Source: Parapedobacter pyrenivorans (GTDB taxonomy: Bacteria; Bacteroidota; Bacteroidia; Sphingobacteriales; Sphingobacteriaceae). Taken from it: a stretch of 64,000 bases of DNA. Positions 1 through 64,000 of the stretch are shown piece after piece. Location: contig NZ_BMER01000001.1 in assembly GCF_014636865.1 (NCBI RefSeq), positions 1,042,718 through 1,106,717 of the forward strand, read 5' to 3'. Under the pieces are notes generated by a model that ran no database searches, had not been told where the DNA came from, and saw only the letters and a program-made list of their open reading frames with translations. A program made the translations under genes and the position numbers. The stretch's first letter is position 1. Each line of letters starts with the position of its first letter.

Positions 1-205
1 CCAGCAAGTCGCTGCCGTCCAAAAGCACCTCGCCTTCGGTCACCTCATAAGCCTCTCTTCCGGCCAATACATTTCCCAATGTGCTCTTTCCCGAACCATT
101 TGGCCCCATAATGGCATGTACCTCGCCAGCTTTCACTTCCAGGTCCAAGCCTTTTAAAATCGCTTTATCTTCTACCGATGCGTGTAAATTTTTTATACTT
201 AACAT
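1..205 (-). CDS. sufC: SufC, Fe-S cluster assembly ATPase (partial, N-terminal 68 residues)
   Basis: ATP-binding subunit of the SUF iron-sulfur cluster assembly scaffold (SufBC2D), cytosolic. Only the N-terminus lies in the window; the gene runs off the left edge. Translation from the ATG at 203-205 gives MLSIKNLHASVEDKAILKG, then a Walker A motif GPNGSGKST at residues 34-42, preceded by the EVHAIM strand typical of SufC. It lies 31 bp downstream of sufB on the same strand, the usual suf order, so the two are very probably co-transcribed. The identity is firm from the N-terminal sequence plus the neighbour; Walker B and the signature motif are not visible. Confidence 0.93.
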   Translation of the reverse strand, partial: MLSIKNLHASVEDKAILKGLDLEVKAGEVHAIMGPNGSGKSTLGNVLAGREAYEVTEGEVLLDGSDLL

Positions 206-236
206 TGTTATTTCGCTACTCTTCTATAGTTAATCT

Positions 237-1688
237 TTAACCCACACTCCCCTCAAGGGATATGGCCAACAGTTTCTGCGCCTCTACGGCGAACTCCATG
301 GGCAATTGGTTCAATACCTCTTTGGCATACCCATTGACAATTAACCCTACAGCCTTTTCAGGGTCGATGCCACGTTGCGTGAGGTAAAACAATTGGTCTT
401 CACCGATTTTTGACGTGGTGGCCTCGTGTTCCAATTTTGCAGTTTTATTGCGACTTTCAATATACGGGAAAGTATGGGCTCCGCAACGGTCGCCGATCAG
501 GAGCGAATCACACTGGGTGAAATTGCGGGAATTGTCGGCTCCCGGACCGATTTTTACCAGCCCGCGATAGCTGTTGTGACTTACGCCTGCAGAAATTCCC
601 TTCGATATGATTTTGCTCCGGGTATTTTTACCGAGGTGGATCATCTTGGTGCCGGTATCGGCTACCTGTTTATTGCGTGTAAGGGCTACTGAGTAAAATT
701 CTCCCACGGAATGATCCCCTTTTAAAATTACCCCCGGATACTTCCATGTAATGGCCGATCCGGTCTCTACCTGGGTCCACGATATTTTACTGTGGTCACC
801 CTTGCATATTCCGCGTTTAGTGACGAAATTATAGATGCCCCCTTTGCCGTCTTTATCGCCGGGGTACCAGTTTTGTACTGTCGAATACTTGATCTCGGCA
901 TCTTTGAGTGCGATTAATTCCACTACCGCGGCATGCATCTGATTTTCGTCGCGCATAGGTGCGGTACATCCTTCAAGGTAGCTTACATACGCCCCTTCAT
1001 CAGCGATGATCAGCGTTCGTTCAAACTGCCCGGTATTTTCCGCATTGATGCGGAAATAGGTAGAAAGTTCCATCGGGCAACGCACTCCTTTTGGAATGTA
1101 CACAAAAGAGCCATCTGAGAAAACAGCGGAATTCAGCGCAGCATAAACATTGTCGGTCTGCGGTACTACCGTGCCAAGGTATTGTCTAATCAGCTCGGGA
1201 TGTTCTTGTACCGCTTCGCCAAACGAAGAGAAAATCACTCCCTGTTCTTTCAATTTTTCACGAAACGTGGTTTTGACCGATACGCTGTCAAATACCGCAT
1301 CTACCGCTACAACACCTGCCAGTACCTTCTGTTCATCGAGCGGAATGCCCAATTTTGCAAATGTAGAGAGCAATTCGGGGTCGACTTCGTCCAGGCTGTT
1401 CAGTTTCGGCTTTGCTTTGGGCGCAGCATAGTAGGAAATATCCTGAAAATCGACATCCGGGTTTTCAAAATTTTGCCAGGTAGGCATATCCATTTTCAAG
1501 AAATGCTGCAGCGCCTTCAGCCGCCATTCTAGCAGCCACTCGGGCTCATTCTTTTTTGCTGAAATCAACCGAACCGTATCTTCGGTAAGCCCTTTCGGGG
1601 CAATGTCCATTTCGATGTCGGTGGTAAATCCGTATTTATATTCTTCGAGCGTGAGCTCCTTTAATAATGCATCATCTTTTGTACTCAT
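237..1688 (-). CDS. sufB: SufB, Fe-S cluster scaffold protein
   Basis: SufB subunit of the SufBCD scaffold on which Fe-S clusters are built from SufS/SufE-derived sulfur. 483 residues from the ATG at 1686-1688, the normal family length. That start is preferred over an in-frame one 17 codons upstream because the protein then begins [12 protein letters not shown], as SufB proteins do, and because a clear Shine-Dalgarno (GGAGG on the minus strand, near 1692-1698) precedes it, unusual in this phylum. Recognisable SufB features include [40 protein letters not shown] and, in the C-terminal third, [20 protein letters not shown], which carries the conserved cysteine. Followed by sufC. Confidence 0.96.
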
Positions 1689-1927
1689 AACACACCTCCA
1701 AAAGGTAATTAAGTAAGTAGACGGGCAACCATCTAGCATTTCCGAAATGCAAAGTTACGATTTAAGTGGCAATAAACCTTGTATCTTGCTGGTTCATTTG
1801 AGTGAATGCCCTTGCATTTGCTATTTTTACAAATTGGTGATAATGAACGGAATTCATCTTTCCAGGCAATTCAGCTGGCGGGTGTTCCTTGTTTTGGCCG
1901 ATAGTATGGAAAACAAATCGTATTATT

Positions 1928-1944
1928 GCCAAATATAATTTGGC
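1928..1944. promoter_or_regulatory. 17-bp perfect inverted repeat upstream of the Lrp-type gene
   Basis: GCCAAAT-ATA-ATTTGGC, seven-base arms around a 3-base centre, 44 bp upstream of the Lrp/AsnC-family start codon. Position and symmetry suit an operator, and Lrp-family proteins often repress their own gene. That it is the Lrp protein's own site is inference. Confidence 0.45.
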
Positions 1945-1987
1945 TACCAGGCCAACATGGTGGAAGTAAGCCCAAAGCAATTGAAAT

Positions 1988-2458
1988 ATGCCGTTCCAGC
2001 CCGATAAAACTGACTTTAAAATCCTGAAACTCCTGCAGGAAAACGGCAGGATTACCAACCTGCAATTAGCTTCCAGCATCGGGCTGTCGCCCGCACCAAC
2101 GCTGGAGCGCGTGCGTAAACTCGAAAATTCTGGCTATATCAAAAGCTATCACGCTTTTGTCGACGAAGAAAAGCTAGGCTTGGGTATCAAATCATTTATA
2201 CAGGTTTCGCTTGACTTCCATACCCACAACGCAATCCCCGAATTTGTGGAGGCGGTAAAAAACATTAAGGAGGTAACCGAATGCCACCACGTAACCGGGC
2301 AATGCGATTTTATGTTGAAGGTGTATGTGAAGGACATCAAGGCTTATGAGGCGGTCATTATGGAAAAAATCAGCAAGATACCGTACGTGAAGACCTTCCA
2401 GACGATGATGATCATGTCTACCAGCAAGAAGGAGCCCATCGTGCCGATGGAATACTGA
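1988..2458 (+). CDS. Lrp/AsnC family transcriptional regulator
   Basis: 156-residue feast/famine-type regulator, probably sensing an amino acid or similar small ligand. Residues about 8-55 form the winged helix-turn-helix (FKILKLLQENGRI ... LASSIGLSPAPTLERVRKL ... GYIKSY). The rest is the RAM ligand-binding/oligomerisation domain, with the typical VTECHHVTGQCDFMLKVYV segment. Divergent from sufB and convergent with ung (3-bp gap), so it is a monocistronic unit. A 17-bp palindrome sits 44 bp upstream of the start. The ligand and targets cannot be read from the sequence. Confidence 0.93.
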   Translation: MPFQPDKTDFKILKLLQENGRITNLQLASSIGLSPAPTLERVRKLENSGYIKSYHAFVDEEKLGLGIKSFIQVSLDFHTHNAIPEFVEAVKNIKEVTECHHVTGQCDFMLKVYVKDIKAYEAVIMEKISKIPYVKTFQTMMIMSTSKKEPIVPMEY

Positions 2459-2461
2459 CGG

Positions 2462-3133
2462 TTATACCTGCCAGTCGACGGGTTCTATGCCCTGCTTTGC
2501 TAAAAATGCATTTGCCTTTGAGAAGTGCTTGCATCCGAAAAAGCCATTGCTGGCGGAAAACGGCGATGGATGGGCAGCGGTAAGGATATGGTGCTTGCGG
2601 TGATCGATGAGGGCAGCTTTGTTCTTGGCATACCTGCCCCATAGTAAAAACACGATACCACTTCGGCGAGCAGACAGTTCTGCAATAGCCTTGTCGGTAA
2701 ACGCCTCCCAACCTTTGCCCTGATGTGAGCCCGCCGTATGTGCGCGGACGGTCAGTGTCGCATTGAGCAGCAATACCCCTTGATTGGCCCAAGCGGTAAG
2801 GTCGCCGTGGTTTGGGATTTGGAAACCGGGAATGTCATCGCGCAGTTCCAGATACATATTGCGAAGAGACGGAGGAATCGCCACACCACGCTGAACAGAA
2901 AACGAAAGACCATGCGCCTGCCCGACATTATGATATGGATCCTGTCCCAATATAACCACCTTTACCTCGCCAAACGGGGTATGGTCAAATGCATTAAAAA
3001 TAAGGTTGCCGGGAGGATAAACCGTGTGGTGCTGTTTCTCCTCCTTTAAAAACCTCTTTAGATCAAGCATATACGGTTTTTCAAATTCAGGCGCTAATAC
3101 GGCTTTCCATTCTTTTTCCAATTGTATACTCAT
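2462..3133 (-). CDS. ung: Uracil-DNA glycosylase (family 1)
   Basis: Removes uracil from DNA in base-excision repair. 223 residues from the ATG at 3131-3133, the normal Ung length. Motifs: GQDPYH at 63-68 with catalytic Asp65, LLLNATLTV in the middle, and HPSPFS with catalytic His188. A longer in-frame reading would add 38 residues, but those are not Ung-like, and a promoter-type sequence (TATTTTTG on the minus strand, 3139-3146) lies five bases before the chosen ATG. The mRNA may therefore be leaderless or nearly so. Convergent with the Lrp-type gene. Confidence 0.96.
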   Translation of the reverse strand: MSIQLEKEWKAVLAPEFEKPYMLDLKRFLKEEKQHHTVYPPGNLIFNAFDHTPFGEVKVVILGQDPYHNVGQAHGLSFSVQRGVAIPPSLRNMYLELRDDIPGFQIPNHGDLTAWANQGVLLLNATLTVRAHTAGSHQGKGWEAFTDKAIAELSARRSGIVFLLWGRYAKNKAALIDHRKHHILTAAHPSPFSASNGFFGCKHFSKANAFLAKQGIEPVDWQV

Positions 3134-3138
3134 ACTGG

Positions 3139-3146
3139 CAAAAATA
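3139..3146 (-). promoter_or_regulatory. Bacteroidota -7 promoter element of ung
   Basis: TATTTTTG on the minus strand matches TAnnTTTG and ends 5 bases before the ung ATG. Transcription would start at or just before the start codon. No convincing -33 TTTG is seen. Confidence 0.5.
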
Positions 3147-3247
3147 CACTTTTGTGTAAAATGTATTGCCTGTAGTTGGTAAAGCGCTGAAATAAACGGA
3201 TATTTGTACGATTTTTGAAAGCAAATAATATCAAATAATAACGACAC

Positions 3248-3784
3248 ATGTCTAATCTTGTTCGGATCATCCTATCTTCGCTTATCCTGGCCGGTACAGT
3301 GGTCCTATTTGTCTACGGTCAATGGGGCTGGGGTATATTGGGTATATTGGTGACTATCCTTGCCTTTGTGACTGTGTTTTTTAATGAAAATATGCTCGTT
3401 GCACAATTTTACCTACGCAAGGAGAATATGACGAAGGCCGCCCGATGGTTGAATCGCATTACAAACTACGAAAAGCAGCTTATCCGAGCACAACACGGAT
3501 ATTATCATTTGCTGCTGGGGCTGATGGAATCACAAAAGTCACCCATGCAATCGGAAAAATATTTCAAAAAGGCCTTATCATTGGGGTTGCATATGGGACA
3601 TAACGTTGCGTTGGCTAAACTAAGCCTGGCTGGTGTCGCTATGGCGAAGCGAAATAAACGCGAAGCAACCAAATACCTTCAAGAAGCTAAAAAGGCGGAT
3701 AAGAATAAACTGCTGGCCGATCAGATTAAGATGATGAAAGACCAGATGGGGATGATGGACCGCCAACAGATCCGCTATCGGTAA
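3248..3784 (+). CDS. Small membrane-anchored protein with TPR-like helices, function unknown
   Basis: 178 residues. Two adjacent hydrophobic segments (about 5-23 and 27-45, the second rich in G, I, L and V) should anchor it in the inner membrane. The remainder (about 50-165) is helical and repeat-like: AARWLNRITNYEKQ, YYHLLLGLMESQKSPMQSEKYFKKALSLG and AKLSLAGVAMAKRNKREATKYLQEAKKADK have TPR-type spacing. The C-terminus is rich in Met, Gln and Lys. I do not recognise a named family and assign no reaction. Transcribed divergently from ung; the gene downstream is on the other strand. Confidence 0.8.
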   Translation: MSNLVRIILSSLILAGTVVLFVYGQWGWGILGILVTILAFVTVFFNENMLVAQFYLRKENMTKAARWLNRITNYEKQLIRAQHGYYHLLLGLMESQKSPMQSEKYFKKALSLGLHMGHNVALAKLSLAGVAMAKRNKREATKYLQEAKKADKNKLLADQIKMMKDQMGMMDRQQIRYR

Positions 3785-3797
3785 AAGGCACCGAAAC

Positions 3798-4292
3798 TTA
3801 TGGCGCAGGAACTCCTGTGAGGTAGGCATCCAAAAAGCGACCCTCTTCCTCGCTATCTTCAAACACGACTTTAACCACTTGGATGCCAACTGCATCTTTC
3901 GAAATATTTTCAGCAGTGATTGTCAATTTTGCTGGGGTATCGGGCTGCAAAAGATAATGCAGGTAATTCTGCCGATCTTCAAACCGCATCAATACACGGC
4001 CTAGGGTGACGGTCGAAAAATAGTAAGCATTCCGTTCATTGTCTACCAATTGTATCCCATAGACATTGATTTTCAGTTCGCGCGGGCGCTCTTTCAAACT
4101 GGTAAGGGATAACTCCACGGTAGCTGTACGTGCCGCGGAATCTATGATGAGCTGCACCGTTTCAAACCGAACGCCATCTATCATGACGACACTGGAGTCT
4201 TGGCTGGCAGCGACGGTGTTTTCATTTTGTGCGAAAGTAGCCCCCGTCACAAAAAGCATCACGATGAATGTCAGCAAGCTTGTTTTTCTCAT
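3798..4292 (-). CDS. Secreted protein of unknown function
   Basis: 164 residues with a clean Sec signal peptide (MRKTSLLTFIVMLFVTGATFA, cleavage predicted after residue 21 before QNEN). The mature part is largely beta-strand in character (VRFETVQLIIDSAARTATVELSL, KLTITAENISKDAVGIQVVKVVFEDS), like a small extracytoplasmic beta-sandwich, with no catalytic motif I can name. Its ATG overlaps the stop of the upstream DUF4293 gene by 4 bp, so the pair is translationally coupled. Confidence 0.8.
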   Translation of the reverse strand: MRKTSLLTFIVMLFVTGATFAQNENTVAASQDSSVVMIDGVRFETVQLIIDSAARTATVELSLTSLKERPRELKINVYGIQLVDNERNAYYFSTVTLGRVLMRFEDRQNYLHYLLQPDTPAKLTITAENISKDAVGIQVVKVVFEDSEEEGRFLDAYLTGVPAP

Positions 4293-4762
4293 CGTAGTCG
4301 ATCTGCCGATTTAATCAATTTTTCGTCTTTACGAATGCCTCCTATGGCCATAAAAAGGAAGATAATGCAGATAGGCAATAGGAAAAAGCCCACTCCGATA
4401 TTTCTCGCCGAAAGGAATTGGCGGGCTTCCGTTAACGCCGCGCTTGCGGAAACGTATAACCATGTGCCGAACAAGAACAATAGTACGATTTCAAGCACAA
4501 TCAATTGAATTTGATGCTTCCGCTGTTTGAACTTGAAAATAATATAAAGCGGAAATACCCCCAATAATACGGTGGCGATGGTCTGCAGCAAAAAAAATTC
4601 TTCCCGCACGGCCTGCCCTTCCATCCCGTGATAGGCTCCGGTTACTTTCAGTGCCTTCCCCATCCCGCCTATATCGGCATATTGCAGATATGGGAAGAGG
4701 AACAAGGCAAATATCGTGGCTGAGGCCAGAAACAACCAAATACTTTGAATACGCTGAATCAT
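4289..4762 (-). CDS. DUF4293 family membrane protein
   Basis: 157 residues beginning MIQRIQSIWLFLAS, the typical start of the Bacteroidota-specific DUF4293 family. Four hydrophobic segments (about 8-26, 58-78, 87-108 and 120-142) make it a polytopic inner-membrane protein. Function unknown. First gene of a two-gene minus-strand unit; the downstream secreted protein overlaps it by 4 bp. Confidence 0.85.
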   Translation of the reverse strand: MIQRIQSIWLFLASATIFALFLFPYLQYADIGGMGKALKVTGAYHGMEGQAVREEFFLLQTIATVLLGVFPLYIIFKFKQRKHQIQLIVLEIVLLFLFGTWLYVSASAALTEARQFLSARNIGVGFFLLPICIIFLFMAIGGIRKDEKLIKSADRLR

Positions 4763-4949
4763 ACGAGCAATCTAATTATGATAACGCAAACTTAGGCATT
4801 GTAGCCTGCAAAAGCAAAGCCTAAGTTTGCATTCCGTTCCCGTTTGGACGCATCCGGCTTAATCCGATAAGATTGCTTGGAAGAGATACGGATATATCCT
4901 ATTTTTATCAACCGGATCACTCGACGGATGGCGGAAAACGTATAAACAC

Positions 4950-5621
4950 ATGGAATCTGTACCACGGGACCGGGCCCAGCCCCCCATTAAAGAACTATAC
5001 CGGATCGCTAAGCAGTACTCACGCCGAGTAGAGGAGGTGGACGACCTCGTACAAGATCTCTTGCTTGAAGCTGTCAAAACCGGAAAGGATTTTTCGGACG
5101 CCAGCTTCATGGCATGGGGACGGGGGTTTCTGCGCAATCACGCTGCATTCATCGCCCGTACGGAAGGCCGTCGCAGGAAAAGGGAAGAAATGGTTCAATA
5201 TGCTGATCAGGGCGCTGACGATATCGACATACAGCTTCCCGAAGATTTTATCGCTCACCTTCGCCCATCCCTCCGTATCGTCGCTCGATTGGTTAGCTGC
5301 GGCCTAAACAGAAAGGAAATCTTATACCTGCTCAATATTGCTGATACAGCCCTGCGCCAACGGCTTACGGCCTTACGCCGTGAGTGGACGGCTTACCTTG
5401 ATACAACATTGGAGCAAGGTCGGGAATATCGTGATCAATACACCCATGTACTGCCTAATGGGCTAATACGGCGTTCGCTCAAGCAGGTATTTAGTAATAC
5501 TACCGGCAACAAAGGGGGAAAATCCAGCCGGATTATCGGCAGCCACGATCCAGACGGACATTTATTTACAATTCGATCCTTCTCTGCTCACAAAAAGGAT
5601 CCCGGCGGCAACAAGGAATAA
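4950..5621 (+). CDS. Sigma-70-like (ECF-type) RNA polymerase sigma factor homologue
   Basis: 223 residues. Residues about 15-60 resemble sigma region 2 (IAKQYSRRVEEVDDLVQDLLLEAV, then WGRGFLRNHAAFIART), and about 105-150 resembles the region 4 helix-turn-helix (LVSCGLNRKEILYLLNIADTALRQRLTALRREW). The C-terminal ~75 residues (QVFSNTTGNKGGKSSRIIGSHDPDGHL) are outside normal ECF architecture. No anti-sigma gene is adjacent. A VOC-family gene follows on the same strand after 50 bp. A divergent sigma-like regulator is the best reading; that it directs transcription is unproven. Confidence 0.65.
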   Translation: MESVPRDRAQPPIKELYRIAKQYSRRVEEVDDLVQDLLLEAVKTGKDFSDASFMAWGRGFLRNHAAFIARTEGRRRKREEMVQYADQGADDIDIQLPEDFIAHLRPSLRIVARLVSCGLNRKEILYLLNIADTALRQRLTALRREWTAYLDTTLEQGREYRDQYTHVLPNGLIRRSLKQVFSNTTGNKGGKSSRIIGSHDPDGHLFTIRSFSAHKKDPGGNKE

Positions 5622-5671
5622 CAGGGGCTAAGCCCTGAGGTACTAGGTTTAAAAAGTATAAAAAAATCAAA

Positions 5672-6058
5672 ATGAAAGTAAAACTGAAAAAGGGCATTGG
5701 AATTGTTTTCAATGTAAGCGACATCAATCGTACGGAGCGTTTTTATCGCGACATTCTGGGAATCGAAACCGAGCGCCAGCCCGGAGGAGGTGAACCAGAT
5801 TGGTTAATGGCCAAACTCAGCAGTGACGTCGAACTCATGTTTTTTCAAGGCAAGGAAGAGATCGGGCGCTCGCCGGTCGTGGTTTTCGAGCTTGAGGAGG
5901 GATATATGGAGTCTGTACTGGAAAAATTGGCTAAGGAAGGTGTCGAAATTGCTACCCCGGTGACGGAAGCCCCCGGTGGCTGGAGCGCGGATTTTTTGGA
6001 TCCCGATGGCCACCCGATTGCATTTTACCAATCGGGAGACCTGCCGCTGAGGGGATAA
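5672..6058 (+). CDS. VOC family (glyoxalase/bleomycin-resistance fold) protein
   Basis: 128 residues with the paired beta-alpha-beta-beta-beta motifs of the vicinal-oxygen-chelate superfamily: N-terminal GIVFNVSDINRTERFYRDILGIET and C-terminal PVTEAPGGWSADFLDPDGHPIAFYQ. The substrate cannot be deduced; members include dioxygenases, glyoxalase-like enzymes and binding proteins. Probably co-transcribed with the sigma-like gene 50 bp upstream. A conserved-loop hairpin (6081-6111) starts about 20 bp after the stop and could terminate the transcript. Confidence 0.85.
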   Translation: MKVKLKKGIGIVFNVSDINRTERFYRDILGIETERQPGGGEPDWLMAKLSSDVELMFFQGKEEIGRSPVVVFELEEGYMESVLEKLAKEGVEIATPVTEAPGGWSADFLDPDGHPIAFYQSGDLPLRG

Positions 6059-6062
6059 GCGG

Positions 6063-6118
6063 ACATAATTGGTTAGTTAGAAGGCTCCGATTCTCCCTGT
6101 TTCGGGGCTTTCCTTTTT
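6063..6118 (+). ncRNA. Conserved-loop hairpin element, copy 1 (terminator or sRNA 3' end)
   Basis: 5' tract ATAATTGGTTAGTTAG, then a ten-pair stem: AAGGCTCCGA (6081-6090) against TCGGGGCTTT (6102-6111), including two G-U pairs. The 11-nt loop is TTCTCCCTGTT and a CCTTTTT tract follows. Two other copies (18100, 21491) keep the tract and loop but have different stems. No TAnnTTTG box lies between the VOC stop (6058) and this element, so this copy probably ends the VOC transcript or is processed from it. Confidence 0.55.
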
Positions 6119-6166
6119 CATGAAGCAAAATGAACGATACCTCATCAGACCTGCTGAAGTTTAATG

Positions 6167-6174
6167 TACCTTTG
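6167..6174 (+). promoter_or_regulatory. -7 promoter element of the SulP gene
   Basis: TACCTTTG matches TAnnTTTG, 32 bp upstream of the SulP ATG. The -33 region has no clear TTTG, so it is called on the -7 box alone. Confidence 0.5.
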
Positions 6175-6206
6175 CACACCAAAAGTGAGGACTTCGCAAT
6201 TTCAGT

Positions 6207-7742
6207 ATGAATTCGTATTTGCATTTTTTTGATTTCAAGCAAAAAGTAAACTACAAAACGGAGATTTTAGCCGGCCTAACGGTTGCAATGACCATGGTTC
6301 CCGAATCGTTATCCTTTGCAATACTGGCAGGGCTGTCTCCGCTTACTGGGTTGTATGCTGCTTTTTTAATGGGGCTGATTACGGCCGTCTTTGGGGGAAG
6401 ACCAGGAATGGTATCCGGCGGAGCTGGCGCGACGATCGTAGTATTAATTGCGTTAAGCAAGGCCCATGGTGTGGAGTACCTTTTTGCAGCAGTTGCATTG
6501 GCGGGTTTAATGCAGTTTTTAATAGGGGCTTTCAGACTAGGGAAGTTTGTGCGATTAATTCCACAACCGGTGATGTATGGATTCTTAAACGGTTTGGCAG
6601 TTATTATTTTTATGGCACAAATTGAGCAGTTTAAGTTTACGGACAATGGAGTCACCACTTGGTTAGTTGGAACGCCGTTATATGTCATGGGTGGGCTGAC
6701 CCTGACTACGATTCTTATCGTATTGTTTTTCCCAAAAATCACTAAAGCCATTCCGGCTTCACTAATTGCTATTGTCATCATTTTTGCACTTGTTTTAGGA
6801 CTAAACATTGATACAAAAACGGTAGGCGATATTGCAAGCATTAAAGGCGGACTGCCTTCGTTTCATATTCCGGTGGTTCCGCTTACGATGGAGACATTGA
6901 AAATAATATTCCCTTTTTCACTGATCATGGCCGGCGTAGGGTTGATCGAGTCGTTGCTCACGTTATCGATGGTCGACGAAATTACCAATTCAAAAGGAAA
7001 GGCAAATAGAGAAGCCATGGCACAGGGAAGTGCGAATTTTGTCAACGGCTTCTTTGGAGGCATGGGGGGATGTGCGATGGTTGCGCAAACCTTGGTCAAT
7101 TTAAACGCAGGATCCAGAGCAAGGCTATCCGGAATTATTGCATCCCTCACCATATTGATTATTATTTTGTTTGGAGCCCCGGTAATAGAGAAGATACCCA
7201 TGGCTGCGTTGGTGGGCGTAATGATTATGGTAGCGATCGGGACATTCGAATGGGTTTCTCTGCGGATTATTAATAAAATGCCAAAATCCGATATTTTTGT
7301 CGGAATGTTGGTCGCATTGATCACCATTGTTCTTCATAATCTGGCGCTAGCAGTTTTGGTCGGGGTAATCATTTCCGCATTGGTATTTGCGTGGGATAAT
7401 GCAAAACGGATCCGCGCAAGAAAGCACATCAATGCCGCGGGGGCTAAAGTGTATGAGATTTACGGTCCGTTGTTTTTTGGTTCGGTTGCCGGCTTTTTAG
7501 AGAAATTTGATATCGAAAGCGATCCGGATGAAGTCATCATTGATTTTAAAGAAAGTAGAGTCGCAGATATGAGTGCCATTGACGCGCTGAATAAGATAAC
7601 TGCTAGGTATTCGGATATGAATAAACATGTCCGGTTGAAGCATTTAAGCAAAGATTGCCGGAGCAAGCTTGAAAAAGCCGAGGGTGTTATCGTGGTAACA
7701 ATGGAGGAAGACCCAACTTATAAAGTGGTGTCTGATAAATAG
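6207..7742 (+). CDS. SulP family inorganic anion transporter with STAS domain
   Basis: 511 residues. The N-terminal ~380 residues form the multi-spanning SulP core (start VNYKTEILAGLTVAMTMVPE, motif SFAILAGLSPLTGLYAAF), the inner-membrane transporter of sulfate, bicarbonate or a related anion. The C-terminal ~110 residues are a cytosolic STAS domain (VYEIYGPLFFGSVAGFL ... VIIDFKESRVADMSAIDAL). Substrate is not determinable: SulP proteins carry sulfate, bicarbonate, molybdate or dicarboxylates, and no sulfur or carbonic anhydrase gene is adjacent. Monocistronic, with its own TACCTTTG box at 6167. Confidence 0.93.
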   Translation: MNSYLHFFDFKQKVNYKTEILAGLTVAMTMVPESLSFAILAGLSPLTGLYAAFLMGLITAVFGGRPGMVSGGAGATIVVLIALSKAHGVEYLFAAVALAGLMQFLIGAFRLGKFVRLIPQPVMYGFLNGLAVIIFMAQIEQFKFTDNGVTTWLVGTPLYVMGGLTLTTILIVLFFPKITKAIPASLIAIVIIFALVLGLNIDTKTVGDIASIKGGLPSFHIPVVPLTMETLKIIFPFSLIMAGVGLIESLLTLSMVDEITNSKGKANREAMAQGSANFVNGFFGGMGGCAMVAQTLVNLNAGSRARLSGIIASLTILIIILFGAPVIEKIPMAALVGVMIMVAIGTFEWVSLRIINKMPKSDIFVGMLVALITIVLHNLALAVLVGVIISALVFAWDNAKRIRARKHINAAGAKVYEIYGPLFFGSVAGFLEKFDIESDPDEVIIDFKESRVADMSAIDALNKITARYSDMNKHVRLKHLSKDCRSKLEKAEGVIVVTMEEDPTYKVVSDK

Positions 7743-7807
7743 AAAACGGGCTTTTAAGGTTTGAAATCGCTTTCTGCTATTATTTCTGTTAAAATAGTTC
7801 GGCTGAT

Positions 7808-7839
7808 TTTGGAAAGTAACGCGAGAACGCTTATCTTTG
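7808..7839 (+). promoter_or_regulatory. Strong Bacteroidota promoter driving a short intergenic transcript
   Basis: TTTG (7808-7811), 20-bp spacer, TATCTTTG (7832-7839): a full match to the Bacteroidota primary-sigma promoter. The predicted start is near 7845, and no ORF of useful size follows before a terminator at 7884-7917. Confidence 0.65.
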
Positions 7840-7842
7840 TCT

Positions 7843-7917
7843 TAGGTTTAGGTTGATAGCCCCTAATCCCATTGGGGCGGATTCCCGTTATCTTTTAGGT
7901 AACGGGTTTCTTTTTTG
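7843..7917 (+). ncRNA. Candidate small RNA (two hairpins, ~75 nt) downstream of sulP
   Basis: It begins just after a full promoter (7808-7839). The 5' tract TTAGGTTTAGGTTGATAG resembles the 5' tract of the conserved-loop hairpins at 18100 and 21491. Hairpin 1 is CCCC (7860-7863) with GGGG (7874-7877), plus an inner AAT/ATT. Hairpin 2 is CCCGTTA (7884-7890) with TAACGGG (7900-7906), followed by a T-rich tract to 7917: a rho-independent terminator. No coding potential. The class is unknown to me. Confidence 0.55.
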
Positions 7918-7948
7918 AAAGCAAAAATATCCATTAAACCTTTGAAAC

Positions 7949-7978
7949 CCCGGCCACTTTAAATAAAATAGCCGGGGT
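7949..7978. terminator. Stem-loop beyond the end of the minus-strand lipoprotein gene
   Basis: CCCCGGC and GCCGGGG arms around an A/T-rich 16-base loop, 12 bp beyond the stop of the minus-strand lipoprotein gene. Likely the terminator of the minus-strand SusCD operon. Confidence 0.5.
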
Positions 7979-7989
7979 GTGAATACGCA

Positions 7990-9300
7990 TTATCGGTTCC
8001 AGATCTGTTTAATGGTTTGCTCCTGCCCCATACCTATCGGGCAAGCGTCACTGGGCGTGTTTGCCCGGTACCGGTTTCCGCTCGTGCCACTGGTGACCCG
8101 GCTTCCTGGCATCTGGATAAAACCATTAGGGTCAACCCGTTCAATCCATCCGTCGACATAGGCCAGGAATTCGTTTCGGTAGGCTTCCGGTTGATTGGTA
8201 AACCACGAGATCTCATCGAATCCCCACACAAAGTGATCATTCAGGTTTGGCGTTCCTGGATGGTCACTGATCCCAAAGTTGTCCAGCTCAACGATATAAG
8301 GTGCATGATCGCAGCTCCATCCACTTGGGGTAATGCCTCCTTTGGTCCGGCCGAATATGGCATCGAGGTGAAACTTTTTCAATTCGCCTTTTTGTGGGTC
8401 GCCAATGATCTCTTTAACGCGCATCGGGAATGAAACGAAATCAAACAGCAACCTTCCATCGCGGACCAGGCCACCGCTTCCCAGATGACCATCACACAAC
8501 ACCGTTCCCCTGCGCGCGTTGGATCGAGCGTAGTCCCTCACCTTACTCAACAGGCTATCCCAGGCTTCCACGCCACTTCCGTCACTATGCATGGCCATCA
8601 ACTCCACTTGGCCAAAGTGAATCGCCTCGATGCCGATGTTGATGTACGCTACGGCCAGGTAATAGAAATACAGCTGGGTTTCGAGCTGGCTGATGTCCGG
8701 GACGCTAGCACCTGCCCGCCAGTGGTCGATGAACTTGCCTTCCGTGCTTAGCATCTGATTGTAGTCGAAATTCCGGCTTTCGGCAGGCAGATCAAACGCT
8801 GCGAAAACCCAGGCGGGAATCTGGACTTGCCCCACCTTGGTGGATACAATTTCAAATATGCAGGCCTGGAAGATCACTTCCGGATCGGTTGCATGCACCT
8901 CCACCACCCGCTCTTTTGCGGTTGCCAGGAAAGCGGGGTTTGTAAATGCCTCCGGAATATCCCACGAGTAAATCGCTCTGCCAATAAATTTTGCTCCAAC
9001 TTCTTTGAGCATACGGAAGTCATCCTCCTTATAAGGGTATGGACCGTCGTTGTAAAACCCTTCGGAGTTCAGGTATTCGGCCTGCAGAATACTTCGGGAG
9101 AGGTAACTGTCCAGCACGTTGCGCGGTATATTCCCATCGGAAAACGTATAGTTCCTTTCGAAGGTAGGCCTGATTCTAGTTACTGTTCCTTCCCCGGATT
9201 TACTACAGGCGGCCAACACTGCGATTACCATCACCCACCCGGTGAATAGGGCTTTTTTCAAACGTAGCTTTTGCATATTTTTCATTATTTTCATGATCAT
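7990..9300 (-). CDS. Surface lipoprotein of unknown family, last gene of the SusCD operon
   Basis: 436 residues with a lipoprotein signal (VMVIAVLAAC, lipid Cys32). The mature part looks like a globular enzyme or binding protein: ILQAEYLNSEGFYNDGPYPYKEDD, VGAKFIGRAIYSWDIPEAFTN, VHATDPEVIFQACIFEIVS, IGIEAIHFGQVELMAMHSDG and WSCDHAPYIVELDNFGISDHPG. Acidic and aromatic segments would fit a (beta/alpha)8 glycoside-hydrolase-like fold, but I recognise no family or catalytic pair, so function is not assigned. It ends an operon sigma, fecR, susC, susD, L-domain lipoprotein, this gene; the preceding gene is 16 bp away. Several N-terminal Met codons make the exact start uncertain. Confidence 0.8.
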   Translation of the reverse strand: MIMKIMKNMQKLRLKKALFTGWVMVIAVLAACSKSGEGTVTRIRPTFERNYTFSDGNIPRNVLDSYLSRSILQAEYLNSEGFYNDGPYPYKEDDFRMLKEVGAKFIGRAIYSWDIPEAFTNPAFLATAKERVVEVHATDPEVIFQACIFEIVSTKVGQVQIPAWVFAAFDLPAESRNFDYNQMLSTEGKFIDHWRAGASVPDISQLETQLYFYYLAVAYINIGIEAIHFGQVELMAMHSDGSGVEAWDSLLSKVRDYARSNARRGTVLCDGHLGSGGLVRDGRLLFDFVSFPMRVKEIIGDPQKGELKKFHLDAIFGRTKGGITPSGWSCDHAPYIVELDNFGISDHPGTPNLNDHFVWGFDEISWFTNQPEAYRNEFLAYVDGWIERVDPNGFIQMPGSRVTSGTSGNRYRANTPSDACPIGMGQEQTIKQIWNR

Positions 9301-9316
9301 GTCGATTTTAATTTGA

Positions 9317-10750
9317 TTATTGGCAGGCGGCCAGTGTATTGATGTCTATCAGCGGTGCTCCCGGTTTGACCCGTAGCTGAATGGTTGGATTCTCCTTTTT
9401 CAGCACGCCTTTCTCAATCAGTGTTTTGATGATACAGAAACCCACCTGGTCACTCGTATTCATTAGGGGAATCTCCTGGTTATTGCCGGCACCGTTATCC
9501 AATATGGATACGTCGCCGCCAAGGTATTCCAGCGCCTGGAAGCCACTCAAGCCGTTTACCGTATGGTGGTTGCTGAATACCAGATTGCCGCCGATATGTT
9601 TGATTCCTCCCCCAACGACATACCAGGTGTCGAGGTTCCAGATACCACCGGCATCGGGGCTACCCACGAGGACAAAATCACCGCCAACATAGCTCAGGCT
9701 CACGAAGCTGGCACCGCCCGACTCCAAACCAATGGCAGGGTTGACGATCAAGCTGCCATCGATCCGTTCGATGCCCGAGAACCCGACATCGCCAGCGGCA
9801 GACCACCAATAGGCCAAACTCGGGCAGTTTTCGATAATCAGGTCGCCTTTGATATGTTTATATCCTTTGAATCCCTGTGGATTGAAAAGCTGCGGGTTAT
9901 CCCTGAGGATGATGCTGCCATCACAATGCACCCGATCAAAAAACCCTTCAGTATCAACAATATTGGTGTTTTCTATCAAGATCGTGCCCTTGATCCACTT
10001 TATTTTACTGCTTAGGATGTTCAATAATGACGAGTTGATCTCCGTTCCGGTTATTGTAAGGTTGAGTACCGTATCGGAAAGCGGTTTGAAGGCCTCGATA
10101 TCGGCTTTTGAGCGCAGCGTATAGCTGATCACATCATCACCCGCAACCTGCCCGATTGCTTGGAGCGACGTGGGTGCTTCGGGGTGGTTGCTCGCTAGGG
10201 TGACCGTGCCCGTAAAGACACCACTTTCCACTAAACTTTTAATGGTACAAAAACCATACTCGTCTGTCAGGCAAACTTCATTCTTGCCCAATTGGTCATT
10301 TCCTGTAATGGTCAGGTTTCCCGCGAAGACCTTCAATCCCAATAATCCCGATATATCTTCCAGCGCATCGTTGTCTTCGATAATCAAGCTGCCGTTCACA
10401 AACTGGAGGTTCTCCACGCCATCAAGCGATAGCAATCGCGGATTACCCTTTATATGCATCATTACGGTTATTGCGTTTAATGCAGGCATGTTCAAATTTT
10501 CGATGCCGGTATTTTCAATGATCAGGTTTTTAACCTTTTGTACCGGTAGCGCCGAAAGGTCGGTAATGGATTCGCCGCTGATGGTCAATTTCAGGATATC
10601 CCCTTTGGCCGTGAAGCGGTCTACTTCTTCTTGTGAAGACAACGTGATTTCAGCTCCTGTAGTGAGCTCGTTTTCGAGCTTATCACACCCTGAAATGCCC
10701 AGTGCCAATGCACATAGCCAAAACAGTATATCGTTAGATCTCATTTTCAT
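9317..10750 (-). CDS. Surface lipoprotein with two receptor-L-domain-like (LRR-like) halves
   Basis: 477 residues, lipobox GISGC with lipid Cys22. Repeating short strands (LKLTISGESITDLSAL, VKNLIIENTGIENL, VNGSLIIEDNDALEDISGL, FAGNLTITGNDQLG) follow the right-handed helical pattern of receptor L domains and bacterial leucine-rich surface proteins. The protein is internally duplicated: GFCTIKSLVESGV at 166-178 closes the first half and GFCIIKTLIEKGV at 437-449 the second. Such repeats usually bind ligands rather than catalyse. It sits 14 bp after susD, so it probably forms part of the outer-membrane uptake complex. Confidence 0.82.
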   Translation of the reverse strand: MKMRSNDILFWLCALALGISGCDKLENELTTGAEITLSSQEEVDRFTAKGDILKLTISGESITDLSALPVQKVKNLIIENTGIENLNMPALNAITVMMHIKGNPRLLSLDGVENLQFVNGSLIIEDNDALEDISGLLGLKVFAGNLTITGNDQLGKNEVCLTDEYGFCTIKSLVESGVFTGTVTLASNHPEAPTSLQAIGQVAGDDVISYTLRSKADIEAFKPLSDTVLNLTITGTEINSSLLNILSSKIKWIKGTILIENTNIVDTEGFFDRVHCDGSIILRDNPQLFNPQGFKGYKHIKGDLIIENCPSLAYWWSAAGDVGFSGIERIDGSLIVNPAIGLESGGASFVSLSYVGGDFVLVGSPDAGGIWNLDTWYVVGGGIKHIGGNLVFSNHHTVNGLSGFQALEYLGGDVSILDNGAGNNQEIPLMNTSDQVGFCIIKTLIEKGVLKKENPTIQLRVKPGAPLIDINTLAACQ

Positions 10751-10764
10751 TGCAAAACTGTTGA

Positions 10765-12309
10765 TTAATTTTTCGGATTTAAATCGATTTCACGCTGTGG
10801 CAACGGGAAAAAATAAGCGTATGCCTCGTTTATCGGCTTATTGGTGACCTCCTGGAGCACCCGATTGGTTCTCCGGAGCTCGAAGAGACCGTGCCCTTCA
10901 AAAGCCAGTTCGAACGTCAATTCATCCCACACGGCCGTTCTGAATTGCTCAGGGGAAAGGCCAGCAGGTAATTCGCCCAGCCCGGCTCTTTTCCTTACCT
11001 CGTTTACCCAGTAATATCCTTCCTCGGTTGGCCCGGCTGCTTCGGCGTAGGTCAAGGCCACTTCTGCAAAGCGAATAAGGTACAGGTTGGCGCTCGTACG
11101 GTGCGAATTCGATTGCGGGTCGGTATACTTTCGGGTGAAGGGATAAAAGAATGCGAACAATGTGGGGTTGGAACTCGTCAGGTTTTCTTCAGACCAGTTG
11201 GCCAATACAGACCCATCGGCATTATAAATCGTCGTCACCATGAGCCTTTTCCGTAAATCTTCGTCATCAAAACGGTGATAAAAATCGTTGTCTACGCGGT
11301 AATATTGCCAGCCCTGCTGTCCCGGCTGGATGATCGGCGTCACATCGCCGCCTCCTGCCAATGAACCGGAAATATAAACATTGGGAATTCCGATGGTAAA
11401 TATCTGTGGCAATTGCGAATAGTTTCCTTCGAAGCCGCTACCCTCGCGGGTCATGGAGGTAATAAAGATATGTTCGCGGCTATCCGCTTGATGATTCACG
11501 TCATAAATACGGAGCAAATCGGGTTCCAGGCCGTAGGTATTCTGGCCCCGCAGCACCTGTCCGGCTATTTCGGCTGCATTTGTAAACAGTGCATCCGCGT
11601 TGGTAACCCAATCGTATCCGGGAGCGCCCGACTGTTTCGATGAGGCGAGGGTAAGGTAAACTTTGGCTAATAAAGCCTGCGCAGCCACTTTGTCCGCGCG
11701 ACCCTGTTGCTTGGCAATATTCATCAACGACATCGCTTGTTCCAAATCGCCGATGATCAAATCATACAATTCAGTAAGGGAAGCATAATGTGCTTTCGCG
11801 TCTTGTACCCCTTGTACAACCTGGGTATGATAGGGAACCTCACCATATACGCGCACAAGCATGAAATAATGGAAAGCCCTCAAAAAATGGGCTTCCCCCA
11901 AAAATTGCCTGCGTGATTCCTCTGAAATATTGGCCATACTGCCCACATTCTCCAGCACGCTATTGGCCCGGGTGATACCCAAATAGCAATACTTAAAAAA
12001 ATAGAGAATTTCCTCGGTATTGGGAGTCACTTCCCATTCAAACAGGCTTGTTTCCAATCCTTTATTATAAGATCGGTACTGGTTTGTAGGGATATCCGTA
12101 AGATTGAACAAGAACCGTGCTCCATATTCAATGTTACTTATCGGATCATATGCGTAGAGCAACGCATTTAACGCATCGGCTTCGCTTGTAAAAAAATTAT
12201 CATCCGAATACACGCCATAGGGTTGTTCCCGCAACATGTCTTCGCAAGAAGATAGGGAGACGAACAAACATGCTAAACCGGAGTAAACAAAGGTTTTTAT
12301 CGCTTTCAT
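10765..12309 (-). CDS. SusD/RagB family nutrient-binding outer-membrane lipoprotein
   Basis: 514 residues. SusD-type lids bind a glycan or peptide at the cell surface and deliver it to the SusC barrel. Lipobox LSSC at 19-22, then the classic start CEDMLREQPYGVYSDDNFFTSEADALNALLYAY. TPR-like helices follow (FLGEAHFLRAFHYFMLVRVYGEVPY, ADKVAAQALLAKVYLTLA), and the C-terminus has the family WDELTFELAFEGHGLFELRRTNR and INEAYAYFFPLPQREIDLNPKN, near the family YFFPIPQ-x-E-x-xxNP ending. It lies 25 bp after susC. The ligand is not predictable from sequence. Confidence 0.95.
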   Translation of the reverse strand: MKAIKTFVYSGLACLFVSLSSCEDMLREQPYGVYSDDNFFTSEADALNALLYAYDPISNIEYGARFLFNLTDIPTNQYRSYNKGLETSLFEWEVTPNTEEILYFFKYCYLGITRANSVLENVGSMANISEESRRQFLGEAHFLRAFHYFMLVRVYGEVPYHTQVVQGVQDAKAHYASLTELYDLIIGDLEQAMSLMNIAKQQGRADKVAAQALLAKVYLTLASSKQSGAPGYDWVTNADALFTNAAEIAGQVLRGQNTYGLEPDLLRIYDVNHQADSREHIFITSMTREGSGFEGNYSQLPQIFTIGIPNVYISGSLAGGGDVTPIIQPGQQGWQYYRVDNDFYHRFDDEDLRKRLMVTTIYNADGSVLANWSEENLTSSNPTLFAFFYPFTRKYTDPQSNSHRTSANLYLIRFAEVALTYAEAAGPTEEGYYWVNEVRKRAGLGELPAGLSPEQFRTAVWDELTFELAFEGHGLFELRRTNRVLQEVTNKPINEAYAYFFPLPQREIDLNPKN

Positions 12310-12334
12310 GTCTTTTAAATGTTGATACTAAAAA

Positions 12335-15300
12335 CTAAAACTTCAGTTGCAAACCGGCGGTGTAAATCGCCACGCGTGGATAGGGGGCAGCGCCGCGGCC
12401 ATTTTCCGCTACCTCGGGGTCGTATTCACTTACATTAGAAAATACGATAGGGTTGGAGGCATTCAGGAACACACGCGCTTGTTTTATAAAGGGGATATGC
12501 GGGAAGGTATAGCCCAGGGTCACCTGTTGTATCCGGAGGAAGCTGCCGTCTTCTACAAACCATGACGAGGCAAAATACTGCCTGTCTGCCCGTAGTTTAG
12601 GGCGTACATTATTCGGGTTTTCACCGGTCCACCGACCCTCCTGCAGGGATATCCGATCCAGTTTGCGGTTGGAGAACACATCGTTTCCATACATCGTATA
12701 AAGCATCAGCGAGAAGTCAATACCCACATCGTGCATGAGTTGGAGATTCAGACTGGATGTAAAGTCCGGGTTTGGGTCGCCGATGATTTGGCGGCTAGCC
12801 GGATCGAGCGTACCGTCTTCCCGCAATCCTACGTAATTAAATTCACCGGGCCTGGTCATTTTCACCGGGTTGCCGGGCATTTCCTGAATGATCCCGTCTA
12901 CCCGGTAGCCATAAAAGGCGTTTACGGGTTGGCCGATGGCCAACACATTTAAAAAGGCGTCGTTGAAGATTCCACTTCCATAGGGTTCATACCGAAGCCC
13001 ATTCTGGTCTACGACATACCCCGATTTTTCTTGCGATCCGATGTTAACCACCTTATTGCGGTTCAGTGAAAACACGAGTGCCGCATCGAACTTCAGTTTT
13101 CCGCTGGTCAGGATCTTCCCGTCTACCGCGAGTTCCACACCCCGGTTTTCAATTTCACCGTCGTTTGTCCAAACCCGGTCGAAGCCCGTGCTTGGATTGA
13201 GGAACTGCTGGCGCAACAGGTCATTGGTTTTCTTATAGTAGTAATCGAAGGTTACATTCAGTCTGTTGCGCAACATCGTCGCGTCAACGCCGACATCAAA
13301 TTGAGAGGTCTTTTCCCAGCGCAGGTCTTTCGTGGCCATACCCCCCCACTGCACATAGCGGTCACCGATACCCTCCCGTCCGATCTGCTGGCCGAGTCCG
13401 TAAATAATAAACTCTTCGCCGTTGAGGTAATAATAGTCCTGGCCGTACTTCGAAATGGTCTGGTAAGGTGCAATCCCCTGGTTTCCGGAAACGCCGTAGC
13501 TCGCCCGGATCTTGAGGTCATTAATGGCCTCCACATCCTTCAGGAATGCCTCTTCGGATAGCCGCCAGCTGGCGGCTCCCGAAGGGAAGAATCCCCATTT
13601 ATTGTTCTCGCCGAATTTGGAACTCCCATCCGCGCGGGCCGTGAAGGTGAGCAGGTATTTGCCATGATATGCGTAGTTGAAGCGCGTAAACCCGGAAGCC
13701 AAAACCGACTTGCTGAAGCCATTCGTGATAAAACGTTCGGTCGCGCCAGACATGTTTTCCTCCATCAGGTTATCGTTGGCAAAGCCGCGGCCCGTGGTAT
13801 TGAGGCTCTTATGGGTTCCGTTTTCGTAGGTAACACCCGCCATCACCGTAAATGCGTGCTTCTCTGCAAACGTATTCGTGTACGTCAGGTAGCCGTCCAG
13901 GGTCACATTCCGATATGAAGAGGACGCAATGCCGCCTTCGCCATCGTAGAGGTCGCCCCCTTGGGTATATACGCGTGGATTGTAGAAGTTGTGCCCGGAA
14001 AGCCCGGCACGTGTATTCCCACGTAATACCAATTCCAGGGGTTTCGCCAGTTTAACATTAAACTGGAGTGTGGCGTACCCGTCGGTATTCGGCGAGACAT
14101 CCTTTCTTTCATTGGTCAGCGCCAGGGGATTTCCATAATCAAGCGAGTTCGCTTTAAAATAGGTGCCATCGCCGTTATACGCCGGAAATAGCGGGTTCCG
14201 CTGGTAGTTCATTCCGTAATTCCGATTCCGGTCTCCGTCAATAAATCCCGCTTTCGAGATGATGGTCAGGTAATCCGACAATTCGTGCTGATACGACAAA
14301 TCCAGGGTAAGCTTCCGGTAGTCATCGTTGCGTTGCATCCCCTCCCCGTCGTAGTAGCCCAGCCCCAGGTAGTACTGACTTTTATCTCCCCCGCCCTGCA
14401 CGCCGAGATTCGTTTCCGAGGTTACTGCCGTGGGGCGGAATACGTAGCCCGCCCATTCGGTTTGGTACGGCCAGGCCCCGCTGGCAATGGCCGCCCGCGA
14501 AGGGTAGTAGGTGCCGTCTGTAGCCCGCCTGCCAATGTATATGGGGTCTATTCCCGCATTTTCGTTGGCCTCATCCGCCAGCTCCGCCATGAGCAATGGG
14601 TTGTGCCAATAGTCGAGTTTCTCGCTGAATGAACCGAAGCTGGTCTTTTGATCAAGCCAGACATTCGGCGAATGCTTGTCGCCGCGTTTTGTGGTAATCA
14701 TAATCACGCCGTTGGACCCCCGCGACCCATAAATTGCCGTGGCAGAAGCGTCTTTCAATACTTCCATCGAAAGGATAGTATTCGGATTGATGAGGTTTAG
14801 CCCGCCGGCATCCCCAAATGGGATACCGTCGACGACAACAAGCGGTGCATTGGAGCCATTGATGGAGCTAATGCCCCGCACCCGTACCGTCGAGCCGCCC
14901 TGGGGGTTGTCGTTATTGTTATTGATAACGTGTAATCCGGCCACACGTCCTTGCAATAGGGCTTCAAAGCTACCCGAGCTGGTATTTGTGATTTTTTCCC
15001 CTTTTATCGAAGCGACGCTTCCCGTGATGTCACTTTTTTTCATCGTTCCGTATCCAACCACCACCACCTCGTCCAGATCACCCATTACTGCTTTCAGCAC
15101 AATGTTAAGGCTGGATTGATTACGGATGGGCTGCTCCTGGGTTTCGAATCCAACACTGCTGAATGCCAGCAGCGTGTTCTCTTCGTCGGGCAGCACAATC
15201 CGATACGCCCCGTATTGATCGGTTAGGGCCCGGATGTCTTTGCCCACCACACTTACCGTAACACCCACCAGCGGTATCCCCGATTCATCGGTTACCAACC

Positions 15301-15703
15301 CCGTAAGTATGCGGTCTTGTATAACGGGCCGTTCCTTTTCAACTATTGGTTGTTTCGTCGTAATCGTTATGATGCCGTCATCAAGCGACCAGTCCAATCC
15401 GTGGCCGGTCAAAATAGCTTGCATCGCATCGGCGAAGTCAGCTTGTTTAACCTGAGCATCCACGCGTGTGTCTGCTATACGGTCGCCACGAAATAGGAAC
15501 GAATAACCTTGTTGTTTCTGAATCTCTTTCATTACCTCGCGCAGCGTGGTATTTTGTACGTTGAGCGTTATCTTCTGGGCTTTGCTTTCAGCGACTGCTT
15601 GGAATACAAAGGCAAGGGTCAAGAAAAGCGCTAGTTTCATAATTAGTAATAAACGGTATTTACAGGGCCGGAAATGGCCCATTACACATCGTGTAAAAAT
15701 CAT
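12335..15703 (-). CDS. SusC/RagA TonB-dependent transporter with STN signalling domain
   Basis: Up to 1122 residues. Order: signal peptide (MKLALFLTLAFVFQAVA, about 22-38); STN domain (about 45-115, ITLNVQNTTLREVMKEIQKQQGYSFLF in pieces), which in this family contacts the FecR anti-sigma factor; a carboxypeptidase-regulatory-like domain (about 130-205); plug with DEVVVVGYGT and LEVLKDASATAIYGSRG-type motif; then a 22-strand-type barrel ending GLQLKF. The STN domain and the upstream sigma/fecR genes indicate trans-envelope signalling, so substrate induces its own operon. Start uncertain: ATGs at 15703, 15682 or 15640; the last gives the cleanest signal peptide. Confidence 0.95.
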   Translation of the reverse strand: MIFTRCVMGHFRPCKYRLLLIMKLALFLTLAFVFQAVAESKAQKITLNVQNTTLREVMKEIQKQQGYSFLFRGDRIADTRVDAQVKQADFADAMQAILTGHGLDWSLDDGIITITTKQPIVEKERPVIQDRILTGLVTDESGIPLVGVTVSVVGKDIRALTDQYGAYRIVLPDEENTLLAFSSVGFETQEQPIRNQSSLNIVLKAVMGDLDEVVVVGYGTMKKSDITGSVASIKGEKITNTSSGSFEALLQGRVAGLHVINNNNDNPQGGSTVRVRGISSINGSNAPLVVVDGIPFGDAGGLNLINPNTILSMEVLKDASATAIYGSRGSNGVIMITTKRGDKHSPNVWLDQKTSFGSFSEKLDYWHNPLLMAELADEANENAGIDPIYIGRRATDGTYYPSRAAIASGAWPYQTEWAGYVFRPTAVTSETNLGVQGGGDKSQYYLGLGYYDGEGMQRNDDYRKLTLDLSYQHELSDYLTIISKAGFIDGDRNRNYGMNYQRNPLFPAYNGDGTYFKANSLDYGNPLALTNERKDVSPNTDGYATLQFNVKLAKPLELVLRGNTRAGLSGHNFYNPRVYTQGGDLYDGEGGIASSSYRNVTLDGYLTYTNTFAEKHAFTVMAGVTYENGTHKSLNTTGRGFANDNLMEENMSGATERFITNGFSKSVLASGFTRFNYAYHGKYLLTFTARADGSSKFGENNKWGFFPSGAASWRLSEEAFLKDVEAINDLKIRASYGVSGNQGIAPYQTISKYGQDYYYLNGEEFIIYGLGQQIGREGIGDRYVQWGGMATKDLRWEKTSQFDVGVDATMLRNRLNVTFDYYYKKTNDLLRQQFLNPSTGFDRVWTNDGEIENRGVELAVDGKILTSGKLKFDAALVFSLNRNKVVNIGSQEKSGYVVDQNGLRYEPYGSGIFNDAFLNVLAIGQPVNAFYGYRVDGIIQEMPGNPVKMTRPGEFNYVGLREDGTLDPASRQIIGDPNPDFTSSLNLQLMHDVGIDFSLMLYTMYGNDVFSNRKLDRISLQEGRWTGENPNNVRPKLRADRQYFASSWFVEDGSFLRIQQVTLGYTFPHIPFIKQARVFLNASNPIVFSNVSEYDPEVAENGRGAAPYPRVAIYTAGLQLKF
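15682..15696. promoter_or_regulatory. 15-bp perfect inverted repeat at the 5' end of the STN-type susC
   Basis: TTACAC-ATC-GTGTAA. It overlaps a candidate susC start codon (15680-15682) and lies just upstream of a plus-strand TACATTTG box (15703-15710), where it could gate the opposing transcript. Confidence 0.35.
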
Positions 15704-15817
15704 ACATTTGTAAAGTTTGGATGGTTAAAAAATGGTTTTCGGCTTCAGTGAACACAATGGCCGAGTATCAATCCAAGCAAACGAAGCGGGTGATGTTATC
15801 AGCATCATCCGTTTTTT
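15703..15817 (+). ncRNA. Candidate antisense small RNA across the susC leader
   Basis: A plus-strand TACATTTG (15703-15710) could start a transcript near 15716. It would end at a clear rho-independent terminator: GCGGGTGATG (15786-15795), loop TTATCAG, CATCATCCGT (15803-15812), then TTTTTT. The T-run is on the plus strand only, so it cannot serve the minus-strand genes. The transcript (~100 nt) would be antisense to the region between fecR and susC. In Bacteroides, small RNAs antisense to susC leaders (DonS type) are known; equating this one is inference. No clear -33 box. Confidence 0.4.
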
Positions 15818-15924
15818 GCATGCGTAGACTTAAATGGTTTATATGTTACTTTTCCATGTGCTAATCTCCTTTTTTAGTTAACATTGGTTATTTGAAATTA
15901 TAATCGGGTGATGTCAGATAACGG

Positions 15925-17163
15925 TTATTGCTCTCCCAAGACAATAAGCCGGTTTATTCCCGCTGAATGAACGATCTTAAAGCTCAATCCGCTTTTTTCC
16001 AGTGATTTTAAGACAGACTCCAGTGATTTATTTCGATCAATCATGCCGAAAATATTGATTTGAGGAATTTTCCCCCGATAGACTACCTCTAGATCATACC
16101 AACGAGCCAATTGCGTAATGGCAATTTGAGGGGACAATCTGTCGAAATAGAAAAAGCCATCTTTCCATGCGGTGTATTGATCCGGATCTGCCTTTTGGAC
16201 GTTGATGATTCCCTGCCGGTTAATCGCTTGTTCACCGGGGGCCAATATGGTGGTGCCGAGACGTTCTGATACGGGGGCATCCGCTGCTGTGCCATTGCTC
16301 GTAGAAACACTTACACGCCCGGTTACCAGCGTAGTCTGGGTTTCGCTTTCATCCGGGTACGCCGAAATGTTGAATTCCGTTCCCAGCACCTTCACCACTT
16401 GGCCGTTACTGACCACGCTGAACGGAACATCATCCGGTACGCCCGCCTTTCCCTTCCTTTTCGTCACCGAAAAATACGCTTCGCCCTCCAGGTACACCAC
16501 GCGCTCACGGCCGTCAAACCGTGAGGGATATTTCAGGGTAGTGGCTGCGTTGAGCCAAACCTTAGAACCATCTGGGAGGATGATGGAGTATGTTCCTCCC
16601 TTCGGCGTTGAAAGCACGAGCGTCTCGATAGGTGCTTTGTCATCACCCAGCCCGACAATTTGGGAATGGCCGTCGTTGTACGTAATCTTTCCCGCTCCGA
16701 TGATGATTCCATCCTGCGTGTCGTCCAAGGCGATGGCTCTGCCATCGGCGAGTGCGAGGGTAGCACGGTTGGTGCCTGGAGCTATCTCCGCGGCTGTGAT
16801 TTCCTGTTCGGGCGGCCGCTGGTTATTGTTCCATACAAGCAGACTTACTGCCATGGCAAGGACGACCGCCGCGGCATACGGCAACCACTTCGGTAGCTGT
16901 GTAATCCGATGTTTTATTAGCGAAACCCGTTGCGGGGGCTGCATGATAATCTGTTGGAATATCCGCTCTTTCGCATCGCTATTTGGATTAATGCCGCTTG
17001 CCGGGGACTTGGATAGGCGATAGTAGCCGGCATAAAAAGCATCCTTCACCATGCTATCGGCATTTGGGTCGGCCAATAGGTTTTCCAACTCACCCAATTC
17101 TTGAGGTGATGCCGAATCGTTGAGATACTGTTCAACCAAATACGTAATCCTACCGTTATCCAT
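15925..17163 (-). CDS. FecR family anti-sigma factor
   Basis: 412 residues from the ATG at 17161-17163 (MDNGRITYLVEQYLND), preferred over an upstream in-frame start with a Cys/Arg-rich lead. Inner-membrane anti-sigma regulator: N-terminal cytosolic sigma-binding part (1-80), one membrane segment (about 105-125, YAAAVVLAMAVSLLVW), periplasmic FecR domain (GGTYSIILPDGSKVWLNAATTL is the hallmark strand), and C-terminal DUF4974 domain (FYFDRLSPQIAITQLARWYDLEV). It should hold the ECF sigma inactive until the STN-type SusC signals occupancy. Lies between the sigma and susC genes. Confidence 0.95.
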   Translation of the reverse strand: MDNGRITYLVEQYLNDSASPQELGELENLLADPNADSMVKDAFYAGYYRLSKSPASGINPNSDAKERIFQQIIMQPPQRVSLIKHRITQLPKWLPYAAAVVLAMAVSLLVWNNNQRPPEQEITAAEIAPGTNRATLALADGRAIALDDTQDGIIIGAGKITYNDGHSQIVGLGDDKAPIETLVLSTPKGGTYSIILPDGSKVWLNAATTLKYPSRFDGRERVVYLEGEAYFSVTKRKGKAGVPDDVPFSVVSNGQVVKVLGTEFNISAYPDESETQTTLVTGRVSVSTSNGTAADAPVSERLGTTILAPGEQAINRQGIINVQKADPDQYTAWKDGFFYFDRLSPQIAITQLARWYDLEVVYRGKIPQINIFGMIDRNKSLESVLKSLEKSGLSFKIVHSAGINRLIVLGEQ

Positions 17164-17269
17164 GTTCCTATGTCGGCATCGATTGTCGCGGTTTCCCGCA
17201 AAAAGCAATGCGCTCTTTAGACGTAGACGAACGGCGGGTGTTTTCGGGGGTATCGTTAATGAAGTTTTT

Positions 17270-17860
17270 TTAGATCAGCCTGAACACAATCAGTATCATT
17301 ACAATGTCCGTGCGATGGGCCAGGTGTTTTCGGAGCGCGCTGAGCGCTAGTTTCATGTAAGACTGTACTGTAGCGGGAGAAAGATTAAGCTCTTTAGCGG
17401 CCTCTTCGTACTTTAAGCCCTGCTGGCGGCAAAGCCGAAATACGCGTTTCTGTTGTGGTGCCAATAATTCGATGGCCTCATCGAGTATCCTGCGCGTATC
17501 ATTGAGCATGATTTCTTCTTCGGTGTCGTTATGTGATTCCGACCAATCTATGCTGATTTCACGATTTGCCCGTACGGTTAGCTTTCTTCGACGGAGTATA
17601 TCAAGTGCGTGGTTGCGTGCCATGGTAATCAAGTAACTTTCAAGATTTTCAATTTTCGTCAATCTGTCTTTGAGCGTCCATATTTTTAAGAAAGCATATT
17701 GAACCATTTCCTCGGCAAACAGGTCTGATTTGAGCAGGCGAAGGCCATAGGCATGGAGACTGTCGTAATAGTGGTCATAAATGACTCGAAAGGCTCGTTG
17801 GTCTCCCTGGGCTACCTTAGCCAGTAGCTTACGTTCATCCAATAAGATTTTGGCGGCCAT
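17270..17860 (-). CDS. ECF RNA polymerase sigma-70 factor
   Basis: 196 residues. Region 2: GDQRAFRVIYDHYYDSLHAYG ... ESYLITMARNHALDILRR. Region 4: AIELLAPQQKRVFRLCRQ ... LKYEEAAKELNLSPATVQSYMKLALSALRKHL. This Bacteroidetes FecI-like class (sigma plus FecR plus STN-SusC) activates the adjacent transporter genes. First gene of the minus-strand operon, with a TAACTTTG box (17890-17897) just upstream. The target is inferred from gene order. Confidence 0.95.
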   Translation of the reverse strand: MAAKILLDERKLLAKVAQGDQRAFRVIYDHYYDSLHAYGLRLLKSDLFAEEMVQYAFLKIWTLKDRLTKIENLESYLITMARNHALDILRRRKLTVRANREISIDWSESHNDTEEEIMLNDTRRILDEAIELLAPQQKRVFRLCRQQGLKYEEAAKELNLSPATVQSYMKLALSALRKHLAHRTDIVMILIVFRLI

Positions 17861-17889
17861 TTACGTCTATCCATTTATAATTGATCCTG

Positions 17890-17897
17890 CAAAGTTA
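17890..17897 (-). promoter_or_regulatory. -7 promoter element of the ECF sigma gene
   Basis: Minus-strand TAACTTTG matches TAnnTTTG, about 30 bp upstream of the sigma start codon. No good -33 box. Confidence 0.45.
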
Positions 17898-18032
17898 GTA
17901 AAATCTGCTCGTTTCTATCGACCTACTCACGGCGCACTTCACTAAGATAAAGATGTGTGAGACCCCGGACAAATAGATTTTTTAAAAGTGATGGTTCGCC
18001 GATAATATGAAAATCCCAACAAGAATTTTACA

Positions 18033-18083
18033 CTTCTGTTGTAATTATTGAGCCTGGGGAGCGTTATATGTATAATACAGAAG
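18033..18083. promoter_or_regulatory. Inverted-repeat region upstream of hairpin element copy 2
   Basis: Part of the 362-bp gap 17861-18222. CTTCTGT (18033-18039) and ACAGAAG (18077-18083) form perfect inverted arms 37 bp apart; the sequences continuing inward (TGTAAT, ATTATA) are also loosely symmetrical. Between them lies TTGAGC-N17-TATAAT, like an E. coli sigma70 promoter, whereas the Bacteroidota box here is only GAAGTTTG. Which element, if any, starts the downstream hairpin RNA is not decidable. The rest of the gap shows nothing. Confidence 0.3.
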
Positions 18084-18099
18084 TTTGTCTTTTCATAAT

Positions 18100-18156
18100 A
18101 GGTTTATAATTGGTTAGTTAGAAGACCCCGATTCTCCTCGTTTCGGGGTTTTTCTT
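18100..18156 (+). ncRNA. Conserved-loop hairpin element, copy 2
   Basis: 5' tract AGGTTTATAATTGGTTAG followed by TTAGAAG, identical over 18 bases to copy 3 (21491). Stem CCCCGA (18126-18131) with TCGGGG (18143-18148), extended by A/G-T pairs outside; 11-nt loop TTCTCCTCGTT; then a T-rich tract. It stands alone between the divergent sigma operon and the tail of the GNAT gene, so it is not simply a gene's terminator on this strand. Likely a small RNA; class unrecognised. Confidence 0.6.
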
Positions 18157-18222
18157 TGGCCGACAATCAAATAGTCTACAGTCAGCTATTGCTCGCAGGG
18201 GCATCGATAGTATTTTGGCCAA

Positions 18223-18945
18223 TCACAGCGTACCAAGCAAGATATGACCACATACACGCATACCCGCTTTTAGCAATGTTGCTTTCGAAGCGATGTTTTT
18301 TATATTGCAGCGCGCAGAGGGAACCCTATTCATTCGGTAGGCTTCGTTCTTTAATTCCTGTGTAATCAGACTTCCCAAGCCTTTTTGCCGGTGGTCTTCG
18401 TCTACTTCATAGTAGATATCAATATATGGGAAATTATAACTCCATACGTGGCCCCCGCTGGCGACTACTTGACCATTTTGCTCCAATACATATTGCGGGT
18501 CATGCTCACCGCGCAGCCCGCTCTTCCTGAATACGGTATGGGATACTTCAAAATTTGTTTGGATGCTATCTTCAAACAAGATGGCTTCTGCATGGATCGT
18601 ATTGGCGTGCTCAAATAGAATTGCAGTCAAGCAAGTGTCATTGCTCTGGCAGTTGATGTATGCTGCACCCGAAACCCGGGCGAACTCCCGGAAAACTTTG
18701 CCGGCCAATCTCCTGAAAGGCTCAAGCAGGTAAAACTCGAATACCGTATCCCTGTCCATCCGGTTATTTTTACCCCATAACGATCCATAACCTACCGGCG
18801 AGCCGTTCAGCGTGAAAATATAGGTGTCAGCCCAACCCGCAGCATGGCACTTGTGATAGACAAATTGAAAGGAGATCTCTGCGAGGAAAAGATTGCGCAA
18901 TTCCTGGATTTCTGCCAATGACGTTTTAAGGATGTTGAATTGCAT
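18223..18945 (-). CDS. GNAT family N-acetyltransferase
   Basis: 240 residues from the ATG at 18943-18945 (MQFNILKTSLAEIQELRNLFLAE); a longer frame adds 15 residues that do not look native. The C-terminal half holds the acetyl-CoA motif (YYEVDEDHRQKGLGSLITQEL, with RQKGLG as the RxxGxG-type pyrophosphate loop). The N-terminal half is a second GNAT-like lobe, so this is probably a two-lobed member. Substrate unknown. Monocistronic. Confidence 0.85.
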   Translation of the reverse strand: MQFNILKTSLAEIQELRNLFLAEISFQFVYHKCHAAGWADTYIFTLNGSPVGYGSLWGKNNRMDRDTVFEFYLLEPFRRLAGKVFREFARVSGAAYINCQSNDTCLTAILFEHANTIHAEAILFEDSIQTNFEVSHTVFRKSGLRGEHDPQYVLEQNGQVVASGGHVWSYNFPYIDIYYEVDEDHRQKGLGSLITQELKNEAYRMNRVPSARCNIKNIASKATLLKAGMRVCGHILLGTL

Positions 18946-19072
18946 AAACAGCCTGTTTGGTAAATTGCTTGATTTGGAGTAACACTCCATATCAAATTTA
19001 CATTTTTTTCAGCTATTTATTCCGCGCGACAAAAAATCAGTCAACGGACCATGGATCACGAAACCTACCCTT

Positions 19073-19561
19073 TTATTTAAGAATGGATGCGATAACGGCT
19101 ATTATAAAACTGACAACGGCCGCTATGGTGCGGATTAAATTCAATTTATTCCAGGAGGCCTCAAACCTTTCCCTTAAGGAAAACAACTCTTGCAATGAGG
19201 CGGTGTTAAGATTAGTAGACTCCAACATATTGTTTAATGGCACATTCCCAAATATAGTGACACCAAATACCCCAACAACATAGATGACGGTAGCCGATAG
19301 GAACAGCCAAAATGAAAAATTAATACCGGCATTGTAAGAGAACCAAGTTACCGCCGGCAGAACGACCAAGCTACCCATAAAACTCGTGAAGAACCAAGCA
19401 TTCAAAATAACGTTATTGATCGACTGGAAAGCCATTAAATATTCCCTGTCCGAAAGCTTGCCCAACCCGCCCGTGACGGAACAGGCATAGCTATAAAATA
19501 GCCCTGCCGCTAAGCCGGTCAATGATACCGCTATGATTTGAATGATCTGATAAAAACCCAT
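19073..19561 (-). CDS. DUF1772 (anthrone-oxygenase-like) membrane protein
   Basis: 162 residues from the ATG at 19559-19561 (MGFYQIIQIIAVSLTGLAAGLFYSYACSV). Four hydrophobic segments with the family's LxAGLFYxYxCSVxxGL start, FQSINNVILNAWFF and WNKLNLIRTIAA near the end. Related proteins are named after fungal anthrone oxygenases, but bacterial members have no proven reaction. It lies 75 bp downstream of an AraC-type regulator on the same strand, which probably controls it. Confidence 0.8.
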   Translation of the reverse strand: MGFYQIIQIIAVSLTGLAAGLFYSYACSVTGGLGKLSDREYLMAFQSINNVILNAWFFTSFMGSLVVLPAVTWFSYNAGINFSFWLFLSATVIYVVGVFGVTIFGNVPLNNMLESTNLNTASLQELFSLRERFEASWNKLNLIRTIAAVVSFIIAVIASILK

Positions 19562-19636
19562 AATTTTTGATTTAAAACTTGGGAGCAAAAATATAGGGCG
19601 GACAAAAATAGAAATTGAATAAATCGGACAAAGTGA

Positions 19637-20422
19637 CTATCGCAGATTTTTTAGCTGCAAAGGCCTTTTTCCCGTAAATTTCTTGATGTTTCGTATAAAA
19701 TGGGATTGGTCGGCGTAACCGTTCTCATAGACGATGTCGGTCAATCTCGAAAAGTCACCGGTAGCGATTTGCTCCAGCGAAGTTTGGAACTGTATTATTT
19801 TTGCGAACTTTTTGGGAGATATCCCGACATAATGATTGAATTTTCTTCGCAACGTTCTTTCGGTGGCATTGAGTCGCTTGGCCAGCTCGTTGACGGCGAT
19901 TATACCTTTATGGTCCATGACAATTTGAATAGCCCGTTGTATTTCTCGGTACTCATCCATTCCTTTTTCCCGGGCAAGCTTCGAGACGAATTTTGCAATA
20001 ATTTCAGTCTGTACAATTATTTCGGAATGAGCAGCTAAAGATTTTAATGGATTTTCTATGGTTGCCCACTTGATTTCTGAAAGGTCATGACAGTCGTCGT
20101 TTAATTTTCGCGGGTCAACATCAAACAACAATTTGGAAGCAAAGGGGTACAGTTGAAAAACAATCATCAAATAAGGCCCCGTCATCAAAAGGTCGAAGGG
20201 CGCTATCATCTGTCCGTATAGGAAAAATTCGGTAAGTTCTTTTTTTCGTGGTAGTAAAAGCCCTTTTTCTGATTGCAGATATACCATTCCCGGATAGCCA
20301 TCCGCAAAAAACCGAAGCGTAGAATTTTTTGGGCCATCCTCGTGCGCTAGAATGAAAATTTCCTTAACGAACAATTCCAAATCGTTATCGGCTATTATTT
20401 TAGCGGTATCTATCAACGTCAA
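19637..20422 (-). CDS. AraC family transcriptional regulator
   Basis: About 261 residues. The C-terminal ~100 residues carry the two AraC helix-turn-helices: VNELAKRLNATERTLRRKFNHYVGISPKKF and LTDIVYENGYADQSHFIRNIKKFTGKRPLQL. The N-terminal ~150 residues are a small-ligand-type sensor (RFFADGYPGMVYLQSEKGLLL). No ATG lies at a sensible position; the frame opens at a TTG (20420-20422) and is open further upstream, so the exact start is uncertain. Upstream of the DUF1772 gene on the same strand, its likely target. Confidence 0.88.
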   Translation of the reverse strand: MTLIDTAKIIADNDLELFVKEIFILAHEDGPKNSTLRFFADGYPGMVYLQSEKGLLLPRKKELTEFFLYGQMIAPFDLLMTGPYLMIVFQLYPFASKLLFDVDPRKLNDDCHDLSEIKWATIENPLKSLAAHSEIIVQTEIIAKFVSKLAREKGMDEYREIQRAIQIVMDHKGIIAVNELAKRLNATERTLRRKFNHYVGISPKKFAKIIQFQTSLEQIATGDFSRLTDIVYENGYADQSHFIRNIKKFTGKRPLQLKNLR

Positions 20423-20551
20423 ATCATTTTGTTTCGCAGGCTTGCTTAATTCGTAGACACGCTTATACCAGAAGCAAACGAAACAAAAATAGGAAAATCC
20501 ATAGGACTTCTCCCCTATACGAGTTCAATTGTTTTTTTGCATATTGCCGGT

Positions 20552-21373
20552 ATGAAGATGTTTATCGTTTCGCTTTTGTTTAATCTGCCTCTCGTCTTTT
20601 CCTGCGCGGTAGGGGCAAGCGGTTCGGAGGATGGTCGGGTCGCCCCATCAGCAGACACGATCACTGTGATGGCTTACAACATCCACCATTGCAATCCACC
20701 CAGTGAATCGGATCATATAGACGTTGATACGATTGCGCAGGTAATCCGCAAGCAAAATCCCGATTTCGTCGCATTACAAGAAGTGGATGTGCATACAAAT
20801 CGCTCCGGAAAGGAGCTCGACCAAGCCAAGCAACTCGCCGAGTTAACTGGGATGCACTATTATTTCAAGAAGGCCATCGATCACGACGGTGGAGAATATG
20901 GCGTGGCTATCCTCTCGCGGTGGCCCATCCAGGATACCGCTAGCATCCAATTGCCCATAGCGCCGGATGTAAGGCACGAACCGCGGGTGGTCGCGGTGGC
21001 GAATGTAACGTTGCCTTCGGGAAGAATAGTGCAATTTGCCAGTACACACTTGGACCTGACCGAAGAAACCCGCGTTTTGCAAGCAGCCGAAATCGTTGCC
21101 CGTTTGGGAGTTGGGGCTGGCGTACTGGTGATTGGGGGTGATTTCAACGCACGACCGGGAAGTAAACCGATACAGGCGCTGGAAGCTTCGTTCCAAAGTA
21201 GCTGCGCGCCCGCAGATTGCCCGTATACTATTCCTGTAGATGAGCCGAAGGCAACTATCGATTACCTGTTTTACCGAAAGTCTACAACCATCACTGTGCT
21301 AAATCATTACGTGGTCAGCGAAAAATATGCCTCAGACCACCTACCCATAGTCGCTACACTTCGCTTAGAATAA
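20552..21373 (+). CDS. Secreted endonuclease/exonuclease/phosphatase (EEP) superfamily hydrolase
   Basis: 273 residues from the ATG at 20552. A hydrophobic N-terminus (MKMFIVSLLFNLPLVFSC) is either a Sec signal or a lipoprotein signal. EEP catalytic motifs are complete: VMAYNIHHC (metal-binding Asn), FVALQEVD (metal Glu), ASTHLDL, GGDFNARPG (Asp/Asn) and SDHLPIVA (catalytic Asp-His). These Mg-dependent phosphodiesterases and phosphatases act on nucleic acids, phosphoinositides or sphingolipids; the export signal argues against DNA repair. Monocistronic, upstream of the second susC but separated by its own terminator-like region. Confidence 0.88.
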   Translation: MKMFIVSLLFNLPLVFSCAVGASGSEDGRVAPSADTITVMAYNIHHCNPPSESDHIDVDTIAQVIRKQNPDFVALQEVDVHTNRSGKELDQAKQLAELTGMHYYFKKAIDHDGGEYGVAILSRWPIQDTASIQLPIAPDVRHEPRVVAVANVTLPSGRIVQFASTHLDLTEETRVLQAAEIVARLGVGAGVLVIGGDFNARPGSKPIQALEASFQSSCAPADCPYTIPVDEPKATIDYLFYRKSTTITVLNHYVVSEKYASDHLPIVATLRLE

Positions 21374-21445
21374 TGATTTAATGTCCTGATGTTGAGCGGT
21401 TTTAATCGGCGATTAACCGAAAGTCTTAAAAAAAATGTTTTTTAT

Positions 21446-21476
21446 TTTGCATAGTGTAAAAAATACACTATCTTTG
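21446..21476 (+). promoter_or_regulatory. Promoter with embedded perfect operator upstream of the second SusCD pair
   Basis: TTTG (21446-21449), 19-bp spacer, TATCTTTG (21469-21476): a textbook Bacteroidota promoter. The spacer is almost filled by ATAGTGTA-AAAAA-TACACTAT (21451-21471), a perfect 8-bp inverted repeat, so a dimeric repressor bound there would block the polymerase. Predicted start near 21483, just before hairpin copy 3. Confidence 0.6.
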
Positions 21477-21482
21477 TTGCAT

Positions 21483-21549
21483 CATAATTTAGGTTTATAA
21501 TTGGTTAGTAAAGGTTTCCATTCTCCCCGTTTGGAAACCTTTCGTTTTT
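21483..21549 (+). ncRNA. Conserved-loop hairpin element, copy 3 (leader attenuator or small RNA of susC)
   Basis: Tract AGGTTTATAATTGGTTAG (21491-21508), then a perfect ten-pair stem AAAGGTTTCC (21510-21519) with GGAAACCTTT (21533-21542). The 11-nt loop is TTCTCCCCGTT with an A-T closing pair, followed by CGTTTTTA. It lies about 7 bp after a strong, operator-bearing promoter and ~160 bp before susC. It is either a 65-nt small RNA or an attenuator controlling read-through into susC. Confidence 0.6.
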
Positions 21550-21643
21550 ACCGCCGAATCGACGCTATCACTTAAAATTTTAAAACAAAACCTCTCCAGC
21601 ACTGTATATTATAATCCAGTACCTCGAACAAACATATACTTAG

Positions 21644-21666
21644 GAGTGCTCACCTATGAAGCACTC
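21644..21666 (+). promoter_or_regulatory. Hairpin in the susC 5' leader
   Basis: GAGTGCT (21644-21650) and AGCACTC (21660-21666) form a seven-pair stem with a nine-base loop, 40 bp before the susC ATG. CACCT occurs both in the loop and just after the stem. A role in translation control is conjecture. Together with the promoter and hairpin copy 3 this accounts for most of the 333-bp gap 21374-21706. Confidence 0.3.
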
Positions 21667-21706
21667 ACCTGTCGGAAGATAATGGATAGGAACAATTCAA
21701 ACGATT

Positions 21707-24700
21707 ATGGTGGTAAGTGTTTGTACGCGAATGCTGCTCAGTGTGAGCTGCGGGGTGCTGTTATTTTGTAGTCATTCCATGGGCTACTTTCCGGTTTTTA
21801 ACCAGGGGTTGGTTCAACAGGACACCATTCCAAAGGATAGCATCCCGACGGATACGATTGAAAAGGACACCGTGCCACAAGACACCACCAAGCGTATTGC
21901 CAAGGGCTTGGTGGAAGATGACGCAGGCGTACCGTTGGTCGGCGTCACCGTCAGTATCAAGGGCTCGGACGTCAAAACGCAGACGGATGAAAAGGGTGCC
22001 TTCGAAATCCAATCACCCGCGGACACCGCGGTTATGTTGGTGTTTTCCATGCTGGGTTTTGAAACGTTTGAGATGCCCATGAGCATTGCCGATGGGCAAA
22101 CGGTCACCTTGAAACCGCAGGATGCCGATGAAAACGTATTGGAAGAGGTGGTCGTCATCGGGTACGGCACTGTGCGGAAGAAGAATCTTACGGGGTCGGT
22201 GAGCTCCCTGAGGGGAGATGCGTTCCAGAATAATGCGATCACCAATACGGAAGATGGCATAGCGGGGAAAATACCGGGTGTACGGGTGAGTCAGGGTACC
22301 GGGGCACCCGGTAAAGCGGCAAACATCAAGATCAGGGGCGTAAACTCGGTAACGGCATCCAGCAGCCCGTTGTATGTAATCGATGGGATTCCGCAGGATC
22401 ACATGCGGAATGTAAACCCGAGGGATATCGCGTCGATGGAAGTGTTGAAAGATGCTTCTTCAGGTGCAATATATGGTGCCAGAGGTGGAAATGGCGTGAT
22501 TGTAATCACCACCAAATCGGGAGTAGAGGGGGATACGAGGATCGATTTCAGCAGCTATACCGGATTTCAGGAGGTAGACCGATTTCTGCCCATGATGAAC
22601 ACGCAGGAATATGTCGCTTATATCCAGTATCTACGCGACTCCCGTTTCCAGCAGACGGGGGGCGACCTGACCGCACCGGTATCGTCGCGACCAGCCGCAT
22701 ACCAATATCCGGATAGTTACCTGAATCCGGCTACTTTACCCGATAATAACTGGCAAGAGGTCGTTTATCGGCGGGCTCCGATGCAAAACTATGCGTTGAA
22801 TGTATCGGGCGGAGGAAAAATCGGCACATTCCTCGTATCGGGTTCCTACCTAAGGCAGGATGGGGTGATGCGGTACACGGGATTCGAGCGCTACAATTTC
22901 CGGGCAAACACCAGCTTCAATATCGGTGACAAGGTGAAGTTGGGGGCCAACGTGGCAGCTTCCTTTAACCGGATCGATGATCCCGAGACCGACGGAAAGG
23001 AAAGCAACGCACACTATGCCTTAGCCATGCCGCCGGTGGTGGCGACCGACCAGAATACGGAGGCAACAGGCTATTCGCCTGCACAGACGTATGTGAATCC
23101 GCTGGCGAGGCTCCGAGAGATGACAGCCCGGGCTAAAGCCAATGAGCTTCAAATCAACGCCTTTGCTGACTATGCGCCTGTTGAAGGACTTACGCTGCGC
23201 ACACAGCTTGGCTACATTTCGGCCCATGCAGCCTACAATGAGTTTACGCCCGCAAATGTAAACAAGGGGGCACAGGCCAATGGCTATGCATCCAGCACAG
23301 ACAATTACGTATTCAGTGTCCAGAATACGGCTACGTATCGTCCCGATTGGGGTGAAGACCATGTCCTGGATCTCCTTTTGGGGCAAAGTTATGAACACAT
23401 CCGCCAGGATTTACTGGCGGCCGCGGGCGATGGGTTTGCGAATGATCTGCTCCCTACACTGAATAATGCCAATAATCCTACGCTGGCAAGTACCTCCATC
23501 GGAGAGAGCGCCACCACCTCATTTTTCGGGCGGGCTCAATACCACTTTCGCGATAGGTATCTGATTTCCATCAGCGCGCGTTACGACGGGTCTTCGCGAT
23601 TTGGCCCAAATAGTAAGTGGGGGCTCTTCCCCGCTGCCTCCATTGGGTGGAAGATAAACGAAGAAGCCTTTTTACAGGAAGTTGAGTGGTTGTCGCTGCT
23701 CAAAATAAGGGCATCGATAGGCCGAGCGGGCAATGACCGGATCGGCAACTACGAGCACATTTCGCTCCTCGGAAGGCAGGATTATAACCTCAACGGGAAA
23801 CTTGTAACCGGATTGGTGCCCAGCAACATCGCGAATGAAAACCTAAGTTGGGAGACGACCTTATCCAGGGATATCGGCTTGGATATATGGCTCTTGGACG
23901 ACCGCATACAGGTAACAGCAGATGCCTATTTCAATAGGACGAGCAACCTGTTGCTTAATGTGCCCGTCTCGCGTGTAAGCGGTTTTTCGACGATACGGCA
24001 GAACATCGGTGAGGTGGAAAACCAAGGCTTCGAATTACAGATTACCTCACAGCACATCAAAACCGATGATTTCACTTGGACAACGTCCGTCAACTTCTCC
24101 AAGAACAGTAATAAGGTCCGTGCGCTGGCGTCGGGAATTGACCGGCTGATCATGCTCACCACACTTGAGGATTTCAATGCCTATATAACGGCCATTGGCC
24201 AACCCTTGGGCAGTTTTTACATGTACAAGACTGATGGTGTGCTGTTACCTGCGGATTTTGACGAAACCGGTGCACCGCGGGTACCCATCATCAACGGACA
24301 GCTGGAAGGTAACCTGAAAATCGTGGACATGAATAGCGATGGTCAAATCAACGAGCAGGACCATACCAACGTTGGAGATCCTCAGCCTAATTTTCTGTGG
24401 GGATTATCGAATAGCGTCTCTTACCGGGGGTTCGACCTGAGCTTTGACATTCAGGGGCAACAGGGTGGTGACGTGTTCTACCTGGGGCGACGGGGCTTCA
24501 ACAACGGATTGGGTGAGGGGACCAACCAATACCGTGACTGGCTACATGCATACAAGCCTGAACAGTTCACTGCAAATATCCCGGCGGGCATAGACATGAG
24601 TTGGGACGGCCGGACGCCAAGTGTGGTGGGCGTAAATCCACCGTACAACGATACCTGGGTGTATGACGCAACGTTCGTACGGATACGGAATATAACACTT

Positions 24701-24925
24701 GGATACAATTTTGCACACGGCGTACTGAAAAAATGGAACGTAAACGCCGTCCGGCTATTTGTGATGGCCGACAATTTACACACGTTTACCAAATACCCAG
24801 GTGCTAATCCGGAAGCGAACAATGCCGGGGGCTCGGGTACGGGCGAAAATACCCGTCCCGCAACGGACTATGGGGGATATCCGATATCGAAAAGATTTTC
24901 CTTGGGGGTAAACATCTCCTTTTAG
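21707..24925 (+). CDS. SusC/RagA TonB-dependent outer-membrane transporter (no STN domain)
   Basis: 1072 residues. Order: signal peptide (about 1-26); a linker at about 38-63 made of five-residue repeats of the DTIPK/DSIPT/DTIEK/DTVPQ type; carboxypeptidase-regulatory-like domain (about 66-140, GVPLVGVTVSIKGSDVKTQTDEKGAFEI); SusC hallmark EEVVVIGYGTVRKKNLTGSV; plug with MEVLKDASSGAIYGARG; then a large barrel ending GVNISF. Lacking STN, it is not expected to signal to a FecR anti-sigma, and no such pair adjoins it. Followed after 17 bp by its SusD partner. Confidence 0.95.
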   Translation: MVVSVCTRMLLSVSCGVLLFCSHSMGYFPVFNQGLVQQDTIPKDSIPTDTIEKDTVPQDTTKRIAKGLVEDDAGVPLVGVTVSIKGSDVKTQTDEKGAFEIQSPADTAVMLVFSMLGFETFEMPMSIADGQTVTLKPQDADENVLEEVVVIGYGTVRKKNLTGSVSSLRGDAFQNNAITNTEDGIAGKIPGVRVSQGTGAPGKAANIKIRGVNSVTASSSPLYVIDGIPQDHMRNVNPRDIASMEVLKDASSGAIYGARGGNGVIVITTKSGVEGDTRIDFSSYTGFQEVDRFLPMMNTQEYVAYIQYLRDSRFQQTGGDLTAPVSSRPAAYQYPDSYLNPATLPDNNWQEVVYRRAPMQNYALNVSGGGKIGTFLVSGSYLRQDGVMRYTGFERYNFRANTSFNIGDKVKLGANVAASFNRIDDPETDGKESNAHYALAMPPVVATDQNTEATGYSPAQTYVNPLARLREMTARAKANELQINAFADYAPVEGLTLRTQLGYISAHAAYNEFTPANVNKGAQANGYASSTDNYVFSVQNTATYRPDWGEDHVLDLLLGQSYEHIRQDLLAAAGDGFANDLLPTLNNANNPTLASTSIGESATTSFFGRAQYHFRDRYLISISARYDGSSRFGPNSKWGLFPAASIGWKINEEAFLQEVEWLSLLKIRASIGRAGNDRIGNYEHISLLGRQDYNLNGKLVTGLVPSNIANENLSWETTLSRDIGLDIWLLDDRIQVTADAYFNRTSNLLLNVPVSRVSGFSTIRQNIGEVENQGFELQITSQHIKTDDFTWTTSVNFSKNSNKVRALASGIDRLIMLTTLEDFNAYITAIGQPLGSFYMYKTDGVLLPADFDETGAPRVPIINGQLEGNLKIVDMNSDGQINEQDHTNVGDPQPNFLWGLSNSVSYRGFDLSFDIQGQQGGDVFYLGRRGFNNGLGEGTNQYRDWLHAYKPEQFTANIPAGIDMSWDGRTPSVVGVNPPYNDTWVYDATFVRIRNITLGYNFAHGVLKKWNVNAVRLFVMADNLHTFTKYPGANPEANNAGGSGTGENTRPATDYGGYPISKRFSLGVNISF

Positions 24926-24942
24926 CTTAGTAATACAAAGGC

Positions 24943-26427
24943 ATGAAAACGTTCAAAACAATGAAAGCGAGCAACTTGCTGGGTTTACTGATGACCACTG
25001 CTGCATTATTGGCAGCAGGGTGCAACAAGAAGTTGGATCTCACACCGCAATCCGATTATAATACCGAAGATTTCTATAAGACGGCCAATGATTTCAGGCA
25101 GGCCGTATTCGGCGCTTATGGCGGGCTCCGGTCGGTGCATGGCTTCGACTACCCGATGATGATGGAAAGTCTAAGTGACAATGTGAATACGCTACAGAAT
25201 ACCACCAACAATCCGTTGGCTCGATTCGGCTTTACGGCAGGCGATGACCGTATCCTGGGTGTGTGGTCGGCGTATTGGACCGTCATCAACCGTACGAATA
25301 ATATACTCGACCAGATCGACGGGGGAGATTTTCCGAATGAACTGGTTCGGACGATCATGCGTGGCGAAACACGGTTCATCCGTGGATATTGCTATTTCCA
25401 ACTCGGTTGGATTTTCGGGGGTATGCCCATCATCGACCGGCGGATGAGTGCTGAGGAAATTGCGACTATACCGAGGGCTTCCCAAGCGGAAACCTTTGCA
25501 TTTGCAGTGGCCGACATGGCCGCCGGCGCTGAGGTGCTTCCCGAGCAGCAGGGCGGAGATAACCTGGGGCGGGTTACCAAGTTTGCAGCAAAGGCGATCC
25601 TTGCCCGCGTTCATTTATATGGCAGGGACTACGAAAGTGCCAAACCGCTGCTGGAGGAAATCCTCGCTTATGAGGGCCTTACGCCCTACGAAAATTACGT
25701 GGACTGCTTCGTCAATACGAGGGACAACGGGTCGGAACATGTCTTCCAGATTCAGTATACATCAGGGCTGAATAGTCAGGGGAACCCGTTAGTCTATTCG
25801 CTTGTGCCAGAAAATTTGCGCTCCGAGTTGTTTCCACAGGGCGGTCGATCCACATGGATTGCCGTATCCAATGATTTATATGAGTCATACGACACCGCGG
25901 ATGTGCGTCGTGATTTGACCATCCAGCAAGGATATGCCAGTGGCAATGACGTGGTAGACAGCCTAACGCTTTTATATATCAAATATGCACACGGTACGGT
26001 GCCGCCCAACAAGGAGGACAACGATGTGAATTTCTCCATTGTGCGCATCACCGATGTGCAGTTGATGTATGCCGAGGTGCTGAATGAATTGGGGTATGTT
26101 GCGGACGGCGAAGCATTTGCACTGCTCAACGGGGTGCGGAACCGTGCTGGAGTAGATAGCCTGACGGTATTGGACGCGCCCGACCAAGAAACGTTCCGCG
26201 AAGCGGTCTTCGGGGAGCGACGGCTGGAGTTTGCAGGCGAGGCACTACGGTGGTTCGATATTGTACGCCAGGGCCCTGAAAAGGCTACGGAAATCATGAC
26301 TGCGTTCTTGGCAAGGGCTGAGGAAGGCGGCGGGCAGATCAGCTTTGATGCCAAATACCTCCTGATGCCGATCCCCGCAAGTGAACTGCGTACCAACCCC
26401 ACATTAGCACAAAACCCCGGCTATTAG
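24943..26427 (+). CDS. SusD/RagB family nutrient-binding outer-membrane lipoprotein
   Basis: 494 residues. Lipobox LLAAGC with lipid Cys27, then KKLDLTPQSDYNTEDFYKTANDFRQAVFGAYGGLR as in SusD proteins. RGETRFIRGYCYFQLGWIFGGMPII and RVTKFAAKAILARVHLYG are the conserved helical repeats, and the C-terminus has FGERRLEFAGEALRWFDIVRQG and LLMPIPASELRTNPTLAQNPGY. It forms the surface lid of the preceding SusC (17-bp gap). No glycoside hydrolase, peptidase or regulator gene accompanies this pair, so the substrate is open. Its last codons and stop are inside a terminator stem. Confidence 0.95.
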   Translation: MKTFKTMKASNLLGLLMTTAALLAAGCNKKLDLTPQSDYNTEDFYKTANDFRQAVFGAYGGLRSVHGFDYPMMMESLSDNVNTLQNTTNNPLARFGFTAGDDRILGVWSAYWTVINRTNNILDQIDGGDFPNELVRTIMRGETRFIRGYCYFQLGWIFGGMPIIDRRMSAEEIATIPRASQAETFAFAVADMAAGAEVLPEQQGGDNLGRVTKFAAKAILARVHLYGRDYESAKPLLEEILAYEGLTPYENYVDCFVNTRDNGSEHVFQIQYTSGLNSQGNPLVYSLVPENLRSELFPQGGRSTWIAVSNDLYESYDTADVRRDLTIQQGYASGNDVVDSLTLLYIKYAHGTVPPNKEDNDVNFSIVRITDVQLMYAEVLNELGYVADGEAFALLNGVRNRAGVDSLTVLDAPDQETFREAVFGERRLEFAGEALRWFDIVRQGPEKATEIMTAFLARAEEGGGQISFDAKYLLMPIPASELRTNPTLAQNPGY

Positions 26428-26437
26428 CCGGGGTTTT
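26411..26437. terminator. Bidirectional terminator between susD and typA
   Basis: Twelve-pair perfect stem, AAAACCCCGGCT (26411-26422) and AGCCGGGGTTTT (26426-26437), with a three-base loop. A-run and T-run on opposite sides allow action in both directions. The left arm encodes the end of SusD and the stem contains its TAG; the convergent typA gene ends 9 bp further on. Confidence 0.85.
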
Positions 26438-26445
26438 GTTTCCAG

Positions 26446-28251
26446 TTACTGGAATTTCTTGGCATTTATCTTCCGCTCGTTTTCCGTGAGGTAAATCTTG
26501 CGGAGGCGGATACTCTTGGGTGTTACCTCGATGTATTCATCGGCCTGGATGTATTCCATCGACTCTTCGAGTGAGAACTTGATGGCCGGTGCGATGCGTA
26601 CGTTGTCATCACTGCCGGATGCCCGCATGTTGGTCAGTTGCTTGCCTTTCACAAGGTTAATCACCAAATCATTATCGCGGATATGCTCGCCCACAATCTG
26701 CCCTTCGTAGATATCCACGCCCGGGTCTACGAAGAAACGCCCGCGGTCTTGCAACTTATCGATGGAGTAGGCCGTTGTCTGCCCTTTTTCCATGGATATC
26801 AATACGCCGGCCATCCGGCCAGGGATGGTGCCTTTCCAAGGTTCGTAGGCTTTGAAGCGGTGTGCAATTACCGCCTCGCCCGAAGTGGCGGTAAGCACGT
26901 TGTTGCGCAGGCCGATGATGCCGCGTGCGGGAATGTCGAATTCGAGGTGCTGCATGTCCCCTTTGGTTTCCATGATCAGCAACTCGCCTTTACGCTGTGT
27001 TACCAGCTCGATTACCTTGCCCGATACTTCGGCAGGGACATCCACGACCAACACCTCTATGGGTTCGCATTTCACCCCATCAATTTCCTTCACAATGACC
27101 TGCGGCTGGCCTACTTGCAGCTCATACCCTTCGCGGCGCATGGTTTCAATCAACACAGACAAGTGAAGGATACCCCGACCATACACGAGATAGGAATCCG
27201 GCGAGTCGGTTTGAACGACCTTTAAGGCCAGGTTTTTCTCCATTTCCTTATAGAGGCGTTCTTGGAGGTGACGTGACGTCACAAATTTGCCTTCCTTGCC
27301 AAAGAACGGGGAATTATTGATGGTAAAGAGCATGTTCATGGTCGGCTCATCGATGTGGATGACCTCCAGTTGCTCGGGGTTTTCGAAGTCTGCCAGGGTA
27401 TCGCCAATGTCAAAGCCCTCAATGCCTACCACGGCACAGATATCGCCCGCCTTTAGTTCCTGTACCTTTACGCGGCCCAGCCCTTCAAAGGTGTGCAGTT
27501 CTTTCACGCGCGATTTCACAATTTTACCATCGCGCTTTACTAAAGAAACAGGTTGGTTTTCCTTGATGACACCCCGGGCCACACGGCCAATGGCAATGCG
27601 TCCAACAAAAGAAGAATAATCCAACGAGGTGACCTGCATTTGCAGGGTGCCTTCAGCATACGGTGCTGGGGGAATATGCTCCAAAATGGCTTCCAGCAGC
27701 GGTGTAAAATCCTCCGCGGGCTGTTTCCAATCGGTTCCCATCCAACCTTGTTTGGAGGACCCGTACAATACCGGGAAGTCCAGCTGCTCTTCGGTGGCAT
27801 CCAGATTGAAGAACAATTCGAATACCGCTTCGTAAACCTCATCGGGGCGGCAATTTTCCTTATCGACCTTGTTGACCACAACGATCGGCTTCAAGCCCAG
27901 TGCCAGGGCCTTCTGAGTTACGAAACGAGTTTGTGGCATGGGGCCCTCAAAGGCATCGACGAGTAGGATGACGCCGTCGGCCATCTTTAATACACGTTCT
28001 ACTTCACCGCCGAAATCGGCGTGGCCCGGTGTATCGATGATATTTATTTTTACGTCTTTATACCTTACAGATACGTTTTTGGAAACAATGGTGATGCCGC
28101 GTTCACGTTCCAAGTCGTTATTGTCCAGTATGAGTTCACCGGCTTGCTCGTTCTCCCGAAAGAGGTTGGTGAAGTGGAGAATTTTGTCTACCAAGGTGGT
28201 TTTGCCGTGGTCTACGTGCGCGATAATCGCGATGTTTCTGATTTTCTGCAT
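26446..28251 (-). CDS. typA: TypA/BipA ribosome-binding translational GTPase
   Basis: 601 residues from the ATG at 28249-28251 ([20 protein letters not shown]), which matches the family N-terminus; an in-frame extension of 17 codons is spurious. GTPase motifs: AHVDHGKTT (G1), ERGITI (G2), [12 protein letters not shown] (G3) and NKVDKENC (G4). Then EF-G-like domains II, III and V and the BipA-specific C-terminal domain ([26 protein letters not shown]). It assists ribosome assembly and translation under stress. Monocistronic, with a TACCTTTG box 31 bp upstream. Confidence 0.97.
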
Positions 28252-28282
28252 CCCGTAAGGGTATTTATTAAAATTGAGGGTG

Positions 28283-28290
28283 CAAAGGTA
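28283..28290 (-). promoter_or_regulatory. -7 promoter element of typA
   Basis: Minus-strand TACCTTTG, matching TAnnTTTG, 31 bp before the typA ATG. No clear -33 box. Confidence 0.5.
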
Positions 28291-28348
28291 CGGAAAATCC
28301 ATTAAAATGTGCTAGGCTAATGAATTTTTGTTTGGAGGTTAGATGCTG

Positions 28349-28930
28349 TTAACCGTTGTTTTCGATTTGGATATCGTATTTGTCCAGAAGGCCCGATAGG
28401 CCAAAAATGGCGAATTTTGCTTTTTTGATTCGATTTCTTTCCGGATCTATGGAATAGTTGTAGGAAGTCCGGAAGTCGGCTCTTTCGATGTTGGTATTGT
28501 CAAATGTGGCCCCAGTCAGGTCGCAATGGTCAAACACGGCACTGGCCAGGTCGCAGTCCGCAAAATCGACTTCCCGTAGCTGTGAATTTTTGAAAATGGT
28601 TTTTTTGATTTTTGTTTTATAGAACGAAGAATGATTAAGCTGGCAGTTGTCGAAGGAAAAGGAAAGGCCAAAAGGAATGCAAGAGTCAAATCGAAGGCCC
28701 AACATTTTGCAATCTTTGAATCGGATATCCCGTAATCCGGTCTGGACCAATGCTGTCAAACTTAAATTGCAGCCGATGAAGCTGCAGTCAGTAAACGTAG
28801 ATCCGGAAAGTGTGCTATCCGAAAAATCACAGTGGTTGAAAAGGCAATTTTCATATTCGCCGTGGGGCAATGGTTGTTGTTTGAAGTTGTTTCTATCGAA
28901 CGTTCTATCTTGTACGTAAGTTTCGTGCAT
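28349..28930 (-). CDS. Pentapeptide-repeat protein
   Basis: 193 residues dominated by A(D/N)LXX-type pentapeptides (ENCLFNHCDFSDSTLSGSTF, LREVDFADCDLASAVFDHCD, LTGATFDNTNIERADF), which fold as a right-handed quadrilateral beta-helix. Some relatives (Qnr, McbG, MfpA) mimic DNA and protect gyrase, but length and sequence alone do not place this protein in that group. No signal peptide, so cytosolic. Downstream of, but not clearly co-transcribed with, the kbl-VOC unit (35-bp gap, same strand). Confidence 0.85.
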   Translation of the reverse strand: MHETYVQDRTFDRNNFKQQPLPHGEYENCLFNHCDFSDSTLSGSTFTDCSFIGCNLSLTALVQTGLRDIRFKDCKMLGLRFDSCIPFGLSFSFDNCQLNHSSFYKTKIKKTIFKNSQLREVDFADCDLASAVFDHCDLTGATFDNTNIERADFRTSYNYSIDPERNRIKKAKFAIFGLSGLLDKYDIQIENNG

Positions 28931-28965
28931 TGGGGGGTGTACGTTATTTCCGGTGTAAGGTGGGG

Positions 28966-29325
28966 CTAGGGTATGGCTTGTCCGAATGTCAGCAGATTAT
29001 TGTCGGGGTCGAGCATCGAAAATTCCTGCTGTCCCCATGGTTTGGTCTGCAGCTGCCCTGCGGGATGTATCGGTAATCTGTTATCCAACATGAACTGATA
29101 CAATCCGCCAATATCATCGGTGCGGATATAAATCATGCCGTAATTTTCTTTCGGGTCGAGTTCCTTAAACTCGAAAAAATGGATTTGTATGCGGTCTTTC
29201 TGTACCATGAGGTAACCGTCGTAGTCAGCATTCCCAAATTCCTGAAAACTGAGCTTGTTCACGTAGAAGTCTCTGGTCCGGGCTTTATCCCGCATCGGTA
29301 GTTTGGGATTGATATCGGTTAGCAT
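28966..29325 (-). CDS. VOC family protein (bleomycin-resistance-like), coupled to kbl
   Basis: 119 residues with VOC motifs: [31 protein letters not shown] at the N-terminus, [11 protein letters not shown] in the middle and [20 protein letters not shown] at the end. The layout matches bleomycin-binding-type VOC proteins, but bleomycin binding cannot be claimed. Its start overlaps the end of kbl by 7 bp, giving translational coupling, which hints at a metabolic rather than a resistance role. Confidence 0.82.
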
Positions 29326-30506
29326 ACGCCCAGCTCCTTTCCTACCTTCGTGAATGCGGCGATGGCCTTATCCAGGTGATGCTGCTCATGTGCGGCGGAT
29401 AGCTGGACCCGGATACGGGCCTTGCCTTGGGGTACTACCGGATAATAGAAGCCGATTACATAGATGCCTTCAGCCAGCATCTTGGCCGCAAACTCCTGTG
29501 CCAGCGGTGCGTCATACAACATCACGGGTACGATAGGGTGTGCACCGGGCTTGATATCGAAACCAGCAGCTGTCATCTTTTCCCGGAAATATTTAGTATT
29601 GTATTCCAATTTATCGCGCAGTTCGGTGGTCTCGCTAAGCATATCGAGTACAGCGATAGATGCCCCCGCAATGGCCGGCGCGAGCGTGTTGGAAAACAGG
29701 TAGGGGCGAGAGCGCTGCCGCAGCATGTCAATGATTTCCTTTCTGCCTGAGGTAAATCCGCCGGAAGCGCCGCCCAGTGCCTTGCCCAACGTGCTGGTAA
29801 TAATGTCTACACGGTCCATCACACCGTGCAGCTCGTGTGTACCCCGGCCGGTCTTGCCGATGAAGCCCGTGCAATGCGACTCGTCGATCATGACAAGTGC
29901 CTCGTACTTATCGGCCAGATCGCAGATCCTGTCTAAAGGGGCGACACTGCCGTCCATCGAAAATGCACCATCGGTAACGATGATGCGATGACGGGCTCCC
30001 TGTGCGGCCTTGAGTTGCTCCTCCAGATCGGTCATGTCGCAGTTCTTATAACGAAAACGCTGGGCCTTACAGAGCCGCACGCCATCGATGATGGAGGCGT
30101 GGTTGAGTTCGTCGGATATGATGGCGTCGTCAGCGCCAAGCAAAGGTTCGAATACGCCGCCGTTGGCGTCGAACGCTGCGGCATAGAGAATGGTTTCTTC
30201 TGTGCCTAAGAAGGCTGAAATTTTAGCCTCCAATGTTTTATGGATATCTTGCGTACCGCAGATGAAGCGCACCGATGACATCCCATAGCCGTGCGTGTCA
30301 ATGGTACGTTTGGCCGCCTCGATCACCTTGGGGTGCGAGGAGAGACCCAAATAGTTGTTTGCGCAGAAATTGATGACTTCGTCGCCGCTTTCTATCCGGA
30401 TGTCCGCCCCTTGAGGCGTCACAATAACGCGTTCATTTTTATATAAGCCTGCATCTTTGATGGCTTGCAGTTCCTGCAGGAGCACGGGCTGGAGGGTCTT
30501 GTACAT
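29319..30506 (-). CDS. kbl: Glycine C-acetyltransferase (2-amino-3-ketobutyrate CoA ligase)
   Basis: 395 residues of the alpha-oxoamine synthase family, PLP-dependent. It splits 2-amino-3-oxobutanoate (from threonine via Tdh) with CoA to glycine and acetyl-CoA. The PLP lysine is Lys242 in [13 protein letters not shown]; other family segments are [44 protein letters not shown] and [18 protein letters not shown]. Kbl is preferred over 8-amino-7-oxononanoate or 5-aminolevulinate synthase by length and the SVRFICGTQ form. The tdh gene is not in the window. Confidence 0.92.
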
Positions 30507-30555
30507 GTTTAAAACGTAAAGTTAAAAGATGACAATTGGATACCGGTAGCAAAAA

Positions 30556-30581
30556 TAAGGTTTTTATGCATAAAAACCTTA
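30556..30581. promoter_or_regulatory. 26-bp perfect palindrome upstream of kbl
   Basis: TAAGGTTTTTATG followed by its exact reverse complement, with no spacer, centred 62 bp before the kbl start codon. Likely an operator for kbl. It is adjacent to an 11-bp tandem array. T-runs are internal to the arms, which makes a terminator less likely. Confidence 0.5.
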
Positions 30582-30600
30582 CCTATTCCGTACGCGGTAT

Positions 30601-30787
30601 ACTAGCTATCTACTAATAGCCTGGTCGATACAAAGGTGAAAGCCAAGGATACTTCAGTATTATGAGTCTGGATATCTACTGGACCTTTACTGAGGATTTA
30701 CTGGATATATACTGGATTAACACTGGATATATACTAGGTAACTACTGATTCATTTCTGCATATCAAACAGGCCACGACTACCTAACA
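30601..30787. repeat. 11-bp phased degenerate tandem array (about 17 units)
   Basis: Consecutive 11-mers in one register: ACTAGCTATCT and ACTAATAGCCT, four diverged units, then from 30667 TCTGGATATCT, ACTGGACCTTT, ACTGAGGATTT, ACTGGATATAT, ACTGGATTAAC, ACTGGATATAT, ACTAGGTAACT, ACTGATTCATT and TCTGCATATCA, with a last in-phase ACTACCTAACA at 30777. Consensus ACTGGATATWT. It fills most of the 335-bp gap 30507-30841 between divergent kbl and the unknown gene. The period is about one helical turn, so a protein binding each unit would line one face of the DNA. Confidence 0.75.
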
Positions 30788-30829
30788 TGCAGAAATACCA
30801 CGGTGCTTTAGAAACCTTATCAAAAACGC

Positions 30830-30837
30830 TACCTTTG
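30830..30837 (+). promoter_or_regulatory. -7 promoter element abutting the start codon at 30842
   Basis: TACCTTTG ends only 4 bases before the ATG, so the transcript should be leaderless or nearly so. Confidence 0.55.
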
Positions 30838-30841
30838 CGCC

Positions 30842-32155
30842 ATGGCAAGGGAAATCTACGAAACCAAGCGTAAGGCGTTAAAAATCAACCTCAACGAAGA
30901 AATATACGGCACATTTGCGGAAATCGGCGCGGGGCAGGAGGTAGCCCGTAATTTTTTCAATGCAGGTGCGGCATCCGGTACGATCGCCAAAACCATTTCG
31001 GCTTACGACATGGCATTCAGTGACGCGATCTATGGTGCGGAGGATTCGGGCAGGTATGTAAGCCGTTCGCGCTTGCGAAAAATGCTTGCGCACGAATATG
31101 AACTGCTTACCGAAAGGCTCGTCGGTGATAAATATCGGAATAAGCGACTGTTTGCATTTGCCAATACCGTTTCGGCACTCAATTTCAATAAAACGAATGA
31201 GCCCCACGGCTGGATTGGCCTATGGTTCCAACATGAAGTGGGCGGTGCACCAAACGAGATTATCTTCCACGTGCGGCTGTTGGATAGCGACAACCTGTTG
31301 CAGCAAAAGGTGCTGGGCATCCTGGGTGTGAGCCTCGTTTTTGCAGCCTATTATTATACCCGGGATGTGCAGACGATGATCGAATCGTTGGCGGATAACC
31401 TCTCGCCCGGCTCGGTGGAGATCGATCTGGTGAAAATCAATGGTCCTGTTTTCAAGGACGTGAATGAGCGACTGATTAACCTTTATCTCATTGCCAAGGG
31501 GTTTTCCAAGGTGGCTATTTTCAATCCGGAAGGCTTAGCCTACCAAAGCAAGGATTTCCTGTATAAAAAGGACATTATGATCTTGCGCACAAAATATCGG
31601 CAGAAATCGAACCCCAACTTTGACCTGTTTAATCTAGCTGTAGAACAGTTTAAGCGCAATCTAGGCATCAAGGACGATAATTTGGTGGTGATGATTGAAG
31701 TGCTCATGAGCAACGTGCTTGATAGTGCGCCGCAGTTTACCCCCGAAGATCTGCAATATTTCGCCGAGCGAGCCGAATACCTTTGCAGCACGGGCAACCA
31801 CATCCTAGTGTCCAATTTTACACGCAACCATTACCTGGCAGAGTACCTGGCGCAATTCAAGCCGCGTAATGTCGGTATCTCCACCAACATCTCCAACCTA
31901 AGCAATGTGTTCAACTCCAAGCAGTATACGAAGGGTAACTATGCCGATGAACTCCTAGCTTATGTAAGTGGTTTGTTTAGCAAGAATGTGAAGCTGTATG
32001 CCTATCCATACCTTCACAAGCCGGATAATCAGATCATTACTACTGCTAATATGCCCGTATCGGAGGATGCGCGGCCATTATTCGACTTTCTCGTCAAAAA
32101 TCACTATATTATCGACATCGAAGGGTACGACGAACGGCATGTCAAGACCGTTTGA
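30842..32155 (+). CDS. Conserved cytosolic protein of unknown function
   Basis: 437 residues, no signal peptide or membrane segment. The N-terminus (MAREIYETKRKALKINL, IYGTFAEIGAGQEVARNFFNAG) and YVSRSRLRKMLAHEYELLTERL are strongly conserved-looking in Bacteroidota as I recall them. Database labels such as TonB receptor or nicotinate-nucleotide adenylyltransferase are seen on relatives, but there is no signal sequence, no plug motif and no HxGH nucleotidyltransferase motif, so I do not accept them. A promoter box abuts the ATG. idi follows after 48 bp on the same strand and may be co-transcribed. Confidence 0.85.
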   Translation: MAREIYETKRKALKINLNEEIYGTFAEIGAGQEVARNFFNAGAASGTIAKTISAYDMAFSDAIYGAEDSGRYVSRSRLRKMLAHEYELLTERLVGDKYRNKRLFAFANTVSALNFNKTNEPHGWIGLWFQHEVGGAPNEIIFHVRLLDSDNLLQQKVLGILGVSLVFAAYYYTRDVQTMIESLADNLSPGSVEIDLVKINGPVFKDVNERLINLYLIAKGFSKVAIFNPEGLAYQSKDFLYKKDIMILRTKYRQKSNPNFDLFNLAVEQFKRNLGIKDDNLVVMIEVLMSNVLDSAPQFTPEDLQYFAERAEYLCSTGNHILVSNFTRNHYLAEYLAQFKPRNVGISTNISNLSNVFNSKQYTKGNYADELLAYVSGLFSKNVKLYAYPYLHKPDNQIITTANMPVSEDARPLFDFLVKNHYIIDIEGYDERHVKTV

Positions 32156-32203
32156 TGATACGGGTATAAGGAATCGGCGAATAAAAATGAGGAAATAGAA
32201 AGA

Positions 32204-32716
32204 ATGACCGAAGAATACGTCATATTGGTCGATGAGAGCGACCGCAGCGTAGGAACAATGGAAAAGATGGCAGCACATCAGCAAGGTTTGCTGCATAGGG
32301 CCATCAGTGTATTCGTATTGGATAGCGATGGCCGATTGTTGCTTCAGCAACGGGCTGCGCATAAGTATCATAGTGCCGGCCTGTGGACCAACACCTGTTG
32401 CAGCCACCCGGCTCCCGGCGAAACTGCGGCAGATGCTGCCCATCGGCGATTGCGGCAAGAGATGGGTATGGAGGTCCCGCTGGAATTTGCGTTTACGTTC
32501 AAATACCGGGCTGGTTTTGACAATGGCTTGGTGGAACATGAAGTAGATCATGTATTTATCGGATACACCAGCCATGCGCCTGTGATCAATCCCGAGGAAG
32601 TGGCTGATTATCGCTGGCTAAGCCTTCCGGAGATCGAACGCGAGCTAGCGAACAACCCCGATGCCTATACGCCCTGGTTTAAGATCATCTATCGGAAAAT
32701 CTTCGCCCGGATTTAG
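32204..32716 (+). CDS. idi: Isopentenyl-diphosphate delta-isomerase, type I
   Basis: 170 residues. Interconverts IPP and DMAPP for isoprenoid synthesis (menaquinone, carotenoids). A Nudix-fold enzyme with the Idi signature WTNTCCSHPAPGE at 61-73, which supplies the catalytic Cys (66) and a metal-binding His, then AAHRRLRQEMGM (Nudix helix variant) and FDNGLVEHEVDHVFIG with the metal-binding EHEVDH. Cytosolic. Same strand as the unknown gene 48 bp upstream. Confidence 0.95.
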   Translation: MTEEYVILVDESDRSVGTMEKMAAHQQGLLHRAISVFVLDSDGRLLLQQRAAHKYHSAGLWTNTCCSHPAPGETAADAAHRRLRQEMGMEVPLEFAFTFKYRAGFDNGLVEHEVDHVFIGYTSHAPVINPEEVADYRWLSLPEIERELANNPDAYTPWFKIIYRKIFARI

Positions 32717-32755
32717 TCTGTAACAAAGCAACACAGATAAGGGCTGTTGCCCCGA

Positions 32756-33322
32756 TCAATGCAGCCGCTTCGTCAATTGCTCTTCCACCGCTTTGTAAAC
32801 CTGCAATGGCTTTTGATAGCGCCAGTTTAACTCATCAAGTACGCCACCGAAACTGATGTAGTAGTCGATATTGCTTGTTTTGAATTCGTCAATGACGTGA
32901 TCGCGAAAGTTGACGCCAGCAATCCAACCATCTTCGATGTCATGGAACCATTCCTCGTAATAACAATCATCCGAAGCATGAAAATTCAGCACATTTTCAC
33001 CGATGAGGATGAATTTATGAACGCCGGCGTTGATCATGATGTCTATAACTTCGCGTTTGAGTAACATGACGTCATTATATATTGCATCGTTCCACTCGCC
33101 GATCAATTCTATAATGGCATAACCCCGTTGGTAATCGGCAAAGAGTATTTTGAGGTACAGCGTAGTGGAACCAAAGCTATCCCACTGGGGATGCAATAGG
33201 AAATTGTAAATCTGCTTGTCAAACTCAAATTCATTGTACTCCACGCCATAAAACGGGGACAATTCGTCTTCGGCGGCGATGTAATCATCTCTCCAGCGGT
33301 AATATGGCTCTATCTCGTGCAT
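32756..33322 (-). CDS. Conserved hypothetical protein
   Basis: 188 residues, acidic and rich in aromatics (YYRWRDDYIAAEDELSPFYGVEYNEFEFD; FHASDDCYYEEWFHDIEDGW). No signal peptide or membrane segment. LYLKILFADYQRGYAIIELIGEWNDAIYNDVMLLKREVIDIMINAGVHKFILIGENVLNF reads like an alternating alpha/beta fold. I recognise no family or active site. Stands alone; convergent with idi. Confidence 0.75.
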   Translation of the reverse strand: MHEIEPYYRWRDDYIAAEDELSPFYGVEYNEFEFDKQIYNFLLHPQWDSFGSTTLYLKILFADYQRGYAIIELIGEWNDAIYNDVMLLKREVIDIMINAGVHKFILIGENVLNFHASDDCYYEEWFHDIEDGWIAGVNFRDHVIDEFKTSNIDYYISFGGVLDELNWRYQKPLQVYKAVEEQLTKRLH

Positions 33323-33459
33323 CGCTTTCGACTATTTTTTTACAAAAATGAGAATATTCCATGATAACCTAAAAAGGTGTGTGTGAATATTGTAAATTTT
33401 GGGCGCTGGCAGTGGAAAATGCTAGAAACTATTTAATTTAGCGCCTGTTATCTAAGGAT

Positions 33460-35049
33460 ATGCGCAAGGAGACGAAAAGGAACTTGTTTGTAGCGGGCAC
33501 CTACGGTGCTGTGTTGTTGTTGGGGATATTGCTCGGGCAGGATTTTGCCGATGAGAACCGCCGCACGGGCCGTAACGGCTTACTACCGTTGGGTATCATC
33601 GACAAAACGGGCAAGGTGCAACGCATGATTGATCTCATTGCAGATAACTATGTCGATAGTGTAGGAGTGGATGAGCTTCAGGATCTCGCTATCGACGAAA
33701 TCGTAGCACAATTGGATCCGCATTCGGAATATCTACGCCCCAACCAGGCGCTCGAACAACATGAAACCCTCGAAGGTAGCTTTGAAGGCATCGGTATCGA
33801 ATATTACAATTTGAACGATACGTTGATGACTGTGGGGTTGATTGCGGGGGGACCTGCGCAACGGGCGGGCATGCGTGTGGGTGATAAACTTGTCGCTATC
33901 AACGGCGATACGATTGCAGGGAAAAAAGTTTCCGAAAGGAACATCGAGGAGAAGATCCGTGGCCGTAGCGGTACCGCCATCGAAATAACCATACACCGCA
34001 ACGGGAAAAGCCTTCCGTTCCCTTTAAAGGTAATGCGCGACCGGGTAGAGGTAAGTAGCATCGATGCCGCATATATCATAGACAGCGCTACGGCTTACAT
34101 AAAGATCCGGCGGTTTGGCGCCAAGACAGCCGAAGATTTCGAACGGGCTCTAAAGGACCTTAAGAAACAGGGCGCACAGCGGTTGATACTGGATTTAAGG
34201 GAAAACGGCGGTGGTTATTTTCATGTCGCTACGGCATTGGCCAGTTATTTTTTTGACGACAAGCGACTGATTGTTTATACGGAGGGGGCACATGAACCGC
34301 GTGTCGATTACTACTCCAATGCCGATGGCATATTTGGAGACGGTGAGTTGGCCGTATTGATTGATGAACAATCGGCCTCAGCGAGCGAAATCGTCGCGGG
34401 TGCTATCCAGGATTTAGAACGGGGAATCATCGTGGGCCGCCAGTCATACGGGAAAGCATTGGTACAGGAGCAATTCGGCTTTGGTGATGGCTCCGCGTTG
34501 AACCTCACCGTTGCGCGATACTATACCCCTTTAGGCCGATGTATCCAAAAATCCTACATTGCCAACACCGAAGCTCCGTCTCACACAGGCAATCTTCCAG
34601 CATTGGTTAGGCAGGACGCGGATACGGACGTTTACCAAACTACATCTGGAAAGCTGGTGTATGGCGGTGGAGGTATATCGCCGGATGTGGTGGTACCCGT
34701 AGACAGCAACCGGGCCAACAGTGTGTTATATCGCCGGATACGGAAGGCCAACTTGATCGAAACATATGTGTATGGGCGCCTTACCCATGCGGTGCCGGCA
34801 TATTCCGTTGAAAACTACCTGAAAGGGTATTCCCTGCCTGATAAGGAATACGATGGTTTCTTGCAATACGTGCGTGAAACGGGGATGACGTGCACACCAA
34901 ATGAAGCAAGCGCCGCAAAGCCGATGGTACGAAGTGATATTGAGGCGCTATTGGGGCGCTACTATTTCGGCAGCGAGGCCTTTTTCAGGGTAAGAAACCG
35001 TTCGGATAAGGTATTAGCGCAAGCGTTGTTAGCGCTGCAGGGCGAGTAA
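33460..35049 (+). CDS. S41 family C-terminal processing peptidase
   Basis: 529 residues. An N-terminal hydrophobic segment (11-27) anchors or exports it to the periplasm. PDZ domain at about 108-180 (GIGIEYYNLNDTLMTVGLIAGGPAQRAGMRVGDKLVAING) and S41 catalytic core at about 200-360. The Ser-Lys dyad is Ser307 (EQSASASEIVAGAIQD) and Lys332 (GRQSYGKALVQ), 25 residues apart as in CtpA and Prc. The C-terminal ~170 residues are helical and follow Bacteroidota CTP proteins. It trims or degrades envelope proteins from the C-terminus. Monocistronic. Confidence 0.95.
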   Translation: MRKETKRNLFVAGTYGAVLLLGILLGQDFADENRRTGRNGLLPLGIIDKTGKVQRMIDLIADNYVDSVGVDELQDLAIDEIVAQLDPHSEYLRPNQALEQHETLEGSFEGIGIEYYNLNDTLMTVGLIAGGPAQRAGMRVGDKLVAINGDTIAGKKVSERNIEEKIRGRSGTAIEITIHRNGKSLPFPLKVMRDRVEVSSIDAAYIIDSATAYIKIRRFGAKTAEDFERALKDLKKQGAQRLILDLRENGGGYFHVATALASYFFDDKRLIVYTEGAHEPRVDYYSNADGIFGDGELAVLIDEQSASASEIVAGAIQDLERGIIVGRQSYGKALVQEQFGFGDGSALNLTVARYYTPLGRCIQKSYIANTEAPSHTGNLPALVRQDADTDVYQTTSGKLVYGGGGISPDVVVPVDSNRANSVLYRRIRKANLIETYVYGRLTHAVPAYSVENYLKGYSLPDKEYDGFLQYVRETGMTCTPNEASAAKPMVRSDIEALLGRYYFGSEAFFRVRNRSDKVLAQALLALQGE

Positions 35050-35073
35050 CTGCCTGCCTATCCTAATCGCTGA

Positions 35074-35739
35074 TTAGTTGACCACCTGCCCATCGAGTAG
35101 CTCGATGATCCTATTGCCGTATTCCGCATTTTTTTCTGAGTGGGTCACTTGTACGATGGTTACGCCATCCTCTTGGTTGAGTTGCTTAAAGAGGTTCATG
35201 ATTTCTTCCCCTTGCTTGGAGTTAAGATTGCCTGTCGGTTCGTCCGCAAGCAACAGCCTAGGCGTAGTAGCCAGCGCGCGGGCGATACCGACTAATTGCT
35301 GCTGACCACCGGAAAGCTGTGTCGGAAATAGGTCTTTTTTACCTACGATACCAAAGCGGTCAATCAGGTCTCCGACAATAGCTTTGCGCTCACTACTTTT
35401 CAGGTTTTTATAGATAAGCGGAGTCTCAATGTTTTCATATACAGTCAGTTCGTCAATGAGATGGTAAGCCTGGAAAACAAATCCGATATGTTGCTTGTAC
35501 AGCGCGGAACGTTGCCTTTCTTTCAGACCGAGTACGTTTTCCTCCATGAAAAGGTATTCGCCCTCATCGGGTTCATCCAATAATCCGAGAATGTGGAGCA
35601 GGGTAGACTTGCCGGATCCGGATGGCCCCATGATGGACACAAATTCGCCCTCGGCAATGTGGAGGTTGATGTCCTTAAGTACGAATGAGCGGCTACCGCC
35701 CACATTGTACCATTTGAATATATTTTTTAATCGAATCAT
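35074..35739 (-). CDS. ABC transporter ATP-binding protein (MacB/LolD type)
   Basis: 221 residues from the ATG at 35737-35739 (MIRLKNIFKWYNVGGSRSFVLKDINLHI); the longer frame adds 16 unlikely residues. Walker A GPSGSGKST, Q-loop GFVFQAYHLID, signature LSGGQQQ and Walker B LLLADEPTGNLNSK: all present, and the LolD/MacB-type GNLNS after Walker B marks the type VII mechanotransmission class. It should power an FtsX-type permease. The likely partner is at 37395-39767, separated by a plus-strand MFS gene; both share the operator motif at 35915 and 39913. Confidence 0.94.
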   Translation of the reverse strand: MIRLKNIFKWYNVGGSRSFVLKDINLHIAEGEFVSIMGPSGSGKSTLLHILGLLDEPDEGEYLFMEENVLGLKERQRSALYKQHIGFVFQAYHLIDELTVYENIETPLIYKNLKSSERKAIVGDLIDRFGIVGKKDLFPTQLSGGQQQLVGIARALATTPRLLLADEPTGNLNSKQGEEIMNLFKQLNQEDGVTIVQVTHSEKNAEYGNRIIELLDGQVVN

Positions 35740-35914
35740 TTTAGTGGGTACAGTACATCGTATTTCGTGCTTGATATACCTTTTCATTCGTTGGACCGGT
35801 TATGAATTGGCCGCACTCAAATATATTAAATATCATGCTGGTCAATGCCAAAATCCGTCCATTATTGTAAAGATCTTTTAACGAGCCCGATAGGCTGTCT
35901 TGTAAATGGTGTGG

Positions 35915-35952
35915 TGTCCGATTCCGAACAACTGATTGTCCGATTCCGAACA
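35915..35952. promoter_or_regulatory. Two direct copies of a 16-bp operator between the ABC ATPase and MFS genes
   Basis: TGTCCGATTCCGAACA at 35915-35930 and again, identical, at 35937-35952. The centres are 22 bp apart, about two helical turns. Each copy is an imperfect palindrome (TGTYCGA-N-TCGRACA type). The pair lies 176 bp upstream of the ATPase start and 134 bp upstream of the MFS start. The same motif recurs upstream of the permease (39913, 39934). The remaining part of the 346-bp gap 35740-36085 holds the MFS promoter region and nothing else I can name. Confidence 0.65.
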
Positions 35953-36005
35953 CCGAGCCCTATTGCCGAAGGATGTATCAGTTTTGTATCATATTTCAAC
36001 AGATT

Positions 36006-36049
36006 TGGCCAAATGCATGCAGAACGATTTGAAAAAACACGTACCTTTG
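36006..36049 (+). promoter_or_regulatory. Promoter region of the MFS gene
   Basis: TACCTTTG (36042-36049) matches the Bacteroidota -7 box and sits inside an inverted repeat CGTAC-N6-GTACG (36040-36055). A second possible element, TGGCCAAATGCATGCA (36006-36021), has the GG-N10-GC spacing of sigma-54 promoters, so either sigma could be used; with upstream enhancer-like sites at 35915-35952 the sigma-54 option is not idle. Undecided. Confidence 0.4.
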
Positions 36050-36085
36050 TGTACGTTTTACACTAAGGGCTTATAAGAGCATAAA

Positions 36086-37327
36086 ATGCAAACAACAGTA
36101 AAGAAAAGTTTGATAGCACTCCTTTTTGGGGGGCTGGGTATCGGTATTACCGAATTTGTGATGATGGGTTTATTGGAAGAGATTGCGGGGGATCTGGCGA
36201 TCGATATTCCTACGGCAGGTCATTTGATTGCCGCATATGCCGTGGGTGTGGTTATTGGGGCTCCCCTGCTCGTGGTGATTGCTGGTAAGTATCCACCGAA
36301 ACGTATCCTCATCGGGTTGATGGTACTCTTTACGATTTTCAATGCATTTACTGCATTTGCGCCGAGTTACACGTCATTGCTCATCTCGCGCGTGCTCGCG
36401 GGCTTGCCACACGGTGCTTTTTTTGGTGTAGGTTCGGTAGTCGCCAGTCGCTTAGCGCAACCGGGTAAAGAGGCACAGGCCATTTCCATCATGTTCGCCG
36501 GTCTTACCATCGCCAACCTAATCGGCGTGCCGCTGGGCACCTATATCGGTCACCATTTCATTTGGAGGTATTCTTTTGCTATCGTTGTGTTGGTGGGTAT
36601 CATTACGTTGCTATCGTTGAAATTCTGGATGCCGGATTTGCCGGTGAAGCAAGCGGGTAGCGTAAAAACCCAGCTGCGTTTTTTCAAGCGGCGCGAAGCC
36701 TGGTTGATTGTAGGGATGATCGCCATCGGAACTGGTGGGCTCTTTTCGTGGTATAGCTACATCTCACCGTTAATGACCAAGGTGGCGGGCTTTTCTGAAT
36801 CCTCCATGACGTACATCCTGATGCTGGCTGGCCTGGGGATGTTTGTTGGTAACCTGGTTGGTGGCAGGTTGGCCGACCTCGTCTCACCTGCCCGAGCCTC
36901 CGTGATGTTACTTATGGTAATGGCTGTCGCGTTGGTTGCTCAGCAATATTTATCCGTCTATCCGATTCCCTCGTTGGTAATGACCTTCATTTTGGGTGGC
37001 GTAGCATTCGCATTATCGGCACCCATACAGATGCTAATGATCAATACGGCCAAAGGATCGGAAATGCTGGCCGCTTCAGTGAGTCAGGCGAGTTTCAACA
37101 TCGGGAACGCGCTGGGGGCATTTTTAGGGGGCTTGCCTATCGCAATGGGCTATGGCTACACTTCGCCGGAATGGGTAGGGGCTGCTATGGCTGCTTTTGG
37201 TGCGCTATTCGCCCTGGCTTTCATCGTTCGGCAAGCCCGGCAAAATCGTATACAGCCTGTGGCTCTGCCGCATACACATCGGGTTGTCGCCGAGGTGACT
37301 GAAGGAGAGCCGGAACCTGTTTGTTAG
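36086..37327 (+). CDS. MFS transporter (DHA1/AraJ-like exporter)
   Basis: 413 residues with about 12 hydrophobic segments. N-terminal GLGIGITEFVMMGLLEEIAGDLAIDIPTAGHLIAAYAVGVVIGAPLLV is the pattern of the DHA1 drug/arabinose efflux (AraJ, YdhP) group, with RVLAGLPHGAFFGVGSVVASRL as the motif C-like region. Inner-membrane proton-coupled efflux is likely; substrate unknown. It lies between, and opposite to, the two halves of an ABC exporter, with shared operator-like sites, so all three may answer one signal. Confidence 0.92.
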   Translation: MQTTVKKSLIALLFGGLGIGITEFVMMGLLEEIAGDLAIDIPTAGHLIAAYAVGVVIGAPLLVVIAGKYPPKRILIGLMVLFTIFNAFTAFAPSYTSLLISRVLAGLPHGAFFGVGSVVASRLAQPGKEAQAISIMFAGLTIANLIGVPLGTYIGHHFIWRYSFAIVVLVGIITLLSLKFWMPDLPVKQAGSVKTQLRFFKRREAWLIVGMIAIGTGGLFSWYSYISPLMTKVAGFSESSMTYILMLAGLGMFVGNLVGGRLADLVSPARASVMLLMVMAVALVAQQYLSVYPIPSLVMTFILGGVAFALSAPIQMLMINTAKGSEMLAASVSQASFNIGNALGAFLGGLPIAMGYGYTSPEWVGAAMAAFGALFALAFIVRQARQNRIQPVALPHTHRVVAEVTEGEPEPVC

Positions 37328-37394
37328 CAAAGAATTATCTGTGATCGGCCTCCGGGCACTAAGCATTGCTTGCTTTTGGTCGTCCGTGTCAGGC

Positions 37395-39767
37395 TTATTC
37401 ATCCCGCAGTGAATCGGCGGGATTGGCTCGTGCGGCACGGACCGACTGGTAGGCCACGGTAAGTAGTGCGACCAACAGCGTGCCCATACCGGCCAATGCA
37501 AACATCCACCAGGATATGCTGATGCGATAAGCAAAGGTAGCCAGCCACTGATCTACCAACAGGTAAGCTATTGGGAGTGCAATCAGATTGGCCACCAAGA
37601 AAATCCGGAAAAAGGACTTGTTTAGCTGTATGAACAGCTGGCCCACTGAGGCGCCGAGAACCTTGCGGATACTCATTTCTTTTTGACGGATGACGATGCT
37701 ATGTGCCGACATGCTAAAGAGGCCCATTAATGCGATGACGATGGAGAGGATGGTAAACCCGCGGAATGCCGACTCCAGCTGCTGCTGTTGAGCATATAAT
37801 GCTGCGTAATTCTGATCGACAAATTCATAGCGGAAATGCTCACCGTCTAACCGGTTAATGGATTTCCAGTCTTTTTCCAATGCGGCCAGCGTCTGTTGCG
37901 CCCTGCCGGGCTTGATCTTGATTAGGATTTCCGTTTTAAATTGCCCGCAAGTGTTGTTGATCGAATACACGGTGGGTCGTGTCAATTTTTCGAACCCCTG
38001 CATTTTGCTGTCTTTGACCACACCAACGATTTGAAAGTCGGTGTCGCAGCCACGGATAGTCTGACCAATGGGATTTTGCATCCCAAAGGCCTTCGCTAGC
38101 GTTTCGTTGACAATAGCACCGTTAATGGAATCGGTGGCAAACACTTCGGTGAATGACCGCCCTTGCAACATATCCATGCCCATGGTTTCCACATAGTCGA
38201 AATCCACCGCAATGTGATCGGCTTTGCGCACTTGGTCCACATGCTGGAATTCTTTTTCAGCAGGGCCGATTCCGCCCGGAATACTTGTTGTAGCTGTGAC
38301 ATATTCGATATCGGGATAAGCTTGCATCCGGTCGCGGATCGGTTTGAAATCTGCCGGATTGTTGAGTATCGCCGCGTTCTTGATCTGCACCACCTGCGCT
38401 GGATCAAAACCTTTATCGCCATCTCGTATGTAGTCCAGTTGCCTGTTTAGGACAAGCATACCCGAGATGAATACCAAGGCGATGATGAACTGGAAGATCA
38501 ATAGCGCGTGTCGGAACCAAGCGGTGCGGTGGCTGGTTTGGAAATTGCCTTTCAAGATATTTACTGGATGATAGCCCGAAAGGATAATGGCCGGATAGCT
38601 ACCGGCCGCCAAAGCCGTAAGGAGTGCTGCCACCAATAATTGCCAAGCGATTTGATTATCCAGGGCAAAGCCGGCAAGATCATAAGCCAGCCATTTTTGA
38701 AGCCCATTCCGACAAAGGATGACTAATGCCCATGCGAGAACGGCCGCCAACAAGCATTGCAGCAAAACCTCACCCATGAACTGTAATGTCAGTCGGATCC
38801 TACTTACCCCAAAGACCTTTTTGAGGCCGATTTCTTTCGCCCGCCTATGGGCTTGTGCAATCATTAGGTTGGCGAAATTGATGCCAGCTAACAGTAAAAT
38901 GACCCCCGACAATATGCCTAATGCCCACACTATGAGGTAACCGGTGTTTGAACCATGTTTCGGATGTAGGTGCAGGTTTTGCAATGGATCGAGGTAGGTT
39001 TCTCCTTTGGCGAATGCTGAGGTAACGGTGTGGTGGTGTTGCGAAATTTCCTGCTGATAGATTTCCTTTATTTTCTGGTCTAATCGATTGATATCCGTGC
39101 CCGGTTTTACTTGAATATAAGTTTGGTACTGGAGTGGATCACCCTCGGCGTCACCGGCAAGGTCGGGCTTAAAGAAGATCGCATCATATGTCAGGTTGGA
39201 CAATCCACGCGCCTTGGTAACCCCATGTATGTGTGGAAAAAATCCGCTTTGCTCATTCTGAACTGCGATCTGCCGAGGAGCGAATACATTTTCGGCTTGC
39301 TTTGGGAATAATGTCTGCGAAATTTGCGGTGTGACGAGATTGACGTCAGGCCGATTCTCGTCTGAAAGGCTTAAGCCGTAGGCTTCAACACCGAATATTT
39401 TGGCAATGGAAAGGTCGGCAGCCTTCCAATTTTTCACCATGGCTTCGCCGTGATCGTGTATGAACGGCATCTCCCAAGGAAAGTAGGAAACTCTCCCCAC
39501 TTCGACCACGTCTGGCAGTCTTGTTTTGATAACTTTAGCCAACGCTGGGGGGGTGAGGTCGGTATGGCTTCCTTGATAGCTGAGTCCAACCAAGTAGATC
39601 TGGTCATAATTTGGATTCCAACGGTCATAGCTCGTTTCGCGGTTGATATAAAGGTATGCCAATATGAAACCAGCGAATCCCAACGCTAAGCCGAGGATAT
39701 TCAGCAACGTAAATAGCTTGGAACGTAATACATTCCGCCACGCAATCTTCAGGTTATTCATGCCCAT
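37395..39767 (-). CDS. FtsX/MacB-type ABC transporter permease
   Basis: 790 residues, start MGMNNLKIAWRNVLRSKLFTLLNILGLALGFAGFIL (an ATG two codons later is also possible). One TM at about 19-40, a MacB periplasmic core domain (about 95-270), three TMs (about 285-400), a second TM plus periplasmic unit (about 430-670) and three C-terminal TMs with SIRKVLGASVGQLFIQLNKSF and ANPADSLRDE. This double-FtsX layout is common in Bacteroidota. Needs an ATPase such as the one at 35074; the pair probably moves lipoproteins, peptides or toxic compounds by mechanotransmission. Paired operators lie 146-182 bp upstream. Confidence 0.93.
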   Translation of the reverse strand: MGMNNLKIAWRNVLRSKLFTLLNILGLALGFAGFILAYLYINRETSYDRWNPNYDQIYLVGLSYQGSHTDLTPPALAKVIKTRLPDVVEVGRVSYFPWEMPFIHDHGEAMVKNWKAADLSIAKIFGVEAYGLSLSDENRPDVNLVTPQISQTLFPKQAENVFAPRQIAVQNEQSGFFPHIHGVTKARGLSNLTYDAIFFKPDLAGDAEGDPLQYQTYIQVKPGTDINRLDQKIKEIYQQEISQHHHTVTSAFAKGETYLDPLQNLHLHPKHGSNTGYLIVWALGILSGVILLLAGINFANLMIAQAHRRAKEIGLKKVFGVSRIRLTLQFMGEVLLQCLLAAVLAWALVILCRNGLQKWLAYDLAGFALDNQIAWQLLVAALLTALAAGSYPAIILSGYHPVNILKGNFQTSHRTAWFRHALLIFQFIIALVFISGMLVLNRQLDYIRDGDKGFDPAQVVQIKNAAILNNPADFKPIRDRMQAYPDIEYVTATTSIPGGIGPAEKEFQHVDQVRKADHIAVDFDYVETMGMDMLQGRSFTEVFATDSINGAIVNETLAKAFGMQNPIGQTIRGCDTDFQIVGVVKDSKMQGFEKLTRPTVYSINNTCGQFKTEILIKIKPGRAQQTLAALEKDWKSINRLDGEHFRYEFVDQNYAALYAQQQQLESAFRGFTILSIVIALMGLFSMSAHSIVIRQKEMSIRKVLGASVGQLFIQLNKSFFRIFLVANLIALPIAYLLVDQWLATFAYRISISWWMFALAGMGTLLVALLTVAYQSVRAARANPADSLRDE

Positions 39768-39910
39768 GGTTATTTATTTATGTCGTGGATAAGTAGCAGC
39801 TTGAATTTCCATAACTATTCTGAAATCCGATCGGTTTCAGTATACCAAATTCATTACCAAATGGTTAACTGGTTGTTTTTCAAATGAACAAAAAGGTTGG
39901 TACCCATAAG

Positions 39911-39951
39911 ACTGTCCGATATCGAACACCCGGTGTTCGATATCGGACAGT
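39911..39951. promoter_or_regulatory. 41-bp palindrome containing two 16-bp operator copies, upstream of the permease gene
   Basis: Perfect 20-bp arms around one central base (39931). It contains TGTCCGATATCGAACA (39913-39928) and the inverted TGTTCGATATCGGACA (39934-39949), centres 21 bp apart. It is the same motif as the direct pair at 35915-35952. No T-run follows on either side, so an operator or activator site fits better than a terminator. Set ~145 bp before the permease ATG, a typical enhancer-site distance. Confidence 0.65.
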
Positions 39952-39974
39952 GCAACCACTGTAAATGCGTAGTG

Positions 39975-40520
39975 TTATTTCAATAGGCCCAGTTTGACCA
40001 ATGCATAGAAGAGTGCGGCGGTATGCAGGGCCTGTCCGAATTGGTTATCGAGGAGTAATTGCTTCAGCTCCGCGGGGGTGACGAGGATAACCTCGATTTC
40101 TTCCTGCTCGTCGAGCTCCTGCTCCTGCACCTTCACACCGCCGGTGAGCAGGTAGGTGGTGGTGATGTTGTTTGCTGTGGCCGGGTTGGGAAACAGTACG
40201 GATAGCTCTTCCATGGTATTAAATCGATAGCCGGTTTCTTCAAGCAACTCACGGGCCGCGGCCGCGGCTGCGGCCTCTCCCGGATCGATCACTCCACCGG
40301 GGATTTCGAGTACTTCCTGTTTCACGCCGTGGCGGTACTGTCTGACGAGGATAAATCGGTTATCAGCGGTCAGCGCTACCATATTTACCCAGTTGGGATA
40401 TTCCAGTACGTAATATTCAGGGACTACATGCCCGTTGGGCATGCGACACTTATCCCGGCGCAATACGGCCCATGGTGCCCGCACGAGGTATTCGGACGAG
40501 AGGGTTTTCCAGCGCAGCAT
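39975..40520 (-). CDS. NUDIX hydrolase (ADP-ribose pyrophosphatase-like)
   Basis: 181 residues. The Nudix box is complete: GGVIDPGEAAAAAAARELLEETGY (GX5EX7REUXEEXGU). The upstream strand FILVRQYRHGVKQEVLEIPGG follows ADP-ribose/nucleoside-diphosphate-sugar pyrophosphatases (NudF/YffH group), and VLFPNPATANNITTTYLLTGG is usual in them. Substrate most likely ADP-ribose or an NDP-sugar. It begins 1 bp after the phosphohexomutase stop, so it is in one operon with a sugar-phosphate enzyme. Confidence 0.9.
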   Translation of the reverse strand: MLRWKTLSSEYLVRAPWAVLRRDKCRMPNGHVVPEYYVLEYPNWVNMVALTADNRFILVRQYRHGVKQEVLEIPGGVIDPGEAAAAAAARELLEETGYRFNTMEELSVLFPNPATANNITTTYLLTGGVKVQEQELDEQEEIEVILVTPAELKQLLLDNQFGQALHTAALFYALVKLGLLK

Positions 40521-40521
40521 A

Positions 40522-42264
40522 TCAAGCGATGTCTTTCATGATGCGGTCTACCCGATCTTCCAATTCCTGGCTCATGTGCTCGAAATCAGCGGCATTGGCA
40601 AGCGGTTGTTTTACACTGCAATAGAACTTGATTTTCGGCTCTGTGCCCGATGGCCGCGCCGAGATGACGTCGCCATCCACCGTGATGAACTGCAGCACAT
40701 CGGATTTTGGAAGGTTGATCACGCTGCGTTCGCCCGTTTTCAGGTTGTAGGATTCACTGCGCTCGTAGTCTTTGATCTCCGCGACATCAATGCCGCCTAG
40801 GGTTTGCGGTGGATTGCTCCGCAAGCGTTCCATCATGGCCTTGATTTCCTCTGCACCGGCTTTGCCCGTTTTGGTTAATGAAACCAACTTTTCTTTGTAA
40901 TACCCATGCTGCACATAGAGGTCGATAAGTGCATCGAAAAGTGATTTGCCCTGATCTTTGTAATAAGCCGTCATTTCGGCGATGAATACCGCAGAGACGA
41001 CGGCATCCTTATCACGTACCAGCTCGCCCACTAAATAGCCGTAGCTCTCTTCCCCTCCAACGAGGAACCGCCCTTGCCCGTCCTTGCCCGTAATGAGCTC
41101 GCCGATGTATTTGAAGCCGGTGAGTGTGTCGTAATACGTAACACCATATTGCTTGGCGATTTCGGCAATGAGGTTAGTCGTGACGATGGTTTTGACCACA
41201 TAATCATCCGGACGGAGATCGCCCTGCTCCTTTTTGGCAGAAAGCACGTAATTGACCAATAGGCTCCCGATTTGATTGCCATTGAGCAATTGGTATTCGC
41301 CCTGTGTATTCTTTGTCGCTGCTCCAACACGGTCGGCATCTGGGTCTGTGGCGAACAGTACGTCCGCACCGATGCGCTGGCCGTCTTGTACCGCCAGCGA
41401 CATGGCTTCTTCCTCTTCCGGATTGGGGTAGACCACCGTGGGGAAATTGCCGTCTGGTGTGGCCTGCGCCTCCACGACGTGCACGTTGGTAAATCCCCAG
41501 CGTTGCAGGGCGGGCGGTACGAGGGTGACTCCCGTACCATGGATGGGCGAGAAGACGATTTTCAGGTCGTTCTGCCGCGATACCACGTCGGGCCGAAGGG
41601 TCAGCTTCGCGATGGCGTCCAGGTATGCATCGTCAAGCTCCTTGCCCAATAGAGTAATGTTCTCGGCTACCGGCCCGAAGTTGATTTCATTGGGGGCCTC
41701 AATCGCATATACTTCCTTGATGACGTTCTTATCGTGTGGGGGCACCAATTGGCCGCCGTCATTCCAATAAGCTTTGTAGCCATTGTATTCTTTGGGGTTG
41801 TGTGATGCCGTAAGCATCACGCCTGCTTGGCATTGCAGGTGGCGTACGGCAAATGAAAGGTGCGGTGTGGGGCGCAATTCGGCAAATAGATAGACCTTGA
41901 TGCCGTTCGCCGAAAACACATCGGCTACTAAGCGGGCAAACGCCTTGGAATTGTTGCGGCTGTCGTAAGAGATCGCTGCTTTCACCTCTTGCCCAGGATA
42001 GGTCTTGAGCAGGTAGTTGCTCAATCCCTGCGTGGCCCGGCCGATGGTATATTTGTTCATGCGGTTGGTACCCACACCCATGATGCCGCGCAGGCCACCC
42101 GTGCCGAATTCGAGATCTTTATAGAAACTATCGGTCAGTTCGGTATATTGTTCCGAATCAAAAAGCTGTTTTACCGATTTGATGGTTTCCTCATCATAGG
42201 GTGTCCGCATCCACGCTTCAGCACGCGCTTGTATGGCCGAATCTAAATTCGTTGTTGTCATCAT
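40522..42264 (-). CDS. Phospho-sugar mutase (phosphoglucomutase/phosphomannomutase)
   Basis: 580 residues, the long PGM2-like form. Interconverts hexose-1- and hexose-6-phosphates. The phosphoserine loop is GVMLTASHNPKEYNGYK, the Mg site DPDADRVG, the sugar-binding loop GGEESYGYL, and the phosphate-binding end SARPSGTEPKIKFY. Cytosolic; feeds glycogen, nucleotide-sugar and exopolysaccharide pathways. In one operon with the NUDIX gene (1-bp gap). Confidence 0.95.
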   Translation of the reverse strand: MMTTTNLDSAIQARAEAWMRTPYDEETIKSVKQLFDSEQYTELTDSFYKDLEFGTGGLRGIMGVGTNRMNKYTIGRATQGLSNYLLKTYPGQEVKAAISYDSRNNSKAFARLVADVFSANGIKVYLFAELRPTPHLSFAVRHLQCQAGVMLTASHNPKEYNGYKAYWNDGGQLVPPHDKNVIKEVYAIEAPNEINFGPVAENITLLGKELDDAYLDAIAKLTLRPDVVSRQNDLKIVFSPIHGTGVTLVPPALQRWGFTNVHVVEAQATPDGNFPTVVYPNPEEEEAMSLAVQDGQRIGADVLFATDPDADRVGAATKNTQGEYQLLNGNQIGSLLVNYVLSAKKEQGDLRPDDYVVKTIVTTNLIAEIAKQYGVTYYDTLTGFKYIGELITGKDGQGRFLVGGEESYGYLVGELVRDKDAVVSAVFIAEMTAYYKDQGKSLFDALIDLYVQHGYYKEKLVSLTKTGKAGAEEIKAMMERLRSNPPQTLGGIDVAEIKDYERSESYNLKTGERSVINLPKSDVLQFITVDGDVISARPSGTEPKIKFYCSVKQPLANAADFEHMSQELEDRVDRIMKDIA

Positions 42265-42412
42265 TTATCAATTTTCATCAGATCAAATTTGTACTTTATC
42301 GGCGATGAAGCTTGCATGAGCTATTTTCATGATGTTCTTTTGTGAGCAGCGCTCATGCAGGTTTCCTCTTGGCTCAAACTTAATTAAAAAGCCTTTTACA
42401 TACAAGGAATAA

Positions 42413-42832
42413 TTAGCGGTTAACGGTAGCTGGGTGCTCTTTGCCATTATGACAAGTCATGCAGCTGATTTGCATCATTTCACCTGTCTTTTCATCGCGG
42501 TGCTTGAAGTGTTTCTTGTTTATCCGTTGGGTCATTTTCATCATCCAGCGGGCAGTTTCTTTGTGGTGATTGTCGTCACTTGCGAAATCAAGCTTGGTCG
42601 GGTCAGCTGCACTTTGCGCATGGCAAAACCCGCATTTGACACCCAAGGCTACCTTGAAGTCATCCATTACTTTTTTGATTTCGTCTTGGCTGATGTCTTT
42701 GGGAAGTACTTTTAAATTGGTGGCTTTCCACGTTTGTGATTGTTGCGTACGCTCAGGAGCAAAAGAGCTCAAGGCAAAAATCCCAGCAAAAACAACAATC
42801 ATCGCAATGATCATTCGGTAGGTCATCATCAT
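42413..42832 (-). CDS. Dihaem c-type cytochrome (reaction-centre-cytochrome-like family)
   Basis: 139 residues with an uncleaved or cleavable hydrophobic N-terminus (MIIAMIVVFAGIFALSSFAPE). Two haem-c sites: CGFCH and CMTCH; a lone Met-rich segment (ARWMMKMTQRINKKHFKH) between them may supply axial ligands. Bacteroidota proteins of this type are usually labelled photosynthetic reaction centre cytochrome c subunit-like, although the organisms are not phototrophs, so the role is respiratory or unknown periplasmic electron transfer. Monocistronic. Confidence 0.88.
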   Translation of the reverse strand: MMMTYRMIIAMIVVFAGIFALSSFAPERTQQSQTWKATNLKVLPKDISQDEIKKVMDDFKVALGVKCGFCHAQSAADPTKLDFASDDNHHKETARWMMKMTQRINKKHFKHRDEKTGEMMQISCMTCHNGKEHPATVNR

Positions 42833-42927
42833 AAGGTTATATTTTATACCTAAAGGTAATAAACCGACGTTGACCGTGCCGAAAGAAAAAGCTATTTAGA
42901 ATGGGTTTAATTGTTAACTGTCAGTGT

Positions 42928-43317
42928 CTATTTCAACCGCTCCAATACGCCCTTGCGTTTGATGAGGTTTTTATAGTCCCATTGGATAGCCTGTGCTTTT
43001 TCAAGCCATCGTTCCAGGTCGGAGCGATCAACCTGGGCAGCGGCCGTGTAGCAGATTTCGGCAGCCTTGAATTTGCCTTCTGGCTTAAGGTTAGGCTCGC
43101 TAAACGACTGGCCACTCCAGAACATCAGGTTAAGTCCACACTTCCGCAGGCTGTAACCCACGACGGGATTTCCGTCGAGAAACCAAACGGGGTGGCCATG
43201 CCATAGCTTGTTTTCCGCCTGCGGCAGGTGATGGTTGATTCCGTGGAACAATAGGTCTGCGATTGCCTGCTCGTCGGTTGGCAGGGAAAGATGATAGGAT
43301 TGGATAGCGATGTCCAT
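42928..43317 (-). CDS. DUF1801 family protein
   Basis: 129 residues from the ATG at 43315-43317 (MDIAIQSYHLSL). A TATCTTTG promoter box at 43342-43349 overlaps the alternative start at 43344, which excludes it. Family segments: DLLFHGINHHLPQAENKLWHGHPVWFLDGNPVVGY and LNLMFWSGQSF. DUF1801 proteins (frataxin-like fold) include the iron-chaperone-like YdhG/Fra of Bacillus, but most are uncharacterised. Confidence 0.85.
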   Translation of the reverse strand: MDIAIQSYHLSLPTDEQAIADLLFHGINHHLPQAENKLWHGHPVWFLDGNPVVGYSLRKCGLNLMFWSGQSFSEPNLKPEGKFKAAEICYTAAAQVDRSDLERWLEKAQAIQWDYKNLIKRKGVLERLK

Positions 43318-43341
43318 GATGTCTTGCGTATGTACGGACAA

Positions 43342-43349
43342 CAAAGATA
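43342..43349 (-). promoter_or_regulatory. -7 promoter element of the DUF1801 gene
   Basis: Minus-strand TATCTTTG, 24 bp before the chosen ATG; it rules out the longer reading starting at 43344. Confidence 0.55.
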
Positions 43350-43407
43350 ATCGGCCAATCCGGCATAAGTGTCATATAGGATCGGAAATTTTCAACGGAT
43401 TTTCGAT

Positions 43408-43920
43408 ATGTTTGAACGGATGAAACACCGCATTGGATTCGAAAAATATCAATTGGAAGATTTAGCAGATTATTATAACCTGGTTAAAGATGATCGCGTA
43501 ATGAAATACATCACCGGTAAAGGCATGTCTGAGACGGAAGCCCGGGCTATGTTTGACCATTTTCTAAAGATCAATCAGTTGGATTATTCTCTAGGTTACT
43601 TTAAAGTTTTCGATTCCGAACAGCGAATCCATATCGGTGAATGTAAGCTCGTCAATTATACGAAAGATGCATCGGTTTTTGAGATGGGGTACTTACTGAT
43701 GGAACAATTTTGGAAGAAAGGGTATGGAACGGAGATTTGCGAACATATGTTGGCACTGGCAACAGCGATAGACCCCTACAAAGATGTAATTGGTATTATC
43801 GACCCAGCAAACACCGCTTCAAGAAAGCTATTGGAAAAATTTGGATTCAAAAGCTTCTTTATCGGAACGGAAGACCGGCTTCCGACCGAGAAATTTATCT
43901 TGAAAAGAAGCAAAAGCTGA
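43408..43920 (+). CDS. GNAT family N-acetyltransferase (RimJ/RimL-like)
   Basis: 170 residues from the ATG at 43408 (MFERMKHRIGFEKYQLEDLADYYNL); an ATG at 43420 is also possible, and the frame reaches back only to a GTG at 43369. GNAT_3-type layout: YLLMEQFWKKGYGTEICEHMLALA carries the acetyl-CoA loop (KKGYGT) and IIDPANTASRKLLEKFGFKSF the NxxSxxxLxKxGF motif. Probably acetylates a protein N-terminus or small amine. Downstream hydrolase gene 10 bp away on the same strand. Confidence 0.88.
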   Translation: MFERMKHRIGFEKYQLEDLADYYNLVKDDRVMKYITGKGMSETEARAMFDHFLKINQLDYSLGYFKVFDSEQRIHIGECKLVNYTKDASVFEMGYLLMEQFWKKGYGTEICEHMLALATAIDPYKDVIGIIDPANTASRKLLEKFGFKSFFIGTEDRLPTEKFILKRSKS

Positions 43921-43930
43921 AGCGCGAAAC

Positions 43931-44578
43931 ATGGATACACAGGCATTCAAATTGATGATTTCTTCGGCGGTAGGCGAGGTGTCGGCTAAATATACGGCTT
44001 CGGATAGCCCCGTGTGCAACCTTACGCTGGCCCACGGGGCTGGTGCGGGCATGGACCATCACTTTATGGAGGAGCTTGCTACGTCGCTTGCTGAAGCTGG
44101 GGCCGCTGTTCTCCGATTCAATTTCCCCTTCTCAGAGCAAGGAAAACGACGGCCCGATTCTCCGGCAATCGCACATCAGACGATTGCTGCGGCTATCGCA
44201 AAGGCCCGGACACTCAATCCCCATCTACCGTTAATTGCTGCGGGAAAGTCCTTCGGAGGTAGGATGACTTCGCAATACCTCGCTGCACATCCGGATGTAG
44301 GCGCAGACGGGATTGTCTTTTATGGCTTTCCCCTCCATCCAGCCGGTAAGCCGTCCACCGAGCGTGCGGAACATCTTCGGCTCGTCCGTATTCCCATGCT
44401 TTTCTTGCAAGGTTCTAGGGATGCGCTGGCCACGTGGGCGCTCATTCAATCGGTCTGTAATTCGCTCCCTTTGGCTTCGCTGGTGAGGTTGGAAGGAGCC
44501 GACCATTCGTTTAAGGCCGGCAAAAACAAGCTACTGCCGACATTGGTAAGCGAAACGCTGAAATGGGTTTCGCATTAA
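43931..44578 (+). CDS. Alpha/beta hydrolase (KANL3/Tex30-like, dienelactone-hydrolase-like)
   Basis: 215 residues. LTLAHGAGAGMDHHFMEELATSLAE is the N-terminal oxyanion strand. The nucleophile elbow is AAGKSFGGRMTSQ (GxSxGG). IPMLFLQGSRDALA holds the acid residue and LEGADHSFKAGK the catalytic His. These match the Tex30/KANL3-type bacterial hydrolases. Substrate unknown. 10 bp after the GNAT gene, likely one transcript; convergent with the SDR gene. Confidence 0.88.
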   Translation: MDTQAFKLMISSAVGEVSAKYTASDSPVCNLTLAHGAGAGMDHHFMEELATSLAEAGAAVLRFNFPFSEQGKRRPDSPAIAHQTIAAAIAKARTLNPHLPLIAAGKSFGGRMTSQYLAAHPDVGADGIVFYGFPLHPAGKPSTERAEHLRLVRIPMLFLQGSRDALATWALIQSVCNSLPLASLVRLEGADHSFKAGKNKLLPTLVSETLKWVSH

Positions 44579-44592
44579 GCGGAGCACGCCTT

Positions 44593-45486
44593 TCAGCTCT
44601 TTGCCTGCCTCGTCATGTGCTCCAGCTTATCCCAGAGCTCGTTGGGTATGGCTTCCAATCCACTGAATTGTCCGGCACCCTGCAGCCATTCGCCGCCGTC
44701 GATGGTGATGACTTCGCCATTGATGTATCCGGCAAAATCGGACAACAGGAAAGCGGCTAGGTTGGCGAGCTCTTGGTGGTCGCCCACGCGCTTGAGGGGC
44801 ACGCGGTTTTTGAAATCGAATTGCTTGGCTAAATCACCGGGGAGCAGCCGCTCCCAAGCACCTTTGGTAGGGAACGGGCCTGGAGCAATGGCGTTGTTGC
44901 GGATGCCATATTTACCCCATTCTACGGCGAGTGAACGAGTGAGGGCCAGCACGCCGCCTTTTGCCGCGGCCGATGGTACGACATAAGCGGAGCCGGTAAA
45001 GGCGTAGGTAGTGACGATGCTCAATATCGTAGCGGGTTGCTGCTGGGCGATCCAGTGTTTGCCGAAAGTCAGCGTGCAATTGGCGGTTCCTTTCAATACG
45101 ATATCGATAATGGTGGAAAACGCGTTGGCAGAAAGGCGCTCGGTAGGTGAGATAAAGTTGCCCGCAGCGTTGTTTAACAAGGCGTCTACCCGGCCAAACC
45201 GTTCCAGTGCCGCTGCCAGGAGCTGCTCGACCTGGGCGTTATCGCGCACATCGCAAGCGATAGCCTGCACTTGTCCCCCGGTGGCTTCCGCCATTTCCTT
45301 GGCTGCTTTTTCCAGCACGTCCAGCTTGCGGCTGGCGATGACTACGTGGGCGCCCAGTTGTAGGAAATAGGTGGCCATGGCCCTACCCAATCCGGTACCG
45401 CCACCGGTTACCACGATGGTTTTTCCTTGAAGCGCACCTTCGCGTAATGCACCTTGTACGGCGTTACCTGCTTCGTTGTTCGACAT
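44593..45486 (-). CDS. SDR family oxidoreductase, 2,4-dienoyl-CoA reductase-like
   Basis: 297 residues. Rossmann motif VTGGGTGLGRAMA at about 26-38, DVRDNAQV and LLNNAAGNF (NNAG). The usual YxxxK is replaced by SAAAKGG, as in peroxisomal/mitochondrial-type 2,4-dienoyl-CoA reductases, where the Ser/Lys arrangement and another Tyr serve. Expected NADPH-dependent reduction in beta-oxidation of unsaturated fatty acids. 2 bp after an enoyl-CoA hydratase gene, supporting a fatty-acid role. Confidence 0.9.
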   Translation of the reverse strand: MSNNEAGNAVQGALREGALQGKTIVVTGGGTGLGRAMATYFLQLGAHVVIASRKLDVLEKAAKEMAEATGGQVQAIACDVRDNAQVEQLLAAALERFGRVDALLNNAAGNFISPTERLSANAFSTIIDIVLKGTANCTLTFGKHWIAQQQPATILSIVTTYAFTGSAYVVPSAAAKGGVLALTRSLAVEWGKYGIRNNAIAPGPFPTKGAWERLLPGDLAKQFDFKNRVPLKRVGDHQELANLAAFLLSDFAGYINGEVITIDGGEWLQGAGQFSGLEAIPNELWDKLEHMTRQAKS

Positions 45487-45488
45487 GG

Positions 45489-46247
45489 TTACTTTTTCAG
45501 GTTATCGATAATCGTTTTGAGGATGGCGCGGGTAGCCGGCGACCACCATTGTTTCAGTACGGCGTCGATGATTTCCGTTTGGTTGGCATCGAACGCAGCG
45601 ATCAACTGCTGCCGCATATTACGCTTACTCTGCCGCCACGCATTCCGTTCGTATTGGGTATACTTCCTCAGCTGGCGCACTGCGGCCGTTCGGATGCTCC
45701 GCATATCCACCACTTCATCCACCAGTCCGGCTTCAAGTGCTTCGCGTGGTTTAAGCAACCTGCCTTCTAGCAAGAAGTGATAAGCCTTGGCTGCACCCAG
45801 CCAAAAGCGGTACAATTGGAAAATACTATCAGGCACGATAATTCCCACGGGGACTTCGTTGAGGCCAATGATGAAGTCCCCGTCGGCCATGACCCGGTAA
45901 TCGCAGCAGATGGCCAATACGCAGCCACCTGCAGGGCTGTGCCCGCTGATTGCGGCAACCGCGGGCTTATCAAAAGCGACAAGCTTACGGATAACATCCA
46001 TGAAAGTATGCCAGAAGCGACGCACTTCGTCCTCGCTGTAATCATATAATGCGATGAGATCTAATCCGGCACTGAAGAAGCCTTCGTTGCCATGTAGGAG
46101 GAGGCCCTCCACGGCTGGATTTTCCTGCGCATCGACGACCGCCTGCCCCAGCTCTTCGAGCATCTGTTGATCAATCGCATTCGATTTGCCACGGTCCAAA
46201 TGGACATGCGCAATGCGATCTTCTATGGTTATTCTGATGAAACTCAT
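45489..46247 (-). CDS. Enoyl-CoA hydratase/isomerase family protein
   Basis: 252 residues of the crotonase fold: IAHVHLDRGKSNAIDQQMLEEL, the oxyanion-hole pair GNEGFFSAGLDL and AISGHSPAGGCVLAICCDYRVM, and GLNEVPVGIIVPDS. The catalytic Glu positions of true hydratases are not clearly both present, so isomerase activity is equally possible. Co-operonic with the DECR-like reductase (2 bp), for beta-oxidation of unsaturated acyl-CoA. Confidence 0.9.
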   Translation of the reverse strand: MSFIRITIEDRIAHVHLDRGKSNAIDQQMLEELGQAVVDAQENPAVEGLLLHGNEGFFSAGLDLIALYDYSEDEVRRFWHTFMDVIRKLVAFDKPAVAAISGHSPAGGCVLAICCDYRVMADGDFIIGLNEVPVGIIVPDSIFQLYRFWLGAAKAYHFLLEGRLLKPREALEAGLVDEVVDMRSIRTAAVRQLRKYTQYERNAWRQSKRNMRQQLIAAFDANQTEIIDAVLKQWWSPATRAILKTIIDNLKK

Positions 46248-46300
46248 TTTTTAGTATTTATTACGCACGGCTGCTTCTTGCTTTATGTGCTTGTCTGCAG

Positions 46301-49015
46301 TTACTTTACCTTAATGTAATACACGGCACGGCCCAAGCGGCCATCTACATCTAATCCTTCCACTACGATGCGGTAGGTGCCCGGCGTTTCGGCGGTGTAA
46401 AATTCGAATGAAGCCGCCCCGTCTTGGTTTGTAACGATATTGGGTGCCCAGTGAATGGTGGTCCGAAGATCTTTCATTCCGGCCAGTGAGTCTGCCGGCT
46501 TGCTATAGTCGGGCACATAGAATTCGCGTACTTCATAGTATCCCTGTGGGCTATGCGTGACGATACCTGGGGTATACAACTCCCTGTCGTAGCCTCCGCT
46601 GTCGCCACGCTTGGTTGTAATGATGAGCACCCCGCCCCCGCCCCTGCTTCCATAAATGGCGGTGTTGCCGACGCCCCGCAGCACTTCGATGGTCTCGACA
46701 TCAAAGGGGTTGATCATGGAAAGTGCATCGGCTTCCATAAACATGCCGTCCAACACGATTTGCATCGGTTGGTTGAATGAGCGCGTCGAATACGGTACTC
46801 CATTGCGGAAAAGTACGCCTACGAGTCTGCCTTGTAAACACATAGCCAATGTTGCGCAGCCCATACTCAGGTCTTCGGCGGTAATAACCTGATCAGCGTT
46901 GCCCGCTCCGTTAAGGTTGCTTGAATGCCTTATCTTATCTTTTGTGGCGGCTTCGGTTACTTTCACCTCTTCCAATAAAATGGTCTTCTCCTTGAGGCCA
47001 TATTTTTCTAGCTCTTCAAATTGCTGCTGGGTATTTTTGAGATAAGTGCTGATGGATTGGTTCACGTTAACGGTGGCATCGGGCGCATCTCGGTTGCGGG
47101 TCACCTGTTGCTTGGGCGCGTCATCAAGGACGACCTCTACATTTTTCCGGCCACGTTCATCGCGGGCCTGTACGACAAATTTGGTGTCGTCATAAAACAA
47201 CAGCCGATCGAAATTGAACCGACCCTCTGTATCTGAGACCGTGTCTACGATCGCGGTAACGTCGCCGGTAGACAGGATGGTTACCGTGGCATTGGGCACC
47301 GGTGTCTTACGGTCACGCTTGGTAACCACACCGCTGATACGCAGGTCCTGTTCAGGCTGATAGGTGATCGCTGGGGTTCGGCCGGCCAAAAGGTCTCGCC
47401 AGTTTATCCGGCTCCATCCTTGCGTAAGCATGACATTATCCAGTTGCCTGCGCCGGGAGATATCGGTATCTTCAAAATAATAAGCAGGGGTCTCAATATA
47501 TCCCTTTATATCCGAGCTGAGCAGCAGGCTTGCGTAGATGTTCGTCTCGCGGAGCCCGCTGTCCACAGGTACTTTGGTCACATCGATTACGGCGGCGGAA
47601 AGCGTCGCTATACGATTCGTATCTGCTTCCATACCCGCGGCAATCCTTACAGATACGCGCTGTTTGGGCCTATATGTTTCCTGATCTGTGGTTACTGTTA
47701 ATGGTAATCCTGATTTTTCGTTGAAATTAAAGATGGTGCGTTCCGCCAGCGGCCTCATATCCGAGGCGAAAAGCGTCAATTGCACCACCCCGGCTGGAAT
47801 AGGGTCTCGTGGAATGGAGAAAACCAGCTCTTTTTTCGATTGCTTACCTTTTGACGCATAGAAAACTGTTCCATTGCGCTGGAGCACTAATGTGACTTCC
47901 TGCCCATCGACCAAACTGTCAGAAGCAAAGGCCTGCACGAAAAGCTGCTTATCCAATTCATTATTGACCGCCAAGGCATAGCCGCTCGTCATCACCTCGG
48001 GGAGTTTGGTGTCCGCTTGGCTCTCATCGGCGTAGGTCACCTTTGCGAGGTAACTGCTTCCTGCCTGTGGGATAAAGCTGAAGTTGCCCATGCCCGCATA
48101 TGTCGACTCAAAATCCGCAATTTGATTGCCATGCTGATCTTCCAGATAACCCTTTGCGGCAATACCTGTCCCTTCAGGGGCTAGGGCTTTAAACGCGACT
48201 TTGGTCAGGTTGCCAGCCACCAAGTGACCGCTCTCGGGAAAAAACTGGATGCTATTGGTATTAGACGTGGTTTTCAGTGGTATCGTTTTATTGATAGTGG
48301 GCTTTCCGGGAGCCAATAACGAAAGCTCCATTTTTCCCGTTTTGAGATTAAATGGCTGTTTGTTTACGAAATCGAACGCGATGCGGCCCGATTCATCTGT
48401 TTTTTCCCGGCCACGGCCGATGTTGCGCCCCTCCATGACGACCTGATAGTTCACCGCCATATCTGCCAAGGGCCCGCCTCTCAGGTCGGTAAATGTGATT
48501 TCGGTATTAACGGTATGTATCGGGGAATTTTCGTAGGAAAAAGAACTATGCGTAATAACATCGTCCGTACGGGCATTGCCTATGGGTAGCACGCGGTCGT
48601 AGAAGATATCGTTATCGAAATTACGCATCCAATTGGTGTAGGCACGGATTCGGTAGTTGCCCTCACGGAGCGAATCGGCCAGTTGAAAGTCGCCCATGGT
48701 TACCCCGGCGATGAGCGGCAACCTGATGGATTGTACGATTTCGTCTTCAGGGTCGATAAGGTCTACATATAAGATCTTGCTGAGGCCCGAAAGGTAATTG
48801 TATGCTCCAATGGTAACATAGCCTTTAAACCAAATATCGTCGCCTACGGTGTAATAAGGCTTATCAAGATGAAGATATACTTTTTCTTGGGGACGGTCAT
48901 CGGCATAGCGCTGCAGCTTCGCTAAGACCCCGTCAATGGTGGTGTCCTGTGCGTATACAGCTGGCGTAGAAAGCCAAAGTATGAGCAAAATGGAAAGAAA
49001 GCGACACCCCTTCAT
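46301..49015 (-). CDS. Large exported protein with MG2-like beta domains and a TonB plug but no barrel
   Basis: 904 residues from the ATG at 49013-49015 (MKGCRFLSILLILWLSTPAVYA, signal peptide). Residues about 25-130 have the macroglobulin MG2-type start (ADDRPQEKVYLHLDKPYYTVGDDIWFKGYV). More beta-sandwich domains follow, then a carboxypeptidase-regulatory-like domain (ISGVVTKRDRKTPVPNATVTI), and a TonB plug-like domain (PMQIVLDGMFMEADALSMINPFDVETIEVLRG). The C-terminus (GTYRIVVEGLDVDGRLGRAVYYIKVK) is another beta domain, not a barrel. A known Bacteroidota arrangement of unknown function, probably at the cell surface. Confidence 0.85.
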   Translation of the reverse strand: MKGCRFLSILLILWLSTPAVYAQDTTIDGVLAKLQRYADDRPQEKVYLHLDKPYYTVGDDIWFKGYVTIGAYNYLSGLSKILYVDLIDPEDEIVQSIRLPLIAGVTMGDFQLADSLREGNYRIRAYTNWMRNFDNDIFYDRVLPIGNARTDDVITHSSFSYENSPIHTVNTEITFTDLRGGPLADMAVNYQVVMEGRNIGRGREKTDESGRIAFDFVNKQPFNLKTGKMELSLLAPGKPTINKTIPLKTTSNTNSIQFFPESGHLVAGNLTKVAFKALAPEGTGIAAKGYLEDQHGNQIADFESTYAGMGNFSFIPQAGSSYLAKVTYADESQADTKLPEVMTSGYALAVNNELDKQLFVQAFASDSLVDGQEVTLVLQRNGTVFYASKGKQSKKELVFSIPRDPIPAGVVQLTLFASDMRPLAERTIFNFNEKSGLPLTVTTDQETYRPKQRVSVRIAAGMEADTNRIATLSAAVIDVTKVPVDSGLRETNIYASLLLSSDIKGYIETPAYYFEDTDISRRRQLDNVMLTQGWSRINWRDLLAGRTPAITYQPEQDLRISGVVTKRDRKTPVPNATVTILSTGDVTAIVDTVSDTEGRFNFDRLLFYDDTKFVVQARDERGRKNVEVVLDDAPKQQVTRNRDAPDATVNVNQSISTYLKNTQQQFEELEKYGLKEKTILLEEVKVTEAATKDKIRHSSNLNGAGNADQVITAEDLSMGCATLAMCLQGRLVGVLFRNGVPYSTRSFNQPMQIVLDGMFMEADALSMINPFDVETIEVLRGVGNTAIYGSRGGGGVLIITTKRGDSGGYDRELYTPGIVTHSPQGYYEVREFYVPDYSKPADSLAGMKDLRTTIHWAPNIVTNQDGAASFEFYTAETPGTYRIVVEGLDVDGRLGRAVYYIKVK

Positions 49016-49116
49016 CGACCAATAGTTTAAATTGGTGTAAACTGACAAATGATAACCAGTCTTTACAATGATTGGTTTTGCCAGTCTCTGATAGTGGTAA
49101 ATATAGGTAAAAAAAA

Positions 49117-49124
49117 TATCTTTG
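49117..49124 (+). promoter_or_regulatory. -7 promoter element of purD
   Basis: TATCTTTG, matching TAnnTTTG, 55 bp before the purD ATG; no clear -33 at the usual distance. Confidence 0.5.
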
Positions 49125-49179
49125 CAAGCTGAAACCTGCGAGGGCGGGTTTCGTGAAGTGCATAAAAAATTATCAACGA

Positions 49180-50454
49180 ATGAATATCCTTATAGTTGGC
49201 TCGGGTGGACGGGAAAGTGCTTTCGCCTGGAAAATAGCGCAAAGCGACCGAATAACGCAACTGTACATTGCGCCAGGGAATGCCGGAACCAGTCGCTATG
49301 GTCAGAATGTGCCGATTGAGGTGACCGATTTCGAAGGGATAGCGGATTTTGTACGCCAGCATGCGGTAGCTATGGTGATCGTAGGGCCTGAAGAACCGTT
49401 GGTGAAGGGTATACACGACTATTTTCTCGACCGTGCGGACCTCCGGGAAATCCCGGTTATCGGTCCGCAGCAAAAGGGAGCCCAATTGGAAGGGAGTAAA
49501 GATTTCGCCAAGCAATTCATGGTGCGCCACGGTATCCCTACCGCTGCTTCAAGGTCATTTGACAAAGCGACACTGGCTGACGGATTGGCCTACCTGGAAA
49601 CACAGCGGCTTCCTATCGTGCTCAAGGCCGACGGCCTGGCGGCCGGAAAAGGGGTACTGATCTGTACCGCTTTGGAGGAGGCTAAAGCCGAATTGACGGC
49701 CATGTTGGCGGATGCTAAATTCGGGAAAGCAAGCAGCAAGGTGGTGATTGAGGAATACCTGGCAGGTATTGAGTTGTCTGTTTTCGTGCTTACAGATGGC
49801 GACACCTATAAGGTCTTGCCTGCAGCCAAAGACTATAAGCGTATTGGAGAGGGCGATACTGGCCTCAACACCGGTGGCATGGGCTCGGTATCTCCGGTAC
49901 CGTTTGCGGATAATGAATTCTTGGATAAGGTAGAGGAACGTATCATCGTCCCCACAATAGCCGGACTGAAAAAGGACAATATTCCCTACAAGGGATTTAT
50001 TTTCATTGGCCTGATGAACGTAAACGGCGAGCCTTACGTGATTGAATATAACGTGCGCATGGGCGATCCCGAAACAGAGAGCGTGTTGCCGCGTATTGAA
50101 AGCGATCTCTTAGACCTGCTGGAAGGTGTGGCCCAAGGCAATCTTACCGATCGCTCCTTTACCCTCTCTTCAAAGACGGCGGCCACGGTGGTGTTGGTTT
50201 CGGGGGGATATCCCGGGGCTTATGAACCCGGCAAGGCCATTAGCAACATTGAAAATGTAAAGGATTCGATTGTATTCCATGCCGGCACGAATGAAGTTGA
50301 TGGTGTTGTACAGACAGCCGGCGGCCGGGTATTGGCAGTCACCGCCCTGGAGGACACCATGTTTGAAGCTTTGCAGCAGGCTACGGCAGATGCAGGGCGT
50401 ATTTATTTCGAAGGCAAATATTTTCGCAAGGATATCGGTTTTGACTTGATATAA
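49180..50454 (+). CDS. purD: Phosphoribosylamine-glycine ligase (GAR synthetase)
   Basis: 424 residues from the ATG at 49180 (MNILIVGSGGRESAFAWKI), the standard PurD start; nine extra residues upstream are not. ATP-grasp enzyme of purine synthesis, joining glycine to 5-phosphoribosylamine. PurD marks: VGPEEPLVKG, EGSKDFAKQFMVRHGIPTA, VLKADGLAAGKGV, YKRIGEGDTGLNTGGMGSVSP and MGDPETESVLPRI. Cytosolic. Followed by tRNA-Glu, which has its own promoter. Confidence 0.97.
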   Translation: MNILIVGSGGRESAFAWKIAQSDRITQLYIAPGNAGTSRYGQNVPIEVTDFEGIADFVRQHAVAMVIVGPEEPLVKGIHDYFLDRADLREIPVIGPQQKGAQLEGSKDFAKQFMVRHGIPTAASRSFDKATLADGLAYLETQRLPIVLKADGLAAGKGVLICTALEEAKAELTAMLADAKFGKASSKVVIEEYLAGIELSVFVLTDGDTYKVLPAAKDYKRIGEGDTGLNTGGMGSVSPVPFADNEFLDKVEERIIVPTIAGLKKDNIPYKGFIFIGLMNVNGEPYVIEYNVRMGDPETESVLPRIESDLLDLLEGVAQGNLTDRSFTLSSKTAATVVLVSGGYPGAYEPGKAISNIENVKDSIVFHAGTNEVDGVVQTAGGRVLAVTALEDTMFEALQQATADAGRIYFEGKYFRKDIGFDLI

Positions 50455-50468
50455 AAATTCATCGATAG

Positions 50469-50498
50469 TTGTATCTAATCAAATAACGCTTATATTTG
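50469..50498 (+). promoter_or_regulatory. Promoter of the tRNA-Glu gene
   Basis: TTG (50469-50471), 19-bp spacer, TATATTTG (50491-50498): a good Bacteroidota promoter, 18 bp upstream of the mature tRNA. Confidence 0.65.
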
Positions 50499-50516
50499 CA
50501 ACCCGTAATTAATGAT

Positions 50517-50588
50517 GGCCCGTTCGTCTAGGGGTTAGGACGCAAGATTTTCATTCTTGAAACAGGGGTTCGATTCCCCTACGGGCTA
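50517..50588 (+). tRNA. tRNA-Glu (TTC)
   Basis: 72 nt. The acceptor stem GGCCCGT pairs with ACGGGCT (one G-U), discriminator A. The anticodon arm is CAAGA-TTTTCAT-TCTTG with anticodon TTC, and the T-arm is AGGGG-TTCGATT-CCCCT. No CCA is encoded. A promoter lies upstream and a terminator 8 bp downstream, so it is a single-gene transcript. Confidence 0.97.
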
Positions 50589-50595
50589 CAGGGAA

Positions 50596-50627
50596 AGAGG
50601 TTGTCTAAAAAGACAGCCTCTTTTTTT
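50596..50627 (+). terminator. Rho-independent terminator of tRNA-Glu
   Basis: AGAGGTTGTC (50596-50605) pairs with GACAGCCTCT (50612-50621), one G-U, six-base loop, followed by T6. Confidence 0.85.
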
Positions 50628-50775
50628 ATAGTAGGCTTTGGAAAGCCGGATAGATTTATGGACTTGGAAAGTGGCAGTGGCCACAAATGATGTCTTGGCG
50701 AATTGAGTGTTTGAAATTACTCCTATATTTACGGTGCGCAGCGATAGCGTTCGCGATGATAAGACATTACCTTTT

Positions 50776-51384
50776 ATGAAGCCATACAGGAAATTACTAG
50801 CCATCATCTTTGCCGCAGTGGGCTGGTTTGCGGTCATCGCTCAATTTCTGCTGATGCTCAACAACAGTGTACTGCCCCTTGGGGAGAACATTGTGCGTTT
50901 TTTCAGTTTCTTTACGATTCTCACCAACATGCTCGTGGCATTGTTTTTTACGTTGCAGGCATGGGGCATCAAAAAATTCGACGGCGGAGCACTCACGGCG
51001 ATTACGGTGTATATCACGATTGTGGGTCTGGTCTACCAGGTATTGCTCAGGCAACTTTGGACACCGACGGGTCTGCAGAAAGTAGTGGATGAACTGCTTC
51101 ATTCTGTCATGCCGGTAGTGACGATAGGCTATTGGTACTGCTACGGGCATCGACACGGCGTTTTTTACAACCAAGTACCGAAATGGCTGGTATTTCCATT
51201 TCTTTATCTCGGCTATATTTTAGTCCGGGGATATTTTTCGGGCTTTTATCCGTATCCGTTTATGGATGTCGCTATGCTGGGGTTCCCTAAGGTGATCGGC
51301 AATGCTGCCGGCATGGTGGTCTTGTTTATCCTGGTATCATTTTTTTTCGTATACGTTGGCAGGAAGTTGAAAGAGGTTGGCTAA
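50776..51384 (+). CDS. Pr6Pr family membrane protein (FAR-17a/AIG1-like)
   Basis: 202 residues from the ATG at 50776 (MKPYRKLLAIIFAAVGWFAVIAQFLLML); upstream in-frame residues are not part of the family. About six hydrophobic segments, with family motifs VRFFSFFTILTNMLVALFF near residue 45 and LLHSVMPVVTIGYWY near 115. Bacterial Pr6Pr members have no known role; eukaryotic relatives (AIG1, ADTRP) hydrolyse fatty-acid esters with a Thr/His pair. Overlaps the convergent MpaB-type gene by 4 bp. Confidence 0.85.
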   Translation: MKPYRKLLAIIFAAVGWFAVIAQFLLMLNNSVLPLGENIVRFFSFFTILTNMLVALFFTLQAWGIKKFDGGALTAITVYITIVGLVYQVLLRQLWTPTGLQKVVDELLHSVMPVVTIGYWYCYGHRHGVFYNQVPKWLVFPFLYLGYILVRGYFSGFYPYPFMDVAMLGFPKVIGNAAGMVVLFILVSFFFVYVGRKLKEVG

Positions 51385-52151
51385 GCGTCGTCGGCAGGGC
51401 TATCTAGCGCCATAATCTGTTTTTTGTACGCCGTTGGCAACAATACATTTTTTAGCATCGATTTCAGCCGGATAGCCCGGCTGAGCTTATACGTATTCAA
51501 CACGAGATCCGCAAAAGGGCTTTTGCCGAGGCCCAGCAGTTCGTTTACCGGTTGCGGTACCAGTCGCGCTTGGGCCTGTTTTAAGATACGGAATCTGAAC
51601 CACCCGAGGTGCTTTCGGTATTGGCGGTAAAGGTCTTTGGTGAAATGACCATTCAGCAGGTTCGCGTGCAAACCAGCTGTTCTCATGAGTAGCCACTGAT
51701 CGTAGTTGGAAGGCAAGCCGTTAAGTTGCATACGCAGTCCCACGCGGTGAAAAACATGAAATACAGATATCTTTTCGGCTATCGTTAATTTCCGTTCGAG
51801 CAACTCATAGGACCGTATGGAATAATCGATCAGCATGAATAGCACATCGCGGTAAGCCCAATCGGGTATGTTTTCGCCGCGTTGGGTTTCAACCTCCTTG
51901 TGGATAGCCGTGATCTTATCGATAGCACGTATGGCATGATCATGTTCGGCAAAGACAATCTGGCGTGCATAGGAAACGGTCGAAAATAGCCGCCTGAGGG
52001 GATCGGCAGGAAGGCGGCCCGTAAAGTAAAGCCAGTCGACTGCTTTGTTCAACGCAAATTCTGCTGCTGCCCCAGCAAAAATCAACAGGATGGTGTCTCC
52101 GTTTCCCCAGATCCTGCGGACTATAGAATCTTTGCTCACAAAATAGTTCAT
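51381..52151 (-). CDS. DUF2236 (MpaB/Lcp-type oxygenase) family protein
   Basis: 256 residues. WGNGDTILLIFAGAAAEFALNKAVDWLYFTGRLPADPLRRLFSTVSYARQIVF is the family start, followed by IHKEV, YRDVLFMLIDYSIRSYELL and HVFHRVGLRMQLNGLP. The family holds haem-b oxygenases such as latex-clearing protein, whose haem is bound by a His; candidate His residues occur in the middle, but activity is unproven. No signal peptide. Convergent, 4-bp overlap, with the Pr6Pr gene. Confidence 0.75.
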   Translation of the reverse strand: MNYFVSKDSIVRRIWGNGDTILLIFAGAAAEFALNKAVDWLYFTGRLPADPLRRLFSTVSYARQIVFAEHDHAIRAIDKITAIHKEVETQRGENIPDWAYRDVLFMLIDYSIRSYELLERKLTIAEKISVFHVFHRVGLRMQLNGLPSNYDQWLLMRTAGLHANLLNGHFTKDLYRQYRKHLGWFRFRILKQAQARLVPQPVNELLGLGKSPFADLVLNTYKLSRAIRLKSMLKNVLLPTAYKKQIMALDSPADDA

Positions 52152-52220
52152 GCGTCTTTTCCTTTCCTATCAACCGGCTGTATCTTCCCATAGAACATTC
52201 TAAAAAATTTCTTCCGGCTC

Positions 52221-52250
52221 TTGCAAATTTAGAATTTATATTTAACTTTG
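52221..52250 (+). promoter_or_regulatory. Promoter of the membrane protein / winged-helix operon
   Basis: TTG (52221-52223), 19-bp spacer, TAACTTTG (52243-52250), 21 bp before the ATG at 52272. Confidence 0.6.
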
Positions 52251-52271
52251 AAAAAAAAAGTACTTTTTGAA

Positions 52272-52889
52272 ATGAAAAAAGAAAAGGACTACGTCGGGGA
52301 TATCGCTGCGATCCGTTCCATGATGGAGCGTACTTCGAAATTTCTATCGCTTTCGGGTTGGGCAGGTATTATGGCTGGTATTTATGCCCTGATGGGCGCT
52401 TATGTGGCCTACGTATACTTCGCTTTCGATCCCGATGAGGTAACCCAAGTGCCAAGTGATGAAGGTATTGTGCTGCCGAAGCTGATTGCCCTGGCTGTAG
52501 CTGTTTTGGTGTTGGCGATAGGAACAGCTATTTTCCTTTCTTATAAAAAGGCCGATAAGCGAGGTGAAAGGATATGGAATACGACATCCAGAAGATTGCT
52601 GATCAATATGTCGGTCCCATTAGTGGCAGGCGGAATACTTATCTTTGTGCTGATTTCAAAAGGTTTGATTGGCTTGGTCGCCCCCTTTACGCTCGTATTC
52701 TATGGCTTGGCACTGTATAATGCCGGTAACTTCACCTATGCCGAAGTGAGGATGCTGGGACTTATGGAGATTGTCTTGGGTCTGGTCGGCTTATGCTTCA
52801 TTGGTTACGGCTTGCTTTGCTGGGCGATAGGTTTCGGGGTACTGCATATTATTTACGGCATTTATATCCATTACAGATACGAGCGGTGA
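52272..52889 (+). CDS. Membrane protein of unknown function, paired with a winged-helix regulator
   Basis: 205 residues from the ATG at 52272 (MKKEKDYVGDIAAIRSMMERTSKFLSLSGWAGIMAGIYAL). A cytosolic lead then five or so hydrophobic segments (about 28-50, 75-95, 110-130, 133-150, 165-195). The VGDIAAIRSMMERTSKFLSLSG start is common to Bacteroidota proteins that travel with a small wHTH regulator. Its TGA overlaps the GTG start of that regulator (GTGA), so they are translationally coupled. Confidence 0.8.
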   Translation: MKKEKDYVGDIAAIRSMMERTSKFLSLSGWAGIMAGIYALMGAYVAYVYFAFDPDEVTQVPSDEGIVLPKLIALAVAVLVLAIGTAIFLSYKKADKRGERIWNTTSRRLLINMSVPLVAGGILIFVLISKGLIGLVAPFTLVFYGLALYNAGNFTYAEVRMLGLMEIVLGLVGLCFIGYGLLCWAIGFGVLHIIYGIYIHYRYER

Positions 52890-53188
52890 AAATCTCCCTT
52901 GCTAGTTTACATAAAGCGTTCGAAAGCAGAATCAGGCTGGGTATCATGTCGGCACTGGCGGTCAATGATACGCTCGATTTCAATTCGCTGAAGGATTTTC
53001 TCGACGTAACTGATGGTAATTTGGCAAGCCACATCAAAGCGCTCGAAAAGGAAGCATTTATTGGCGTAAGCAAATCATTTGTGAATAGAAAGCCCAACAC
53101 AAAATATTTCATTACGACAGCAGGTAAGAAAGCTTTTAACGACCACCTGAAAACATTGGAGCAACTAATTAAATCGCAGAAGCCATAA
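52886..53188 (+). CDS. Small winged-helix transcriptional regulator (MarR/ArsR-like, HTH_34 type)
   Basis: 100 residues from the GTG at 52886 (reads VKISLASLHKAFESRIRLGIMSAL), chosen because it overlaps the previous stop and begins where the family does; the longer ATG reading is only a shadow of the upstream gene. One winged helix: LDFNSLKDFLDVTDGNLASHIKALEKEAFIGVSKSFVNRKPNTKYFIT, and a C-terminal dimer helix. Such regulators probably control the coupled membrane protein and the DUF4153 gene 80 bp downstream. Ligand unknown. Confidence 0.87.
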   Translation: MKISLASLHKAFESRIRLGIMSALAVNDTLDFNSLKDFLDVTDGNLASHIKALEKEAFIGVSKSFVNRKPNTKYFITTAGKKAFNDHLKTLEQLIKSQKP

Positions 53189-53268
53189 ATTTTTTTCGGC
53201 CTTTACTTTGTATTTCAAAGTGCTTTAACACTAATATTCATCTGATTAATAACTAAAAAGACATCGTC

Positions 53269-54549
53269 ATGACACCACTAAACATCAGCACACCGCTGCC
53301 CATCATGAAAGGAGAAATTCGTACGCATCTCCATGACCCCAAACAGCTCGAAAAGTTGTACCAAACCAATAAAGCATCTTTTAAACAGGCATTTGGCGTG
53401 CTGTATCCGGAAATCAAAGGAGACACACTTGCCGATTGCTGGTATGAACGACTAAACTACGAAAGCAATGAAATTTACTGGGGTTCGGCCAAGGAATTGA
53501 TCGTTGTGATTATGGCTTCGCTTGTAGCGGGTTTGATCGTGAAACTGCCCGCTTTTTTCGATATCGATGAGGACTTTTTCTATCCCAGAAATATCGGTTT
53601 TATTGTATTCCCGCTGCTGACGACTTATTTTGCATGGAAGAATAGATTGTCAGCGTTGAAAATTACTTTTCTGGCTGCCGCTATGATAGGGAGCTTGGTT
53701 TTTATCAATTCCCTGCCCATCGTGGAGAAAAGCGATACCTTGATTTTATCATGCATTCATCTGCCCCTCTTTTTATGGTCTATGCTGGGATTTGCTTTTG
53801 TTGGTGGGGAAGGAAATAACGCGGACAGGCGGCTGGGTTTCCTGACCTATAATGGCGATTTGTTGGTTATGACAACACTCATCGTGATAGCAGGTGGTAT
53901 CCTAAGCGGCATAACTATTGGACTTTTCTCATTGATCGGTCTCGACATCGAACAACTCTATATCGAGCATGTGGGCTTGATGGGGCTTGCTGCTGCACCT
54001 ATCGTAGCAACTTACCTTACCCAATCCAATCCGCAGTTGGTGGGTAAAGTTTCGCCTGTAATAGCCCGGATATTCAGCCCATTGGTATTGGTGATGTTGG
54101 TGATTTATCTCGTGGCGATCGTCTATTCGGGAAAAAACCCATACAATGACCGGGAATTTTTACTGCTTTTCAACGTATTGCTGATCGGTGTCATAGCGAT
54201 TATTTTCTTTTCGATTGCAGAAGCCGCTAAGACAACGAAAAGCCGTACGGAAATGGGAATCCTTTTCTTGCTATCCGTAATAACCATCGTAGTGAATGGC
54301 ATTGCGCTTTCCGCCATTCTTTTCCGGATTTCGGAATGGGGAATTACACCCAATAGAGCCGCCGTGTTGGGCGCCAACGTATTGATTTTGGTGAACTTGC
54401 TATTGGTGGCCGTGCAGCTCTTCAGGGTACTTTCCAATAAAGTTACCGTAACCGCCGTGGGGAAAGCCATTGCCGTTTACTTGCCCGTCTACAGCATTTG
54501 GGCAATTATTGTGGTTTTTGTATTTCCATACGTATTCGGATTCAGATAA
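53269..54549 (+). CDS. DUF4153 family membrane protein
   Basis: 426 residues, a short N-terminal cytosolic domain (about 1-70, LEKLYQTNKASFKQAFGVLYPEI) then about ten hydrophobic segments. Matches Bacteroidota DUF4153 by LPAFFDIDEDFFYPRNIGFIVFPLLTTYFAWKNR and NPYNDREFLLLFNVLLIGVIA. Role unknown. Same strand as, and 80 bp after, the winged-helix regulator; the trio (membrane protein, regulator, DUF4153) is probably functionally linked. Confidence 0.85.
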   Translation: MTPLNISTPLPIMKGEIRTHLHDPKQLEKLYQTNKASFKQAFGVLYPEIKGDTLADCWYERLNYESNEIYWGSAKELIVVIMASLVAGLIVKLPAFFDIDEDFFYPRNIGFIVFPLLTTYFAWKNRLSALKITFLAAAMIGSLVFINSLPIVEKSDTLILSCIHLPLFLWSMLGFAFVGGEGNNADRRLGFLTYNGDLLVMTTLIVIAGGILSGITIGLFSLIGLDIEQLYIEHVGLMGLAAAPIVATYLTQSNPQLVGKVSPVIARIFSPLVLVMLVIYLVAIVYSGKNPYNDREFLLLFNVLLIGVIAIIFFSIAEAAKTTKSRTEMGILFLLSVITIVVNGIALSAILFRISEWGITPNRAAVLGANVLILVNLLLVAVQLFRVLSNKVTVTAVGKAIAVYLPVYSIWAIIVVFVFPYVFGFR

Positions 54550-54696
54550 AATGCCAATCGGCAAACGTGCTTATTCGTGTCCGGTTAATTCGGTGACGGT
54601 TTTCGTCAAGCGCGGTACAGCCCTTATAAAGTCATGCACTGAAAGCTCGTATTTGGTTATCACCTTTATGCTGTGATTCATTTCTTTAACTTTAAA

Positions 54697-55623
54697 ATGA
54701 CAACGATGACAGCTATTGAAAGCCAGTTAGTACAACCGATCGAGTTCCTCCAAAAGATTGTTAGTAAAGGAGGGCCAGAACCGCACGAATATGATCAACT
54801 TACCCAGATTGCGGATAGGTTAGGCCGGGAACATAAAGCGGGTAATATTTCGGCGATCGATTTGAAGCTCATGCAGCAGGGTTTTGGCGATGAGTGCCTC
54901 TCGGCAACCCTTCATGGTCATTCCATCAGAAAGCCATATGGGTACGCAGGAGATTTTATGATTATCGACAAGATATATAGGGAGTATATAACGCCGGATG
55001 GACGCTTTGAAAAATGGGATAGATTTTGGCAAAACTGTGCTGCGACGCGGGCGGTTCGCAATAGGAAGGCTTATTTCGTCAAAACAATAGCAAACTGCCT
55101 TGAAAGGAAAGGGAGACTTGATCTCCTGAACGTGGCCAGTGGCCCTGCCCGGGATTTGGCGGATTTGTATGTACGGATCGGCAGGGGCCGCGTAAGCACC
55201 GTAAGTATTGAAGCTGATGGCCGTGCCATTACCTATGCAAAGGGGCTGAATAGTGGATTTGGGGAAGAAATCGACTTTGTGGAAAAGAATGTATTCCGGT
55301 ACGAACCGAAGGATGTGTTTGATGTGGTTTGGAGCGCGGGTTTATTCGACTATTTCAATGATCGTGTATTCGTGAAGATGCTCAGAAAATTTGTAAGCTG
55401 GACGAAGCCAGGCGGCGAGGTGATCATCGGTAACTTCGGTACTTACAACCCCACGCGCGCCTTTATGGAACTTTTCGGCGATTGGTATTTACATCATCGC
55501 TCTGCGTCACAGCTGACCAGCCTCGCTGTGCAGGCCGGTGTCGAAAAACAGAATATCCGGATTGAAAACGAACCTGAAGGCGTTAATTTATTCCTACATG
55601 TCCGAGTATCGGGGATTCAATGA
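54697..55623 (+). CDS. Class I SAM-dependent methyltransferase
   Basis: 308 residues from the ATG at 54697; an ATG at 54706 is equally possible, and the frame reaches back only to a GTG at 54673. SAM-binding motif I is LDLLNVASGPARDLADL, with acidic loop VSIEADGRAITYAKG and motif DVVWSAGLFDYFNDRVF. An N-terminal ~110-residue helical part precedes the fold. Similar proteins in Bacteroidota carry out small-molecule methylation; substrate unknown. Convergent with uxaC (5-bp gap). Confidence 0.85.
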   Translation: MTTMTAIESQLVQPIEFLQKIVSKGGPEPHEYDQLTQIADRLGREHKAGNISAIDLKLMQQGFGDECLSATLHGHSIRKPYGYAGDFMIIDKIYREYITPDGRFEKWDRFWQNCAATRAVRNRKAYFVKTIANCLERKGRLDLLNVASGPARDLADLYVRIGRGRVSTVSIEADGRAITYAKGLNSGFGEEIDFVEKNVFRYEPKDVFDVVWSAGLFDYFNDRVFVKMLRKFVSWTKPGGEVIIGNFGTYNPTRAFMELFGDWYLHHRSASQLTSLAVQAGVEKQNIRIENEPEGVNLFLHVRVSGIQ

Positions 55624-55628
55624 AGTCT

Positions 55629-57032
55629 TCACACACCGAAATACTCCTTTGCATTGTAGTAGCAGATGTCCTGAATCAGTTTTCCAGTCCATTGGATATC
55701 GTCGGGTAATAATCCCCGATTGATGTCGTCTGCAAAAAGATTGCAAAGCAATCGCCTGAAATATTCGTGCCGGGAGTAGGATAGAAAGCTCCGCGAATCC
55801 GTAAGCATCCCCACGAAGCAGCTGATTAACCCGATATTCGACAGGGTATTCAACTGTTGGGTCATTCCATCCAATTGATCCAGAAACCACCAACCTGAGC
55901 CGAATTGCATCTTACCTTTTACACCCTCTCCCTGAAAATTTCCCATCATGGCGGCAAACACCGCATTGTCTGCTGGATTGAGGTTATATACCACCGTTTT
56001 CGCTAAGCGGTCCTCCTCTTCCAATGCATTGAAAAAGCGCTGCATGCGTTGGGCCTGTTGGAAATCCCCGATGGAGTCGTAACCCGTGTCCGCACCAAGC
56101 TCGCGCAGCCTCCGGCTATTGGTATTGCGCAATGGACCCAAGTGGAATTGTTGCACCCAGCCTTTATCATGGTATAATTTACACAACTCGGAGAGCACAA
56201 GGTAGGTAAACGCCTCTTCATGTTCGGCTGCAAGGCGATCATCACCGCTGAGCACCTGCTTGAATACCTCGTCTAGCGAAACAGGTGACGTAATCGCCAA
56301 TGGTAGATGATTTAGCCCATGGTCGGCAATGCGGCATCCATGGCTATGGAAATAATATAAACGATTCCATAGTGCATCCAGTAACGTATCCAGGTCGACA
56401 ATCGCTACGCCGCTGCTTGCCTGCAGCTGCTCGATGTAGCGGCGGTAATCATCCCCTTTGCTGAGTTGGAAAACTTTGTCCGGTCGAAATGTTGGCCAGA
56501 CCTTAGTCTCGAAGCCCGATTGGGCAATGGTTTGATGATGAACGAGGTTGTCGGTGGGATCGTCTGTTGTTCCGACCATTTCCACACCGAAATGCCGAAG
56601 CAAACCACGTGGGGAAAATTCAGGTGCCTGCAATTGGGTCAATGTGCCGTCGAAAATGGCATTCGCATTATCCGGACTTAGCAGTTCATTGATGCCGAAT
56701 GGATTTTTGAGTTCCATGTGGGTCCAGTGGTGCAGGGGGTTGCGTAGCGTATACGGTACAGCTTCAGCCCATTTCTGGAATTTATCCCGGTCGTTGGCAT
56801 CACCTGTGATGTATTTCTCGGGAATGCCCAAAGCCCGCTGTGCGCGCCATTTGTAATGATCGCCGGCAAGCCAGATGTGGGTAATGTTCCGGAAATTCTC
56901 ATCTGCTGCAACGGCATCAGGAGGAAGGTGCGAATGATAGTCGATGATGGGTAGCTCCTTGGCGTAATCGTGGTAGAGCTTGATGGCGTACTGCGACTGC
57001 AATAAAAAATCGTCGTGAAGAAAATGGGCCAT
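55629..57032 (-). CDS. uxaC: Glucuronate isomerase
   Basis: 467 residues, normal length. Isomerises D-glucuronate to D-fructuronate (and galacturonate to tagaturonate). Metal-dependent amidohydrolase-like fold: IIDYHSHLPPDA at 29-38 with the metal His pair, PTFRPDKVF, CRIADHGLNHLP, HLGPLRNTNSR and GWWFLDQLDGM, all UxaC-typical. Last gene of the SDR-uxuA-uxaC operon (23 bp after uxuA); feeds fructuronate to the SDR reductase. Confidence 0.97.
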   Translation of the reverse strand: MAHFLHDDFLLQSQYAIKLYHDYAKELPIIDYHSHLPPDAVAADENFRNITHIWLAGDHYKWRAQRALGIPEKYITGDANDRDKFQKWAEAVPYTLRNPLHHWTHMELKNPFGINELLSPDNANAIFDGTLTQLQAPEFSPRGLLRHFGVEMVGTTDDPTDNLVHHQTIAQSGFETKVWPTFRPDKVFQLSKGDDYRRYIEQLQASSGVAIVDLDTLLDALWNRLYYFHSHGCRIADHGLNHLPLAITSPVSLDEVFKQVLSGDDRLAAEHEEAFTYLVLSELCKLYHDKGWVQQFHLGPLRNTNSRRLRELGADTGYDSIGDFQQAQRMQRFFNALEEEDRLAKTVVYNLNPADNAVFAAMMGNFQGEGVKGKMQFGSGWWFLDQLDGMTQQLNTLSNIGLISCFVGMLTDSRSFLSYSRHEYFRRLLCNLFADDINRGLLPDDIQWTGKLIQDICYYNAKEYFGV

Positions 57033-57055
57033 ATCCGTTTCGATTAAAAGGGTAT

Positions 57056-58219
57056 TTATTGTCTAATAATCCCCAGCTCCAATCCCCGCAATTCGGCCAA
57101 TCCGCGTAGGCGGCCGATGGCGGAATAACCGGGCGCTGTGGTTTTGTTGAGGTCGTCAAGCATTTGATGACCATGGTCCGGGCGGAAAGGGATGGCATCT
57201 TCGCGCAGCTGGTTTTCCGCTACCAGCGCCTTCATCACAGCATACATATCAACGTCACCATCGAGGTGGTCGGCTTCAAAAAAATTGCCCTGTATGTCCT
57301 TTTTTACGTTACGGAGGTGTACAAAATAAACACGGTCCTTTACGGCTTCGAAAATTGCCGGCAGATCATTGGATACGCCCGCTCCCAATGATCCTGTACA
57401 GAAACAGATTCCATTGAATGGCTTGTCCACCCCGTGGAGGATATGCAAAAGGTCTTCTTTATTGCTGGCAATGCGCGGTAACCCGAGGATGGGATAAGGT
57501 GGGTCGTCAGGGTGGATCGTCATCCGGATACCATGCTCTTCACATACCTCCGCGATGGATGACAGGAACCAGATGAGGTTTTGACGCAGGCCGTCGAAAC
57601 CGATGGCCGCATATTCACGGATACTTTCCCGTAATTCTTCCAGTTCGATGCTCCGTTCACCAGGTATGCCCATCAGGATATTGGTGTTGAGCAATTCAAT
57701 TGCTTGGGGGGTATATGCTTGGTGTCTTTTTTTGGCTTCCACTTTGATTTCTTCAGGGTAGTCCTCTTCTGCCCCCTCCCTCTTGAGGATGAAAAGGTCG
57801 AATGCTGCCAAATCATTCCAGTTAAAATAAAGCGCTTTGGAGCCGTCCTTCATTTCCAGATCGAGCTGAGTACGCGTCCAATCCAATACCGGCATGAAAT
57901 TATAGCAAACGGTTTTGATTCCCCCCAGCGCTAGATTTCGAAGACTTTGCCGGTAGTTCTCGAGATAGTGCTGCGCGTCGGACCGTCGTGTCTTGATCGC
58001 TTCATGCACCGGTACGCTTTCGACCACGCTCCACGTAAGCCCCGCATCTTCGATGAGGCCTTTACGTTCGAGGATATCTTCCAAAGGCCACACGGCCCCG
58101 TGGGGGATATGATGTAGTGCCGTTACGATTCCGGTAGCCCCTGCTTGTTTGATATCCTGCAGGGAAACGGTGTCGGCAGGGCCATACCACCGCCATGTTT
58201 GTTCAAGTTTTTTTGTCAT
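57056..58219 (-). CDS. uxuA: Mannonate dehydratase
   Basis: 387 residues. Dehydrates D-mannonate to 2-keto-3-deoxygluconate. UxuA marks: WRWYGPADTVSLQDIKQAGATGIVTALHHIPHGAVW at the N-terminus, the CFCTGSLGAG metal Cys segment near residue 270, VHLRNVKKDIQGNFFEADHLDGDVDMYAVMKAL, and the C-terminal FRPDHGHQMLDD. Metal ligands His and Cys are present. Middle gene of the operon. KDG kinase and aldolase are not in the window. Confidence 0.97.
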   Translation of the reverse strand: MTKKLEQTWRWYGPADTVSLQDIKQAGATGIVTALHHIPHGAVWPLEDILERKGLIEDAGLTWSVVESVPVHEAIKTRRSDAQHYLENYRQSLRNLALGGIKTVCYNFMPVLDWTRTQLDLEMKDGSKALYFNWNDLAAFDLFILKREGAEEDYPEEIKVEAKKRHQAYTPQAIELLNTNILMGIPGERSIELEELRESIREYAAIGFDGLRQNLIWFLSSIAEVCEEHGIRMTIHPDDPPYPILGLPRIASNKEDLLHILHGVDKPFNGICFCTGSLGAGVSNDLPAIFEAVKDRVYFVHLRNVKKDIQGNFFEADHLDGDVDMYAVMKALVAENQLREDAIPFRPDHGHQMLDDLNKTTAPGYSAIGRLRGLAELRGLELGIIRQ

Positions 58220-58329
58220 CTGTGTTTTTTTGATTGTTAGCGCTATGCTTACCTTTCATCCGTATTCCCTGCTCATTAACCTTATCCGTTCATTCGTTTG
58301 CTTTACCCCATCCTAGTTTGCCGCCTCCT

Positions 58330-59151
58330 TCACACCCCGCTCCACGCGTTGAACCCACCATCCACCAAAATGGTCTCGCCCGAAATAAAGCCCGACGCAT
58401 CGCTGAGCAGGAAAATCAATGCCCCGGTAAGCTCTTTTGGACTGCCCAGTCGCCCGAAGGCTGTATTGTTGACAAAACGTTGGGCCCGGTCTGTATATGA
58501 CCCGTTGGGATTGGTAAGCAACGACCGGTTTTGCTCGGTGAGAAACACGCCGGGGGCAATGGCATTGACCCGCACGTTATCACCATAGCGCTGTGCCAGC
58601 TCTACCGCCATCCATTTGGTATATCCCTCAATCGCACATTTGGCCATATTGTAGCCCATTACACGGGTAATTGCCTGCTGCGCTGCTAGTGAAGAGATAT
58701 TCACAATAGATCCCTTTCCCTTCTCGGCGATTACCCGCCCAAAAACATGTGTAGGAATCACAGTACCGAAGAGATTGAGCTCTACGGCCTTCTGTGTATC
58801 GGCAATGTTGGTGTCAAAAAGGTTTTGTTCAGGAGCTATTGTAGCCCCCGGAATATTGCCCCCTGCAGCATTCACCAAACCGTCTATCGTGCCCCAGGCA
58901 TCCAGTATTTCATCTTGAGCGCGGTGTACGGCTTGTTCATCCAATACATCGGTAATGACAGCAATCGCTTCGCCGCCGTTTGATTTGATAGCGGCTACCC
59001 GGGCCTCGGCTCGCTCCCGGTTTCTTCCCAATACCGCCACCTTGGCTCCTGCAGCCGCAGTTGCGAGTGCAAACGACTCGCCTAATACCCCAGTGGCACC
59101 GGTAATCACAATCACTTTGTCGGCTAATGAAAACTGTTCTATTCCATCCAT
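58330..59151 (-). CDS. SDR family D-mannonate oxidoreductase (fructuronate reductase)
   Basis: 273 residues. VIVITGATGVLGESFALA (Rossmann glycine motif), LVNAAGGNIPG, SIVNISSLAA and YNMAK (YxxxK catalytic pair) form a complete SDR active site. Position upstream of uxuA and uxaC makes D-mannonate/fructuronate its substrate; this SDR type replaces UxuB in many Bacteroidota. Cytosolic, NAD(P)-dependent. First gene of the operon; 110 bp to uxuA. An alternative 2-deoxygluconate dehydrogenase-like reading is less likely given the context. Confidence 0.88.
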   Translation of the reverse strand: MDGIEQFSLADKVIVITGATGVLGESFALATAAAGAKVAVLGRNRERAEARVAAIKSNGGEAIAVITDVLDEQAVHRAQDEILDAWGTIDGLVNAAGGNIPGATIAPEQNLFDTNIADTQKAVELNLFGTVIPTHVFGRVIAEKGKGSIVNISSLAAQQAITRVMGYNMAKCAIEGYTKWMAVELAQRYGDNVRVNAIAPGVFLTEQNRSLLTNPNGSYTDRAQRFVNNTAFGRLGSPKELTGALIFLLSDASGFISGETILVDGGFNAWSGV

Positions 59152-59335
59152 AACTATTACAATAGGGTTTATATTGTGTTTTAAGCCCCAATATTAGTCA
59201 AAAATGGAATTATTAGGAGTACCTTTCTGGATAAATATTAACGAAAACGTTGTAGCGCATTTTTTGAACTGCCCGGTAAAGATGTTCATTTACAAAAATT
59301 TAACAATTTTATTTTAAGATGTCGTTTTAAAGCGA

Positions 59336-59343
59336 TACTTTTG
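59336..59343 (+). promoter_or_regulatory. -7 promoter element of the HU gene
   Basis: TACTTTTG, matching TAnnTTTG, 60 bp before the HU ATG. No clear TTTG at -33; the region upstream is T/A-rich. Confidence 0.5.
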
Positions 59344-59403
59344 CATCCCCAACATTCGAAGGGCTTATGTATTGAAAAATAATTAATTACAAAAATTATA
59401 GAT

Positions 59404-59688
59404 ATGACTAAGGCAGAAATTATCGCAGAAATCGCTAACAAAACAGGGTTAGAGAAAGTAGATGTTCAAGAAACGGTAGAGGCTTTTTTCAAGGTTGTAA
59501 AAAATGCGATGGTTGGGGGCGAGAATGTCTACGTAAGAGGTTTCGGTAGTTTTGTAGTGAAAAAGAGAGCTGAAAAGACTGCGCGCAATATTTCAAAGAA
59601 TACCGCTATCATTATCCCAGCACACTATGTGCCAACCTTCAAGCCGGCCAAAACCTTTGTTGAAAAGGTGAAGTCTGGCAACAAATAA
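59404..59688 (+). CDS. HU family DNA-binding protein
   Basis: 94 residues. Nucleoid protein, binds and bends DNA as a dimer. MTKAEIIAEIANKTGLEKVDVQETVEAFFKVVKNAM is the helical body; VYVRGFGSFVVKKRAEKTARNISKNTAIIIPAHYVPTFKPAKTFVEKVK is the DNA-binding arm, with IIIPAHYVP where other HUs have I(K)IPAxxVP, including the arm-tip Pro. Promoter box upstream. TPR gene 36 bp downstream, same strand. Confidence 0.96.
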   Translation: MTKAEIIAEIANKTGLEKVDVQETVEAFFKVVKNAMVGGENVYVRGFGSFVVKKRAEKTARNISKNTAIIIPAHYVPTFKPAKTFVEKVKSGNK

Positions 59689-59724
59689 TTTTTTTTGTAC
59701 CCAAGCTGGTAATACAATCCACAC

Positions 59725-60561
59725 ATGCAGCAGAGGACCAAACAGGTAGTCGCCGTTACATCCATAGTCATACTTATGGGGTTTCTATTGGCGCAGCCTA
59801 TTAAGGGTTTGGTCAATGAAGAGAAGGCAGGTGCGGCCGCTGGCGCTAATGCCGGTCCTCAAATTACACTTGAATCCGTTTCGCAACAAGCCAAGCAAGG
59901 ACTCAACGCAAGTATTATCAAGGAAATTTCGGATATTGAAGCGCAATTGCAGCGTGCCGCCGATTCAGAAAAGGCAAGTGTATTGCAACAACTTGCAACC
60001 AAATGGGATGACGTGAATAGGCCTGCCCCGCTTGGATTTGTGTATGAAGAATTGGCGAAGCTCGATGACCAGTTTGATCATTGGCTCAAAGCGGGCGACG
60101 CATACCGCGCAGCCTATACCAACCTGCAAGACACATTGATGGCCCGCGCACTTAATGGGTATGCAATCAACGCATATGAAAAGGCGTTGGAACGGAATGC
60201 GGCAAGTTTGGATGCAAAGACGGGATTGGGCAGCGCATATGTAAGTGGTACGAACAATCCCATGGCAGGAATCTCCCTCCTTCAGGAGGTTGTCAAAGCC
60301 GATCCCGATCATGTTGAGGCTAACAAAAGCCTGGGCTTGTTTTCGATGCAGTCACGCCAGTTTGACCGCGCTATCGACCGGTTCAAAACGGTTGTTTCTT
60401 TACAGCCAGACGCCGAGTCCTATTTTTATCTGGCAACGAGTTATGAAAACATTGGGTTGAAACACGAAGCGATAGCTGCTTTTGAAAAAAGCAGGGATTT
60501 AGCTGCTGATCCAACCCTCACTCAGTTTATCAATCGTAAGATCGATGAGTTGAGTAAATAA
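59725..60561 (+). CDS. Membrane-anchored TPR protein
   Basis: 278 residues. One hydrophobic anchor at about 8-28 (VVAVTSIVILMGFLLAQPI), a short Ala/Gly-rich linker, then a periplasmic TPR array: WLKAGDAYRAAYTNLQDTLMARALNGYAINAYEKALERNAASLDAKTGLGSAY, then DPDHVEANKSLGLFSMQSRQFDRAIDRF and PDAESYFYLATSYENIGLKHEAIAAFEKS. A scaffold for protein contacts; partner unknown. Lies between HU and the AURKAIP1/COX24-type mini-gene, same strand. Confidence 0.85.
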   Translation: MQQRTKQVVAVTSIVILMGFLLAQPIKGLVNEEKAGAAAGANAGPQITLESVSQQAKQGLNASIIKEISDIEAQLQRAADSEKASVLQQLATKWDDVNRPAPLGFVYEELAKLDDQFDHWLKAGDAYRAAYTNLQDTLMARALNGYAINAYEKALERNAASLDAKTGLGSAYVSGTNNPMAGISLLQEVVKADPDHVEANKSLGLFSMQSRQFDRAIDRFKTVVSLQPDAESYFYLATSYENIGLKHEAIAAFEKSRDLAADPTLTQFINRKIDELSK

Positions 60562-60598
60562 TCATTTTAATTTATTCATTTAAAAAAATTTTTAAGCT

Positions 60599-60688
60599 AT
60601 GCCAAGCGGAAAGAAAAGAAAAAGACACAAGATGGCTACCCACAAGCGTAAGAAACGTTTAAGAAAAAACAGGCACAAGAAAAAATAA
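60599..60688 (+). CDS. AURKAIP1/COX24-domain mini-protein (29 residues)
   Basis: 29 residues, ATG at 60599: MPSGKKRKRHKMATHKRKK then RLRKNRHKKK. More than half are Lys or Arg. It matches the short bacterial AURKAIP1/COX24-type protein known from Bacteroidota, related to the C-terminal domain of mitochondrial ribosomal protein mS38, so a ribosomal or rRNA-binding role is likely. It follows the TPR gene by 37 bp, and the gene for RNase E/G follows after 224 bp. Confidence 0.85.
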   Translation: MPSGKKRKRHKMATHKRKKRLRKNRHKKK

Positions 60689-60912
60689 TCAGCCTGTCTA
60701 ACATAAACCCGCTTCTGGGATGGGGTATATAAACGAGCGTGATTTCACAATAGAACTCTGCCCTAATAGCGCTTCCAGAAGGATAAGGGATGTTGATTAA
60801 ACGTATTTTATTGTTTCATTCAGAGCAGGTGGTTGCCGTAGCATAAAGCACGTAAAAAAGCAGCAAAAAATGCTGTTTCCAACAATTGCCTGCTTTGCAA
60901 AAGAAGTAGCTG

Positions 60913-62466
60913 TTGGTAAAGGAGTTAATTATCGATTCGACTCCCGAAAGAGGGGTCACTATCGCTTTACTTCAGGACAAACAGCTTGTAGAGCTCAACA
61001 AGGAACAAGCAAACAACAACTACGCCGTTGGGGATATCTATTTAGGCAGGATAAAGAAAATCATGCCTGGCCTTAACGCGGCATTTGTAGATGTTGGATA
61101 TTCGAAAGATGCTTTCTTGCACTATCTGGATTTGGGTCCTCAGGTGCAATCGCTCATCAAGCTTACCAAATTAGTAAAGAATGGCAGTTACAAAGAGAAA
61201 CTGCTCGATAGTTTAAAATTAGAAAAAGACATCAACAAAGCCGGCAAGATATCTGAGGTATTGACCCGTAATATGTTGTTGCCCGTGCAGATAGCCAAGG
61301 AACCCATTTCTACCAAGGGACCACGGCTAAGTTCGGATTTGTCTATTGCTGGTAGGTACGTTGTATTGGTGCCTTTTTCGAGCGCAGTATCCATTTCTAA
61401 ACGAATCAAAGGCAATGCCGAACGCAATCGGCTCAAGAAGATTGTGGAAAGCATTAAACCGAGCAATTTCGGTGTCATTATTCGAACGGTTTCGGAGGGT
61501 AAGGGCGTCGCTGAACTGCAGAAGGATTTGTTGGATCTCATTGCCAAGTGGGAGGTGTTGACCAGCCGCTTGCGATCGGCAGAACCCTCGCAGAAAGTAC
61601 TCGGTGAAATGGATCGGACCTCAACCATTTTGCGCGATATCCTCACCGATGAGTTTTCGCATATCTATGTGAATGAGCAAGCCATCTACGAAGAGACCCG
61701 CTCCTATGTGCAGGAAATCTCACCTGATTTAGAGAAGATCGTTAAGCTTTATAAGCACAAGGAACATATATTTGAGCACTTCGGCGTTGAACGTCAGATT
61801 AAAGCTGCCTTTGGAAAGACGGTAAATCTACACGGCGGCGCGTACTTGGTAATCGAACACACCGAGGCATTGCATGTCATCGATGTCAATAGCGGCAATC
61901 GGACAGCCAATAAAGAAAACCAAGAAGAAAACGCGCTGCAGGTAAACATGGAAGCGGCCAAGGAAATAGCCAGACAACTGCGCTTACGAGATATGGGCGG
62001 CATTGTGGTCATCGATTTTATCGATATGCACAAACCGACCAACCGCAAAGAACTGTATGCTTACCTTAAGCAATGCATGGCAACAGACCGGGCGCGGCAT
62101 ACTATACTTCCGCCGAGTAAGTTTGGCTTGGTACAAATCACCCGGCAGCGTGTACGGCCGGAAATGACTATTGTGACCAATGAGAAATGCCCAGCGTGTG
62201 ACGGTACCGGGGAAATACGGTCGAGCATCGTATTGATGGACGACATCGAAAATAACCTGGGATTCATCTTGCAGGAACAAAACGAAAAAGACATCACCTT
62301 GTGCGTGCACCCATACATCTATGCCTATATTAAATCAGGGTTTATTTCGCGGCGAGTGAAGTGGTATTTTAAGTTTGGCCGCTGGATTAAAGTAAAGCCG
62401 GTATCTTCGTATTACCTTACCGAGTTCCATTTCTTCAATGGTAAGGAAGTGGAGATAAAATTATAA
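60913..62466 (+). CDS. rng: Ribonuclease E/G family endoribonuclease
   Basis: 517 residues from a TTG start at 60913 (LVKELIIDSTPERGV), the best start because the family begins there and no in-frame ATG is near. S1 domain at about 38-120 (YAVGDIYLGRIKKIMPGLNAAFVDVG). The catalytic core has Asp324 (LHVIDVNSGN) and Asp368/371 (VVIDFIDM) for Mg, and the Zn-link CPAC at 426-429. RNase G-type length, no long C-terminal scaffold. Matures rRNA and starts mRNA decay. Its stop overlaps the convergent miaA by 6 bp. Confidence 0.95.
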   Translation: MVKELIIDSTPERGVTIALLQDKQLVELNKEQANNNYAVGDIYLGRIKKIMPGLNAAFVDVGYSKDAFLHYLDLGPQVQSLIKLTKLVKNGSYKEKLLDSLKLEKDINKAGKISEVLTRNMLLPVQIAKEPISTKGPRLSSDLSIAGRYVVLVPFSSAVSISKRIKGNAERNRLKKIVESIKPSNFGVIIRTVSEGKGVAELQKDLLDLIAKWEVLTSRLRSAEPSQKVLGEMDRTSTILRDILTDEFSHIYVNEQAIYEETRSYVQEISPDLEKIVKLYKHKEHIFEHFGVERQIKAAFGKTVNLHGGAYLVIEHTEALHVIDVNSGNRTANKENQEENALQVNMEAAKEIARQLRLRDMGGIVVIDFIDMHKPTNRKELYAYLKQCMATDRARHTILPPSKFGLVQITRQRVRPEMTIVTNEKCPACDGTGEIRSSIVLMDDIENNLGFILQEQNEKDITLCVHPYIYAYIKSGFISRRVKWYFKFGRWIKVKPVSSYYLTEFHFFNGKEVEIKL

Positions 62467-63363
62467 CGCATTTAAGATCTCATTCGTCCTATCGTTGGTT
62501 GTTCCATTGGACAACCAGCGAATTTTGAATCCATCTTTTTCCATTTTGCGGAAATAAGTCATCTGCCGCTTGGCAAAACGATGTATTTCGGTGTTGAGGC
62601 GGGAGAAAAGCGACTGATAGTCGAGCTCGCCCAACAGGTATCGGGTGATGTATTTATATTCCAACCCGTAGTAAATGAGCTTTTCTGGCGATATCCCATT
62701 TTCCAATAAGCCCTTCACTTCTTCAATAAGCCCCTCGTCAAGTCGCTGAACGAGCCGTTCGGTAATTTTCCGCCTTCGTTCTTCAACCGGAGGATCGATA
62801 CCAAAAAGGATTGCCTTTACCGGAGGGTAACGGGTAGGTGGCAGGGGTTGATGGCTGCACCAATCCGCAATTTCAATTGCCCGGATAAGCCGTTTTTTGG
62901 TGCTGGTATCCGGTTTGAAATCCGCGGGGATGGTCAGACTCCCCAACTCCTGGGTTAAGGCATCCTTGGATAGCGGATCGAGTGAATGACGAAGCGTATT
63001 GTTCACGGGCACCATACTGTAGTCAAGTCCCTGCAATACCGATTGGATGTACAATCCTGTTCCCCCGCACAGTATAGCTCGCTTTCCTTCGTGTTGAATG
63101 GTCGTCAGCGCATGGTGGAAATCTTCCCGGTATTGGGCTACATGGTAGCGTTCTCCAGCCTCCAGTATATCGATGAGATAGTAAGGGATATCGCCATAGC
63201 TATCGAGGTCCTTGCCGGTACCGAGGTCCATACGCCGGTATACCTGCCGCGAGTCTGCACTGATCACGGCGGCATGGATTCGTTTGGCTACCGCTACGGC
63301 CAGCTCGGTCTTTCCAGAGGCAGTCGGACCGAGGATAACAAGGAGGGGATGGTTATCTTCCAT
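62461..63363 (-). CDS. miaA: tRNA dimethylallyltransferase
   Basis: 300 residues from the ATG at 63361-63363 (MEDNHPLLVILGPTASGKTELAVAVAKR); a start 9 codons upstream (63390) lies within a hairpin loop and is less likely. Adds the isopentenyl group to A37 of tRNAs reading UNN codons. P-loop GPTASGKT, then SADSRQVYRRMDLGTGK, YHLID-type DIPYYLIDILE, GGTGLYIQSVLQGLDY and FAKRQMTYFRK (tRNA-binding). Uses DMAPP, which Idi (32.2 kb) supplies. Convergent with rng (6-bp overlap). Confidence 0.96.
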   Translation of the reverse strand: MEDNHPLLVILGPTASGKTELAVAVAKRIHAAVISADSRQVYRRMDLGTGKDLDSYGDIPYYLIDILEAGERYHVAQYREDFHHALTTIQHEGKRAILCGGTGLYIQSVLQGLDYSMVPVNNTLRHSLDPLSKDALTQELGSLTIPADFKPDTSTKKRLIRAIEIADWCSHQPLPPTRYPPVKAILFGIDPPVEERRRKITERLVQRLDEGLIEEVKGLLENGISPEKLIYYGLEYKYITRYLLGELDYQSLFSRLNTEIHRFAKRQMTYFRKMEKDGFKIRWLSNGTTNDRTNEILNAL

Positions 63364-63373
63364 GGGAAGAAGG

Positions 63374-63421
63374 AACCTCTCGGGTTGCATAGCAGCCCGC
63401 TACCGGGCCACCCGAGAGGTT
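63374..63421. other. Large two-tier inverted repeat between the Gfo/Idh/MocA gene and miaA
   Basis: Outer arms AACCTCTCGGGT (63374-63385) and ACCCGAGAGGTT (63410-63421), 12 bp, perfect. Nested within them GCCCG (63395-63399) and CGGGC (63404-63408) around a 4-base loop. Located 16 bp after the MocA-type stop. Likely terminator of that gene, although only a CT-rich run follows on the minus strand; the loop holds the alternative miaA ATG (63388-63390). Confidence 0.55.
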
Positions 63422-63436
63422 CAATGTTGACTTATT

Positions 63437-64000
63437 TTAAACGACAAATTTTGTCCATTTCTCGGCGCCTTCGCTACTGGCCACGACGTTATCGATGAAC
63501 GCCATGCCTCGTACACCTTCGTCTACCTGTGGGAAATCGAGCATCTCGGGAGTAGGCGTTTCGCCGTTGAGCTTGGCCGATACCGTAAGCGCGAAATTGC
63601 GATAGATGTTGCCAAACGCTTCCAAAAGCCCCTCTGGATGGCCCGAAGGAATGCGGGTATTATGGGTTGCAAAAGAGCTGAGCGTATAGGGTGCTTGATA
63701 GCCGTTGCCTGTGCGAATGTACTGACGGGGTTGGTCAAGTAGTTTCAAGATCAGGTTGTTCGGGTCTTCCTGGGCCCAATCGATTCCACCCTTTTCGCCG
63801 TATACCCGAATGCGAAGCGCATTTTCCTCTCCTGCGGATATCTGTGATGCGATCAGGACTCCCCTTGCACCATTGTCAAAACGCAACAACACGTTACCAT
63901 CGTCGTCCAACATCCTGCCTTCAACCAACGTAGACAGGTCAGCGCAGAGCTCGCTAATCTGTAGGCCGGTTACGTATTCGGCCAAATGCGCGGCATGTGT
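63437..64000 (-). CDS. Gfo/Idh/MocA family oxidoreductase (partial, C-terminal part)
   Basis: 188 residues visible; the gene starts beyond the right edge. The visible part is the C-terminal alpha/beta domain: THAAHLAEYVTGLQISELCADLSTLVEGR at the window end, then DGNVLLRFDNGARGVLIASQISAGEENALRIRVYGEKGGIDW, HPEGLLEAFGNIYRNFALTVSAKLNG, and VDEGVRGMAFIDNVVASSEGAEKW near the C-terminus. Members are NAD(P)-dependent sugar or inositol dehydrogenases. The N-terminal Rossmann part is not seen, so substrate is unknown. Confidence 0.92.
   Translation of the reverse strand, partial: THAAHLAEYVTGLQISELCADLSTLVEGRMLDDDGNVLLRFDNGARGVLIASQISAGEENALRIRVYGEKGGIDWAQEDPNNLILKLLDQPRQYIRTGNGYQAPYTLSSFATHNTRIPSGHPEGLLEAFGNIYRNFALTVSAKLNGETPTPEMLDFPQVDEGVRGMAFIDNVVASSEGAEKWTKFVV

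Follow-up and report, generated by a model that had tools for sequence, protein, structure and literature searches.

Among the Bacteroidota sRNAs with worked-out mRNA targets, only FopS and GibS were met in the portions of the literature searched. FopS of Bacteroides thetaiotaomicron comprises 14 multicopy paralogs, with 12-15 in the relatives named. The RNAs, of about 65-70 nt, consist of a single-stranded 5′ seed stretch followed by a terminator hairpin, and their target sites lie close to the start codons of susC-like genes. They have canonical promoters, with one member derived from a 3′-UTR and another occurrence in a phage; binding and antagonism by RbpB are described, and the structure is said to be deposited in Rfam (PMC11697453, in the sections consulted). 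GibS, from the same bacterium, is a single sRNA with two seeds, of which a conserved single-stranded 5′ seed pairs with translation initiation regions; two genes are its direct targets, one for a glucan-branching enzyme and one for a hypothetical protein (PMC7366714 and PMC11697453, again in part).

The RNA family analysed here was followed up from a stretch of 64,000 nt (the window) of Parapedobacter pyrenivorans (GCF_014636865.1, NZ_BMER01000001.1:1,042,718-1,106,717, forward strand). Compared with FopS as those sections present it, the genes are likewise multicopy and paralogous (19 covariance-model matches in the own genome; 6-20 in each of 9/9 same-genus genomes), the predicted structure is likewise a single-stranded 5′ stretch plus a Rho-independent terminator hairpin, and the 5′ seed is, by computation, complementary to susC-like translation starts. 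A 3′-UTR member (element 1) and viral copies add to the likeness, which was judged by description. The two families differ in that the host belongs to another bacterial family, in the range of copies per genome (6-20 model matches in the own genus) and in that ECF-like boxes and tRNA-like genes stand upstream of some copies here. Of the canonical TTTG/TAnnTTTG promoters known from FopS, the TAnnTTTG box is found in 53/184 cellular copies here, the rest having a different upstream class or none recognised. A conserved single-stranded 5′ seed directed against translation initiation regions is also shared with GibS, but GibS is single and its direct targets are not susC. From the Sphingobacteriaceae no such RNA is named in the literature, among the matches listed.

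The three elements and their family

The three elements that an earlier note had reported are present at the positions it gave (Table 1), and re-reading of the sequence confirmed their common tract ATAATTGGTTAG, the 11-nt loops, each closed by an A-T pair, the T-rich tails and, in the stem of element 1, two G-U pairs. The tract is common to all three, as claimed, but it stops short: in elements 2 and 3 the conserved sequence runs further 5′, and the constant feature is an unpaired 27-nt leader, UCAUAAUUUAGGUUUAUAAUUGGUUAG, located 5′ of the terminator hairpin. Element 1 keeps the 3′ part of this leader only, starting six bases past the stop codon of a glyoxalase-like ORF (5672-6058; Pfam). The box of element 2 comes after AACAAA in other class A copies and lacks it here. 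The −7 box of element 3 follows the Bacteroidota TAnnTTTG motif.

Table 1. Positions of the elements and neighbouring genes in the window
Feature	Position	Strand	Basis
Element 1, leader, 3′ part only (ATAATTGGTTAG)	6065..6076	+	sequence
Element 1, terminator hairpin	arms 6081-6090 and 6102-6111, loop TTCTCCCTGTT 6091-6101	+	sequence, fold, covariation
Element 1, T-rich tail	6112..6118	+	sequence
TonB-dependent receptor (STN and Plug domains) within an ECF-sigma/FecR gene group near element 2	12335..15703	-	domain search
Element 2, box GCGTTATAT, putative ECF-sigma-like promoter class	18061..18069	+	sequence
Element 2, leader, two T below consensus length	18093..18117	+	sequence
Element 2, terminator hairpin	arms 18122-18131 and 18143-18152, loop TTCTCCTCGTT 18132-18142	+	sequence, fold, covariation
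Element 3, predicted promoter, −33 box TTTG	21446..21449	+	19 nt 5′ of TATCTTTG
Element 3, predicted promoter, −7 box TATCTTTG	21469..21476	+	sequence
Element 3, unpaired 27-nt leader, complementary to susC translation starts	21482..21508	+	sequence, duplex computation
Element 3, terminator hairpin	arms 21510-21520 and 21532-21542, loop TTCTCCCCGTT 21521-21531	+	sequence, fold, covariation
Element 3, T-rich tail	21543..21549	+	sequence
SusC-family gene following element 3 (the genome has 56 TIGR04056 matches in all)	21707..24925	+	TIGR04056

The hairpin family is far beyond chance. In the own genome the loop pattern matched 20 times, against 5 for the reversed pattern, and these 20 sort into 16 full copies, one decayed copy and three unrelated sequences; the same 16 full copies are among the model matches. 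The covariance-model search of relatives that had been proposed was run and found copies throughout the Sphingobacteriaceae, many per genome and with local clusters; for some relatives the copy number is an "at least" figure, the best 12-15 candidates per genome having been scored. The counts on upstream regions and loops given below cover 184 cellular and 41 viral copies. Of 228 leader matches, three had no hairpin (L102, L180 and, from an archaeal bin, L149) and do not enter these counts. Some of the loci were picked by the leader and are therefore uninformative on its conservation. In Rfam, the window's elements had no match at gathering and element 3 at E ≤ 10 had only matches far below it, none of them named FopS in either search (release 15 may not contain FopS); among the loci of relatives, the gathering score was passed by one tRNA and Flavo-1 only. 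Plasmid records gave no match.

Folding by itself sets the three elements apart from shuffled sequence to a moderate degree only (z −1.6, −2.9 and −2.5), and the leader is unpaired in the predicted consensus fold. Among the 16 own copies, 93.7% of stem cells are paired, both sides have changed at 9/11 pairs and the covariation score was reached by 0/500 shuffles, whereas the number of extra pair types was not above shuffles (348/500 reached it). A wider alignment of 105 matches (100 further loci, 102 distinct rows), fitted to the structure, is 95.2% paired and contains 336 cells changed on both sides against 100 ± 9 after shuffling; all 11/11 pairs have such a change, a count not above shuffles (69/500). 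Selection on RNA structure, as the earlier note had it, is thus borne out by strong stem covariation in own copies and further loci, and the family probably consists of regulatory RNAs under structural selection. What found no support in that interpretation is the part assigned to mRNA contact.

Complementarity of the leader to susC translation starts

The leader was compared with all 56 TIGR04056 susC starts of the own genome, with the first ATG of each open frame taken as start codon, a choice that will be wrong for some genes. Mean duplex energy was −13.1 kcal/mol, against −9.2 for shuffled leaders (z −6.0, with 0/200 shuffled leaders as low), a complementarity that includes the start codon; without it z was −4.7. 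Controls in the same genome, at −250..−199 of susC and in the susC coding region, gave z +0.2 and −0.4. Leader complementarity was slight at 154 other own genes (z −1.7), which come from the window or from around other copies and are not a random sample. Only the mean energy lies beyond all shuffles: 40/56 susC starts reached −10 kcal/mol or lower, and among 100 shuffles, which averaged 19.7 such starts, the highest number was also 40. The start of the susC gene next to element 3 pairs weakly with the leader (−8.5 kcal/mol), making this gene a poor target. With up to 3 of 26 positions allowed to mismatch, no full-length antisense target of the leader turned up apart from the copies themselves.

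The preference recurs in other genomes. In g16 the susC starts (30/56 matches) gave z −5.6. When susC was set against the next gene, 30 of each, z was −5.4 vs −2.2 in the own genome, −5.9 vs −2.6 in g16 and −7.4 vs −1.3 in g13 with g13's own leader; hence the gene after susC is mildly complementary to the leader in the own genome and in g16. The upstream control of g13 is not clean (z −2.2).

In the genus g13 the first covariance model found no member. Its susC starts carry CCAAAT (15/30, compared with 2/56 in the own genome and 1/30 in g16) in place of CCAATT (1/30, compared with 11/56 and 4/30); at the 154 other own genes the two motifs occur 1 and 4 times. This led to the prediction of a g13 leader with AUUUGG, and an RNA with ATTTGG was then found by a second model in 18/18 g13 genomes tested. 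Weak matches to this model mean nothing alone, since at E ≤ 1 it matches all 24 genomes scanned, and g13 membership rests on a 17-nt core common to the 18 genomes. Of the predicted leader only the core ATTTGGTTAG held letter for letter. A pattern search with one spelling of it gave no convincing terminator hairpin in the 30 loci inspected out of 38 matches, and the pattern guess had similar real and reversed counts. Of the two seeds, starts pair better with the one from the same genus: 34 own starts favour the own seed vs 9 (13 ties, p 2.5e-5), and 22 g13 starts favour the g13 seed vs 3 (5 ties, p 7e-4; one of the 30, L364, has an internal stop and probably a misplaced start, and was kept). 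At g16 starts the duplex energies of the two seeds did not differ (p 0.7). It may be that the motif at susC starts arose for some other reason and is mirrored by the leader; a joint change of seed and target between two genera is hard to explain without pairing.

The earlier note had suggested that the C-rich loop could contact purine-rich sites in mRNAs; on that reading the leader has a secondary part. LhrC and other UCCC-motif sRNAs have C-rich loops and paralogous copies and act through C-rich stretches, and the present family resembles them in the first two respects; CCC is present within the loop or next to it in 179/184 cellular and 26/41 viral copies. Unlike in those sRNAs, the loop is without complementarity to start sites, being weaker than shuffled loops at the 56 susC starts (z +1.2) and at the 154 other genes (z +2.5), and it is the leader that has it. 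Moreover, the loop type varies between copies and genera and in g13 is GTCTGGATGGA-like and not C-rich. The LhrC match of element 3 in Rfam is at chance level (13.4 bits, gathering score 110). Contact through the loop is accordingly very unlikely; as the complementarity check covered start regions, the loop may be a protein-binding or loop-loop site.

Upstream contexts and viral copies

The TAnnTTTG box, where present, lies exactly 13 nt before the leader TAGG in 48/54 copies, and its spacing from TTTG is 19-20 in 34/36 copies having TTTG 17-23 nt upstream of the box. An ECF-like box precedes 16/184 cellular copies and, by pattern, a tRNA-like 3′ end stands upstream of 36/184; 79/184 have no upstream class by the patterns used. 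The tRNA-linked copies and element 1, which follows a stop codon, would suit elements that are terminators only, their leader aiding termination or 3′ processing with no action in trans; the counted copies have hairpins by selection. A terminator aid predicts neither complementarity to susC starts nor the matched change in g13, and promoter boxes, TAnnTTTG mostly at one fixed distance, do not fit it either, so that we consider this explanation improbable.

One copy has both flanks kept in 8/9 same-genus genomes; in the ninth (G008) it was not found among the loci fetched, which are part of that genome's matches. From TCATAAT to the end of the hairpin arms the 8 genomes do not differ in sequence, and the 75 nt just upstream diverge except for the promoter boxes. 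A mobile repeat of REP or MITE type, spread in intergenic DNA with the hairpin as transposition signal, would account for the many clustered copies and for both flanks being matched at the same relative locus for just 1/16 own copies (among the loci fetched). The copy held in place speaks against it, as do element ends coinciding with promoter and terminator, stems that covary beside a fixed leader, and a leader with a target set; we regard such a repeat as highly improbable.

Family members lie on 46/48 viral contigs, the contigs themselves having been picked by the leader. One weak match in phage records, in Tenacibaculum phage JQ, is antisense to the start of a small phage ORF; having no hairpin, it was not taken as part of the family. 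In the same records a 3.6-kb piece of viral contig L130 was without a match.

A model for the action of the RNAs

Taking into account what was computed, namely (i) the family, (ii) the covariation, (iii) the complementarity with its specificity and (iv) the matched change of leader and target between two genera, we propose, with a probability of about 0.78, that the elements encode FopS-like repressor RNAs acting in trans on SusC translation, element 1 being the end of a 3′-UTR. To these the model adds transcription, the ends of the RNAs, the forming of duplexes in vivo, repression and possible protein partners, all of which we infer. Each RNA would consist of the unpaired leader and the Rho-independent terminator hairpin, some 65-75 nt when made from TAnnTTTG promoters and some 20 nt more from ECF-like ones. 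The 5′ end of the leader, UCAUAAUUU, would pair with AAATTATGA, which has the start codon inside; for the 3′ part of the leader, UAUAAUUGGUUAG, the partner would be AACCAATTATA, located roughly 10-25 nt upstream. With the start site occupied, ribosomes would be shut out and many SusC transporters repressed jointly; given that the complementary starts are those of outer-membrane sugar transporters, these are probably kept off. The copies would be supplied by housekeeping-type promoters, an ECF-sigma-like class, tRNA-like genes, an mRNA 3′-UTR and phage genes. Placed behind such different sources, they could feed different signals into one repressive pool, and this pooling is a possible reason for the copy number.

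The viral copies could act on receptors. It is a tentative and rather unlikely extension that phages carry copies with an intact susC-directed leader near head, tail or integration genes, that these turn off host SusC-type outer-membrane proteins, possible phage receptors, and so exclude competing phages, the RNA class being a regulatory currency common to host and phage over much of Bacteroidota; if true, the ECF-like, housekeeping and tRNA-linked copies would be its host side. The 56 susC-family genes of the own genome are exact, testable targets, and the joint change of seed and targets between two genera is a natural experiment. The findings suggest that susC starts are generally under antisense control in another large bacterial family as well.

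Architecture of the elements

In an analysis that was computational throughout, re-reading of the sequence showed the three hairpins of the window exactly as the earlier note had described them. In the 5.9-Mb genome the loop pattern occurs at 20 places, corresponding to 16 full copies, one decayed copy and three unrelated sequences, and a first covariance model (R1) built from the 16 copies gave 19 matches at E ≤ 0.001. Alignment of the copies confirmed the constant loop and extended the constant part to a leader of 27 nt, TCATAATTTAGGTTTATAATTGGTTAG, after which come a hairpin whose sequence is free and then a T tract. Covariation of the stems was borne out both in the alignment of the 16 own copies and in a later, larger one; extra pair types in the former and pairs changed on both sides in the latter were not above shuffles.

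Coordinates of the elements and associated features (those of elements 1 to 3 as in the earlier note)
Feature	Location	Strand	Description
Element 1	window 6063-6118	+	Leader reduced to its last part; six bases beyond a glyoxalase-like gene's stop codon
Element 2	window 18100-18156	+	Two T missing from the leader
Element 3	window 21483-21549	+	
Gene group beside element 2	window 10765-17860		ECF sigma factor, FecR, STN + Plug receptor, downstream 514-aa ORF
Decayed copy (L001)	G000:C1:21213		Loop and 3′ arm only; different hairpin upstream
Conserved own copy	C3:96298		
Tenacibaculum phage JQ	L466:1499-1527		Rejected candidate: 26-nt leader-like stretch antisense to a small phage ORF start (AACCAATT..AAATTATGA), without hairpin

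Complementarity to susC translation starts

Reverse-complementing the leader gives a sequence that has ATTATGA at its end and hence includes a start codon; the own genome holds no second full-length complement of the leader. As susC starts looked related to the leader, the full set of 56 TIGR04056 matches in the own genome (30 taken as loci, a further 25 fetched and one in the window) was tested, computing duplex energies over positions −45 to +6, with first-ATG guesses as start codons, against shuffled leaders. The mean was −13.1 kcal/mol versus −9.2 ± 0.7 for shuffled leaders (z −6.0, with 0 of 200 shuffles as low); a separate set of 100 shuffles gave z −5.0, and omission of the start codon z −4.7. 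Control regions of susC gave z +0.2 (−250 to −199) and −0.4 (+60 to +111), and for 154 further genes, taken from loci L068-L080 and the window, z was −1.7. Forty of the 56 starts reached −10 kcal/mol or lower, a count equalled by at least one of 100 shuffles. The duplexes tend to set the 5′ end of the leader over the start codon, with the 3′ part of the leader falling 10–25 nt upstream.

Two other genera behaved similarly: z was −5.6 in g16 (30 of one genome's 56 matches) and, despite the absence of R1-detected RNA, −5.4 in g13 (30 of two genomes' 107 matches; upstream control −2.2). Compared with the next gene downstream, possibly susD, z for susC was −5.4 versus −2.2 in the own genome, −5.9 versus −2.6 in g16 and −7.4 versus −1.3 in g13. 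The susC start motif might have another cause, with the RNA adapting to it; the RNA would then still be a likely susC binder. The start of the sigma gene in the group beside element 2 likewise has a favourable duplex energy with the leader (−16.5 kcal/mol).

The C-rich loop had been proposed to contact mRNA, and this was not sustained for start regions, to which the loop showed no complementarity. CCC occurs within the loop or next to it in 179 of 184 cellular versus 26 of 41 viral copies, and g13 members have GTCTGGATGGA-like loops. A possible role of the loop is contact with a protein or with another loop.

Matched change in g13

The g13 susC starts carry CTAACCAAAT in place of CTAACCAATT, and these targets led to a prediction, set beforehand, of a diverged g13 RNA with ATTTGGTTAG in its leader. 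A single spelling of that leader, searched as a pattern, did not find it; the search with a second model (R2, built from 105 matches in 100 loci) then found an RNA with TATATTTGGTTAG in all of the 18 g13 genomes tested. The remainder of the predicted spelling was right only in part. R2, being made from leader-bearing sequences, is biased toward similar leaders and not toward this change. Own susC starts paired better with the own seed than with the g13 seed (34 versus 9, 13 ties, p 2.5e-5); the reverse held for g13 starts (22 versus 3 in favour of the g13 seed, 5 ties, p 7e-4). No preference was seen at g16 susC starts (16 versus 11, 3 ties, p 0.7) or at other own genes (p 0.1).

Distribution

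The covariance-model search called for previously, run with R1, gave matches in 28 of 60 relatives: all nine genomes of the own genus (own genome counted; 6–20 matches each), 19 of 28 in the rest of the family and none of 23 outside it. In a sample across the order the RNA was present in 178 of 300 genomes, representing 14 of 17 genera; across the phylum, R1 matched 9 of 395 sampled genomes, every one in Sphingobacteriaceae. Numbers of copies per genome in such large samples have an upper cap. With R2, whose E-values like those of R1 are rough, best matches in the 18 g13 genomes had E-values between 3.6e-5 and 0.0103, and the core GGTTTATATTTGGTTAG is present in every one of these genomes. At E ≤ 0.01 R2 matched 27 of the 395 genomes, 16 of them outside the family versus nominally ~4 by chance.

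Several loci outside the family are possible relatives, in which the hairpins vary and the leader reads, for example, ATTTATTATTTTGGTTTTGGTTAGTTAA. Loci L508, L521 and L522 (f26/g51) have one common leader with a GGTTAG core and hairpins that differ among the three, L509 and L513 (g56) share another leader, and L516 has the loop TTCTCCCAGAA. Such candidates suggest a phylum-wide class.

Upstream signals and a conserved copy

Upstream classes were assigned by patterns in 184 non-redundant cellular and 41 viral copies, all with hairpins. The cellular copies comprise 53 with a TAnnTTTG box, 36 with a tRNA-like 3′ end, 16 with a GCGTTATA box and 79 outside these classes; the viral counts are 1, 10, 0 and 30. 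The distance from TAnnTTTG box to TAGG is 13 nt in 48 of 54 cases, and a −33 TTTG lies 19–20 nt upstream in 34 of 36. Given these spacings, transcripts of this class should start with the leader or close to it. The GCGTTATA box is preceded by AACAAA, and we infer that this class resembles an ECF-sigma promoter; RNA of this class would carry ~20 extra bases ahead of the leader.

Own copy C3:96298 keeps both flanks in seven further genomes of the genus. From TCATAAT to the end of the hairpin arms no base differs among the eight sequences, whereas in the 75 nt immediately before this stretch only the promoter boxes are retained; no counterpart was present among the loci fetched from G008. A few other own copies have one flank in common with a relative, and the three window copies had no flank match among the relative loci fetched, which are part of the relatives' matches.

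Neighbouring and known RNAs

tRNA-like genes of class II (Leu-like, with a long variable arm) lie directly upstream of the element in L249 (five tandem units), L175, L206, L136 and L238. By eye, their anticodon loop is TTGTCTC or TTGTCGC, with GTC at the anticodon position, the anticodon stem has a U-U mismatch and CCA is not encoded. ARAGORN found no tRNA in these five loci, and the Rfam tRNA model, passed by L061, reported none there. The anticodon arm contains CACCTCCTT, which resembles the 16S 3′ end. L206 and L238 also hold Flavo-1 RNAs (Rfam RF01705).

Rfam scans gave no FopS-named match, and literature searches, among the matches listed, named no such RNA in Sphingobacteriaceae. FopS, the multicopy sRNAs of Bacteroides, share their form and their kind of target with the present family (PMC11697453). 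We call this family FopS-like in action and a possible member of FopS.

Copies in phages

The leader pattern was found on 48 IMG/VR stretches. R1 matched 46 of these, with 47 matches in total because L134 has two, and did not match L094 or L102; the contigs having been selected by the leader, its identity on them does not count as separate evidence. Gene content, viewed in four contigs, places the element after terminase and portal genes in L106 and L127, near an integrase-like gene and a portal gene in L119, and near a tape-measure gene in L131. Given the complementarity to susC, it may be speculated that the phage copies would block receptors.
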